This document shows, in pieces, positions 1 through 64,000 of a DNA stretch of 64,000 bases. Under the pieces are notes generated by a model that made no database searches, had not been told where the DNA came from, and saw nothing but the letters and a program-made list of their open reading frames with translations. A program made the position numbers and the translations under genes. Within the stretch, counting starts at the first letter, position 1, and the number at the start of each line of letters is the position of its first letter. Location: the NCBI GenBank assembly GCA_032622095.1, contig CP136069.1:108218278-108282277 (forward strand), given 5' to 3'. Source of the stretch: Siphonodentalium dalli (lineage: Eukaryota; Mollusca; Scaphopoda; Gadilida; Siphonodentaliidae).

Positions 1-1243
1 AAAATATATAATTTGTGCACGAAAAAGTAAAACTTTAAATGCACAAACTTATGTACTTTTATTCCCCGTTCTGAACCCCCCGAGTCTGTCAGTGTTCGAT
101 GCGCGTGAGGGTATTAGTTTCACATATCAATTAAGGTTACCGGATATTTAAAGAGGTGAGAATTGATGGCTGGTGATTAAGAATGTATGAATAGAAGACA
201 CTTGAGGGTCATTTGGTAGATAAAAGGGTTTATGTAAGCAGTTAATTATGGAGTCACTTTGGCCTCGAGAATGGATTCATGTTTACATTTCGCAGACGCA
301 CGGTCTGGAATTGTATTGTTTTACTTATAATCTACGGAAAGCTTAAAATCACCTCGGCTTGTATTACGTGGGCTTCTTCTACCTATATAGGTTCAAAGAC
401 CGCATTGTCACAGTTATATCTGTACACTCTGTACCATGGCTGGGGAGACGTTTTTAACTGCATTATGTCCACTGAGACAGCCGTAGAAGAAAGACAATTA
501 TCAGTGAAACCTGCAGCTCAACCAAAGTTAGACAAGTTCTTTCTTGTCAAGCAATAACATTGTGGCAAAATTATTAATGTGTGTGAATAGCTGACCAGTT
601 TAATTGTGTTTATAATCAAAGGGGAAATACTCTATTTTTTAATGAATCTAATTCCCCCCCTGTTGTGTTCCCCAATCAGTTGCTAAGAAACAACCTTGAC
701 CTTTGTCAAAATGTACTGGTGTTCTGACCACCAGCGGAAAAACCAGTTTTCTCTTGGAATATTTTATTGATTTCTCCCACTATACTTACCCAAATCATAG
801 CTTGGATCGTTTGTTTGGGATTCATATTTATTAAACAAAAGATACAACAAAATGTTACATTAAATTAACTTGTTTCAATGTCAATTAGTGATTTTATTTC
901 CAAAGTGTCTTCCTTCTGACGAAGTTCTGTCACGTGCCCGACGAGTTATCTGGTCAGCTGTTCTATCGTATTATTTTATTTAACATGCATATACCTGTAT
1001 AATACTCTGTTTTTGTTATTATTGTTGATATTAAGTATATCTTATTCAAGATTAAACATAAGTAAAACACATATAATCTCCATTATTTTCAACCAGTGGG
1101 TATCACTCATCAGATTCAGATACAACCATAGACACATCCTACACTGATACATAAATAGGTCAAACCCGTCGTCGCCGACCACTTGTCATGAACGACCATT
1201 TATCCTTGGCAAAATGGGTGGTCTCTCATAACAGGTTTCACTG
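1..1243 (+). mobile_element. Tigger/pogo (Tc1-mariner) transposon, 3' part
   Basis: The right terminus reads ...CAGGTTTCACTG at 1232-1243 followed by TA. On the other strand that is TA|CAGTGAAACC, the usual start of pogo/Tigger inverted repeats with their TA target. Subterminal GACCACC and GACCATT motifs also fit Tigger ends. The left end is outside the window. The coding tail at 279-557 ends about 690 bp before the terminus. I see nothing else coding in the 558-1243 tail. The assignment rests on terminus style and the coding tail together. Confidence 0.5.
279..557 (+). pseudogene. Possible pogo/Tigger transposase C-terminus with PIP box
   Basis: An open frame of 92 codons. Its first two thirds are not recognisable, but from about 465 it reads STETAVEERQLSVKPAAQ and on to a stop at 555-557. 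The end contains QPKLDKFF (519-542), a perfect PIP box (QxxLxxFF) that would bind the replication clamp PCNA. Drosophila pogo transposase is known to bind PCNA through a C-terminal PIP box, and this tail lies just upstream of a pogo-like terminus. The upstream part looks like intron or decayed sequence. No DDE residues are visible in the window. Confidence 0.4.
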
Positions 1244-1245
1244 TA

Positions 1246-1510
1246 CAATACCAAAATCCATACAGATGAAGAACGTGCTAAGAAAGACCTAGGTAAGAAC
1301 TTTGAGGCAGATCCGAAGAAAATTGTTTGACTTAGATGCATCACATAGCATTTGTGTGCAGGGTTAATTATTTTCTAAACAGATCAACCAATCGATACCA
1401 AAAACTATACAGGTGAGGGGTGTGTCATTATAAACCTACATATCAAATATGAACACAATCGGACAAAAAATACTTAGGTCCTAGATCTATGTATAACAAA
1501 AATCCAACAT
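1246..1510 (+). repeat. Fragment of repeat family D
   Basis: Close match, by eye, to 21348-21570. Shared phrases include CATACAGATGAAGAACGTGC and AACCAATCGATACCAAAAAC, followed by CTATACAGGTGAGG. It is a piece of the interspersed family whose longer copies are at 16385-21821 and 53369-54416. No coding content. Confidence 0.6.
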
Positions 1511-1662
1511 AAAACGTCTCAATCGGTACCGATTTCACCGAGTGTCTTTGCGACTGCAGCGTTCACTTTTTCATACAACAACAAATCGAACGTTAAAAGT
1601 TTCAATCGGTACCGATTTCACCGATTGACTTACCGACTGCGACGTAATGCGTTCACCCTTGG

Positions 1663-1706
<44 letters not shown>
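1663..1706. repeat. (TA)n followed by poly-T
   Basis: An AT alternation of about 15 bases runs into roughly 29 T residues. Confidence 0.95.
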
Positions 1707-1710
<4 letters not shown>

Positions 1711-1824
1711 ATTTATTCAATTTTTCTATATATTATTTACATGTAGTATTGTATACATAACACAAAACATTTACTAATATAATACTACGAGATGGGGAGG
1801 GGTGGGGTCACTGGCACTCCAACT

Positions 1825-1869
1825 TTCTCTCTCTCTCTCTATCTATCTCTCTCTCTCTCTCTCTCTCTC
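1825..1869. repeat. (CT)n microsatellite with CTAT interruptions
   Basis: Uninterrupted CT dinucleotides with a short TCTA break near the middle. Confidence 0.95.
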
Positions 1870-2343
1870 GCTTAAATGAAAATATTTATATTCTAATTGT
1901 TCGGTGCTAGTGATTTTATATTAATTTCTAAATCTATTAGTTTAATAAAGATAAAGTTGAAAAGATTAAATATTCATAAGATATTAAAACTGTCCCGGGA
2001 GACTCTCTTCGTTTTGATTGTATGAATGTTTCTGTTCTTAGCAAGCAGTTATTAAAGGTTTAATGTGTTCCCATTCATTTTGGAATGTTTGCATTTGATC
2101 GCGCTGAAGTGCTATATATCTGCCTGCGTGGTATCTTCGCTCGATATCCAGGGAAAGCGATTTAATGGATATTGATCGGTAGAATCGGTACCGATTTTAC
2201 CATTCATGAAGCTACTAACGTGATTACGCTCTCCGACTTACCGATTGTTTTCCGATTCAAAAGGCTTGAATACAATCGGTAAATGGCAATCGGTACCGAT
2301 TAGAGTTTTGAGATGACCCCTTATCAATCTTGCAAATAGCGTG

Positions 2344-2434
2344 TCTGTCATTTGCAGAATGAGGTCACCAGAGGGTTAATTTAGTGATGCTACCCCACAC
2401 AGCGAGATAGCATCACCAAATTCACCTTCTGGTA
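2344..2434. mobile_element. Hairpin MITE, right arm truncated
   Basis: The left arm CATTTGCAGAATGAGGT and the centre GTGATGCTA...TAGCATCAC match the complete copy at 62140-62250. The right arm stops after CACCTTCTGG. Confidence 0.7.
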
Positions 2435-2540
2435 ATTATCTATAGTCTGAAATAATATTGTTTTCAGTTACTTTTTCCCTTCTGGGCAGTTTCTATATCC
2501 CCTAATTTGCAAAATATAAAATACATAATCGAGGTGAATA

Positions 2541-3620
2541 ATGGGTTCGCGCTGCCTATTGCCAATTTAGCAAATTGCTATAAAAAAATGAAATGGCTCC
2601 AAAAAAATCCCGATTGGCTACAAAAAGTGGCACCTAGCTTTTTGGCATTTGGCTATTGGTACCCATCGGGCATATAATAAAGCTTGCAGTCAATCGGTCG
2701 GAAACAAAACACATCGATATCCGGTCGCGACATAGCTAATTGGGTTCTAATTGAAAGCATATAATAGATTTGCGGCTTATGTCAGATCGACTTATTTTAT
2801 CGCTGTGGTGAAAGGGTTTCGAATTTCTACTCGATAATAACACTAAGTACGGCTATTGACTCCAATTTGACAAACAATTGCCAAACAAATGTCTTCCTGA
2901 AGTCTGCATCGTTAGGAAGCTGTGTATTGATAGTAGGTGTTAGATAAATTATCATAAATATGTCATTCGTAACTCAGCTTTCACAAATTGTGACATACGG
3001 CAAATATGAATCATAAGCGAAAGTTAGATTTCAGCAACAATGCATCAGACACGCAACATCCTTCTAAAATGAAGAAAATTACTGATTTCTTCGGACATTA
3101 CCGATAGTCCAAATACAGTGGTTGATTTAACATCGACGTGTGCTACACCACCTAAACCGAGCAACATACTAGTGTCCACTGTCACGAGAACGCCACAAAA
3201 AGTTGCAAGTTCGCCAAAATGAAAATTCCAAAATGAGTGGAAAATATCTCGCGAATGGCTATCATTCGATGGAGACAAAAATGTTATGTTATGTTCTACA
3301 TGCCATGCTGCGATTGTTAACAATATGTTCATATCTGGTTGTAGTGTCATGAAGAAAGATATTATTCAAACACAAACTAACCAAAGGTATGTGTACTATG
3401 TTTCAAATTAGATTTAAATATCAAGCTATGTACAACGGGGAGTAAATAAATAAATATATACATATAATAGATAATTTGCTTGTTTGTTGAACCAAATTCA
3501 AAAGTGGCACCAAAAAATATTGGTCGGAAAAGTGGCAACAGAAAGTATAAAGTGGCTCTAAAAATAATGCAATTGGCAACAGTGTTGGCACCTGGGAATT
3601 TTGGGCCAGTGCGAACCCTG
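2541..3620 (+). mobile_element. hAT transposon (GGGTTCGCGCTG ends), internally deleted
   Basis: The left end GGGTTCGCGCTG and the right end CAGTGCGAACCCTG are inverted. The flanks GTGAATAA and GTGAACAT are an imperfect 8-bp duplication (6 of 8). The ends match the hAT at 29419-31057. Subterminal TGGCWMC-type words recur at both ends. It retains one decayed coding exon (3006-3386). Confidence 0.65.
3006..3386 (+). pseudogene. Decayed first exon of a hAT transposase (zinc-finger type)
   Basis: ATG at 3006 opens MNHKRKLDFSNN..., continuing to SKMKKITDFFG. After frame changes, one frame resumes as DSPNTVVDLTST and another as NEWKISREWLSFDGDKNVML, then CSTCHAAIVNNMFISGC. The last piece has the W...WL..D.....CxxC pattern of the TTF/ZNF862-like finger that starts many animal hAT transposases. 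It ends at a good splice donor CAAAG|GTATGTG (3387), so the original gene had introns. At least two frame breaks are present. MKKITDFF (3069-3092) resembles a PIP box with Met in place of Gln. Confidence 0.5.
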
Positions 3621-3687
3621 GTGAACATCACCAATTTCAAATGGGGAACTTCAATCTGATCCTAGGTCTCCCATAGCAGATGAGACC

Positions 3688-3794
3688 TGTGCAGAATGAG
3701 GTTCCCAGAGGGTGAATTTGGTAACACTAGCCCGCCATGTGGGATAGCGTCACTAAATTCACCTACTGGGAACCTCATTCTGCAAATGACAGAC
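3688..3794. mobile_element. Hairpin MITE
   Basis: Inverted arms GCAGAATGAGGTTCCCAGAG and CTGGGAACCTCATTCTGC enclose a small loop, so the whole unit folds into one hairpin. It is the same family as 2344 and 62140. Confidence 0.75.
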
Positions 3795-4037
3795 ACACTA
3801 TTTACAGGGTTGCCAATTATATTATAACGTCAAATACCTGTTGGCTAATGTAATTACCTTCATACCAGGCTATGTTGGCTATATGACATGGTGTAACTAA
3901 AGGTGCTATTGGGAAAAGGATTAATGGAATCTGACATGCATTGCAAGAAATTACTTCCACTGATTGGTTTGCAATGAAGTACTACATTTTATGTGAACTA
4001 CATTTCATGCATCCATTTATTGACATTGAGCACTTAC

Positions 4038-4097
4038 AGTTCTTTGTAACTCTCTGATGATTAGATTTCTTGATTTCCCTTGAAGAACTACCTGGCA
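4038..4097 (-). CDS. UBR5: UBR5 exon, core of the UBA domain
   Basis: Minus-strand exon of exactly 60 bases with acceptor TTTATTTCAG|TGC and donor ACT|GTAAGTGC. It encodes CQVVLQGKSRNLIIRELQRT, against human AQVVLQGKSRSVIIRELQRT, the centre of the UBR5 UBA domain. Phase 0 at both ends agrees with the exon at 25246. The intron between them is 21,148 bp and almost wholly transposon. The expected next piece (NLDVNLAVNNLLSRD in human) is not visible in 1-4037 and should lie beyond the window start. Confidence 0.88.
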
Positions 4098-4114
4098 CTG
4101 AAATAAATGAGAAA

Positions 4115-5975
4115 ATGAATTAAGGTCTCGATGCAAGCTTTACACAAATCCAGACAAAACCTGCAAGACATATTCATCTCGGGTGCTAGCATATCCCCCT
4201 CCTGGTGCCAAATTGAAAAAAAAAGGCCGTCCGGCCACAGTGTCCCCCGAAAAAGTGGCTTCATTGGGGGCATCGGCTTTTCTGAAAAAAATAACAAGGA
4301 CCCTAAATCCGATACTAAATTTCAGAACAATCCAACCAGTGTCCCCTGAAATGGTGGATAAACTATCATACTAAATTTGATTCAGATATGATCACACAAA
4401 CCAAAGTTATCATCCGGAAACCAGAAATTGACAGGATTCTAAGTCGAATAAAAGGTCGGTAGACCTCATGTCCGCCTCTAAGCGTCGGCTTGATACGACT
4501 GTTGTTTGCGCATAAAAACCTGTCTTTAGTGCTAGTAAACCTACATACCAAATTTAATTTCATTCAGTACACATTTACTAAAGTTATCATCCGGAAACCT
4601 CAAATTGGCAAAAATTCTAAGTCAAAAAGGGACATAACTCGGGTGAAAATTGGCAGGCGGAACCCGAATTCGAACTTAACCTGTGTTTTGCTGGGAGAAA
4701 GACACATACCAAATTTGGTTTAAATCTGATTAACTCTACTAAAGTTATCATCCGGACACCAACTTTTGGGGTTTTATATGTCGGGTCGGCAGACAAAAAA
4801 GGGCCATAACTCTCGCAAATATTATCGGATTAAACCGAAATTTGAACTTGAGCTGAATTTTGATATAAGTAATCCACAAAAAAACGGGTTTTGCATATAA
4901 ACAATCCAAAATCAAGTTTCATCCGGAAACCAAAAAACAGAAGAAAAACTGAATTTTCTGTCGAAAAAGGGGCATAAATCTGCCAAAAATGGTCGGGCAG
5001 AACCCAAGTTCGAACTTGACCTGTGTTTTGCTGGGAGAAAGTAATATACCAAATTTGGTTTGAATCCGATTAACTCTACTAAAGTTATCATCCGGAAACC
5101 AACTTTCAGGGGTTTTCTAAGTAAAAAAAGGGGCATAACTCTGGTGAAAATTGGCGGACGGAACCAGAATTCGAACTTGACCTGTCTTTTCTGCTAGTAA
5201 ACCCACATACCAAATTTAATTTAATTTGGTTCACTCTAACTAAAGTTATCATCCGGAAACCTCGGACGGACGCACGGACGGACGCACGGACAGCTCTACC
5301 CACATTTGGGCACAAATTGAGTCAGTTGTCCAAAATCTTATTGGGTTCCCTTGTTGGGTATGAAAATTGTGTTCTCACAAATAGGCACATAGTGGATCAT
5401 CCAATATTTTTTTGTTGGGTTCTGGTTGGGCACAATTAAAATATGGTTGGCTGCATAGATCTGTTCAGATATTTATTGGCTAAAAAATGCAGACATTGTT
5501 GAGTAAATTCAAATAAGTTGAAGTCATCTTGGGTTCTCATTTGGGCACAAATTGGGTCAGTTGTCCAAAATCTTATTGGGTTCCCTTGTTGGGTATGAAA
5601 AAAATCCCTTGTTGGGTATGAAAAAAATCTCACAAATAGGCACATAGTGGGTGATCCAACATTTTTTTGTTGGGTTCTGGTTTGGACATTATGGACTGTT
5701 TTTAGGACAAATGAAGTCCAACCCACCTGTTGAGTACATTCACATGAAAGCCAAAAAATATGTTTGGACAAAGAATAACTTGTCAGGGCTATTGGGTATA
5801 CCCAACAAGGCGGGAAAATACCCAACAAGGCGGAAAATACCCAACAAGTGCCCATTGTACCCACAAAGTAACCAATATATGCCCATATGTAAACACGGAC
5901 GCACGAACGAACGACGGACGAGGAGTGATGACTATAGCTCCACCGGAGACTTCGTCTCAGGTGAGCTAAAAACTA
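4115..5975 (+). mobile_element. HINE/Helentron-like non-autonomous element with foldback insert
   Basis: The left end carries GTGCTAGCATATCCCC, as in the complete copy at 29600-30310. The body has about five diverged monomers of roughly 150-230 bp marked by TTATCATCCGGAAACC, each with a (GGCATAACTC...) phrase. The 3' part is a GACGGACGCACGG tail and a terminal hairpin at about 5937-5968 (AGCTCC...GAGACTTCGTCTC...GTGAGCT) before AAAAAC. Left and right ends belong to different subfamilies, so the copy is chimeric. The monomers are not coding. Confidence 0.6.
5296..5893. repeat. Foldback insert of TTGTTGGGTAT / ATACCCAACAA repeats
   Basis: It sits inside the GACGG tail of the HINE, which resumes after it. 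The left half has a direct duplication with 236-bp offset (5303 and 5539) and three CCTTGTTGGGTAT words. The right half has three ATACCCAACAA words in inverse orientation and a 14-bp palindrome TTGGGTATACCCAA at 5792-5805. The 142-codon minus-strand frame across it is a by-product of the repeats. Confidence 0.6.
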
Positions 5976-6378
5976 ATAAATTTATGTACTGAATTGAATT
6001 TCTGTCTTGTGTTCGAATATTTTCAGCATATTTGATATATAAGATCAAATATAACCTTTGTTGGTCAATTTCCACAACTTTGGATGGATGAAAACAATTA
6101 TCTCAGTCTCAGGTAAAAGACTAACAACTGATGGTTACAAGACAAAATAATCACAGATTCTGAGTTTTACCTGTTGTAATAAAATGATTATTATTGTTAC
6201 TTTGTGTCCCTGTATATTGTCCTGAAATGTTGTGTGGGCCAATATATCTGGATCGGGGTGTCAACCTTTGACCCAGGGCTTCATCTGTCAATCAGCCGAC
6301 AGTTACCTGTGAACAGGTAACTGAAAGCAATTAAAGATTTTCAGTCCGAGTATCAGCAGGTGTGACAGGTGTTGTTGA

Positions 6379-6528
6379 TTATTGAGGTGCGTCACCATGT
6401 CCATCGGAGTCGCTATTTTCATCATCATCGGATTCATTTTCTTCTGAGTCAGATAAACTGTCATTTAAGTCAGAATAATCTGGTATTTCAACCGGAATTA
6501 TTTTCTTTCTCTGTCGCAAAGATGGCAT
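6379..6528 (-). pseudogene. Possible piggyBac transposase N-terminus
   Basis: A minus-strand frame of 49 codons starts MPSLRQRKKIIPVEIPDYSD and becomes a run of Asp, Glu and Ser (SDSEENESDDDENSDSDG) before a stop. An acidic Ser-rich start is typical of piggyBac transposases, but the catalytic domain is absent. Upstream of the ATG, across the insertion of element A, lies a piggyBac-like end at 15384-15397. This would give a 5' leader of about 230 bp. A host gene fragment is the alternative. Confidence 0.35.
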
Positions 6529-6687
6529 ATAGTATCCGCAGAAACTCAGGTGGATTAAACCAGGTGTATCATGAGAAAAAACATTGAAAAATTACCGATA
6601 AAAACGTGTATGGGCGTGGCCATTTTGTATGCGTAACACATCATCATTACCGGGGTGAATACAATACCGGAAGTAGCTTAATCTATT

Positions 6688-7735
6688 TAGTCGGGCAGCT
6701 AGGTACACTCCCTATGGACCCCCCAGGACTCCTCCGGACCGATTCACTTATGTACCTGGATACCTCTAGAGTAGAATTCCGGATGTTAACAAGAAATCAA
6801 CCTGGCCGCATATGACGTAATCCAAGATGGCGCCCATGATGGTCGGAAAATTTCGTGATTTTTCCCTATGTATATGACGATTATGGAAAAAATAATTGAG
6901 ATATGACATTACAATGAATTGCATTTTGTTCCTTATATATTTCTCTGTTAACTGATATCAAATTTGTAAATTAAAATCCAAGATGGCCACCAGAATATGG
7001 CTCAGAATTTGATAAATTAGAATTTTTTTCAACAATTTTTTCAGAAAAAAACACAAAACAAATCACAATATGACACAAATATTTGAACATTATGACGTTT
7101 ATATGACCGCAAGTAATTCTTCAATATCATCTGACAAAAATATCTGCAATTGACAACTCAGGGAGAAAACAAAATGGCCGCCACTGCGATCACCCGCAAC
7201 AGTCGGTACGTTTCGCGATATTACCCTATGTCTATTCATATGACGATTGTGGAAAAACCAATAGAGCTATGACATTGCAATGAATTTCATTTGGTTCCTT
7301 ATATATTTCTACGTTAATTGATGTCAAATTTGTAAATCAAAATCCAAGATGGCCATCAGAATATGGCTCAGAATTTGAGAAATTCGACTTTTTTCCAACA
7401 ATTTTTTCAGAAAAAAACACAAAACCAATCATAATATGTCACAAATATTTGAACATTATGACGTTTATATAACCGCAACTAATCCTTCAATATCATTTGA
7501 CAAAAAAATCTGCAATCGACAACTTAGGGAGAAACAAAAAGGCCGCCATTGCGATCACCCGCAACAGTCGGTACATTTCGCGATATTACCTTATGTCCAG
7601 TTATATGAAGATTGTGGGTAAACCATTCGCTGTATTACATGTGGTATATTCCTCGTACTTTTCTGGTGTCAATGATGCCAGTAAAGACCCAAAATGGCCC
7701 CTATGATATGCCTTAATGAGAACATGCCTGTTTTT
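6688..7735 (+). repeat. Element A, left inverted arm
   Basis: Mirrors 14262-15325. The internal direct repeat has a period of 366 bp (CAGAATATGG at 6991 and 7357). A third, more diverged unit continues to about 7914 and resumes after the hAT at 9851-9880, so the left arm was longer than the right. Confidence 0.85.
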
Positions 7736-7914
7736 TTACGTATTTTTGTTTAAGAATTGTCTTGGATGCAGATGACTTAATCCAAAATGGCCACAGGAGG
7801 GTGAACAGTTTTTGCAAATAACCCCTAAGTTTATAGTTACATGATAGGGAAAAACTATATGAGATAATAAATTGAGGTAAATTGCATTTTGTTGCTTATA
7901 CCATTCCACGTATT

Positions 7915-9842
7915 TAGTGTTGAAACGATTAATCGACTAATCGAAATCGACGCGATTATTAAATTAGTCGATTCCGAAATCGGCTAGTCGACTAGTCGGA
8001 ACACACCCACCACCATTATGCCATCGCGAAAGCAGTGCTGTTGCTGCCGTTACCGAATTACTGGACAATTTAAACAATCAGGCTATCGATATACAAAATC
8101 ACAATAGCTTGTTAAAGCCTTCTTTGTTGTCCCTTTGATGCGATAACTGCTTTCAGTACTTGGTGGTCATGCACGAGCGCGAAACCCAATGACCTAAACT
8201 CAATGTATTTGTCGGCGCCGCAGCGGCTTATTCTTTGAAGTTGAGACGGCCGGCTTTGATAATCAACTTCAAAGAATCAGCGCCTATCGCAACCGTGTCT
8301 ATTTCGGCGTGACGGAATTGATCTGAGTGATAACTGGTCAACGTGTTTGCAGGTGTGCAGGACTCAACTTCAATCAAGTTAGTTGCGAGGTGACATTATT
8401 AAGTTTTAAGTTTAATAACAAGTCCAATATATTATAGTTTATTGAAGCACTATGTCAGTATACCTTTAAAGTTTATTTGTAAAATTGTGTGATATTTTTT
8501 ACAACCACCACATGCATCAACTGACGCATGGGTGAGCGTATACGATTGCACGTTCTAGATATATTGTATTATAGATATAAATATAAAGCCAACCCGCGGT
8601 CGGCCATGCTATGCATCGAATAGCGTCGCGTATTTCGAACTAAACTGGCGAGTCACTTCGGAAATCCCACGTCGTTTATGGGCTGTGTTTGTGAAAAATT
8701 ACAATGTATTTTAGCACCTCAAACTTAAATCCTTCGCGGAATTGGGCGGTGACAAAGCTGTTCCCAGAAACGTAATCTGGATGACGCAAATTCCTGGAAT
8801 CGGGCTAAATATAGAACTTACAACATCGCATTGAAAAGTACTATTAACATCGTCGGTCTGCGCAGTTTTATTTCTGAAACTGACACGATCGATTGTGTAT
8901 TCGTGGACTCGCGAGTAAAATTGTATATATTGTATATATATTTACAATGTACCATGCACGAGAGACAATTATGTACGCGATCAAATCAAACAGTGAAACA
9001 CGTGCGTTTTGGCGGGAAAATGACTGTCCGTGATTAAGCTATGTCATATCGTGACCTTGCAATGAATACAAGGAACAACATTATGTACGCAATGCATGGC
9101 CCATTTTTAATATATGCGGACTCTATATATACAGGGAACTTTACCACATTCCGTGTCCGATATATGTACATGACATCTGCGAGCATAAAAGGCTTGTACG
9201 CACTACAGCTGTTATAACATTTATTTTGTAACTTTTGTTTGACTCTGTCGGAGATGAAGTTCGTTTCTCAAAATATCTTGCATTTCTTCATGTACGCCCG
9301 TTAAAGCCCTGTTTGTGAAGTCAATCGGTGACAAGCACACTGGGCAAGTTCGAAAACAACGATGTTCGATTGTATGTAAGAACCGGTACGGCCCGGTAGA
9401 CCATACCATATCAATTTTAAAGGAACATTTTTACACAAAACATATAGAATAATGCACCGGTTTCTGATTGTTGCACGTGCTTCCACTCCGTAATCCGTAG
9501 CGTTTCCGCGATCGATCAGGTGTTTGTCACCACCGTTTAGATACATACATCAACTGGATGGTAATTTGATTGTCATAAAACATCATATACCTGGGACAAA
9601 TTAATAACCTATTAACCTTCAGTGATATTAAGCCAAATGATCACGGCAAATAGTGTTAAATCACGTCTTGCTTTGCGTTCGAAAATGCAAAGTTGGTTAC
9701 TGGTACTCAAAACAAACGGCAAATTATATACGTATATGAGCACAAAACGGTAAGTTTCGGAAGGGGTCCGACTAGTCGACTAGTAGTCGATTCCCTCTGG
9801 CGACTAGTCGAATCCTCAAAACAACTAATCGTTTCAACGCTA
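7915..9842. mobile_element. hAT transposon, non-coding, inside element A
   Basis: Ends TAGTGTTGAAACGATTA and TAATCGTTTCAACGCTA are inverted, flanked by a perfect 8-bp duplication CACGTATT (7907-7914, 9843-9850). Subterminal CGACTAGTCG palindromes are abundant at both ends. The 1.9 kb body has no credible transposase. It contains an inverted repeat at 8235-8277 (TTCTTTGAAGTTGA / TCAACTTCAAAGAA). Its 8500-9035 part resembles 49540-49770. Confidence 0.88.
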
Positions 9843-9879
9843 CACGTATTATATTATGTGTTCTGTTCAGAGAGTATAA

Positions 9880-10489
9880 AACCCTCCTATCTACCCACAC
9901 CAACAAGGAGCAATCAGGCACCAGGGCCATTGAAAATAAATCATGTCACGAATGTGTGACAATTTGTATGTACACTATAAGTTACAACAAGTAGCTCCAA
10001 CCTCCACACGAGTAGCCTATGTTAAACAAGACACCAACTCGTATTTATTAATCCTGATATCATCGGATTCAACATCTTCGTCGTCAGAGCTTTCAATGTT
10101 TCCTTCGACAGGCAAATCTTGGAGTGTTGGTGGAAGAATGCCACATTCGGAACACAGTGTCTCTAAAATCCCTTCGTCATCGATTCATCCATTTTCAAAT
10201 GGTGACAGAATAGTGTACTTATTCACGTGACCAACACGGGAGTTCAAACATTTTATGTGAGGCGTCAGCACCTCTTACGTGGTGGCATTCTGGATAAGTC
10301 AAATTTTGATGACTTGGTGCCAATTAGTTCATCTTTACCAACCATCTATATTAGCATCAAAATCTCACTGTATCAACGTTATTCGCTCTATAGGAAATCC
10401 AAGTCCATAAGGCGTCTTATTACCATGCCCGGTATATACCTACCATCAAGTCTTGGTCAAAGATGAGGACTGCTGAAAGACGGCATTCA
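9880..10489. other. Unassigned interior of element A
   Basis: Lies between the end of the left-arm repeat unit and the recognisable Gypsy pol. A Ser-rich plus-strand frame (10060-10230) mirrors an acidic minus-strand frame. Neither is convincing as a gene. Confidence 0.4.
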
Positions 10490-13400
10490 GTACAAAACAC
10501 GGAAGTTTAGAATTTGTCAAAATGCCCTTTGGGCTCTCGGGAAGCCCTTATACCTGGTCGAGGGTAATAAACCTGGTTTTTCCAGGCCTGAACTGGTCAG
10601 TAGCTTTGTGCTATCTCGACGACGTAGTTATTGGAGGTTTTTGAGTGTCTAATCACCTCCAGAATCTCCAGGAAGTACTACAGAGATTCTGTAAATATAA
10701 CCTGAAATTAAAACCCCAAAAATGTGAGTTCTTCCAGCACAAAATGGAGTGTCTAGGAAGAATTGTCAGTCAGAATGGGGTTGAATGACGAGTCCCTAGA
10801 AACAGTTAAAAACTTCCAACCCCATCAAGTACCAAGGAAGTAGAAAGCTTTTGTGGCCTGGTGATCTACCATCGGGCTATTGTCAAAAGTTATGCCGTGA
10901 TAGCTAGACCATTATATGCCCTCTCTGGAAAACAGCCATTGATATGGGGAAGAACATCAGGAGGCCTTTGATACACTATCTGTCTCCTCAAGTCTTGGCA
11001 CTACCCAACAGTAGAGCTGAAACGGTTGACCCATTCTTCTAACCGGTTAACCCCGATGGTTAACCGTCGGGGTTAACCGGATTTCAACCGGTTAACCGCT
11101 AAATTTCTAACGGACTTCTCTCACACTAATTATTTCGACATTATGCCATGCTCCAGGGACAAACCTAGGTGAGAAGTAGTAGCTGAAATAAAGACCTTAT
11201 TCACGGCATTTAACGATATTCAAAAACACGCATTCACTGTTCTTTTGCTGGCTCTCGTGATGGGGAATGAGCAAGTGAAATTTGTGAATGGCAGGGGAGA
11301 TCGCTTATTTGCCGTGATCAGCATATGTTTGGGCATTTGTAAAACGAGTAAAATAGTATGGGTATTGGTAAAACGAGTAACAAAACTATATATTAAAGAT
11401 CTGTAATATATCATTATCATCATTGGTATATCCTCCAATGCATTATATATAAAGTCAAGAAAGTAATAACAATAGAACAAAAAGGAAGTTCAGTTAGGTC
11501 AGACTCGCAGTCCTATTCAGTATTCGAGCTATTCGTCAGTATCATGATAGCGGACACTAGTGTTGGGAGGTTATATAATTTACGTTTCGGTTTCTTTTTT
11601 TTTGGTAAAAAAAACCTCGGTTTCGGTTTTAGTATGCAATCACTTAACATATAATAGCAATTACAGCCAATTTGAGTGTTAATTAGTCCCACAGGCACAA
11701 CCAGTTACAGAGTAGCATGGAGCATCAATTTCCTTGATAAAAGGGAAGATTATTGAAGAAGTTTTGGGTTGCTTCAACTACGATGTCTGTTTGGTCACTC
11801 AATTGAATTGATCATATTAAATCACAACAGAAAGGAAGAACGGGAAGAGTGAAGACATTGTGCAGCTGATCTCAATCCTCAAACTTTGTCGACTTACATA
11901 GTTTTTATAAACCCCACTGTAAAACAGTTTTATATATAGTATGTCGTGGTGTGATTCCAATTTGAATCCATGTTGCTTCGTGCAGTATTAACTATTAAGT
12001 TACGAAAGCACGCATTGCCACACAACGCCACTTTTACGTTGTTACTTCCTTGTGTGCATTCAGACTTGATACACAGTGACTGCGCACGTGCTTTTGTCGG
12101 AAGAAAACTTCAAAGGGTCGGAATTGATTGAAGGTCGCCGACACTTCCAGAATTGCTACTAAGTATCTGATACTACCGCATGTACAAATTAATGCTTGCA
12201 TTGCACTCTACTATCGGTGACACAGGATTTAGTATTAGTTTTGCATCATTTAACCTAATATTTTGAGGATTATTCACGTTCACATTCAGCTGACAACAGG
12301 ATGCGGTTAAGTCCGGTTCATTTTTTTCTAACCGGTTTCGTCGCTAACCAGATGCTAACCGGTTAACCGTCTAACCGTTTCAGCTCTACCCAACAGTGAA
12401 GACTCCTTTGTCCTGGATTGCGATGCTAGTGGGTGAGCCGTCGAGGTGGAACTCTTGCAGATCATAGGGGATAAAGAACGAGTGATTGCCCATGGTAGCT
12501 TTATCCTTAACCCTGAGCAAAGCCAGTATTGCACGACACGGAAAGAACTCCTGGCTGTCATAAGGTTTAACCGGCAATTCCGTCACTACCCTTCCGACAA
12601 GCCCTTCCTTCAAAGGATGGATCATAGCAGCCTCAAATGGTTGATGGGTTTCAAGAGCCCCCAGGGTCAGATAGCTAGATGGTTGGAGGAGCTCAGCCAA
12701 ATATGACATAGTGATTGAGCACCGACCGGGTAATAACCATGTACACGCTGACGCCCTCTCCCGAATACCAACTGAGGTCACTTGTCAGCAACATACCGCG
12801 GGCTGTGATCTTGACAAGTTGCCATGCAAGGGCTGCAAATACATGTACTGTCAGCGTCTCCAGCGAAACTGGGCTAGATTTGAAGAGGAAGTTGTAAACA
12901 TTGTGACTTTAGCCCAGGGGTTATCAGGGTTTGTAACTTAGAATGACCAAGTGACTCCATCTGTCTCAATGGTAACATCCGCTAATTACTCAGGTGAGGA
13001 ATGCTGGCAAGACAGATTCCATGGGCTGCCATGGGACCCAGAAGGCGACTGGTCGGATTGCAAGCCATGTACTGTTTGTGTCTGCCCAGACACTGGATGG
13101 ATGAACTCAAAATTGGACTTGCATTAACACCATATACATAAGACAAAGGTAATTGTGAGACAAGTTACAAGTTCAGATCCTGACCTAAGCTTGGCCGGTA
13201 TATGCACCCTAGTTGAACTTGGGGAAACGACGTAAGGATTCGGATCTATCCCCAGTCATTGTGTAGATAGAATCCGGTCAAGAACCAACAGAGGGTGAAT
13301 AATTCATCTCCATTAAGGCCACTAAATATATCTGGATTAATCGTCAGATATTTGTGATAGTAAATGAATTACTGTATAAGATAAAATAGAAATTGGGAGC

Positions 13401-14250
13401 ACGTTAATAGTCATTCCCAGCCAATTTGCGGCTGAGATCTTGGCTATGGCTCATGATATACCCGCTTCTGGTCATCAGGGAGTGGTGCGTACCAAAGCTA
13501 GGGCAAAAAAGTACTACTATGCATGGAATTCATCAAGACATTGAATCATTCATAGGGGTCTACCCCAATGCAATCAAGAGAAGAAACCATCGAGGCATAC
13601 CAAATTGGAAATGCAAATTGGAAAGAGTGCACCTGGATTTCCTGGGACCATTGCCACTTAGTGAACAGGATGACATACATTCTGGTGATCACAGATAAGT
13701 TTACTAAGTGGGTGGAGTGTATTCCCCTTCCTGATCAGACCACAGAAACGATGGCATGTGCGGCGGTAAATGAATTCTTTGCACGCTTCGGATGCCCTTT
13801 GCAAATTTTGACGGACCAGGGCCCATGTTCTGAAGTAATTTTTCTGTGTGATCTGCGAGTTACTCCAGATACATAAAACCCGAACGACCCCTTATCTACC
13901 TTCGGCAAATGGCCAGGTGGAACGTCAAAACTGGACCCAGATGAATGCGGTCCGATGGTTGGTTAACAAAAACCAACGAAACTGGGACAAATTCCTTCTC
14001 CAAATAGCGGGCGCGCTAAGATCATCAGTGCACAGACTTACGGACCAAACACCAAATAAACTTATGTTGGAACGTAAAGTTAATCACCCAGTAGACTTGG
14101 TGTTTAATTTTATGAAAGAAACTCAGATTAAAACTGATACTGGTCAATACCTGAAAGACCTTGAACAATAAATGAAGCTGGCCCATGAAATTTCCCAGGA
14201 ACATTTAAAAACTACTTAAAAACAAAATTTAAATATTATTTATAATAGGA
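10490..14250 (+). mobile_element. Gypsy (Ty3-like) LTR retroelement fossil, pol region only
   Basis: In order I see reverse transcriptase (about 10500-10790, MPFGL and YLDD-type motifs), RNase H (about 10930-11011 and 12397-12760, split by a hAT), an integrase zinc-binding remnant (about 13430-13560) and integrase core (about 13620-14170). The order RT, RNase H, integrase is Gypsy. No LTR, gag or protease is recognisable, so both ends are lost. It is broken in many places (on the order of ten or more) and looks old. It fills the centre of element A and is interrupted by the hAT 11012-12388. Confidence 0.85.
11012..12388. mobile_element. hAT transposon, non-coding, inside the Gypsy fossil
   Basis: Inverted ends TAGAGCTGAAACGGTT and AACCGTTTCAGCTCTA are flanked by a perfect 8-bp duplication CCCAACAG (11004-11011, 12389-12396). 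Subterminal GGTTAACC palindromes repeat at both ends. The terminus TAGWGYTGAAACGRTT is shared with the hAT at 7915-9842, so both are one subfamily. No transposase frame is seen. Confidence 0.9.
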
Positions 14251-14261
14251 TCTCTGTAAAG

Positions 14262-15325
14262 AAAACAGGCATGTTCTCTAAATTAAGGCATATCATAGCA
14301 GCCATTTTGGATCTTTACTGGCATCATTGACACCAGAAAAGTACGAGGAATACACCACATGTAATAAAGCGAATGGCTTACCCACAATCTTCATATAACT
14401 GGACATAGAGTAATATCACGAAATGTACCGACTGTTGCGGGTGATCGCAATGCGGGTGATCGCAATGGTGGCCAATTTGTTTTCTCCCTAAGTTGTTGAT
14501 TGCAGATGTTTGTCAGATAATATTGAAGGATTAGTTGCGGTCATATAAACGTTATAATGTTCAAATATTTGTGACATATTATGATTGGTTTTGTGTTTTT
14601 TTCTGAAAAAATTGTTGACAAAAATCGAATTTCTCAAATTCTGAGCCATATTCTGGTGGCCATCTTGGATTTTGATTTAAATATTTGACATCAGTTAAAG
14701 TAGAAATATATAAGGAACCAAATGCAATTCGTTGCAATGTCACAACTCAATTAGTTTTTCCACAATCGTCATATAAATAGACATAGGGTAATATCGCGAA
14801 ATGTACCGACTGTTGCGGCTGATCGTACTGGCAACCATTTTGTTTTCTCCCTGAGTTGTCGATTGCAGATTTTTTTGTCAGATGATATTGAAGAATTACT
14901 TGCGGTCATATAAACGTCATAAACTTTAAATATTTGTGTCGTATTGTGATTGGTTTTGTGTTTTTTCTGAAAATTAAAAAAAAAAAAATTCAAATTTATC
15001 AAATTCTGGGCCATATTCTGGCGGCCATCTTAGATTTTAATTTACAAATTTGATATCAGTTAACAGAGAAATATGTAAGGAACAAAATGCAATTCTTTAT
15101 AATGTCATATCTCAATTATTTTTTCCACAATCGTCATATACATAGGGTAAAATCGCGAAATTTTCCGACCCTCATGGGCGCCATCTTGGATTACGTCATA
15201 TGCGGCCAGGTTGATTTCTTGTTAACATCCGGAATTCTACTCTAGAGGTATCCAGGTAAATAAAAAAATCGGTCCGGAGGAATCCTGGGGGGATTCCATA
15301 GGGGGTGTACCTAGCTGCCCGACTA
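14262..15325 (-). repeat. Element A, right inverted arm
   Basis: Reverse complement of 6688-7735, with scattered differences suggesting an old insertion. It contains the same two tandem units (CCATATTCTGG at about 14646 and 15011). Confidence 0.85.
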
Positions 15326-15383
15326 ATTAGAATTACGATGTTTACCGCAGGAGTTTTGAAAATTCGTAATATTCGTATATCGG

Positions 15384-15397
15384 CCCTTAAGGGTTAA
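15384..15397 (-). mobile_element. piggyBac-like terminus with TTAA target
   Basis: CCCTTAAGGG abuts TTAA (15394-15397). On the minus strand this reads TTAA|CCCTTAAGGG, the style of piggyBac ends (TTAA target, CCC start). It pairs with the acidic coding fragment at 6379-6528. The other end of the element is not seen. Confidence 0.4.
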
Positions 15398-15474
15398 TAT
15401 TGCATATTGTCATGCATAGCTGGCATTTTTGTATTGTCAATGTGCCGACTTATGCATTCACGCTTGAGTAGAAC

Positions 15475-15608
15475 TAGTCCAACAAATTAGACGTTTCGGA
15501 TTTAAGACATATTTTAATATTTGGACATTTATGTTGCCTTAATTCCTCATCGTAAATGTCCAAATATTAAAATATATCTTAATCCTAATAGTCTAATTTG
15601 TTTGACTA
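15475..15608. mobile_element. MITE, 134 bp, with 9-bp target duplication (one mismatch)
   Basis: Inverted arms of about 55 bp begin TAGTCCAACAAATTAGAC and, on the other side, TAGTCAAACAAATTAGAC. The flanks GAGTAGAAC (15466) and GTGTAGAAC (15609) match at 8 of 9 positions. A 9-bp duplication would suggest a Mutator-like origin. Confidence 0.7.
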
Positions 15609-15617
15609 GTGTAGAAC

Positions 15618-16384
15618 AAGTCACGATTCCCACATCGCCTAAAGTAAATCCACATGACCCACATGTACTACGATGTAGGGCCAGTGATACCCCACCCTTG
15701 TACCGAAACCCTGACAAGGACCATGAGTGGGTGTTTATGATCGTTTATTGGTACCGGTATGGTTCTTCACGTACAGGTAACATTTTGTTTGACATTGTGA
15801 ATCACACTTAAATTGTATCACACTTAAGCTTGAATTTCACAATATTTGTGAAAGATCCTTCTTCAAAGTGCTTGGAACAAAAGCAGCTGTATTGTGACAG
15901 CCCATTCCAATTCTTGTTGACGACAAACGCCGTTTACTGCCGTTGAATGGCTGCATTCTTCGGTCACTTGAACAGATAATTATATTTATGGCTACAGTTT
16001 GCAGCCACGCAGCGACGAGTACTTTTTTTTTCAAAAAAATAAACAACAATAAAAAAGCAATTTCAAAATACGTGATTTAAAAAACGGCACATAAAACTCT
16101 TCCGTCTTTGTACCCTCAATGACGTCAATTCCCGAGTCGCGACGGAAACAACCGATTCAAAAATGAATATTGTAAACAAAGAAGCTGTTTTATTCAAATG
16201 TCTGGAAATAGTACTTTTTTGTAAATATGCGAACAAAATAGACAGGATACATGTTATAAACCTTATTAGCATAAGTTAAGACATATTTAGATATGTTTGG
16301 AGCTAAATTAATTGTATTATTCAGCTGGTCTTTAATAGTCAGACTGGGACTTTCTGAAATGAAGACGATTATGCCATGTTTAAA
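15618..16384. other. Intron sequence, no feature seen
   Basis: No repeat, exon or coding signal recognised. The open frames here are short and unstructured. Confidence 0.6.
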
Positions 16385-19300
16385 ACGAGAGGCCGATCAC
16401 AATGGGCAGATGTTTAACCCATACCTTGGCGATACCGATTAGCTATTTTAATAAATCCTTACACCAACCTTTTCACGAGTGCAAAAGTTTCAATAATTGA
16501 CACCTTACTATTAAGGTCACAGTGGAATCAGACTTATTGGGCACCTTGCTCACATAAACACAATAGGAACACGGATGTGGCATTCCATTTCAACCTATTA
16601 AGTCACTTCAACACAGATATGTCTTATAGAGTGATAAAGCTAATTAAGCTCAATCCATAGTCAGAGAGAAGCACCATAGCAGTTAAAGACAAAATAGTTA
16701 TTTATTTGCTTATTACACTGGAATGTGAGACATAACATATTATGTTTTTTTTTAATATTGTTATTTTTATTATTATGTTTTGTGTTAGCTGCATATTAAA
16801 AATTCTTGGGATCATTTAGATGGGACAAAAGAGTTAATAGTTCCGATTCAAAAACTAATCAATAGCTGAACAACTATACAAGTGAGGGATGCATAGACCT
16901 GGATATAAAATGATTGATAATGATTGGATATAAAATGTTTTTATGCAGAATTTTCAGATAGCTAGAGGTAGGATATGAGATTGGTCAAATTGAAAATATT
17001 AGATTCATTACATTGGATAGCATACTGTATGACTATGGAATGGGTTTGATTAATTTTCTTCTAAGCTGATCATTGGAAAGATATAATGTATGTAAACAGC
17101 GGAAATATAATTGAAGTTATGGTTAATATATTATCAAAACCATTCAATCCATACCAAAATTTATACAGGTGAAGAATGTGTCATCATTAACATGGATGCA
17201 ATTATTTATATAGTGATCCTGTGAAAAATATTTAGTTATCACATTGTGTCAACAGGATAGGTGGAGGATGTTAATATTTTTGAGCAAATAAACCAAATGA
17301 CCCTCACTATGCAGGTTAGGGATGTGTTATCATAAACTATGCCAAGAACTATAAACATAATCAATGGAAATATTTGAGTCATGAAATCGGATAGAATGGG
17401 GTTAATCTTACCCAAACTAATGAACTGATAAACACAAAAAGTCTATAAAAAGCATGTCATTGGATTTAGAAACCCATACAATATATTAAAGTCAGTCTCT
17501 AATGTCATGAACCTGTTTTACTCTAGTAGCTGAGGGCGTTTTGTATGCACTTTTATGTCCAGAGCAAAACTCTTCACGAATCCACTAATTGAAGGTACAC
17601 GAACAATATTTGGTTGGTGACACATTTCCCATTGAGGGCGAAATGGGTCAAATGGCCACGCCCCTTTTTGCGCGAAGTACTACCACCCGCCGTGACTATA
17701 TCTCCAGAACCGTTGGCCAAAGGGGGTCGTGTGACCACTCAAAATGTGCGGAATGGCCACAACATGGGGGGTCAGTAATACATTTTCATATCCAAAAGTC
17801 AATGGTTTTTAAGATAATTGCCAAAAACCAAAAAAAATCCATTTTAAGGGCCCAATTTTGGGGTTCAGCACTTTTATCTCAAAGCTGAGCCCCCAATTCG
17901 AATTGTATTGATCTATATCCATCGGTGCCACATATAGGTATAATTTCTGTACCATTATCGGGTGGGATTGACCTCCAAGGAGCTCTTGACCCTGAAAATC
18001 CACATTATGGGGGGTCAGTAATACATTTTCATATCCAAAAATCAATGGTTTTTAAGATAATTGCCAAAAACCGATTTCAGCATGTTACGCACCACAAGTA
18101 TACAATACCACCAAGGCCACAGCATATGTATGACACTTTTTAAAGAACTATCCGAATTCTCTGATCGACTTAAGAGCACAATTGACCACACACAATGGGA
18201 TTAGCTGGAAATTGCTGCTGAGGATGTGTTGATCCCGACACACGACATGAGCTCTTCATGACTGAACATGCCTTGGAAACTGGTGTGCTTTACCAAAAAT
18301 CAGGTAACAATTGTGCTCTAATCAACAGAAATGTACAGATTGAACAAAACAGGTTTTCAAAATTTGTTATCAACATTTAACAGCTGATCTGATTTAAGTG
18401 ACCAAGATATGAAACATGCTAAACACTTTTACTAAATGGAATGACCAGCTGTTTGCTTCATGCAGCAGCCACATGTTGCGATCCTAAAATGGGTATTGCA
18501 CCTGGGCATAGTAAAAACATGTTGTAATCAGATGGGAGATGACCATATATACCAGTATATATTTCAGAAGTAATCAATTCTTACAAAAGGACACCTCATC
18601 TCACAAAAAGTTTTAGGAAATGATGGAATGATCACTATTCAATCAAAATAGTAGAATGAGCCTTTGTCAGTCCCACATTAGTTTTGATTGGCCATGATAG
18701 TTGCATCACTTGCAGGTTGGAGAAGATGAGGGTCTATAATTTCACTAACATAATTCTTCATAATAGCTAATAGCCCTCATAACTTACCATTTTAAAGATA
18801 TTTTCATTTTCAATACCACCTCAGGTTAAGTGGTCCTGCTAATTTTATATTATGCTGATGGGTACTGCTGGATTGATATGTTTCTAGGTCAAAGCAATTC
18901 TGTCAAGTACCATCATTTTACCTAAAGTTGGTTATTTTTGCATTGTTTGGCTAACCCGAGCAATTTGTGCAAAAGTCAGTGTCTGTATGCAACATTCAAG
19001 AAAATATATACTTCAAAATTTTATTGTGTACGCTGATGTTTGGTAAACAACAGGAATAGTCATCTCAATAATGGCCAGTTTGTAAAAACCAGCCCCCATT
19101 ATTAAAATATTTCACAATATACATGTTTTTTAATGTTTTCTACACATTGTGGCTTATCCTCGATTCGTTCAGATCGCTTTGCTCTACCTGAATATCATAC
19201 CAAATGTATTAGCATCACCACTAAACTTGGGAATGAATACTGCCAAATGAATATATTGTGATAAGGGCAGTGGAAAAATAATGGTTGAGTCTTTTCTAAA

Positions 19301-21821
19301 TATAATTCTAGTAAAACCTACACAACACCGTCTTGGTCTGACAAGACTCAGAGTCATATTTATTTAGGAGTATAGACATGAAGTCCACCAGTTTCATGAA
19401 AATTAAATGGGCTCTGCACTAGTAACATCTGGACTCCTGGGACCCATTAATATTGACAAATGCAACACAAATGAAAAATACATAGTAACTTTCCTCAAAC
19501 ATAGATTATAACCTGACAATCATTGTGTTTGAATCAGTGTACATATGTATATGTAGGCATGGCCATAGCATGTTTTTGAAATACTGCAGAGTGCAGACCA
19601 TAAATTTCACTAGAATATACATGTAGTTACTGCATGTACATCACACACATAAGGCGACTGACACACATAAACGTACCTGCAGGGTTCACAATATTTGACA
19701 TGTAAAGTATATATATATCTCCTGTGCCTATAACATCAAACCAAACGGTTTACAGTACTTTTACTGACATTTTTGGAGTGGCACATATACATACATTTTG
19801 GAGTGGCACATATACATACATGTTACGCACCACCTTTAAAGTCAATTTAAAGGGACGAAATGAAAAATAAATTTGTGCAAGTATAATGGAGATCTATATT
19901 GCATTACAACATCCACAAATCTACAAAATCTACAACATCCACAAAATCTACAAAAACATCTGACTATCATAGACATTGGTAATGTGATCATTTTTCCTTG
20001 ATAAGTTGAAACATGAGGGACGATTGCATAGCATGGCTACATGCAGAATGTAGATTTGTATGTATTTATATCTGCATATCAACTGATGCTTGTATTTTTC
20101 TTCTAACTCACTCCAGGCTAGCCATTATTTGTTCTAGAATAATGTACATGTTAGGGAAATTGTAGAACCTTTATACAAAATGGTGATGCAGCCAATCAAA
20201 ATTGATGTGGGACTGATAAAGACACAACCTGCTCGACTACTGAATCATACTGATTGATCAAATTGTAGTAACTCAACATTTACTAAACCTACTTGTGGGC
20301 TGAGTATAATTCAATTCAACATTAGAATACCATAAAAACACCCTGTTCTCCCATAAGTTTAAAGAAAATAACACATTGAACTCATTTACAAGTATATTGC
20401 TAATGTGATATATGTCATTCCATTTATAACCATTTTGGCAGCCATCTCACATCAAAGGCCATGAAATCTAGATAACAAAAGATGAACTACATTCAAATTA
20501 TATCACCAGGTAACCTTTTTGTAGGAGTTTTAGGTTACTGATCAAATACCGTATAATTGATGATTTCCTCAACATCTTTGTTATTGGGAAAATGTCTGTT
20601 TTTCATTCTACGACCAATATATTCCATCCAAAAACCTTATTTTCAGGGTCAAGAGCTCCTTGGAGGTCAATCTCATCCAATAATGGTACAGAAATTATAC
20701 CTATATGTGGCACCGATGGATATAGATCAATAAAATTTGAATTGGGGGCTCAGCTTTGAGATAAAAGTGCTGAACCCCAAAATTGGGCCCTTAAAAATGG
20801 ATTTTTTTTGGTTTTTGGCAATTATCTTAAAAACCATTGACTTTTGGATATGAAAATGTATTACTGACCCCCCATAATGTGGCCATTCTGCACATTTTGA
20901 GTGGTCACACGAACCCCTATGTCCAACGGTTCTGGAGATATAGTCACGGCGGGTGGTAGTACTTCGCGCAAAAAGGGGCGTGGCCATTTGACCCATTTCG
21001 CCCTCAATGGGAAATGTGTCACCAACCAAATATTGTTCGTGTACCTTCAATTAGTGGATTCGTGAAGAGTTTTGCTCTGGACATAAAAGTGCATACAAAA
21101 CGCCCTCAGCTACTAGAGTATTTCAACAAAGGGGTTAACTTTAATTTTGTACAGAACACAGAATGGACCAGAGAGTCATCAATCATGGTTTTGACAATTT
21201 TTTAGAGATGCTATCCCAAATTTGAACCTGATCTGTATTTTGGGGTGATGACCATATGTACCAAATTTGGTGCTGATCAGATGAAAAATATTTAAGTTAA
21301 CACAGCTTGGATGAATTCTATTTAAAAACAAGAGCAGAAAGGGTTAACTAAACGATACCAAAAACCATACAGATGAAGAACGTGCTAAGAAAAATTTAGG
21401 TAAGTAATATGAGGCAGATCAGAAGAAATATGTTCAACTTATTGCATCGGATAACATGTGTGTGAAGGGTTAATTATTTTCTAAACTGATCAACCAATCG
21501 ATACCAAAAACTATACAGGTGAGGCGTGTGTCATCATAAACCTACATATCAAATATGAACACAATCGGACAAAATACACTTTGGTTATAGCATTGGATAG
21601 CACATGCCCATGTGTGGATGCAAAGTGTCAATAATTTCTAAACCGGGCAACCGATCGATACCAAAAACTATACAGGTGAGGGGTGTGTCATCATAAACAT
21701 GCACATAAAATTTGAATTGGATCCGATAAAAATTACTCGAGTAATCGAACCGGATAGCAAGTGTCTACAGACAGACAGACGGACAAACGACGGATGGTTG
21801 ATCCGGACGTCGGCATTAAGT
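16385..21821 (+). mobile_element. Repeat family D, copy 1, split by element C
   Basis: It begins ACGAGAGGCCGATCAC with a hairpin-forming GCCGATC...GATCGGC in its family, and matches 53369-54416 nearly base for base over long stretches. The body holds monomers of about 140 bp marked by GATACCAAAAACTATACAGG. It ends in a GACAGACAGACGGACAAACG tail near 21770-21790. The structure (tandem monomers plus microsatellite tail) is HINE/pearl-like. Element C (17519-21120) interrupts it. Confidence 0.65.
17519..21120. mobile_element. Long-TIR element C (TACTC ends, TTT target duplication)
   Basis: Inverted arms of about 476 bp (17519-17996 and 20645-21120) start TACTCTAGTAGCTGAGGGCG. It is flanked by TTT on both sides. 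The second D copy at 54330-54340 shows the uninterrupted site GAACCTGTTTCAACAAAG, a related empty site that fixes the ends and the 3-bp duplication. The left arm is followed by a partial duplicate (17999-18073). The 2.6 kb interior has one possible decayed exon (18130-18303, FKELSEFSDRLKSTIDHTQW..., with a donor-like CAG|GTAACA), otherwise nothing. Confidence 0.8.
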
Positions 21822-21829
21822 GTACCATA

Positions 21830-24800
21830 CAGGGTTGTCAATAGGTACTGGTACCGGTACCGAAACCGGCGGTAATCAGGAATTAAATCGGTACCGGTTC
21901 TGACGTCGAGTACCGACGGTTCTCGGTACTGATTGTTGATTTCTTTTAATATACCTCTTAACGAATGTAAAGGGTTGATTAAGCAGCTCAACATAAGGTC
22001 CACCCCAACTACAATGGGTTAACGTCATATCGTCAGCACATTCAAACATCAAAGGCACAGTGTGCCGCACTATGACAACTTGTCACGAAATTGACAGAAT
22101 GCAACATTGTGTCAATTTGTGTGGGAGCTTGTGATGATCGTATTTCTTTGATGCGGTCGGAATGCCGCCGGATGCAAGTCTGCAATGTATGTCTGCACGT
22201 GCCGTTTCGAACTTTTGACTTTGAGGCATCATTTGAGAGAAGTCTGCTACTCCGTCAAGTTGTGTTTTACCTTTTACTATGGCGTCCAGAAAATCTAGTC
22301 ACGTCTGGGATTATTTTATCCCACACGAAAATGACAAGCAGAAAGCGAGATGCACCGAATGTAATAATGTAATAGCCAGATCGAAGGGAAGTACATCGGG
22401 AATGAAAAAACATTTGTCGACAAAACACAAAATATCATTGGATTCGGAAGTTCAAGGTTCAACTTCAACTACAATATTTAAGCAGATGCCATTGACCCCA
22501 TTTTTTCAAACTAAAGGGGAAAGTTTATCGGAACTTTTAGGAAAACTGGCCGCTGTAGACAGAATATCGCTTCATACGATAACGAACAGCAGTTTTATAA
22601 GAGATGCAGTTAGCTTACATGGATTCACCCTTCCTCACAGCCACAACACTATACAGAAAGTTATTGTCGGATATAGTGATTCACTGAAAGACGAACTACG
22701 AGATACACTCAAAAAGCTTATAGACAATGGGACCAGGTTTGGCATCACATTAGATGAATGGACATCGAGCCGAAATCGTCGTTACTTCAACATAAACATT
22801 CACACACGGGTGACAGATATTGGAACATTGGTCTCGCAAGAGCAGTTGGCAGCATCACGGCAGAAAAATCAGTGGAAATCGTAAAAAATAAACTTAAAGA
22901 GTTCGGGGTGTCATTCAATGAAAAGGAATCGCACGTTGTTTGTTCTACAACAGACGGGGCATCTGTAATGATGAGTTTCGGTAAAAAGGTAACGGAAAAT
23001 CACATGGCGTGCTATGCACACGCTATCCACTTATCTGTGCAGGATGTATTTTATACTGGTGAAATTCCAACAGAAGATAGCGGAAACATTGAACTTGAAT
23101 GTGATGAAGATGAAGGTGATTCAGGTGATGAAAGTGAAGTTGAGTCTGACTCTGAGTATGATGATATCAACTCTGTTCGCGACATGGGCGCTAACATTTC
23201 GGAGGTTATTAAAAAAGTTCGCAAGATTGTTGTTAAAATTCGCAGGAGCCCTCTTAAAAATGACAAACTACAAGAATATGTGAGGAAAGCCAATAAGGGA
23301 AAAGAACTTACTCTAATCAGGGACAACAAAACACGGTGGAATTCATGTGTTGACATGGTTAAACGTTTTCTGAGAACCAAAGATTCCATTGACAAATTGA
23401 TGATTGATTTCCCGGCAATAAAGCAAGAATTTAGTAACAATGAAGTGTCCTGCCTAAATGAGATGGTTTTAGCGCTGGATCCCATAACGTTCGCCGTTCA
23501 AAAGTTGTCTGATAGATCAATGAATCTGCTTAAAGCTGATGCCGTGTTTAGTTTCTTGTTGAAAACTCTAAAAGAAACTGCTGACTCTGGGAAACGTAAT
23601 TTTAGTTCATTGATGTTTAATGCAATCGAGCGTCGTTTTCGAGAGCGACGGCCATCTCTGTTACTGGATGTATTCAAGTTTCTTCAAAACCCGGAGTCGC
23701 TTAGTGTCCAACCTCCGTTCCCATTATTCAAAATTGGAACCAAGAAACAAATTAAAGAAACCTGTCATAAATTAATAGATTACCTTCATACAGAGAGTCA
23801 GAAAGATGACACCCAGTCCCAGACCTCCCAAGCTACCGCTTCAGAGTCTCAGGCAACTGAAAGTGTGCAACTGCAACCACGAAAACGGAGCAAAATGGCT
23901 GAAGATCTCGACAAGGAAATGGAGTCAGTTATGACACCTGTTGATGTCGACACCGAGCCCTGTGGATATAATATCCAACGTGATTTCCGTGTGTGGGAAA
24001 CCACAAAGGTTCGTCCAAAAACATTGGAATTTCTCTACCGTGACCTTTGCTCAATTCAACCAACTAGTGTTGAAGCAGAACGAGCATTTTCCGCATGTGC
24101 GTTATTCACCACCAAGATTCGTTCGCGAATGGGAGATCGACTACTGGACGCACTGTCATTCATTCGCGCCCACCATTTGGGGACCGACAAGGCACAAAAG
24201 TGCCCAAAGTTACCATCCATGGAGGTTGACACTGAATAAGAACTTGACTTGCTTGTGTGACATGATGAGGGACATCTATTTAGAGTTTTATTTTTCCCTG
24301 TTTTATCATTTATTGTGATTTGTGATATAAAGTTAATGTCACAGACATTTCTCCCAAAAATCTATTCCTAATTTCCGAACTAGCCAACTACAAGTCTACA
24401 ACTAGCCTGAGCTAGGCTTACTGGAAACGACTTTGGTTTCATTGGGTGACATCATTTATGAAATTACAAACTTACAACATGCGAGTAATAGGGCAGCATT
24501 ACGAATTTATGGCCGATTAGTGAGTTCTCTAATTAATTACCACACAAATAATATGGTGTATTGTGAGTCTGTGACACCATGTGACCGTCACTACTATGTA
24601 TACAATACATAGTATTACATACAATGATACAATCATACAAGCCTACAATGTTAGCCGGCTGGCCCGACCCAGTAGTCAAACATACATGTCTACATTCGTT
24701 CCACTCTGTATTCCGTCTTTTTTTAAATCCTCCCTTTGCGACTTGCCGAAAACTGGCGGAGACAACAACTTTATTGTAAATCTCGTGATTTTTATTTTCG

Positions 24801-24978
24801 TTGTTTTGACTAAACGTCGAACATAACGAATATTAATGATAGAACCCACGAAACCAAAGTTATTTGCAGTATAGCAGTATATTCAATGAGTACCGATACC
24901 GACCCGGTTTGCGGTACTGAACATCAGTACGGAACCGGTACCGAAAGTTGTGGTACCGTCGGTACTTTGACAACCCTG
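21830..24978 (+). mobile_element. Near-complete hAT transposon (BED-finger type)
   Basis: The inverted end CAGGGTTGTCAA appears at both termini, flanked by a perfect 8-bp duplication GTACCATA (21822-21829, 24979-24986). Both subterminal regions are packed with GGTACCG words, probable transposase sites. The 450-bp 5' and 740-bp 3' noncoding regions flank one long transposase gene. Perfect duplication and only one frame change in the gene suggest fairly recent arrival. Confidence 0.93.
22279..24239 (+). pseudogene. hAT transposase, one frame change
   Basis: Two overlapping frames (22279-22884 and 22758-24239) give a protein of about 650 residues, the usual hAT length. A BED zinc finger lies at residues 8-50 (C25xxC28, H45xxxxH50). 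A perfect PIP-box motif QMPLTPFF follows at residues 69-76. The first catalytic Asp lies in TLDEWTSS (D159). The second frame starts within the RNase-H fold: the second Asp is in TTDGASVM, then an acidic insert (ECDEDEGDSGDESEVESDSE) and a C-terminal SVEAERAFS with the catalytic Glu (codon 24078) and hAT dimerisation helices (RMGDRLLDALSFI). The frame change falls at a CA dinucleotide run near 22803, consistent with slippage. All DDE residues are present. Plus-strand start ATGGCGTCC chosen because the finger begins directly after it. Confidence 0.9.
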
Positions 24979-24986
24979 GTACCATA

Positions 24987-25245
24987 CATGGTATGGGTAC
25001 ACATAAAAATGTTCTCAAATATTATGTTTCAGATGGACGACCGGACAGAAAGCCAGAAGGATGTAAAAATGGAAGGACACACAGAAAGACAGACCATGTT
25101 ACAGCTAATGACCATCCACAGCAACTATGAACTCAATCAGTTTGGTTATTTCAGAGAAATATATATGTTAAAATTGTCGAAGAGCAGCTGGTCAGTTAAA
25201 TGTTATATCGAGTAATAGGTGCAACACCTTCACATATAAACCAAC
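24987..25245. repeat. Microsatellite-tail remnant of family D and intron
   Basis: GACCGGACAGAAAG and ACACACAGAAAGACAGACC phrases near 25038-25095 resemble the GACA/GACGG tails of HINE elements. The rest is unassigned intron up to the UBR5 donor. Confidence 0.4.
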
Positions 25246-25429
25246 CTGACTTATCAGTTCCTCGGGTACAACTGCTGCTGGAACAAGCGGTCGAGTTCCT
25301 ACTATGACCCCTGACCTTCGTCCTCCTCGGTTTACATTAATAGTCCTCTGCATACGTGTCAAATTTTGCTGAGTAGCACTGGTTCTTGGAGTTGTACTGA
25401 TTGTGCTTGTTGTTGATGAACTCCATCTC
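25246..25429 (-). CDS. UBR5: UBR5 exon leading into the UBA domain
   Basis: Minus-strand exon of 184 bases with acceptor AATTAACAG|G and donor CAG|GTTGGT. It encodes RWSSSTTSTISTTP, an Arg/Gly-rich middle, and ends VIVGTRPLVPAAVVPEELIS plus Q. The human protein reads RWSSG...QPVIPASVIPEELISQ at this place, and EELISQ begins the UBA domain, which binds ubiquitin. Phase entry (1 base) and exit (phase 0) fit both neighbours. The hAT transposon 21830-24978 ends only about 270 bp downstream of the donor. Confidence 0.87.
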
Positions 25430-25496
25430 CTGTTAATTTGAAAACTGAAAGTTGCAACTAAGAAAGAAGATATCCTTAAAATTAATTTCGGGGTCG

Positions 25497-26235
25497 CTTA
25501 CAGTTAAGCAGTCGCAGTCGCAGACGGCGGTATCCCCCGCCAAATTGTGCAGTTGGGGAAGTGCATTCTCAATAATGTTTGCGTTCTCAGTATGTGCTAA
25601 ACAAGAGGTGGGATTTTGTCAAAAAGCCTGGCTTGCGAACTCATTTTAGGTACTGGTCATGGGAACGAATATACCAAAAATCTTTTAAATCCGTTGACAT
25701 TTGTGGAAATTAGCCCTGTGACGTCTTCCATTTGCACCAAAAATAATAAACAACGTCCAATAACTCTGCTGAAAATATCCGGCCAGACCTTGTTTGCGAA
25801 CTCGTTCTAGATACTGGTCATGTGAACTCATATACCAAAAATCTTTGAAATCCGTTGACTTTTGTGGAAATGAGCCCTGTGACGTCCATTTGCACACAAA
25901 AAAATAAACAAAGTCCAATAACTCTGCTGAAAATATCCGGCCGGACCTGGTTTGCAAACACGTTCTAGATACTGGTCAAGTGAACTAATATTCCATATAT
26001 CTTTGAAATCCGTTGAGATTTGTGGAATCTGTGACGTCGTCTATTTGCTATTTGGTAAATTCGACAAAAATAATAAACAAAGTCCAATAACTCCGATAAA
26101 AATATCCGGCCGGACCTGGCTTGCGAAATGGTCAGGTGAACTCATATTCCAAAAATCTTTTAAATCCGTTGACATTTATTCAAGTTATGACTCTTACAAA
26201 TTCTGGACGGGCAGACGGACGGAACTCGGGGGATA
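25497..26235 (+). mobile_element. HINE family E, copy 1
   Basis: The left end carries a hairpin GGCGGTATCCCCCGCC. Four monomers of 158-161 bp follow (TACTGGTCA at 25651, 25812, 25970 and about 26129), each with TCTGCTGAAAATATCCGGCC. It ends in a GGGCAGACGGACGGAAC tail. Copy 2 is at 44070-44645. Not coding. Confidence 0.7.
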
Positions 26236-26950
26236 AAAAAAGAGTGCACTTTGGGGCATGTGTTCAAGCAAAAGCCTGCTGAAAAAGACATCGAATTAAT
26301 CAGTGCCATCCACAAGTATGCCAGTTTTTGAACTCGATCAAGACATTCTTGACCAAATACTGAATATCATTAAAGTTATCATGCTATCGAGTTCAAAATT
26401 TGATCAAGACATTGTAAAGTGTGTCTCATATACAGAATATCAACAAAATCAGTTAATATTTGTTTTGAATTGAACAGTCCAAACTTTAGTTATCATCCGG
26501 AAACCAAAGAAAAAAAGAAGTAAAATTGAATTTTCTAAGTAAAAAAAGTCCATAACTCTAGAAAAAATCATCGGATCAAACTCGAATTTGAACTCAACCT
26601 GTATCTTGATATGACTGATCTACAAAACAACGGTATTTGCAATTGAAGGATCCAAACTTGAGATATCATCCGGAAACCGAAAAAAGTGAGAAATTTTCAA
26701 AGTAAACAAAATAAGTTGAAAATGAGGTGTAACTTAAAAAAAATTAGCATCATGTAGAGAGGCAGTCCTAAGGATATCGCATACAAAAAATTATTGAAAT
26801 CGGTTCATAGTTGTTCGAGTTATGAGGTCGGACGGACGGACGGCTCGACGGACGGACGGACGGAGCGACGGACACACGGAGGGAGAAAGTGTGACAGACG
26901 ACGGAGTCAATCCAGTATACCCCCCATTTTCTTCGAATGTGGGGTATAAT
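26236..26950 (+). mobile_element. HINE family F, copy 2
   Basis: Monomers carry TATCATCCGGAAACC, then a GGACGGACGGACGG tail (26828-26880) and the right end hairpin TATACCCCCC...GAATGTGGGGTATAA (26918-26948). The 5' end is indistinct, adjoining family E. Confidence 0.65.
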
Positions 26951-27840
26951 TATACTGATATCTGTTTGGTTTTTAAAGCACAATTTTTTTTTGCATTCAC
27001 AGGCTAAGTATATATATATATATATAAGAACATTTGACATAAATCAAGGTAAATAATTTATTAAATATTGCCGTTATCAATTATCTTTGTACGAACTGGT
27101 TACGAATGTGCGGAAATTTTCATGTCGGGGGTCAACTGAGATAACTTTCGCGTCAAACAAACCCATTCGAGTGACAAAACCCACCACACAAATTACATTT
27201 TATGAGTTTTATAAATGCCAAAATACTTTTTGATGTTTTACCACGATGGGATCAGGCAATCAAATAATGATAAGACTAGGAACTAATTGTTTATAGTGCG
27301 CAACAATATATGGTACGTTAGAATGTTACACAGTGATATTTGGTAAGTTAGAATTTCACACAGTTATTTTGAACAGTCAATGAAGTCACGCGTGGCTTAT
27401 ATCGCAACTGTAGTAATGATACAGATGTTTTAATCGCTAATTCGTTATTGCCAATTTTATTGGGGAATATCATAGAAAATGGTAGAACATAATACCCCCA
27501 AGCCCCAATTGAGAGAGAATATAATTAGCCCTACTAGTATGTTGTTTATAAATCGCATATATTATTTATGAATGGACATAAAGTTGCAAACTTTTAAAAA
27601 CAAAAATAACATGGATTTTCCCCAGATAGTAATTGCCGATTTGGTTAACTTGAAAACACGAAAACGTGTACTTGTAATAAGTCAACGTTAAATTTATATA
27701 CTGTTTCATATAGTACAGCAACTTGTCTGTATCTCCACTCTAAACCCACAATTTGTCCAAAACAATGTGTATTTGCTTTCAATGGCATTCCAATTAATCA
27801 AGTGAAACTGAGGTAATTAATAGCGAATGATGCCACTAAC
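26951..27840. other. UBR5 intron, no feature seen
   Basis: Apart from a (TA)n run at about 27008-27025 I see nothing assignable. Confidence 0.6.
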
Positions 27841-27954
27841 CCTGTTGTTGTAGATGTGTTAAGGACATCAGAAACCAGTACGAGTGGACTCTCCAACACT
27901 GGAGCACTAGTGCTCACCCTTGTCTCAGACTTGATGGTTTTTGTTGTGGGTTGG
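27841..27954 (-). CDS. UBR5: UBR5 exon, low-complexity Ser/Thr linker
   Basis: Minus-strand exon of 114 bases with acceptor TTTGTTTCAG|CC and donor GG|GTTAGT. It encodes a Ser/Thr/Val-rich linker (QPTTKTIKSETRVSTSAP ... NTSTTTG) with no fold that I can see. In human UBR5 the matching place is also a low-complexity stretch rich in Ser and Gly. Assignment rests on position between two well-recognised exons and on phase: it takes one base to close the Ser codon from 43456 and leaves GG, which the following exon closes to Gly. Sequence conservation alone would not identify it. Confidence 0.68.
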
Positions 27955-29418
27955 CTGAAACAAACAGGATAGAATTAATTAGGCCAGTACGAGATTCTCA
28001 AAAAGCCTCTAGTCTTTTAGATTCCCGGCACTTTCTATCCCTTGAGAAAATCAGGTCCAAAGGTGTGAATCAATTCTATGGCATGGATGTGCGATTTTTT
28101 ATTCTGGATTAGCTGCACCTGCTTAATAATATTTATATGGTAGTATACAAGAGTCTCTAAAACAGGCGTGCATAATGACAGTGCATACGGGCAGTGCAAG
28201 GGCAGCAGAGTAGTCACAAGCCCCTGTGTTAGCCTGTTAGGCAGTCACTAAAATGACATCATTGCTGAGGCCAGCATATATCTAGGACTAAAATTTTATA
28301 GCCCAGTTCTTATAATTTGACATGAATCAATTCGCGTAAATATTTGCACAACAAAAATCATGAGAATCCAAGTGGATTTATGTTGTATAAATGTACTAAG
28401 ATTCACGTCGTACGGTGAACTGTTTTAATCAACAGAGCTTCCAGGTAGTGCAAAATGGGTCACTATCAGGTTGACACTGATATCATAACACCACTTTGAT
28501 CTAAGCCAAAGTCATTAACCCATGTGTTAAAATACGTATAACAATTACCTACAGTCTCCGGTGTCTGTAGCATACACATAGATGAAGAAATTTACAGATA
28601 ACCCATGTTGAGCTATCGGTTATGACAAGAATAACCTAATTTAAGCAACTATTGGCTATATGTAATCCACAACAAATGGCTCACTGTGTCTCCAATGAAA
28701 CATGTGCGAGATACGGCAATCAACATCGGTTTAGCTGCATGTGTATGTCAAGTGCTTTGATATTACCAACAGTGTAGCAAACATTATAAAAACACATCGC
28801 TGTGCAAACATCAGACAAGCACTTTTGATGTGCAGACCTTAAGAAATTTGGGAACACGGGAATTTCACAGGTAGTAACATTTTGGCAATTAAAACTTTCT
28901 GGGATCGAAATAAAAAATATCAAAATAGGTGATATTAAACCACAATAAAAAAAAAAATTTGGGTAAATGGGCAAAGTGTCATTGAAAACAAAAGACCATT
29001 TATAGCTATGAAAATATATATAAGGGAATGAACAGGCATTTTTTTTTACTGAAAGGGCAATTCTTTATTCCATAAAACAATCTCATTTTCAACAAGAGGA
29101 CTTGATAATTTACACAGAAAGTAATAAATAGAAGGGCATAAAAGTGTGACCTCAGGTCCAGTTGATTGTGCCAAAACTGTTCACTCCTCACTGAAAAAAG
29201 TGCACATTGTTCTGATCACATGTATAATATATCCAATGACACTGTTGCATTGTGGGATCAAAGAGTAATAACTCTGAACCCATGGCCATAGCCAACACCT
29301 TGAAGTTGTTGTTGAAATAGAACAGACACATGTTTGACCCAACATATATTTGATATACTTAAAAGACCAGGTACCATCATGTAGGTGACTGGCCAATTTG
29401 AGATATTCTTAATGGGAC
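27955..29418. other. UBR5 intron, no feature seen
   Basis: Unique-looking AT-rich sequence. No repeat, RNA gene or exon is supported; a 16-bp AG...GT interval near 28549 was considered and rejected. Confidence 0.6.
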
Positions 29419-31057
29419 CAGTGTTCGCGCTGGACCGAAAAATCGTTTGGCCAAAAGTTTAGCCAAATGAAAATTTTATTAGCCAATTAAAAAAAACTTT
29501 GACCAATTTAAATCCTCATTTTCTGGGCGGTTCACAATTAATGACTAAAATATTTGTTTTAAACTTTAGTTGTTAATCAAAATAAAAACATAATTAAAAC
29601 AAGAGGTGTGCACTCGTGTGCTAGCATACCCCCACCGTGGCAATTTCAACCCGCATTATCCGTAAACCCAACAAATAAGATTTTTAACTTCAAAGAAAAA
29701 TTTGGATTAATAATATCGATATGGTGTCGCAAGAAGCTTGTACAGAAAAAAATATTCAAATTGGTTCATATTTGATCGAATGATTGCAGAAACCCAAAAA
29801 AGGGTAGAAAATGAAACGCAACTTTATAACTGTGGTAAAAATCATTGTTCCGAACCCATATTCGAAGAAACTTCCGGAAAATATCCTAACTTGATAGCAT
29901 CCACAAAAAAAGTCAAAATAAGTCGAAAATGAAGTGTAATGTTAGGAAAAACAGTCCGAGTCAACCCTGAGCCGCATCATGTAGAGAGGGTGTTGTGAGA
30001 AGCATGAATACCAAAAATTATTGAAATCGGTTCATATTTGTTAAAGTTATTAAGTCGGATTAAGTCAAACAGAATTTTCTAAGTCAAAATAAGTCGAAAA
30101 GTAAGGCGTAACTTAAAAAAAGAAAGTCGGACCGCATCATGCGGAGAGGTGGTACTAAGGAGATTGCATACAAAAAATTATTGAAATCGGTTCATAGTTG
30201 TTCGAGTTATGAGGTCAGATGGACGAACGGACACAAGGAGGAAGAAAGTGTGACGGAGACAGACAGTCAATCCAGTATACCCCCCATTTTCTTCGAAAGT
30301 GGGGGTATAACAACACAAAAACAACTTTAAAAACAATATTATACGAACATAGGTATCACACAGGCAGATCAATTCATAAAACATTAATATAGAATACGGC
30401 AGGATTTCACATCGGACCATACGCAAAAAGTCCGGTGAAAATTCTATATAATTCTAATCACACAAATCCGCTAAACCAATTGTAATAACTCTGTCGATGA
30501 CACCATGACGGTTTTTAACTATTGCTTAGTAAGGTGATAACTGTTGAATATCTATTGTATTCAAACCTTTTATGATGTTAAGCCAGGTTATTAGACGGGA
30601 CGCAGTTTATGACACAATTACATGTACGTAACCACTGAGTTAAAAACTGCTTGTCTGTAAGGAACAAAGCATTTAGGTAATTTATCTAAATTATCTTACA
30701 GACTGTCTAATCAACAAAAAATTACATAACCAGTATACAGCTTAAGCGTTTTGACGATTAGGCTGGTTAAATGTTAGAGCTTATACCTTTTGCACTCTCG
30801 TGAAGTTTGATTATGTGCAGCTTGCGTTTGTTACTCATTGTAGAAATTGTACGATATTTCCGTGGTACGAAATACTTTCATCGCCTAATTTCGTCTTGAA
30901 TGTCGATCTATTCAGCGCTTTGTTAGTTAGCTTTCCGACTCCATGCTTTCCGTCTCCATTTGGGGTAAAAAAAAGTTTAGCCAAATGAAATTTTTAATAG
31001 CTAAATTCTAAAAATATTGGCCATTGGCTAATTTGGCTACTGACAGCGCGAACCCTG
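29419..31057. mobile_element. hAT transposon (CAGTGTTCGCGCTGG ends), non-coding
   Basis: Inverted ends CAGTGTTCGCGCTG and CAGCGCGAACCCTG are flanked by a perfect 8-bp duplication AATGGGAC (29411-29418, 31058-31065). It is the same terminal family as 2541-3620. The word AGTTTAGCCAAATGAAA occurs near both ends in the same orientation. A HINE (29600-30310) is inserted inside. No transposase is seen. Confidence 0.93.
29600..30310 (+). mobile_element. HINE family F, most complete copy
   Basis: The left end has ...GTGTGCTAGCATACCCCCAC, the right end TATACCCCCC...AAAGTGGGGGTATAA. The inner parts ATACCCCCAC and GTGGGGGTAT form 10-bp subterminal inverted repeats, and the right end is itself a hairpin. 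The body repeats ATTATTGAAATCGGTTCATA and ends in an ACGAACGGACACAAGG-type tail. This layout is that of Helentron-associated (HINE) elements. Inserted in the hAT 29419-31057. Confidence 0.7.
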
Positions 31058-31296
31058 AATGGGACTCATTGATAAAGCAAATTTGATACATTACTGATTT
31101 AGACATGTAGGGGTGACATGTTGACCATGAAATGTAAGTTTGGTCGGATAGGAGAGAATTTATTTTTCACGACATTGAACACCCATCCCCCACGCAGCAG
31201 TCAATAATCGGACAAAGGCCATTTTGTAGAAATGAACTAAGATTAAATTACTCTACATCCAGGGGGGGACCGAATTTTTTTTACGAGACATGAGGT

Positions 31297-31316
31297 GGGG
31301 GGGGGGGGGGGGGGGG
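31297..31316 (+). repeat. Poly-G tract (20 G)
   Basis: An uninterrupted G run within a G-rich stretch. It is capable of forming quadruplexes and is an assembly-error risk. Confidence 0.9.
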
Positions 31317-32825
31317 TTGGTGGGTACCCGAGGCCGGAAACAGTTTTTGACCACCGTTTTTGCATTTTTTATCATCGACATATTTTCAACTGTTTTAAAC
31401 ATATTTGTTTATATGTTGTGGCTTGTTGCAATATGAGAAGCACTAATACATTCAATATTGTTATAATTACCCCCATAAGTTGATATAAAATGGAAAAATA
31501 GTGAATATTGGGGGGGTGGGTCCCAAAATTTTCATTGATTTTTTTTGCGCGCAATTAATTTTTTTATTGCGTCTGTTTCAGCTTGCTTGGCAGTTTTTAT
31601 ATTGAAAATTGTCTAGTTCACGGTGTAGATCAATAAAAAAAATATTTCAGATAGCTCTAGGGTAGGATGAACTTAATGCAGTCTGACAATATCAGCTAAC
31701 AACTCATGACAGAATATTACAATAATTCTTATACTTCATGACAGTCTCTTTACTCATACAGTTAGTTGATGCATGAGTGTAATGTATGAACTAAATATTT
31801 GTATCAGTGTTTGTATACTAAATTGATTTTTAAATATACTTTTGTCAAATAATTATTTGAATTGTCAAATTATTTGTTTCAGTGTTGTTGACAACCATCA
31901 ATAAGTAAATAAGTAGACATGAAATAAAGTTTTAATAACATTTATTGAAAGAAACAAAAATATAACCTTCCTTGGATAGTCTTCTGAAAAGTATAAAAAT
32001 ATTATTTAAATAGATGTGAAGAGGGGCCAGAAAACATTACAGTTTTTTGTTCACATTGTAATTATTATATCCCATAATTACCTGCATATACTAGTATGTA
32101 AATGACACTTAAAGGATTTATTCGGTCTAGAAACTACAAAACGCAATCGGAAAGCCCTCCCTGTTGTGATTAAAATGATCCAAGTCCCATTCCGATCGCA
32201 TAATAAATAACCCGTAAAATAAATAAATAATACCACCACCGGTATTCGGAGATTTCCGTGACTAAACTACGAGTGACGTACTTGTGGGGAGCAAATTAAA
32301 AACACAGATTCGGAGCCGGAGTTTATTATGCAGACTACGATGACGTAATCGTAAGTCAGCCGATACTAAAATGCGGAGTCGTATGTGCGCGTGTGGTGTA
32401 CAGATTACGTTACGCTTTGGCCGTTTATCTGGAATAGAAGACAATAATTCTGTGAATACAGTAATTAATAGCGCTTAGAATGGTTGTTGTTTTTGTAGCC
32501 ATTAATAACATGCCGGCACGTGTCTGTTTTGGTGAATAGATGGCAGTATTAGTGCTTTGATTGTCTCGCGTATTCACTCGGTGATTTGTAATCACTCGAC
32601 TATTCATCAGTGTCATTCGCGAACTTGTTTGCACTCTAAAATGCCACAAAGTGAATAGAAAGAACATTATCTCTCTGGTCATACTTATATAAGAAGCGCC
32701 CAAATTTATATAAACACTGGGCTGAATAATGTTAACTCTATTTAGGCGCTTTTGTTTTGTGTTTGTTTGTTGTTTTACTTTCGATATAAATATCCCGAGT
32801 ATCTGTCATCGTCACATATTCCAAG

Positions 32826-32915
32826 ATGCCTAGTAGATGTAGTGTGTTCAGTTGTGGGCGGGCTAGCGATCCATTATTTAGTACCTCCAAAAAGACAACA
32901 CAGTGCGTAATTTAG
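32826..32915 (+). pseudogene. Possible THAP-finger first exon fragment
   Basis: MPSRCSVFSCGRASDPLFST and ten more residues before a stop. The start MP..C....C resembles the first CxxxxC pair of THAP zinc fingers found in P-element-like transposases and host factors. Only the first pair is present; the Trp, the later Cys-His pair and the AVPTIF motif are not. Chance similarity is possible. Confidence 0.2.
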
Positions 32916-33090
32916 AACGCTCTTTATTGTCTACCGCTTTTGGGAGACGGAAGCATGGACGCTCTTTATATTTAATTGTCACAATACCACATACAAAATC
33001 ACCCATGACATATCGAAATAAAGCACGTTCATAATTGAGAACGCTCTTTATTGTCTACACCGCGACGAAAACATGGACGCTCTTTATTAG
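32912..33090 (+). repeat. Direct repeat with AACGCTCTTTATTGTCTAC
   Basis: AACGCTCTTTATTGTCTAC occurs at about 32916 and 33040, each followed about 40 bp later by CATGGACGCTCTTTAT. Spacing is 124 bp. Related CGCTCTTTAT words lie in the Helitron near 51106. Confidence 0.7.
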
Positions 33091-35504
33091 AGGCAATCAT
33101 TGGAGTTTTGCTATGCTAACAATTCAAAAAAATCCTCTCTAGAAAGTAAATATGTGCCATCAAAACGTAAAATAAAACGAACAACAAACACAAACTGAAA
33201 AACAATGCCAGGCTAGCCTTCAATTAAAAAAATGTCATTATGCCAAACTGCAGCCTAACTAATCATTTTTGTAGTTTCAACAGTCTGTTGTGTATTCGAG
33301 TGAATTATTTTGTTTACTCACTTATCGATCTTGACTGGAAGGATTTTAGCAAGCTGTTCACAGTCGTGCACTTCTCCACACAAAATGTTTCGTGTGAAGA
33401 AACAGACAGGAACATCATTATGACGAATATAAGCCATCATGATACATGTACTAGTACAATAACCACCACCTTTTTAATCGCACCCCATTTGTATTTAAAA
33501 TTGTACGCATATAGCGCAAAACGGGATGACACTAGTGTGTAAACTATCCTCCGAAATTGGTACCATACAACGAAGAATGAAGTACTGGCATATGGCCTAA
33601 CTTGTATTCTTTCAGAAACAGTTAAATTTGTTTCGCACGATATTCCGCTCGCTCATTGCATTTCTGCATAAATTAATCTCATTTCAAACAACTTTTATCG
33701 CCTCAAAGTGCATTTTAGCCATCATTATTCGTTATATAATCCAACATTCTAGCAAATCCAGTTCATAATTCAGCACATTCAAACAGTTTTATTCCGTAAT
33801 CGCTATTTATCGTAAAGGCTTAGGTAATTAACCAGCGTAATTTATCAACTCGTTACGCGATTGGCGGAATTATTTCAAGCTCCACCCACCGCTGTCATCG
33901 GTAAGCGTTGATGCAGATGATCGGTCATGTGACCGCGTTGTGGTCATGTGATCGCACTCACGTGACTGACTTCGGATATTTCCGCGATTTTTTTAATATC
34001 ATAATAATAAAAATACTATCTGCTCGATTTTGAATTTTCTTGGCGAAATGGGTCTGTTAGACATATATTATTAGTATTATGTCGATAAAAAAAATATTTT
34101 TTTGACAGACTAATTCCTTTAATGTCTAATTCAGGCTAATTTGAAAATTATCAAAGAAGAAAATTAATTTACTTAATTAGTGTATATTTATAAGATGATG
34201 TGCATGCAAGGTGGTCTAGTTTGAAGGCACACATAAAGGTCATGTTCAGAATGTGTGTGAATTTCTTATTGCACATGAACTCCATCCAGTACATGACCGA
34301 AGTTCAGCTCTGATTGTCCAAATGAATCTCAGTAATATACATCCGTGTATATGGATTTGGCACTAGTTTGACCATCAACGTTCAAACTCAAAGGGTTAAG
34401 CACTATTTTAGGCCTAGTTCTAAGTCGTAATGCGAGGTCGGGTCAGTGGTCATGCAGGCATACATAAAAGTTAATTCGTACACTGGTAGTCCGAGAGCCC
34501 ATAAGGTTTTATTATCGTCACTCTGACCAAAAGACCCACTCTGCTCATTTTGTGGCAAATTATATGTAGTTTACGGAAACCAATTTCTTGCGAGTGGGAA
34601 ACGCGGCGTTTGGGAGATATTTAACATAGAATGATGCCTGGTGAGAGCGAAAAATGTTACTTAAGTGTTGGGGGAGGGTTAGTAATTTAGAATGTATGCA
34701 ACATATGTAATGTCAGCTAACACGTTATATATACCATTTTGTCGGCAATACGTCATTCTATCTAGTGAATAAACACATAATTAGAATTTCAACCACTGAC
34801 CTCGAGTACGAGAGGTCAAAGGTCAAAGGTCAAATATATTTTGAAACGCCATTTTTTTTAAATGTCAAATTGGAAAGTTAGCTTAATAAATTTTATAATC
34901 ATCTGCTGGAATCCGTTCTAGTATAATTTTGAACTTTACAGTATACCAGATTCGGATATGTGGAAAGAAAATTAACACAGCCGTAATTGCAACCATTCAA
35001 GATGTCAGCCAAAATGTGTGCCGAAATAGCCAAAAACAGTAAAAATTCATAAGGTCTCTCTGATCGCCGTTATAGTAAAGATGATGTCACCCAAATCCAA
35101 AATGACCACCAGAAATAGAAAAATTGCCGAAAATCGCTGATTTGAACATCAGTGACAGCTATTGTCACGACAACTCCACACATATTGTGAGTTGGGAAGA
35201 CTGAGTCGAAGAACTTATATTGCATCCAAATAAAAGTCGCCCAAATCCAAAATGGCGCCCACAATGGTGGACAGATTTAGAAAATCCCGGAAAATCTATC
35301 ATATTCACATCATTGGGCATTATTGTCAAGACAACTCTACCCATGCTTACAGCCGAGTTGGAAATACTGTGATAAAGTAATTATCTTGGATTTGATGAAG
35401 GATTTTTTTTCCAAATCGAAGATGGCGGCCAAAATGGCGTCCGAGATTTGAAAACAAGCTTACATTCCTTTACTTTAATACTATGTGCGTCATTGTTGTG
35501 AGAA

Positions 35505-37570
35505 TTTGGTCGTCATCTTGAACTAGAAAGGCATATGGTCTATAAGTATACAAGCTTACAGGTCATCTCCATGTATGTATTTCTCATATCCCATGTGGAT
35601 AACCACATGTACACCTGGCGAACTTCCCAGCTAACTAGTCATTTCTCAATAGATGGTTCAACTCACAAACTTAGCGAACGTATTGGCATACGTGGACAAC
35701 TTCGGCAGTGTTTCAAAGGTAGCTAGCTGTCTCATTCCCTTGGACACATTCATATGTGCTACAGAGACGACCATAATGTACCGACTACCCACACTTCTTG
35801 ATCATGATCTTAAGCCACTTTGTATCGTCCCGCATTCGTCTCGTTAGCAGAGAAGAACAATACTCGCGGTGCTAGTTTGTAGACAAGCGCCATGACAGTG
35901 GGAATGAAATGGGCCACGGCATACACCCCCACATCAGGTGCATGTTTCAGATATAGAATGTCATGTGTGTTGGTGCTTTTGGTGTGGTAAGATTTGTGTT
36001 TACACATCCGTTTCAAGGCCGTTCTTAATCAACTTGACCAGACATGTAATTTTGTCTGGATAATACTATCCTATCCTCCCCAGAAGAGTCGGATGGGCAA
36101 AATGATGTCTGTATGGAATGAAGGTATGCGTTGTTGTTATCCTCTCTCAAGACTAGTGTCAGTATATGGGCGGTATTTTCCAAGGAACTGTGATGCATTT
36201 GTGAGAACAATTTATAGATCGATGGGAATGGATGATGACATTGGTGAACTTGACCTTTATGGTCATATAGCTTTATAGTATATAACTTTAGAATATAGTA
36301 GTTAATATGTCTCATGCAGGACAATGGCTTTGAATGGCGATGTTACCAAGAAATAAATTGGTGTATCCAACGTAGGTTAAACTTAATGCAATGTCTCAAC
36401 AATCCCCTAGATGTTTTTCGAGTTAAAATTTTCACCAGTGTGGTGATGGCTATCATGGCATTGCACTTTCTTGAACCACACCGACCATCACACATCGTGA
36501 GTATGACATCAACTACCAAATGCATCGTCCTCAAGACTACATCCCATTCTGGGTGGGGCTTATATAGTAGTAGCCAATGGTACAAGCCTGGTCTAATTGA
36601 TTAAGAACGGCTTCCAAACGGATTGGAAGATACAATCTTAGCATATAAGGGAAGCAAAGCTACATGAGATCATGTCTAAATCTAAAACATACTCAAAGAA
36701 GGGGCAGTGCAGCCATGGTCCAATTTCATTTCCACTATCATGACACTTGCCCACAAACTAGCACCGTGTGTATTGTTATTATCTGCTTGGATATGTACGG
36801 TGAGACGATTGCTGGACGCCACCATGACTGTGTATTCTTATTATCTGCTTGGATCTGTACGGTGAGACGATTGCTGGAAGCCACAAGGACTGTTCTTATG
36901 ATCACGGTCAAGAAGTGAAAGTATATTATGCATTATGGTCTTCTGCGCCTTAGCAGAAAGGCACCCGTCAAATGTTAGGCTTTCAAAAATTCGAAGCCAT
37001 ATACAGAAGATATCCGGCTACGTCAGTATGTAAATATGTGAATTGATGAACCATATATTGAGAAGTGGCTGGATGGGTAGATCACCATTTTGTTATCCAC
37101 ATTAAGTTACCAAATCTGAATCTGAATACGCAGATAGAGACGTCCTTCTGAAAGCTATTATACGCATCGACCGCATAACTTTCTAGTTTATCACACAATA
37201 TGACGATCAGACCCCATATGTAGTGTCTGAATTATACCATAAGCTACCACGAATGAAGCTCGTCAAGAATAAGGATAATAATTCCCATCTTTCGAGACAA
37301 ACGCGTGAGCTTGACACCGGCATATGTATTGTGGGTCTTCATCCTTCCAGAAGGCGACGACCTATGTTGGAACTAATAGTTGGCTTATGTACCGTTTCGT
37401 TCAATCCATACATATTGATATTATGACGAAAAGTTGAAATTTGTGTGTGATAATTTCGACTTTCTTCAATTTTTGGCCACCAGTTTGGCAGCAATCTTGA
37501 TTGCGAAAGTTGGCCAAACTCAAATAGATACTTCACATCAATTTTCCATATGAATATTTAAGTGTGTGTA
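35505..37570. pseudogene. Interior of element B, decayed inverted coding remnants
   Basis: The minus-strand frame 35810-36016 contains HFIPTVMALVYKLAPRVLFF followed by SANETNAGRY. A plus-strand frame near 36718-36790 reads SNFISTIMTLAHKLAPCVLL followed by LSA. They appear to be two arms of one ancestral gene in inverted orientation. A 66-bp tandem duplication (ATCTGCTTGGATMTGTACGG at 36781 and 36847) lies in the plus copy. I do not recognise the family with confidence. Confidence 0.4.
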
Positions 37571-38831
37571 GAATTCTCACAACAATGACGCACATAGTAT
37601 GAAAGTAAAGGAATGTAAGCTTGTTTTCAAATCTCGGACGCCATTTTGGCCGCCATCTTCGATTTGGAAAAAAAATCCTTCATCAAATCCAAGATAATTA
37701 CTTTATCACAGTATTTCCAACTCGGCTGTAAGCATGGGTAGAGTTGTCTCGACAATAATACCCAATGATGTGAATATGAGAGATTTTCTGTGATTTTCTA
37801 AATATGTCCATCATTGTGGGTGCCATTTTGAATTTGGGCAACTTTTATTTGGATGAAATATAAGAACAGTTCTTCGAATCAGTGTACCCAACTCACAATA
37901 GTAAGCAGGTGTGGAGTTGTCGTGACAATAACTGTCACTGATGTTAACATCAGCGATATTCGGCAATATTTCTATTTCTGGTGGCCATTTTAGCCGCCAT
38001 CTTGGATTTGGGTGAATATTTCTCTACTCGGGTATAAGAGGAATCCTAGCTCGAGTATCTCCTGCACATATTACGCGTGGGTTTTGTGATAGCAACAACA
38101 TTCATTGATTCGAAACAGTCATTGCGTTATTAGCGTCGTTTTGGCTTTGATTATACCGGCATTTGGGAAAACGTGATATCGGACAAAACTGTCCAGCAAG
38201 GAATGTATATTATTATCCCCATGTGTTCGCCAATGATTCTTCTATACGATAAATGTATAAAATCGCGTCAAAAAGCCAATATTTTCCAACATAGACTAAC
38301 GAAAGGTGGTGAAATGTCCAAAAAATAGCAATTTTTCACATTTCGGCGGCCATATTGAATTTTTGTGTCGGATTTTTGGCTAATTTGTAAGGGTTGTATA
38401 TTACCATAACGTATCGAATGGACAACATGACCGCATGTGACATCATCTTTACTATAACGGCGATCAAAGAGACCTTATTAATTTTTACTGTTTTTGGCTA
38501 TTTCGGCTGATTTCGGCACACATTTTGGCTGACATCTTGAATGGTTGCAATTGCGGCTGTGTTAGTTTTCTTTCCACATATCCGAATCTGGTATACAGTA
38601 AAGTTCAAAATTATACTAGAACGGATTCCAACAGATGATTATAAAATTTCTTAAGCTAACTTTCCAATTTGACATTTTAAAAAAAAAATGGCGTTTCAAT
38701 ATTTTCGAGGTCAGTGGCTGAAATTCTAATTCTGTGTTTATTCACTAGATAGAACGACTTATTGCCGACAAAATGGTATATATGACGTGTCAGCTGACAT
38801 TACATATGTTGCATACATTCGTAATTACTAA

Positions 38832-38850
38832 CCCCCCCCCCCCCCCCCCC
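38832..38850 (+). repeat. Poly-C tract (19 C)
   Basis: In the right arm of element B. The left arm has GTTGGGGGAGGG at the equivalent place, so the run expanded in one arm only. Confidence 0.9.
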
Positions 38851-39247
38851 AACACTTAAGTAACATTTTTCGCTCTCACCAGGCATCATTCTATGTTAAA
38901 TATCTCCCAAACGCCGTGTTTCCCACTCGCAATAAATTGGTTTCCGTAAACTACATATAATTTGCCACAAAATGAGCAGAGTGGGTCTTTTGGTCAGAGT
39001 GACAACAATAAAACCTTATGGGCTCTCGGACTATGGTTCATATGCACATTTTCTTAGATTGCTTAGAGTTCAATTTTGCACATGTTTGTTAACAGGACGT
39101 AACATTTAAATTGGTCTGTCAAAAAAGGGACCAATATAGAGCGGTTGGTCGTTTTTACAGAGGGACCAACATAAAGCTTCGATGTTTTGGGGTGGGTGTC
39201 TAAAATTTTATGAAAAAAAAATGCAAGAAAGGGTGGGTGGGTGTAAA

Positions 39248-40974
39248 ATGAAAGTGTCAATGACACTGTAGCTCAACTTGGAAAGGGAATAATTTAATGT
39301 ATTACAGTCAATGGAGCGATTAGGAATGTGGAAAGTTGAATGTCTAATACTAGTTTATAGACATGAAGAGAAAAGTTAAATCCAAGATGGCTGCTGGCGG
39401 CCATATTTTCCGCCGAATGACCCCAAAATGAGTCGTTCCCATCTACATGTCATCGTTAACATCCATGACAAATTTTATGATGATCAGACTAAAGGTACGA
39501 CCTGTAGCCCGTGCTAAAGGATTTAGTCATACAAAGAGTAAAATTCAAGATGGCTGCTGGTGGCCATGTTTTTTAGCCAAATAACCCAAAAATGACTCGT
39601 TCCCATCTACATGTCATTATTAACATTCATGACAAATTTTATGATGATCAGACTAAAGGTACAACCTGCAGCCCGTGCTAAAGGATTTAGTCATACAAAG
39701 AGTAAAATCCAAGATGGCTACTGGCGGCCATGTTTTTTGGCCGAATGACCCCAAAATTACTCGTTCCCATCTACATGTCAATATTATCATCCATGACAAA
39801 TTTCATGATGATCAGACGAATAGTACGACCTGTGGCCCGTGCTAATGGATTAAATTTTGAAATCCAAGATGGCCGCTGGTGGCCATGTTTTTTGTCCGAC
39901 TGACACCAAAATGACTTGTTCTCATCTACATTCCAATTTCGACAGCCATGACAAATTTTATGATGATCAGACCAAAGGTACGACCTGTAGCCCGTGCTAA
40001 AGGATTTAGTAATACAAAGAGTAAAATCCAAGATGGCTGCTGGCGGCCATGTTTTTTGGCCAAATGACCCCAAAATGACTTGTTCCCATCTACATGTCAT
40101 TATTAACTTTCTTGACAAATTTTAGGATGATCAGACTAAAAGTAGGACCTGTAGCCCATGCTAAAGGGTTTAGTCATACAAAGAGTAAAATCCAAGATGG
40201 CTGCTGGCGACAATGTTTTTTGGCCGATTGACCCCAAAATTACTTGTTCCCATCTACATGTCATTGTTAACATCCATGACAAATTTTATGATGATCAGAC
40301 TAAAGGTACGACCTGCAGCCCGTGCTAAAGAATTTAGTCATACAAAGAGTAAAATCCAAGATGGCTGCTGGTGGCCATGTTTTTTGGCCGAATGAACCCA
40401 AAATTACTCGTTCCCATCTACATGTCAATATTAACATCCATGACAAATTTCATGATGATCAGACGAACAGTACGACCTTTCTACATTCTACATTTAGCGG
40501 TTCCTGAGATAAGGCGTTACTGAAATGAAAGTGTCAATGTCACTGTAGCTCAACTTTGTAAAGAAGGTAATTGGATTAAATTTTGAAATCCAAGATGGCT
40601 GCTGGTGGCCATGTTTTTTGGCCGAATGACCCCAAAATGACTCGTTCCCATCTACATGTCATTGTTAACATTCATGACAAATTTCATGAAGATCAAATAA
40701 ACAGTACGACCTGTGGCCCGAGCTAATGGATTGAATTTTGAAATCAAAGATGGCCGCTGGCAGCCATGTTTTTTGTCCGAATGACCGCAAAATGACTCGT
40801 TCCCATCTACATTCCAATTTCAACAGCCATGGCAAATTTTATGGTGATCAAACTAAAGGTACGACCTGCATGTAGCCTGTGCCAAAAATGTGCCAAAAAT
40901 GACTCGTTCCCATCTACATGTTATTGTTAACATCCATGACAAATTTCATGATGATCCGACCAAAGGTACGACCT
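39248..40974 (+). mobile_element. Pearl/BIV160-like HINE array P1
   Basis: Starts ATGAAAGTGTCAATGACACT, then TAGCTCAACTT (subterminal repeat). About ten monomers follow, each with CCAAGATGGC, a GGCGGCCATG-type hairpin and TCGTTCCCATCTACATGTC. Two lengths alternate: about 164 bp (with ATTTAGTCATACAAAGAGTA) and about 155 bp (with GGATTAAATTTTGAAATCC). A second element start occurs inside at 40524. The first 200 bp are almost identical to 59218-59450. Confidence 0.75.
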
Positions 40975-41623
40975 GGTATGGGTAAACATAAAAAACAATT
41001 CCACAGTTTTTTTAAATATTCTTTTATTTTTTAATATATCATTTCTTTTCTTTTCTTTTTTGGTTAAAGAGTTTTTTTTAGTTATGTCCCTGGCCCCACC
41101 CACATTTGACCCAGTGACCTCATTTGAACAAATCTGAACCCCAGTCAACCAAGGATCCTTCATACCAAATATGAACCCATTTGGCCCGATGGTATTTGAG
41201 AAGATATTTAAAAGAATTACTATGAAGGGAAAGAGTTATGGCCCTGGTTTCTCAACTAATCAACCTGGTGACCTCATTTGAACAAATCTGAATGTGAGTC
41301 ACCTAGGGAACATCCACACCAAATATGAACCCATTCGGCCTGATAGTCCGTGAAAAAAAGTCGTTCTAAGAATTACTATGAAGGAATAGAGTTGTGGCCC
41401 TGCTTTCTCAACTAATTGACCCGATGACCTCATTTGAACAAATCTGAATGTGATTCATTAGGGAACATACACACCAAATATGAACCCGTTCCGTCTTACA
41501 GTTTTGGCGGAGAAGATGATTCTTGACGGACGGACGGATAGACGGATGGTACGACGGACGGACGGACGAGGAGTGATGACTATAGCTCCATCGGAGACTT
41601 CGTCTCAGGTGAGCTAAAAACAA
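40975..41623 (+). mobile_element. HINE family G with hairpin 3' end
   Basis: Three monomers of about 150 bp carry GACCTCATTTGAACAAATCT and ACCAAATATGAACCC, then a GACGGACGGACGG tail (41526-41568). The terminal hairpin (GAGACTTCGTCTC core, 41590-41613) is the same as at 5937-5968. Fused to the end of P1. Confidence 0.65.
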
Positions 41624-42955
41624 GTAGTCCTAAAGAGGGATGTAGCATAGAGGGTCTCCGTTGAGCAGTGGGGTGTCCACATTGAAATTTGGTCCTGATT
41701 CCGACCCCCCCCCAGATAATAGATAATTTATGCGTTTATTCAATGTTGGGTCAGACCATTTGCAATGGCAGATTACTCCGCGTGACAACTCATACTATAT
41801 GGATGATCATTCTATAAAACTTCTAGAAATTTTGGGTAGATACCACCAAATTGAGTCCGGTTGCCATAGCAACTTATTTTCGGAACTTTATGTGATTGGG
41901 GGGCTGTAATTTCGCTATATGACGATGTGTTTGCGACATTTTGAATCAAATATAAATGATCCCGGAATATTTTTCCAACAACAATAAGGACTAATCAAGG
42001 AGTTGTAAAAGCTTGTAATATTAATGAATACCAACGTCGATGGTATGACGTGATGATAATCCGATTAACAACTGATTAAAGCAATAATCTTAGCAAGTTG
42101 GATAGCTGTGTTACAATAGTGATTAATGTGCGCTTAACAAAGACCAGTGGAGCTTATAATATACACGAACAGGTTATTTAATTACCTGCATTGTAACCAA
42201 GTACATGCAATTAATTTACAACGGTTGACAGACACGTTAACTCTCTCGATTTTGGCGTGAGACTCACAATTTCACGACCCTGTTTTTAATAGTAAGCAAG
42301 CAAGTGCTATTGTTTACATAATAAGTCTGCAACTCCCAAACGTAAAAAAGTTGGATTGGGAAACAGATTCAGATGCAAACTACTTTCATAAAATTAAAAA
42401 AATCATGGATATGCATTGAAAAAACATCATGACTTGTTTACACAGGCTACTGTATGCGTGGTGGTGAGCATGCATGGCTATACAATTTGCGGTTACAAAA
42501 TGACCCGGCAGAACAAAGTAACGACTAACTTCATCTTCAGACGTGCGAGTAGATAATCATAAACTTCGTTGCAAAGCGTAATTTACCATTTCCAAAAGCA
42601 CTCAATGTGATTAGAATATGTGGATACAGTACACAATGTAAAATTAAAACTGCTTAGTTAGAACAGTTTTAAGACTATATATTTTTTGCAAAACAAGTCA
42701 AATTTCCACCGGTAAAATTACCGTAAATCCCAAGCAAGTTTGTAAAATTTGGAAGGCGACTTCGTTTTTCGCCTTACGGACATCCGAGGGCAAAGTCGCC
42801 AGCGAGAAGGCGATAACTTCGCCCCAGTCGCCTCCTAGCTTGGGGCCTACACGTCCCTCACAACTATGACTGAACTGTCAGACAGTTTTTTTTATTTATT
42901 GTGATGTCTTCTCAATTAGCGAACAATGGTTTAACTCTTTAGCTAAACAAACATT
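41624..42955. other. UBR5 intron, no feature seen
   Basis: A C9 run at 41707 and some G-rich words. A short inverted pair (AATCAAG / CTTGATT, 42957-42987) borders the next block. No exon or element is recognised. Confidence 0.5.
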
Positions 42956-43412
42956 TAATCAAGCGACTCGATGTCATAATCACTTGATTCGTGTTCCGAC
43001 CGCACGGGATTGGACATCATGGCTTGAGCTCCCCAGACATTACCCGCTAGGCGATCGTATTACTGGCTTCAGCGGATTAAGGATTCTTCTAGTCATCGCT
43101 AATGTCAGGCACGTACTGAGCTCTCTCCATGTGGGTACGTGCATGACCTGGACTCTATACAGGTCAGGCAGCCACATGGAGCTGTTTCTAGGATTCCAGG
43201 TCACACCGGCAAGGTCCTTCACAGGACCGTCTACCGGCCATGACTTGAAAGCTGGAGCACACCAGGGACCCACCACCATTATAAGGGCCACCAAGAGCAA
43301 CAGGGATGGACCAAAACCCATCTCAGAGTTGCCAAGACCATCAGAGAATAGAAGCCTGGCGTTCGAAGAGGCAGACAGCACTACCACCAGCTGCACAGGG
43401 GTCCATGACTGA
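42956..43412. other. GC-rich block open on both strands
   Basis: About 430 bp of clearly higher GC than its surroundings, with open frames of 142 codons (plus, 42984-43412) and 118 codons (minus, 43040-43396). I recognise neither protein. It lies 44 bp downstream of the UBR5 donor at 43455. It may be a retroelement leader, a captured gene fragment or an alternative UBR5 segment. Confidence 0.4.
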
Positions 43413-43455
43413 TGTCAATATCCATATAGTGATATGCCTATATGTTTTTACTTAC

Positions 43456-43535
43456 GATTTAGACTCCGGGCCTGGTTTAGTCAGTTCCAGTTTGTCGGCA
43501 TGCAAGGCAAATGGTATTCTACATACTCGGCCATC
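43456..43535 (-). CDS. UBR5: UBR5 exon encoding DGRVCRI segment
   Basis: Minus-strand exon of 80 bases with acceptor TTATATAG|GAT and a strong donor TC|GTAAGTAAA. It encodes DGRVCRIPFALHADKLEL then TKPGPESK and two bases of a Ser codon. Human UBR5 continues from LLE with DGRVCRIGFSVQPDRLELGK, so both the order and the exon junction match. The motif resembles one strand of the RCC1/beta-propeller-like N-terminal region. The two leftover bases (TC) join the first base (C) of the exon at 27954 to make Ser. A GC-rich block (42956-43412) lies directly downstream in the same intron. Confidence 0.87.
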
Positions 43536-44069
43536 CTATATAAAAAAAATTTGAAGTATAATAGTTCAACCTGGAGAGGGGATACAGTCGATGGAGTAAT
43601 AAGCAATGCGAAAAGATGAAATGTTTAAGTAATACTAGAGATCAACCTGGGGAGCCATAGGGTCATTATTTCGTTACGTATGTGACATTCAGAGAATTTT
43701 TCGGGCATTTATGTTGACATAGTTTGCAAAGTATCCCATGTTATGGGTACACAGTATGGTCATTCTATCTGCCATGAGCCCTACTATGAATTATTTTAGT
43801 ATAATTGACCAACATTGAATAATGACAGAGATGGAAGATTTTTTTCGACAGTTACGTGTGTGACCTCAGAAAAATCAGGTTTTTAGATGAGCTTATTTTG
43901 AAACCTAATTTCTGTGAATTCTTACACCATCAGAAATTACAAGCTATTTAAATTTATTGAAGGGATACTCAATTTTGAAAACTGAAGAGTCCTGATCCCA
44001 AAAATCTAAATTTAGCTGTGTTACGTGTGTGACACAAAAAGCGTTATGTGTGTGACCTTCTAAAAAAAA
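43536..44069. other. UBR5 intron, no feature seen
   Basis: GTTACGTGTGTGAC-type words recur near 43671, 43853 and 44020-44050, but no element boundary is visible. Confidence 0.5.
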
Positions 44070-44645
44070 ACAAGCAGTCACAGACGGCGGTATCCTCCGC
44101 CGAAATGTGCTGGTTGGGGAAGTGCATTCTCAATAATGTTTGCGTTCTCAGTATGTGCTAAACAAGAGGTGGAATTTTGTCAAAAAGCCTGGCTTGCGAA
44201 CTCATTTAAGTACTGGTCATGGGAATGAATATACCAATAAACAAAGTCCAATAACTCTGCTGAAAATATCCGGCCAGACCTGGTTTGCGAACTCGTTCTA
44301 GATACTGGTCATGTGAACTCATATACCAAAAATCTTTGAAATCCATTGAGATTTGTGGAAATGAGCGCTATGACATCGTTTATTTGCTATAAGGTAAATT
44401 CGACAAATATAATAAACAAAGTCCAATAACTCTGGTAAAAGTATCTGGCCGGACTTGGCTTGCGAACTCATTCTAAGTAATGGTGAGGTGAACTCATATA
44501 CCACAAATCTTTGAAATCCGTTTACATTTGTTCAAGTTATGACTTACAAATTTGGGACAGACGGACGGACGGCTCGACGGACAGACGGACGGACGGACGG
44601 ACGGACAGACAGACAGACAAGCTGATACCAGTATACCCCCCCACA
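44070..44645 (+). mobile_element. HINE family E, copy 2
   Basis: GGCGGTATCCTCCGCC hairpin at about 44087, three shortened monomers matching copy 1 and a long GACGGACGGACAGACAGAC tail (44560-44620), ending CAGTATACCCCCCC. Confidence 0.7.
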
Positions 44646-44702
44646 ACTCCAGCCAGCGTGTATCCAAGTTGATACGGCTGTGACTGTCAACACGTCCGGA
44701 AT

Positions 44703-45014
44703 TTAACAGAGTTGTGTGTGTGTAATCGGATCCGTGTTGCTGGAAATGAAGGAACAGTAGCCGCTGGTATGAGACGAACTCCTCGAGTGGAGCGATAGAG
44801 CAGGTGATGGACTTGGTGATGCAAGCATGACTTGGATGAGTGGTGATCTGTCTCTGCAGGTACGAGTATGTCTGTTGGCATCGTCCCGACGGGAGAAGCT
44901 TCTGTGGCAGAAGGCGAAGTTGTGAAAACTGATACCGCGGTGTTGGATGCGGATGTGTCTGTATAGCCCTGAGGCGTGGCTATAGATATTGGGACACTCC
45001 GGGCAGTCGTGCAT
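44703..45014 (-). pseudogene. C2H2 zinc-finger frame downstream of the Penelope-like gene
   Basis: MHDCPECPNIYSHASGLYRH then IRIQH is a complete C2H2 finger (CxxC...HxxxxH). A second finger (FAFCHRSFSRRDDANRH) lacks its first Cys. A Ser/Pro-rich tail runs to a stop at 44703. A TATA-like TATTTATA lies about 45 bp before the ATG. It is probably the N-terminus of a second, truncated copy of the same retroelement, though a host zinc-finger fragment is possible. Confidence 0.4.
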
Positions 45015-45169
45015 TCTGAATTTGCACTGAGCCGTTCCCCGAGGCGACGTTAGGAGTATAAATACTAGTGGACGTCTGTGACGTCAGGTCACTATAGGGA
45101 AAGGTGTGGCCGTTGTGGTAACAAGAAGAGTAAAAAGTAAAATATGAAAAGGAGGCGACTGTTAAAAGT

Positions 45170-46043
45170 CCTTCTTGTTAATGCCCCATGGTTGGAGGGT
45201 GCGAAGAGTGAAGATCCACTCAATTTCTCTTTCTTTGCGAGCTATAGTGCTGCGTTCAGATAAAGGGTCGGATTTCAGGATGTCAATGATTTGGTATTTC
45301 ACGTTGTGTGGACCATGTCAGTTTTGGTTAAAGTGCAGGGCTACCGGTTTTGTGCGGTAGTGCTTGATATCTGCAGTGTTCAGATAAACGTATGTTGACT
45401 TCCCTTTTAGTTTCTCCGACATATTGTTTGTTGCAATGGGAACATGTGAGTAGGTATATACCATTGCGTGTCATGCAGTTGTACTTGTATGGCCCTTTGT
45501 ATCTTTTGTGGGTGACAGAGCTTCGGAACCAGGTATAGGTTTTCGAAACCTGTACACACATCGCAATTTTCGAGTGTGCATTCGTTGAATGGGTTAGGTA
45601 TGACCCGCCCTGTGATACCTTTGTTTTGTGGCAGTTTAGCCCGTACAACAAACTCTGATATGTTTTTGTTGCGTCTGCGAGCCATGATGGGTGGCTTTGG
45701 GAAAATCGTGCAGTAACGGGCTGACATCATTAAAAGAGGACAATGGTTTCTGATCTGTGCGAATATGCGATAGGATTCAGGGTGGTGTGAAGTGACGAAT
45801 GGTAGGGTGTCTTTGTTGGTGACCTTCTCCTTATGTTGAAGGAGGTCATCTCTGTTGCATTCGGCTGCACGTTTTATTGCTAAGTCGATGTTAAAAGCCG
45901 AATAGCCTCGATTTAGGAAGTACTCTTTAAATCGTAAGGCTGTGTCCCAGAAGTCTGGGAGTTCGCTGCAAATTCGTCGTATGCGTAGCATTTGGCTGTA
46001 TGGTATGCCATTGAACGTGATTTTAGGGTGGCAGTTACAAAGT
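45170..46043 (-). pseudogene. Penelope-like RT C-terminus plus GIY-YIG endonuclease
   Basis: The frame beginning NCHPKITFNGIPYSQMLRIR and continuing RFKEYFLNRGYS, PFVTSHHPESY and FPKPPIMARRRNKNI matches the conserved tail of Penelope/LINE-like RTs (PYSQ.LR, RGY, PF..T.HP). It is followed by a cysteine pair (CTLENCDVC) and NGIYLLTCSHCNKQYVGET, the GIY...YVGET core of the endonuclease. The last part (VALHFNQ ... EREIEWIFTLRTLQPWGIN) is the end of that domain. The frame changes about twice. RT catalytic Asp motifs would be upstream and are not present. Confidence 0.75.
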
Positions 46044-46187
46044 TGAGCTAAAAATTAAAAAGACAGACCAAATGAATATCATAACCCAACCAAATCTTTA
46101 ATAAGATCTATTTCTTGCTTCTATGTAGTATAGAACACACCAGTTTTAGAACATTGGCCCTTCATAATAACTTGATATTTCGTAATG

Positions 46188-47869
46188 TACTCTCAGGTGC
46201 CAAATAAACGTGCCGGCACGTTTATTAATTTGGAGCAAAAATACACACAATCACGCTTATTGTGACCCATCACGTTTATTATTTTTTGGGGGTAAATCCA
46301 TCACATACTGTGACATTTATTCTTTTTTTGGGTGATAAACAAACGAATATAAGAATGGAACGAATCACGAGTGTGCTAATGTTAATACTAGAAGTCACAA
46401 ACCACTAAATAAAGTTGTTTTAGTAGACTGAGATGCGACATCGCTTCGATATAAAACCTGTTTTGAGAGTCACGGTTCGCCCAATCTTTTACTTCGTCTA
46501 CTTTCGGTTTGTAATAAAGCGCAAAACGTGAACTGGGCCGAGTTCACGGGACCCGAAACGATAGAAAAGATGGCCCATGGATCACAGGACTTATTCTACA
46601 ATTAAAATGTTTTTGTTAACACCAAAATCAGTTCCATAATCACAATTTATAATGAAAAACGATGTGCCTCGAAAATAGGCAACGCGAAACCCAGAAAAAG
46701 CGCTAAAAGTTACCAGTTTGACTGAGTGCTTTCTGCATACAAATAATTTCATGAGAAGCATTAAAGTATATTCCTTTAATATTAAGATATTTAAACAACA
46801 CAGTTTCATACTTTTTCTGTTTTAATGCATTATTTGGTGAGAGAAATGTAAAATTGATCGTAAATTCTTCGAAAAAAAATCAAATTAGGCTTAATGTAAA
46901 ATTGTAAACTGAGTATGATTTTGGACAAGAACTTCAATCTACTAGTACACAAGTTTCAACCTAAATATATTAATCAATTGAATTATACAGTGAGTGAGTT
47001 ACTTGAGTTAACTATCACTCTTTGATTGATTGATTGATTGTATTGGCAATGATAATAACACATATATAAATACAATAGATTGTTGATATACATAACTTAG
47101 GAGCAAACACATAGCATTGTACATAGTTTGTTCAGCATTAGATATCCTTTTATTTGTGATGTTGAAAAGGGGTTGTTTTGTGCAACACAACTGAAAATCA
47201 TATTTAATAAACAGCCTTAAGTTTTCCCACCCTTTCTTGTATTCCGTATGGCTAATCCCTATATAGTATACAAAGTGGTGAAATGGTGTTTAATTTAGGT
47301 TTTTTCTGTTTTGTTTGATTCATTATTCCGATCCCAAATTATCTAGTATTCTAAGCCATATATAGAAGGTATCGGAATATTGAAATAGTCGGAATTATGA
47401 ACCCTCATGGAAAAGCGGAATAATGAACCCTCAGAATAATGAACCATCGGAATAATGAACCATCTATACCCGAAGACCCCCAACCTACAAGAGAAAAAAA
47501 AGTCATGTGCAGTGTGTACTGTATAATACAACAATCAACATGTAAGACAATCTATTCCAACTTTATATCATATGAGTAATATGTAATTTCACGCATGGTC
47601 TTACATAATGTATGAATGGGGTAAACAAGATAGTGAAGATACATGATGCATAATACCTAAATGTCACATCCTCCACACAGGTATGATTCCCTGTACTATA
47701 TAAATGTATGCATAAGCCTTCATGGCTCGAGTTTTAAGCATACTACCATGAAAAGTAAAATCCGTAACCCAGCACATTTATTGTGCACCAGCACTATTAT
47801 TCTTTTTTTGGTAAAAATGTCACCCAGCACTTGTATTTGGCCAGCACTTTTATTTGGCACCTGAGAGTA
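46188..47869. mobile_element. TIR element E (TACTCTCAGGTGCC ends)
   Basis: The left end TACTCTCAGGTGCCAAATAA and right end TTATTTGGCACCTGAGAGTA are exact inverses. Subterminal words like CCAGCACTTTTATTTGG repeat on both sides. The left end holds a 24-bp perfect palindrome (46203-46226, centre GTGCCGGCAC). No target duplication is clear (ATG versus AAT). The interior shows no transposase. A short GGAATAATGAACC tandem lies at 47383-47462. Confidence 0.65.
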
Positions 47870-48078
47870 AATTGGTTGCCACCATTCTGAATGTTTCCGA
47901 TATTAATACTATCCAGAAACTCTCTGGTCAGTACAAATGTTGGACAGTCAATATGATAGTGGTGATAGGCTATATCAATCAAGGATATACATATATAGAA
48001 GCAGATATTAATAATTGGCCAATCACTCGGTCGAAAATCTATAATATGAGCAATAAATGACTGATTATTAGCAATTAC

Positions 48079-48205
48079 CTCAAGGAGAAAAGCTACAAAA
48101 TTTGGTCCAACTGCTATTTGGATTACAGGACTGTTCTGAATAGCAGAAAAAGCTAGTGGGCTGTTATATCCACTATGACTGATCTTTTCAGCAACTTCTC
48201 GTAAT
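48079..48205 (-). CDS. UBR5: UBR5 N-terminal exon (first seen in window)
   Basis: This exon is part of the large HECT-type E3 ubiquitin ligase UBR5 (hyd in fly), a nuclear/cytoplasmic N-degron and quality-control ligase. Read on the minus strand it has a pyrimidine-rich acceptor ending TTTACAG and a donor GAG|GTAATT. One base completes a codon begun upstream, and 42 codons follow. The peptide begins LREVAEKISHSGYNSP and ends IAVGPNFVAFLLE, which from memory aligns without gaps to the human segment LREVSEKLNK...VVGPNHAAFLLE. A 5' AG in the preceding exon would give AGA (Arg), as in the human protein. The exon ends in phase 0, and the next exon at 43535 starts in phase 0. The expected start exon (human MTSIHFVV...) was not found between 48206 and 64000. 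Confidence 0.85.
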
Positions 48206-49832
48206 CTGTAAATAAAAGTTTCAGCAACAATATAGCTCATAATTTGCAGCACAATTTATTTCAGCAAAGAGAGTGAATTACTCTTGAGATATTCATCAAA
48301 CTGCCTGAGATTATGATTCTGAATTACTTCAAATAATGAAATTCTTATTCAATCTCACGCAGTGTCAGTCAAATTTTGGAGATGAAAAACGAGAGGCCGA
48401 CCACGATCGGCAGATGTTTAACCTGTACCTTGGTGATAATAAATAGCTATGATTGGAATCATAATCTAGATTTTGATGTTGAATTATAGAGTATACTGAA
48501 CATCATGTAATAAAGAAGTACATGTATAGACAAATGTACATAATAACACAAATTCTCAAATTATTTTAATTTATGATTCCTAGTGCCAATTTTGCAATCC
48601 TAGTGTCATATTAACTCATTTATACCACTCTGACCCCAGGTAAGGCCAAAAAAAAAACGTCTCTGTTCCTGGCTGAGATTTTCTTGCCGGTCTCAATTTT
48701 TTTTTTCCAGAAGTCCATAGTAACCAAGCTTGCAAATAATTTCTCTAATTTCCCTGGAGTGTGCCTGTCACTATGACAGGCACCAACTGACTGGTGTCTG
48801 TCATATGAAGTTCAGTACTTGTCATGGATTTTTAATATAAACTGAGCTACCTATACACTTTCAAAACCCCTGTACCCCAGTATAATGTCAGTATTATTGA
48901 GTTCTGTTTAATATCAATGTTATGGTTTTACCATCTCTGACCTTGTTTATTATTATAATGTAACATAATGTTTGTTTTTCTGTAATGAACAGCATGATCA
49001 AAAGCTTAGATAGATCATAGATCAGTCTCACTGTATTCCATGTAACAATGTCATATTGTCAAGCAATCACTAAGGAAGGAAACAACCAATGAAAATTATG
49101 AAATACTAATTATTAAAGATGGATTATCTCTTTAAATAACAAATTTTAAATAGTTGCGTGGGTATAAAATAAAAGATATGAACTGAAGACCCCTGCCCGG
49201 AAAAGCTTCTATCAATTGATATTGATTTTATTTCGAATATTAAATCGGGACCGTTTGTGTGTCTATTTTTAGAACAGACCATTCGGATGATACCATATTG
49301 CGATATAGAGCACTGGGCTGTTCCTATGGCTACGCACCGAAAGTCAAATGTCCCAGATTGATTGTTTGTATTGTTTTTTCCCACAGATATAAGCGATAAT
49401 GAGTATAATTAACGTTTATTTGTGACAAAATTGTACAATAAAATTTCTGGTCTCTGTTAACAGTAACCACTATTGTCCGTTAGCTGAACAAACACACCTT
49501 TTTAGACCAACAGCAGAACTAAACACCCATCGGATAGACAACTGATGCATCATTATGCACACCGGTTTGTGCGATCGCGCATTCTAGATATAAATAAGAC
49601 AACCCGATGGGCTGTGTATTTTTAAAATTACAATGTATTATACCAGTAGATCCCTTAAATTCCTTCGCAGAATTGGGTGCAGACCATGCTTGAAAGACAA
49701 CAAATTAGCAGTGAAAAGCATGTTCGTTTTGGCGGGAAAATGACAGTCCGTATTCCTTAATCAGCATCGGCAAACGACAATGCCGAAGTGAAATTCGAAA
49801 TCACCATCACCATTGACCAGAAGAAAGCATTA
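48206..49832. other. Upstream UBR5 intron with two repeat scraps
   Basis: A 50-bp D-family start (CGAGAGGCCGACCACGATCG) lies at 48388-48440. A segment related to the body of the hAT 7915-9842 lies at 49540-49770 (shared GTTTTGGCGGGAAAATGAC). The rest is unassigned, and the expected UBR5 start exon was not found. Confidence 0.5.
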
Positions 49833-49858
49833 TCTATACTATATATTTTGAGACTTCC

Positions 49859-49894
<36 letters not shown>

Positions 49895-50891
49895 TTCATA
49901 GAATCGAAAACGGGTTGACCGATCGGGACCAAACTTCCTATCTAAAGGTAAAATCCCACGGGAATCGTCGTTGCGGCGTTTTGGAGAAGCTCAGAGCACC
50001 CGTTCTCCAATCCCAAAATCACCGCAAAGGCACGGCGGGGGTTAATCGCGTTGATTGTTAATGAGCGTTTGTTTTTGACGCATCTCTATAAAGAGCGTCT
50101 GTTTTCCATTCAACATTATTTGCATCTGCAGAGAGATATACGGGAACAATACTTTTGAGTAGTTAGCTATGCGGGGAGATTTATTGGATGCCATAGTACT
50201 CTTACAACATCATTGTTATAGTATGTATGAAACTTAGGTCAGGGCTTAGGGGGGGGGGGGGGGGGGGGGGGTAGATAGTGTGGATATAGGCATAATGGAC
50301 AAATCATAATGCTTCTCAGAAATCCCGGTTACAAACCAACACTCACAATTTCGTCTTTTGCATCAGATACCAACACCTCGACCGATCGGGACGAAAATTG
50401 TTACGTGTGTGTAGTTTGACCAGGTGGTCGTCGTTGTCGTATTGGCGAGCCTGTGCGACGCCCGTGCAGCGCATGCGCAGACGAGATCTCGGAAACGTGT
50501 GGAGCTATCGACTTGAAATTTGGTATGTGAATGTATCTTGCCCCGGATACAAATTTTATCGGGTCGCCGAGCCCGTGCGACGCCAGCTTCGCGCATGCGC
50601 AAACCAGATCTCGGAAACGGGTGGAGCTATCGACTTGAAATTTGGTATGTGAATGTATCTTGCCCCGGATACGAATTTTATCGGGTCGCCGAGTCCGTGC
50701 GACGCCAGCTTCGCGAATGCGCAGACCAGATCTCGGAAACGGGTGGAGCTATCGACTTGAAATTTGGTTTTTGAATAGCCCGGACAACGTCGGGCTCATC
50801 ATTAACTCATTGAAAAACAAAAAATTAATTTAAAATTTTTTAAATTGTCATGTTTCTGACGATTGCCGCCAGTGGCGGGCTAACCTGCTAG
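49833..50891 (+). mobile_element. Helitron H3a, non-autonomous
   Basis: Starts TCTATACTATATATTTTGAG and ends CTAG at 50888-50891, preceded by a hairpin GCCGCCAGTGGCGG (50865-50878): the TC...hairpin...CTRR layout of Helitrons. It carries a (TA)n run, a G23 run (50249-50271) and three monomers of about 122 bp (50470-50790). An H2-type hairpin (AGCCCGGACAACGTCGGGCT, 50767-50786) lies inside, about 100 bp before the real terminus. No Rep/helicase gene. Confidence 0.8.
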
Positions 50892-51413
50892 TCTACTATA
50901 TATTTTGAGACTTCCGTATATAAATATGTGTGTATATCCTTTATAGAATTGAAAACGGCTGCACCGATCGAGACCAAATTTCCCATCTAAGGGTAAAAAC
51001 CCACGGGAATGGTCGTCGCAGCGTTTTGGAGAAGCTCTGAGCACTCATTCTCCACTCCCAATCATCAAAATCACCGTCCTCGGCACTGCGGGGGATAAGG
51101 CAGTCACGCTCTTTATATTGACCAAATTCGGCGTTGTTAACAAAGTAACGCTGTTTATTGCCATCGGCGTTGCTAAACGGTCGCCTATGCGTACGAAACT
51201 AGGGATGCAAAATGCACCGGAATGGCGGAATGCATTTATCTTGATTAAAAAGGCAGAATTAACTCATTGGAAAACAACAAATGCGTGTCGTGTGATTCTT
51301 ATGTCTGTCGTTCCTAGGAACGGGGGAGATTTTCATAGAATCATACCTCTTTTAGGGACGGGAACCATAATTTATCTTGATTAAAAAGGTAGAATTAACT
51401 CATTGAAAAACAA

Positions 51414-52924
51414 ATGAAAGTGTCAATGACACTGTAGCTCAACTTAGGGTAGGGGACTAATTTAATGGTTGACAGTAAATGGAGGAATAGGAAAGGTGCT
51501 AATTGAAATGTCTAACCTGTGCCAAAGGATTTAGTGATGCAAAGTGTAAAATACAAGATGGCTGCTGGTGGCCATTTTTTTTGGCCAATTGACCCCAAAC
51601 GAACTCGTTCCAATCTACGTATAATTGTTAACATCCATGACAAATTTTATGAAGATCTGACCAAAGCTACGACCTACAAATTTCATGACGAACAGTACGA
51701 CCTGTAGACCGCGCCAATGGATTGAATTTTGACATCCAAGATGGCCGCTGGCAGCCATGTTTTTTGGCCGAATGACCCCACAATGATTCGTTCCCATCTA
51801 CATGTCAATGTCAACATTCATGACAAATTTCATAAAGATTAGACCAAAGGTACAACCTGTAGCCCGTGCCAAAGGATTTAGTCATGCAAAGAGTAAAATC
51901 CAAGATGGCTGATGGCGGCCATGTTTTTTGGCAGAACGACTCCAAAATCACTCGTTCCCATCTACATGTCAGTGTTAACATCCATGACAAATTTAATAAA
52001 GATCAGACCAAAGGTATGACCTGTAGCCCATGCCAAAGGATTTAGTCATGCAAAGAGTAAAATGCTGGTGGCCATGTTTTTTGACCGAATGACCCCAAAA
52101 CGACTCGTTCCCATCTACATGTCATTGTTATAATTCATGACAAATTTCATGACCATCTGACCAAAGCTACGACCTGTAGCCCGCACCAAAGGATTTAGTC
52201 ATGCAAAGAGTAAAATCCAAGATGGCTGCTGGCGGCCATGTTTTTTGACCGAATGACCCCAAAACGACTCGATCCCATCTACATGTCATTGTTATCATTC
52301 ATGACAAATTTTATGATGATCAGACGAACAGTACGACCTGTAGACCGCGCCAATGGATTTAATTTTGAAACCCAAGATGGCCGCCATGGGCCATGTTTTT
52401 TGGCCGAATGACCCCACAATGATTCGTTCCCATCTACATGTCAATGTCAACGTTCATGACAAATTTTATAAAGATTAGACCAAAGGCAACCTATAGCCCG
52501 CGCCAAAGGATTTAGTCATGCAAAGAGTAAAATCCAAGATGGCTGCTGGCGGCCATGTTTTTTGGGCCGAACGACTCCAAAATCACTCGTTCCCATCTAC
52601 ATGTCATTATTAACATCAATGACAAATTTCATGATGATCAGACGAACAGTACGATCTGTAGCCCGCGCCAATGGATTGAATCTTGAAATCCAAGATGGCT
52701 GCCAGCGGCCAGATTTTTGGCCGAATGACCCCAAAATGACTCGTTCCCATCTACATGTCAATGTCAACATTCATGACAAATTTCATGAAGATCAGACCAA
52801 AGGTACAACCTGTAGCCCGCGCCAAAGGAAATTGTTGACGGACACACGGACACACGCGCACACACGGACGACGGACGCCAAACCATGGCAATAGCTCAAA
52901 CTTACAAAAGTAAGTTGAGCTAAA
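51414..52924 (+). mobile_element. Pearl/BIV160-like HINE P2
   Basis: Left subterminal TAGCTCAACTTA and right TAAGTTGAGCTA are inverted. Eight monomers (about 155-165 bp) with CCAAGATGGC lie between, then a GGACACACGGACACACGC tail. The right end forms a hairpin AACTTACAAAAGTAAGTT (52899-52917). This is the clearest complete copy of the family. Confidence 0.75.
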
Positions 52925-53068
52925 AATGCATGTTGTGTGATTCTTATGTCTGTCGTTCTTAGGAAGGGGGGAGAATTTCATCGGGTCACCTTAAATCATA
53001 CCTCTTTTAGGGACGGGAACCATAATTTATCTTGATTAAAAAGGCAGAATTAACTCATTGAAAAACAA

Positions 53069-53335
53069 ATGAAAGTGTCAATGACACTGTAGCTCAACTT
53101 AGGTAGGGGAATAATTTAATGGTTGACAGTAAATGGAGGAATAGGAAAGGTGCTAATTGAAATGTCTAACCTGCGCCAAAGGATTTAGTGATGCAAAGAG
53201 CAAAATACAAGATGGCTGCTGGTGGCCATTTTTTTTGGCCAATTGACCCCAAAAGGACTCGTTCCCATCTACGTATAATTGTTAACATCCATGACAAATT
53301 TTATCAAGATCTGACCAAAGCTACGACCTACAAAT
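53069..53335 (+). repeat. Truncated HINE P4, duplicate of the P2 start
   Basis: Nearly identical to 51414-51680. Its upstream 140 bp (52926-53068) also match 51270-51413, so a Helitron-HINE junction has been duplicated in tandem. Confidence 0.8.
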
Positions 53336-53368
53336 TAACTCATTGAAAAACAAAAAATTAAATTTAAC

Positions 53369-54416
53369 GAGAGGCCGATCACGATCGGCAGATGTTTAAC
53401 CCATACCTTGGCGATACCGATTAGCTATTTTAATAAATCCTTACACCAACCTTTTCACGAGTGCAAAAGTTTCAATAATTGACACCTTACTATTAAGGTC
53501 ACAAGTGGAATCAGACTTATTGGGCACCTTGCTCACATAAACACAATAGGAACACGGATGTGGCATTCCATTTCAACCTATTAAGTCACTTCAACACAGA
53601 TATGTCTTACAGAGTGATCAAGCTAATTAAGCTCAATCCAGTCAGAGAGAAGCACCATAGCAGTTAAAGACAAAATAATTATTTATTTGCTTATTACACT
53701 GGAATGTGAGACATAACATATTATCATTTTTTTAATATTGTTATTTTTTTTATTATGTTTTGTGTTAGCTGCATATTAAAAATTCTTGGGATCATTTAAG
53801 AGATTGGTCAGATTGAAAATATTAGATTCATTACATTGGATAGCATACTGTTTGACTATGGAATGGGGTGGGTAAATTTTCTTCTAAGCTGATCATTGGA
53901 AAGATATAATGTATCTAAACAGCGGAAATATAATTGAAGTTACGGTTAATATATTATCAAAATCATTCAATCGATACCAAAATTTATACAGGTGAAGAAT
54001 GTTTCATCATTAACATGGATGCAATTATTTATATAGTGATCAAGTGAAAAATATTTAGTTATCACATTGTGTCAACAGGATTGGTGGAGGATGTTAATAT
54101 TTTTGAGCAAATAAACCAAATGACCCTCACTGTGCAGGTTAGGGGTGTGTTATCATAAACTATGCCAAGAACTATAAACATAATCAATGGAAATATTTGA
54201 GTCATAAAATCGGATAGAATGGGGTTAATCTTACCCAAACTAATGAACTGATAAACACAAAAAGTCTCTAAAAAGCATGTAATTGGATTTAGAAACCCAT
54301 ACAATAAGTCAGTCTCTAATGTCATGAACCTGTTTCAACAAAGGGGTTAACTTAATTTTGTACAGAACACAGAATGGACCAGAGAGTCATCAATCATGGT
54401 TTTGACAATTTTTTTG
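53369..54416 (+). mobile_element. Repeat family D, copy 2
   Basis: Very similar to 16386-17515 plus 21124-21202, with one deletion of about 165 bp near 53798. It starts with the hairpin GCCGATCACGATCGGC. It lacks element C, providing its empty site at 54330-54345. The microsatellite tail is missing. Confidence 0.85.
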
Positions 54417-54827
54417 AAAAACTGTGTCCCCCTGAGCACCATATATTGGAAATAAATGGGCATTGGGCTTGTTATTATGTTATCCTGATAGCATTCAGTC
54501 ATACACTGTATGACAGTCCAGTGAGTGCAACCAACTGATTTTCAATAATATGTACTGTCACCACAGGCCTTCTAAACAGTGATTGAGATCTTAATAAATA
54601 TAAACTTAATGCATCTATTCTCCATCACTTTGTACAAGTCCATTTATAGTAAGGTAAGTGGGCGGTATCTGGAAAAGTCGGCCCCCACGGAGTCGGGCCC
54701 ATACGAAGACGTCCCTACGCGAAGTCGGCCCCATTAATTAGAAGGGATTAAATCGGCTTAATTTTATTGAGGTAGTGTTTATGTTGGCTAATTGTGAGGT
54801 CCTCAATTTTTGCAAAAATATATAATA
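54417..54827. other. Unassigned, with a short GTCGGCCCC tandem
   Basis: At 54676-54735 a degenerate 16-18 bp word (AAGTCGGCCCCCACG, GAGTCGGGCCCATACG, AAGTCGGCCCCA) repeats. Nothing else recognised. Confidence 0.5.
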
Positions 54828-55559
54828 CTAGAAGGTGACCCGACTTCGTCCGGGCTTTGACCTTGAATTGTCCATTTTGAAGGTCAAGGTCAAGTGGGGT
54901 CACGATTCGACCAGTCCAAAACACTGCCCGGACAAAAGTACCCGACAAACGTGCCCGTCGAAATCCATCCGGTTTTACCTGATTTTACCTTGAATTGATC
55001 ATTTTGAAGGTCAAGGTCAGGTCGGGGTCACGACTCAACCCGCCCAAAACACTCAGTGGACAAAAGTAACCCCACGTATCACATTTCGTCGAAATCCCAT
55101 GAAAATTCGCGATTTGACCTTGAATTGACCCGATTTCAAGGTCAAGGTCACGTTGCATGGGCAAATGAATAGGCTTATGAGACTCCCCGGACGAAAGTAC
55201 CTACACATACCAAGTTTCATCGAAATCCAGTGATATTCGGGCGTTTGACATTGAAATGATCCGATTTCAAGGTCAAGGTCATGTCCCACGGGCAAATTAA
55301 TAGGTTTATGCCACTCCCCGGCAGAAGGTACCCCCACATACCAAGTTTCATCGAAATCCCGTGATATTCGGGCGTTTGACCTTGAAATTACCCGATTTCA
55401 AGTTCAAGGTCACGTCGCACAGGCAAATTAATAGGCCTATGTCACCCCCTGGCCGAAAATACCCCCACATACCAAGTTTCATCAAAATCGGGTCGGCCGT
55501 TTTCGAGTTCATCGATTACACACAAACAAACAAACAGATCTTCCAAAATATATAATAGA
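54828..55559 (-). mobile_element. Helitron H1a (array unit 5)
   Basis: Minus orientation: 5' TCTATTATATATTTTGGAAG, 3' hairpin CCCGGACGAAGTCGGG then TCACCTTCTAG. 732 bp. It contains four or five copies of a monomer with CAAGGTCA and CATACCAAGTTTCATCGAAA. The flank after CTAG is T, as Helitrons require. Confidence 0.8.
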
Positions 55560-56501
55560 CTAGCCGATGAGCCCGACGTTGTCCGGGCTATTAAAAAACA
55601 AAATTACAAGTCGATAGCTCTACCCAGCCCGACGTTGTCCGGGCTATTCAAAAACAAAATTTCAAGTCGATAGCTCTACCTGTTTCCGATATCTGGTCTG
55701 CGCATGCAGGAAGCTGGCGTCGCACGGGCTCGGCGACCCGATAAAATTTGTATCCGGGGCAAGATACATTCACATACCAAATTTCAAGTCGATAGCTCCA
55801 GCCGTTTATGAGATCTCGTCTGCGCATGCGCGAAGCTGGCGTCGCACGGGCTCGGCGACCCGATAAAATTCGTATCCGGGGCAAGATACATTCACATAGC
55901 AAATTTCAAGTCGATAGCTCCAGCCGTTTCTGAAATCTCGTCTGCGCATGCGCGAAGCTGGCGTCGCACGGGCTCGGCGACCCGATAAAATTCGTATCCG
56001 GGGCAAGATACATTCACATAGCAAATTTCAAGTCTGCGCATGCACGAAGCTGGCGTCTCACGGGCTCGACGACCCGATAAAATTCGTATTCAAAAAACAA
56101 ATTTCAAGTCGATAGCTCCACCCGTTGTCCGGGCTATTCAAAAACCAAATTTCAAGTCGATAGCTCCACCCGTTTCCGAGATCTCGTCTGCGCATGCGCG
56201 AAGCTGGCGTCGCACGGGCTCGGCGACCCGATAAAATTCGTATCCGGGGCAAGATACATTCACATACCAAATTTCAAGTCGATAGCTCCACCCGTTTCCG
56301 AGATCTCGTCTGCGCATGCGCGAAGCGGGCGCCGCACAGGCTCGCCAATACGACAACGTCCACCGCCTGGTCAAACTACACACACGTACCAAGTTTGGTC
56401 CCGATCGGTCGAGAATCGTAGATTTGTATAAATGACAAACATACAAACATACAGACAAACATACAAACAAACAGACAGAGGTCTTCAAAATATATATGAG
56501 A
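55560..56501 (-). mobile_element. Helitron H2 (array unit 4)
   Basis: Minus orientation: 5' TCTCATATATATTTTGAAGA, 3' hairpin AGCCCGGACAACGTCGGGCT then CATCGGCTAG. 942 bp. The body is an array of about six 122-bp monomers (one shortened to 92 bp) rich in CpG. The duplicated hairpin near 55627 shows a partial tandem of the 3' end. Confidence 0.8.
55685..56345 (-). repeat. 122-bp CpG-rich monomer array with GCGCATGCGC palindromes
   Basis: Each monomer reads (plus strand) CTGCGCATGCGCGAAGCTGG, then GGCTCGGCGACCCGATAAAA. The palindrome starts at 55822, 55944, 56190 and 56312, with decayed copies near 55700 and 56036. The open frames seen in several phases are repeat artefacts. Confidence 0.85.
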
Positions 56502-57238
56502 CTAGAAGGTGACCCGACTTCGTCCGGGCTTTGACCTTGAATTGTCCATTTTGAAGGTCAAGGTCAAGTGGGGTCACGATTTGACCAGTCCAAAACACTG
56601 CCCGGACAAAAGTACCTGACAAACGTGCCCGTCGAAATCCATCCGGTTTTACCCGATTTGACCTTGAATTGATCATTTAGAAGGTCAAGGTCAGGTCGGG
56701 GTCACGATTTGACCCGTCCAAAATACTCAGTGGACAAAAGTAACCAAATGTATCAAATTTCGTGGAAATCCCATTAAAATTCGCAATTTCACCTTGAATT
56801 GACCCGATTTCAAAGTCAAGGTCTCGTCGCACGGGCAAATGAATAGGCTTATGATACTCCCCATACGAAAGTATCCCTAGTCACTAATTTTCATCGAAAT
56901 CCCGTGATATTCTGGCGTTTGACCTTGAAATGACCCGATTTCAAGGTCAAGGTCACGTCGTACGGGCAAATTAATAGGCCTATGCCACTCCCCGACCGAA
57001 AGTACCACCACATACCAAGTTTCACCGAAATCCCGTGATATTCGGGCGTTTGACCTTGAAATGACCCGATTTCAAGGTCAAGGTCACGTCGCACGGACAA
57101 ATTAATAGGCCCATGCCACCCCCCCTGCCGAAAATACCCCCACATACCAAGTTTCATCGAAATCGGCTGGGCCGTTTTCGAGTTCATCGCGAACACACAG
57201 ACACACACACAGACAGATCTTCCAAAATATATAATAGA
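56502..57238 (-). mobile_element. Helitron H1b (array unit 3)
   Basis: 737 bp, same ends and monomers as H1a. It abuts H2 and H1c exactly. Confidence 0.8.
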
Positions 57239-57937
57239 CTAGAAGGTGACCCGACTTCGTCCGGGCTTTGACCTTGAATTGTCCATTTTGAAGGTCAAGG
57301 TCAAGTGGGGTCACGATTTGACCAGTCCAAAACACTGCCCGAACAAAAGTACCCGACAAACGTACCCGTCGAAATCCATCCGGTTTTACCCGATTTGACC
57401 TCGAATTGATCATTTTGAAGGTCAAGGTCAGGTCGGGGTCACGAATCGACCCGTCGAATACACTCAGTGGACAAAAACCCATCAAAATTCGCGATTAGAC
57501 TTTGAATTGACCCGATTTCAAGGTCAAGTCGCTCGGGCAAATGAATAGGCTTATGAGACTCCGCATACGAAAGTACCCCCACATACCAAGTTTCATCAAA
57601 ATCCCATGATATTCGGCCGTTTGACCTTGAAATGACCCGATTTCAAGGTCAAGGTCACGTCGCACGGGCAAATTAATAGGCCCATGTAACTCCCCGGCCG
57701 AAAATACCACCACATACTAAGTTTCATCGAAATCCCGTGATATTCGTGCGTTTGACCTTGAAATGACCCGATTTCAAGGTCACGTCGCACGGGCAAATTA
57801 ATAGGCCCATGTCACTCCCCGGCCGAAAATACCCCCACATAGCAAGTTTCATCGAAATCAGCTTGGCCGTTTTCGAGTCCATTGGAAACAGACAGACAGA
57901 CACACACACAGACAGATCTTCCAAAATATATAATAGA
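57239..57937 (-). mobile_element. Helitron H1c (array unit 2)
   Basis: 699 bp, same ends, with one shortened monomer near 57478-57540. It abuts H1b and H1d at CTAG|TC junctions. Confidence 0.8.
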
Positions 57938-58100
57938 CTAGAAGGTGACCCGACTTCGTCCGGGGTTTGACCTTGAATTGTCTATTTTGAAGGCCAAGGT
58001 CAAGTGGGGTCACGATTTGACCCGTCCAAAACACTGCCCGAACAAAAGTACCCGACAAAAGTACCCGTCGAAATCAATCCGGTTTTACCCGATTTGACCT
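57938..58100 (-). mobile_element. Helitron H1d, 3' end only (array unit 1)
   Basis: CTAG and hairpin are present, then the homology stops near 58100. A separate 5'-proximal H1 piece lies at 58540-58660. Confidence 0.7.
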
Positions 58101-58631
58101 TTTAACCCGATTTGATTTCCACTCAAGTATATAAACGCGCCTATCAAGTTTCAACGTAAAGATAAATTACCATCGGTGCCCGAGATATCGCCAAGACGTC
58201 TGAAACAGTCAAATGCATCGGCCGGTTAAGCGTTAACGTGATCTAACGTTATGAACTCTAACGACGTCATAGAAGTTACGCATTGTTTTTATCCTGATGG
58301 AAGATAGTACCACTTCTTCTTGATAATTGAGGCAGATAACTAAAACGGATACATACGCATTATATATCGTTGGAAAGAGGAAACATGAAAGATTCTCACA
58401 GTGTCATTGTTATGACTGGCATTTAATTATTCGCGCTGTTTCGAATCGATTTGTAAGCACCGAACTCAAATGAAAGTCCCGTAACACAGCGTAAAAACAG
58501 ATTTGACCTCGGCACGTGAACAGTTGACCTCGGATCTGAAAATTAATAGGCCCATGCCACCCCCTGGCCGAAAATACCCCCACATACCAAGTTTCATCGA
58601 AATCGGCTGGGCCGTTTTCGAGTTCATCGCG

Positions 58632-58674
<43 letters not shown>

Positions 58675-59217
58675 GGAAACAATTACCACTATGGTCCACT
58701 AAGTATCAAATGTTGTCAAAATCCGTCTGGCAATTTTCCAACACCAACACCCCAAATATGGTGGAAATTGGGCAAGCGGATACCGGGAAATCGGCCCAGC
58801 GGATACCGAGATACCCTATGTATCAAATTTCGTCCGTAAAAATCCGCCAGTTTTACCCGATTTGATTTCCACTAAAGTATGTAAACGCGCCTCATATACA
58901 CACGCTCATTAATTATCAAGCTTCAACGTAAAGATAAATTAGCATTGTGTGGTAAATTTTAACTAATTATTTTCTCGCAGTCAAAGTTGAACAATTTCGA
59001 TGTTGTTGACATTGACGGCTTGGGGCCACCGGTAGATTCCATTTCGCAACAACGAAGTATCATTTCAGCTAAACGGATTCTTGGATGAGATTCCAGACCC
59101 GCGGGGTAAATGTAAACAGCCTGAGCCTATGCGTGGTGTGAATATACAAAAAATAAATCTATCGACAATAGACCTAAGAATATTAGCTGTAACAAAATTT
59201 ATATATCAGAAATTGTA
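58101..59217. other. Duplicated flank, H1 fragment and (AC)n
   Basis: A phrase of about 45 bp (ACCCGATTTGATTTCCACT, then AAACGCGCCT) occurs at 58096 and 58855, followed by CTTCAACGTAAAGATAAATT-like sequence in both. Between them lie an H1 fragment (58540-58625) and an AC run (58631-58672). The rest is unassigned. Confidence 0.6.
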
Positions 59218-61447
59218 ATGAAAGTGTCAATGACACTGTAGCTCAACTTGGAAAGGGAATAATTTAATGTATTACAGTCAATGGAGCGATTAGGAATGTG
59301 GAAAGTTGAATGTCTAATACTAGTTTATAGACATGAAGAGAAAAGTAAAATCCAAGATGGCTGCTGACGGCCATGTCTTCGGCCGAATGACCCCAAAATG
59401 ATTGTATCCCATCTACATGTCATCGTTAACATCCATGACAAATTTTATGACGATCAGACTAAAGGTACGACCTGTAGCCCATGCTAAAGAATTTAGTCAT
59501 ACAAAGAGTAAAATCCAAGATGGCTGCTGGCACCATGTTTTTTGGACAAATGACCCCAAAATGACTCGTTCCCATCTACATGTCATTGTTAACATCCATG
59601 ACAAATTTTATGATGATCAGACTAAAGGTAAGACCTGTAGCATGTGCTAATGGATTGAATTTTGAAATCAAAGATGGCCGCTGGCGGCCATGTTTTTCAT
59701 CCGAATGACCCCAAAATGACTCGTTCCCATCTACATTACAATTTCAACAGCCATAAAAAATTTCATGATGATCAGACTCAAGGTACGACCTGTAGTCCGT
59801 GCTAAAGGATTTAGTCATACAAAGAGTAAAATCCAAGATGGCTGCTGGCGGCCATGTTTTTTGGACAAATGACCCCAAAATTAATCGTTCCCATCTACAT
59901 GTCAATATTAACATCCATGACAAATTTCATGATGATCAGACGAACAGTACGACCTGTAACCCGTGCTAATGGATTGAATTTTGAAATCAAAGATGGCCAC
60001 TGGCGGCCATGTTTTTCATCCGAATGACCCCAAAATGACTCGTTCCCATAGATCTACATTTATAGACATGAAGAGAAAAGTAAAATCCAAGATGGCTGCT
60101 GACGGCCATGTCTTCGGCCGAATGACCCCAAAATGATTGTATCCCATCTACATGTCATCGTTAACATCCATGACAAATTTTATGATGATCAGACTAAAAG
60201 TACGACCTGTAGCCCGTGCTAAATGATTTAGTCATACAAAGAGTAAAATCCAAGATGGCTTCTGGTGGCCATGTTTTTTGGCCGAATGACCCCAAAATGA
60301 CTTGTTCCCATCTACATGTCATTATTAACATTCATGACAAATTTTATGATGATCAGACTAAAAGTACGACCTGTAGCCCGTGCTAAATGATTTAGTCATA
60401 CAAAGAGTAAAATCCAAGATGGCTGCTGGCAGCCATATTTTTCGGCCGAATGGCCCCAAAATGACTCGTTCCCATCTACATGTCATTGTTAACACCCATG
60501 ACAAATTTTATGATGATCAGACTAAAGGTACGACCTGTAGCCTGTGCTAAAGAATTTAGTCATACCAAGAGTAAAATCCAAGATGGCTGCTGGCGGCCAT
60601 GTTTTTTGGCCGAATGACCCCAAAATTACTCGTTCCCATCTACATGTCAATATTAACATCCATGACAAATTTAATGATGATCAGATGAACATTACGACCT
60701 GTGGCCTGTGCTAATGGATAAAATTTTGAAATCAAAGATGGCTGCTGGTGGCCATGTTTTTTGTCCGAATGACCCCAAAATGACTCGTTCCCATCTACAT
60801 TCTAATTTCAACAGCCATGACAAATTTCATGATGATCAGAGTAAAGGTACAACCTGTAGCCCGTGCTAAAGGATTTAGTCATACAAAGAGTAAAATCCAA
60901 GATGGCTTCTGGCGGCCATGTTTTTTGCCCGAATGACCCAAAAAAGACTCGTTCTAATCTACATGTCATTGTTAACATCCATGACAAATTTTATGATGAT
61001 CTGACCAAAGGTACGACCTGTAGCACGTGTCAAAGGATTTAGTCATGCAAAGAGTAAAATCTAAGATGGCGGCCATGTTTTTTGGCCAAATGACCCCAAA
61101 ATTACTCGTTCCCATCTACATGTCAATATTAACATCCATGACAAATTTCATGACAATAAGACGAACAGTACGGCCTGTAGCCCGTGCTAATGGATTGAAT
61201 TTTGAAATCCAAGATGGCCACTGGCGGCCATGTTTTTTTTCCGAATGACCCCAAAATGACTCGTTCCCATCTACATGTCAATGTCAACATCCATGACAAA
61301 TTTCATAATAATCGGACCAAAGGTACGAACTGTAGCCCGTGCTAAAGGAAATTGTTGACGCATCACGCACACACGCACACACGCACACACGGACGACGGA
61401 TACCAAGCCATGGCAATAGCTCAAACTTACAAAAGTAAGTTGAGCTA
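59218..61447 (+). mobile_element. Pearl/BIV160-like HINE P3
   Basis: The start is identical in style to P1, with about thirteen monomers of the two length classes, an ACGCACACACGCACACACGG tail and the right end AAACTTACAAAAGTAAGTTG. The first monomer region (59328-59459) recurs at 60057-60188, showing an internal duplication. Confidence 0.78.
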
Positions 61448-61639
61448 ATAAATGATATATTATGGGATAGATGCACGATTTTTAATAGCCTGCAAATTGA
61501 CAATATATATTGTAAATGTTATAATTTTGGGAAAAATACACGATGCGTAATTGCATGCCTGCAAATTGCTAACGTTCGTCGACGTATGAATATAGAGTTA
61601 TCCTCCCTGCATCGCAGTGCTAAATCCGGCGTGATAGCA

Positions 61640-61847
61640 CTGCGGATCCCGAGATATGAGTTTTGAAGGTCAAGGTCACGTCGCACGGGCAAATCAATAG
61701 GCCTATGTTAACCCCCGGCCGAAAATACCCCCACGTACCAAGTTTCATCGAAATCGGGTCGGTCGTTTTTGAGTTCACCGATTACACACACACACACAGA
61801 CAGATACACACACACACACACAGATCTTTCAAAATATATAATAGATG
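61640..61847 (-). mobile_element. Helitron H1e, 5' fragment
   Basis: Ends (plus) ...AAAATATATAATAGA, the H1 5' terminus. It carries one AAGGTCAAGGTCACGTCGC monomer and two CA/GACA microsatellites. The 3' half is missing. Confidence 0.75.
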
Positions 61848-62139
61848 ATATCACTCAATTATGGAATGTGTTCCGTTTAGCATGAGTACAGTATCAAATA
61901 AATGCATGATGAAGACTTTTAATTTAAAGGTAGGCTCAGTTTACTATAGACCCTGCCTGACCAAGACTCAGAGTCCCATAAATGTTTGTGTTATAGCGAC
62001 TGATGGTTCACTAAAGACCCACCCCTGTGCTCTACCACAACTGTTTAGAATGCCTGTGACTGTCACTACAATACCTTACACATCAAAGCTTTCAATGAGA
62101 TTATTACATATATTATACATCCGAGCCTTGAAATAGTGA
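61848..62139. other. Unassigned flank
   Basis: GACCAAGACTCAGAGTC here resembles GACAAGACTCAGAGTC near 19338. No other feature seen. Confidence 0.4.
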
Positions 62140-62250
62140 CTGTCATTGGCAGAATGAGGTCCCCAGAGGGTAAATTTAGTGATGCTAACCAGCATAGCAT
62201 GTTAGCATCACCAAATTCACCCTCTGAGGACCTCATTCTGCAAATGACAG
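62140..62250. mobile_element. Hairpin MITE, complete copy (111 bp)
   Basis: Arms of about 49 bp, CTGTCATTGGCAGAATGAGG and its inverse, meet at a loop of about 11 bases between GATGCTAAC and GTTAGCATC. Same family as 2344 and 3688. No clear target duplication. Confidence 0.85.
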
Positions 62251-64000
62251 GCATACGATTTCAAGACTTAAATGCACACAGTATAATATATATAAACCAC
62301 TTTTACTTATGTTATACATACAGTTTATATTCACATAATGTTATACTATTTTGTGTAAAATTACACTTTCAACGTGTTTATTGCTGCTAACAAAATAAAA
62401 CATAACCTGTAGCGATCAGCTGTTTTGACCATGTACTTAGGTGTGAAACTGATATAACGGTAATCACAACAATTGATAAGTTGTGTCGGAGACAATGGGA
62501 ACAAGGCCATGGGACTCAGAATATACGTATTCAATGTTTAGCTTCACCTACCACAAAATAAACCAGTGAAATATATTCTTATTATAGCTTTTGCTTCGTA
62601 AAAAGAGTTCCGTTCGCGAAAACGTGCTTCAATGCTTCAGATCTGGATCTAAAGCGGAAGTGAGAACTATTCAGTGAAACAAACCCTTGCCATATCCGTT
62701 TGTCTATTTATAGCTACTATAAAATTTGGTTCTCCATTTACTTTTACCAGGTATTCTAGCGCGTGGCCGATGAGAGCGCAGCAGGTCAATCATTTTTTTT
62801 TCTGTCTCAAACATTACTTTTTATCCACGTGAACTGCGTTTAACCCCAATTACTGTGTCCGCCTAATTTTCGAAAAATTCTTTTATCATGTTCTAATTGA
62901 TCCCGGTTATTTATTTGAGCACTAAATGATAGCTTATTTATTCGGATTTCGTTTTAGCGCGAAAACCAAAAAGATCTATCAAGATCAAGTGTCAATTGAT
63001 TCCATAGATTGCAACACCCCGCTCCGGTTCCTTGGTCGGGACGCCTTTTTTTTAATACTTTTCTGTTTAAAATAGATAAATGGACAATCGAAGTGTGCAC
63101 CAGACAATTGTAATCAAGTTTCAGGTGAAATACTGTCAACTGTAAGTGAAATAAATTCCGTTTGACTTTTGTTGTGTGGCCACCATTTTGATATCGATAA
63201 ATGACCCCATCGAACTTTGATTTGATTTTGTAACAAGTTATACGTTAAAATTTTAGAATACAAATAAATGACAATGCACAATAAATATTGGCATTAATGT
63301 TGGACAAGGTTGTATTCCATGTTATTATTTTTTTTAAGGTAATAATCGTCTGAAAAAGTAGCCTATTTTCGTGCATAAAAAAGTTAAAGGAATCATCAGT
63401 AACTTCCAGTAACTCACATGCCATGTTATTGGTAATCCAATTGGCTATGGAATGCATATTTTTTGTTTTTTTTTGGCTAGCATTTTCATTGTGTTTTGAC
63501 TTAGTAAATACCACTACCCTACAAGAATCAACGTTATTTACATTGTGCGGCAATGGTATGGAGGGAATAGTATGAAAAGTTCTGCCAGCATGACTATGAA
63601 TTAAGTTCTCTATCCACAGTAGTATTCTTCAATGTGCATTAACTGCCTAAATTATCAATTTGATTGATTATAATGATCTGGCTCGCGCCTCTAGGAGAAG
63701 TTCTGCCCAAATTTTTAATTTGATTGGATACAGGTGGTGTTAAGGATCTGGCAAGCGCCTCCAGCGGAAGTTCTGCCCAAATTCTCGGGAAACAACAATG
63801 CTAGTACACGCGTTGGTGACAACAGAAGTCTGGTCAGACCTGTCACTGAACAAACTTGTAATTTTTGTAGCGATTTAAAGAGTATTAAAAATGTATTAAA
63901 TAAAGCTTTGAACAAGCAACACACCGGGATGTGAACCAGACAATTGTAATTAAGTTTGAGGTGCAATTTTGTCAAAGATAATATATTGAAACAAATTTAG
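62251..64000. other. Unassigned flank with two pairs of direct repeats
   Basis: CACCAGACAATTGTAATCAA (63098) and its partner ACCAGACAATTGTAATTAA (63936) are about 838 bp apart and continue for about 60 bp. GATCTGGCTCGCGCCTC (63675) and GATCTGGCAAGCGCCTC (63746) are 71 bp apart and lead into TTCTGCCCAAAT. No coding signal. Confidence 0.5.

Follow-up and report, generated by a model that had tools for sequence, protein, structure and literature searches.

Three giant palindromic elements and their contents

In the window, a stretch of 64,000 nucleotides of contig CP136069.1 from the scaphopod Siphonodentalium dalli, which is part of a 2.2-Gb genome in nine contigs, we recovered three giant palindromic elements, here termed A, B and C (Table 1). 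Their coordinates, ends and flanking duplications were exactly as the earlier note gave them. Each element is closed by exact inverted ends, with the consensus TA[G/C]TCnnnnAGC, outside which lie perfect 3-bp duplications. The long inverted arms differ in their architecture: those of A extend over 1.07 kb at 91% identity and contain internal repeats of about 365 bp; those of B, of about 1.0 kb, consist of two blocks (88% and 92%) with additional inner inverted repeats; and those of C pair over 482 bp at 97.5% and over a further 73 bp. None of the arms aligns with those of another element. Across the first 12 columns, the ends of A, B and C agree at seven (TA.TC....AGC); in a test devised post hoc, when the motif had already been seen, at least seven identical columns arose by chance in 2 of 300,000 random triples. 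None of the papers listed in literature searches named these ends.

Table 1. Coordinates of the elements in the window and of the copies of the gene-bearing element D elsewhere in the genome
Feature	Position	Strand	Remarks
Element A	6688..15325	.	Non-autonomous long-TIR DNA transposon; TSD ATT; basis: ends and TSD, genome copies of the end
A left arm (TIR)	6688..7739	+	Internal repeats of ~365 bp
hAT-like element nested in A	7915..9842	.	8-bp TSD CACGTATT (7907-7914 / 9843-9850); high-copy match ending at these limits, ends read
Decayed Gypsy pol fragment in A	10450..14171 (start approximate)	+	RT, RNase H, integrase core; RT_RNaseH and rve matches, translation by eye
Second hAT-like element nested in A	11012..12388	.	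8-bp TSD CCCAACAG (11004-11011 / 12389-12396)
A right arm (TIR)	14256..15325	-	91% complementary to A left arm
Element C	17519..21120	.	Non-autonomous long-TIR DNA transposon; TSD TTT; basis: ends and TSD, exact ends in genome, pair lengths
C left arm (TIR)	17519..18072	+	
C right arm (TIR)	20639..21120	-	97.5% complementary to C left arm
Element B	34487..39033	.	Non-autonomous long-TIR DNA transposon; TSD TGG; basis: ends and TSD, genome copies
B left arm (TIR)	34487..35506	+	Two blocks
B right arm (TIR)	37572..39033	-	Block-wise pairing with B left arm
Element D copy	C9:173867136-173873902		6,767 bp
Element D copy	C2:144989615-144996987		7,373 bp
D copy on contig C6	C6:154.69 Mb		9,498 bp; broken by stops

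We found no transposase in A, B or C. In a Pfam scan of 10 of the 57 open reading frames of at least 60 aa in A and B, the only matches were to Gypsy RNase H and integrase, and C has nine frames, the longest of which (107 aa) runs out of the right arm. The length of A, 8.6 kb, is due in part to two nested elements, labeled hAT-like from their ends and duplications only, the second of which interrupts the Gypsy pol fragment. We read both the nested elements and this fragment as passengers. A gene for a protein-primed DNA polymerase B (polB) beside an A end (loci L026 and L034) was also considered as the mark of an autonomous A; it was rejected because no A arm is seen at three other loci with a related polB, each covered over 4.5 kb, and because a tandem polB array adjoins.

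The Gypsy fragment raises the question of whether A could be a Ginger-type DNA transposon that uses its own Gypsy-like integrase. Reverse transcriptase, RNase H and the integrase core do lie within A, and of 30 A loci, each represented by only some 1.8 kb at one end, 16 contain the integrase part. However, by eye the pol piece ends short of the C-terminal part of the integrase, in-frame stops interrupt the integrase part in 9 of 16 rows, and it evolves near-neutrally (pN 0.043, pS 0.050, pN/pS 0.86). These values come from 16 rows, with the window copy (WIN) and L011 being one element, L030 (the same element as L018) and L023 (161 matched bases) left out, and codons with gaps or stops skipped. 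The integrase as the transposase of A was rejected on the truncation, the stops and the pN/pS ratio. Further, the three B frames scanned gave no Gypsy-like match. Ginger1 elements are described as having CCGG/CCGT 4-bp duplications, TGTNR ends and a GPY/F motif, and Ginger2 elements as having 4-5 bp duplications (PMC2836005). The likeness lies in the Gypsy-like integrase piece of A; that piece is truncated and near-neutral, the duplications are of 3 bp and the ends are TA[G/C]T. Ginger1 was rejected on its duplication, ends and GPY/F integrase, and a Ginger-type origin of A is very doubtful.

Copies and target-site duplications across the genome

Searches of the genome with the arms returned 469, 279 and 1,180 first-look candidates for A, B and C, respectively; 40 were scored for each. 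Once matches to the internal repeats are set aside, 38 of 41 rows for A, 40 of 40 for B and 39 of 40 for C begin with the first base of the element, which bears out the boundaries originally drawn. The exact 20-base end of C is present at 340 places in the genome (169 plus 171), and its reversed control at none. Among the 100 of these ends that were listed, 90 form 45 facing pairs and 10 are unpaired; the listed pairs have a median length of 3,575 bp, with 39 falling between 3.3 and 3.7 kb and the longest reaching 5,853 bp. C is hence a family of uniform copy length.

Tabulating the duplications in further copies, together with those of a gene-bearing relative, D, that is described below, yielded a 3-bp duplication in 24 of the 28 pairs for which both ends were available (eight of A, five of B, nine of C and six of D). 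There is no fixed sequence: 17 different triplets occur among the 24, and TAA/TTA among none. All five B pairs (TGG, ATG, TAC, TTG, GTG) and all nine resolved C pairs (TTT, TAT, GAG, TAT, ATA, TAT, CTG, TTT, TAC) show the duplication; the right end was absent from its predicted place in 2 of 10 further C copies. For A, four of eight pairs have it (ATT, TGT, AAT, GTA). The other four are without a 3-bp duplication: the pair at C7:33925101 is flanked by TAT/ATA, that at C4:283742644 by CAA/AAG, the ends of L027/L036 lie 13.3 kb apart, and L025/L019 has a truncated left end.

These copies bear directly on the notion that the arms are unrelated palindromes produced by rearrangement, whose ends match by chance. 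The lack of any mutual alignment among the arms would be as expected of such palindromes; yet exact ends with 3-bp duplications recur at many independent sites, and the numerous exact C ends are, among those listed, mostly paired at about 3.6 kb. The copy data refute this notion, to which we give practically no credence.

A gene-bearing element with similar ends

The family DUF6589 (PF20231) was the first named transposase family that we searched for genome-wide, on the guess of an Academ-type partner; two other candidate genes, the Gypsy integrase and polB, had been weighed and dropped before. The Pfam search gave 90 matches (196 candidates) in this genome and none in 14 control genomes. The flanks of two near-identical copies of one such element, D, stop at a common end that reads TAGTAGAGGCTCTTATG inward; their left ends have the same bases, and their flank duplications are TAT and AAA. 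The inverted ends of D are TAGTAGAGGCTC, and its diverged arms can be aligned at 68% along some 600 bp. The open frames listed for its copies measure 1,380 aa (copy on contig C9), 1,541 aa (C1) and 1,582 aa (C2), although another listing puts the frame of the nuclease part of the C2 copy at just 956 aa. D is apparently an intact element of this genome.

The D protein scores 30.0 bits against DUF6589 (cut-off 27), which would be its transposase domain. On visual inspection, its C-terminal part displays acidic motifs of the FEN/XPG nuclease type, and searches of Pfam and PDB with this XPG-like part gave no match. The two parts have 2,254 and 4,651 first-look candidate relatives in the genome, of which 44 and 111, respectively, were scored. 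All six D and D-like elements with both ends show duplications (TAT, AAA, AAA, AAG, ATT, CCT), with the CCT copy (C6:60382428) having two candidate partner ends with an identical flank. The D-like elements of 5.7 kb have ends and duplications as in D, and the inner 2.1-kb stretch of one of them holds only frames of up to 119 aa. Apart from D, we read the ends of no DUF6589 family: of two more DUF6589 groups searched for ends, one has no boundary within the stretches examined and the two loci of the other are dissimilar.

A probable relation of A, B and C to D

D shares with A, B and C the first bases TA[G/C]T, 3-bp duplications free of sequence preference and long inverted arms. Given these common features, mobilization of A, B and C by D-type transposases would be the simplest explanation, and we consider it probable that they are three non-autonomous, long-armed DNA transposon families of the superfamily of D, which looks like Academ. 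Against the motif TA[G/C]TCnnnnAGC, D keeps TAGT and the C of column 12, and misses the C of column 5 and the AG. The arms of B and D have a weak subterminal similarity (74-80% over 49-76 bp), much of which comes from a CCAAGATGGC-type motif. A tblastn search with the D protein gave no match in the window or in loci L001-L068. No A, B or C end is joined to a D-type gene within 15 kb when 158 arm places (41 of A, 40 of B and 77 of C, a part of the copies) are compared with 258 transposase or nuclease places, the nearest of the latter being 70 kb away. The missing column 5 and AG, together with the distance of all compared arms from D-type genes, slightly lower our confidence in the link to D and slightly raise that in a separate superfamily. 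The Repbase rule for ends, given as 11 bases with one mismatch allowed (PMC4455052), fails for each of the six pairings of A, B, C and D, which differ at 3 to 6 positions. The earlier note had named consistent 3-bp duplications and a DDE gene common to full-length copies as what would support a new family: the former were found, and the latter was not seen joined to A, B or C ends among the places compared.

If D-type enzymes are indeed the movers, a DDE transposase of this type encoded elsewhere would bind A, B and C at their TA[G/C]T ends, excise the element and join it to a target staggered by 3 bp, where gap repair would leave the 3-bp duplications. Foreign cargo, such as the nested hAT-like elements and the Gypsy pol fragment of A, would travel along as a passenger.

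One might argue instead for a separate DDE superfamily, as yet undescribed, that comprises A, B and C and whose transposase escaped our searches, the likeness to D being coincidental. The want of a D-type gene at the arm places compared, the incomplete motif in D and the lack of a match to the D protein in 60 A and B loci all speak in its favor. Nevertheless, DUF6589, as the first family searched, fitted the first bases, the duplication length and the long arms together, and B and D do show a weak subterminal similarity, though largely in the common CCAAGATGGC-type motif. We regard this reading as unlikely, albeit one to be kept in mind. A further reading gives the three their own transposase, one without kinship to D or to the catalogued superfamilies and marked by TA[G/C]TCnnnnAGC ends and sequence-free 3-bp duplications, with the likeness to D being convergent; in our estimate it is decidedly improbable. 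The preferred reading remains that of non-autonomous families served by D-type transposases.

The Academ superfamily and other known systems

In the Academ lineage with an XPG-type nuclease, such a nuclease or a helicase accompanies the transposase, and Academ target duplications are of 3-4 bp. DUF6589 we take to be the Academ transposase. The long D protein, in which DUF6589 is followed by a nuclease-like part, the 3-bp duplications without fixed sequence, as described for Academ (PMC5199201) and seen in most pairs here, and the large numbers of non-autonomous-looking copies are all points of likeness; A, B and C differ in having no transposase gene and in their very long arms. D looks like an Academ element, a label that draws in part on general knowledge of the superfamily. 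In molluscs, Academ has been described almost only from bivalves (PMC10294476).

The earlier note had suggested that the three elements may be one undescribed transposon lineage, of no known superfamily that it could name, and had held that a match to a catalogued family such as Academ would count against this. The single lineage gains support from the TA[G/C]T ends and the consistent 3-bp duplications, but "undescribed" does not sit with the layout of D, which fits Academ. In the same vein, the absence of a known superfamily was not supported: a TAGT-ended, long-armed, 3-bp-duplicating D carries a DUF6589 protein. Rather than founding a new superfamily, A, B and C most likely add new non-autonomous families to a known kind.

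Other systems were compared and, in several cases, rejected. CACTA/EnSpm termini begin with CAC; the ends of A, B, C and D begin with TA[G/C]T, and this superfamily was set aside. Foldback or Galileo-type long-TIR elements (MULE or P superfamily) have 7-10 bp duplications; they resemble the present elements in having inverted arms that are long and contain internal repeats and in coding for little, and differ from A, B and C, with their 3 bp, in the longer duplications. PHIS duplications are given as fixed, such as TWA, CWG, ANT, TNA or AT (PMC4482050), and PIF/Harbinger and other PHIS groups were rejected on the variety of triplets seen here and the lack of TAA/TTA among them. Zator elements are described as having a 3-bp duplication and an ISAzo13-like transposase (PMC10045372); the duplication length is the same as here, and the D protein matches DUF6589. 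IS3EU/GingerRoot, with TA..TA termini, an IS3/IS481-like transposase and duplications that mostly measure 6 bp according to the same account (PMC10045372), is alike in its TA..TA termini and was rejected on the 3-bp as opposed to 6-bp duplications and on the DUF6589 of D.

One class of giant palindromes, common in this genome, is accounted for by the A, B and C families. Such long palindromes are relevant to genome assembly and to the rearrangement of chromosomes. The end motif TA[G/C]TCnnnnAGC provides a handle for filing similar unclassified repeats, and DUF6589, which is entered in Pfam as a domain of unknown function, becomes tied to a mobile element whose ends are defined and which makes 3-bp duplications (in six D or D-like copies).

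Recurrent words in the arms

Words of the CCAAGATGGC type, which had been pointed out in A and B, are indeed present there, but they are not special to these two elements. Exact counts are 5 in the arms of A, 1 in those of B, 0 in those of C and 1 in the ends of D, as against 23 in the satellites of the window, 2 in the remaining 42.7 kb of the window and 2 in eight other loci (24 kb). A looser form occurs 2 times in A, 8 in B, 0 in C, 3 in D, once in the satellites, 0 times in the rest and 8 times in the eight loci. These words were rejected as a family mark for want of specificity, the satellites of the same window being built of them. The YY1 consensus, given as GCCATCTTG (PMC7481187), is contained in the CCAAGATGGC words.

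Genomic copies of A and adjoining genes

On contig C8, one insertion of A, a non-autonomous DNA transposon with long terminal inverted repeats (its arms), is present twice with the same flank, at 86.06 and 89.06 Mb (L026 and L034), the two occurrences standing in opposite orientation and sharing 98.4% identity over 3.3 kb. Adjoining this duplicated insertion is a tandem array of genes resembling protein-primed DNA polymerase B, with a period of ~5.39 kb. Polymerase-B-like frames are abundant across the genome: a first look gave 1,088 candidates, of which 150 were scored. Dozens of these frames are ~950 aa long and listed without stops; as judged by eye, the polymerase-B-like frames possibly represent Polinton-like elements.

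Copies of A of ~0.9 kb, comprising the two arms and little else, are found at L015 1501-2396 and C4:283742644-283743562; one of these bears a 3-bp duplication, GTA, and the other does not. Separately, the A insertion at C4:71.64 Mb is adjoined by a receptor-like frame (L028).

Coding remnants and satellites in the window

The hAT-like transposase gene is split over two overlapping frames, and the GIY-YIG remnant is possibly a Penelope-like element, a name that is a guess. The three satellite arrays have a repeat unit of ~155-164 bp and share with the arms of A and of B, a second such transposon, the YY1-type word CCAAGATGGC.

Features in the window and at L028
Feature	Location	Strand	Remarks
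hAT-like transposase gene	window 22237-24236	+	BED finger and hAT dimerisation domain
Remnant	window 45331-46054	-	GIY-YIG domain
Receptor-like open frame	L028 2-871	-	290 aa; GPCR-like by eye
Satellite array	window 39374-40868		contains CCAAGATGGC
Satellite array	window 51687-52829		contains CCAAGATGGC
Satellite array	window 59344-61349		contains CCAAGATGGC
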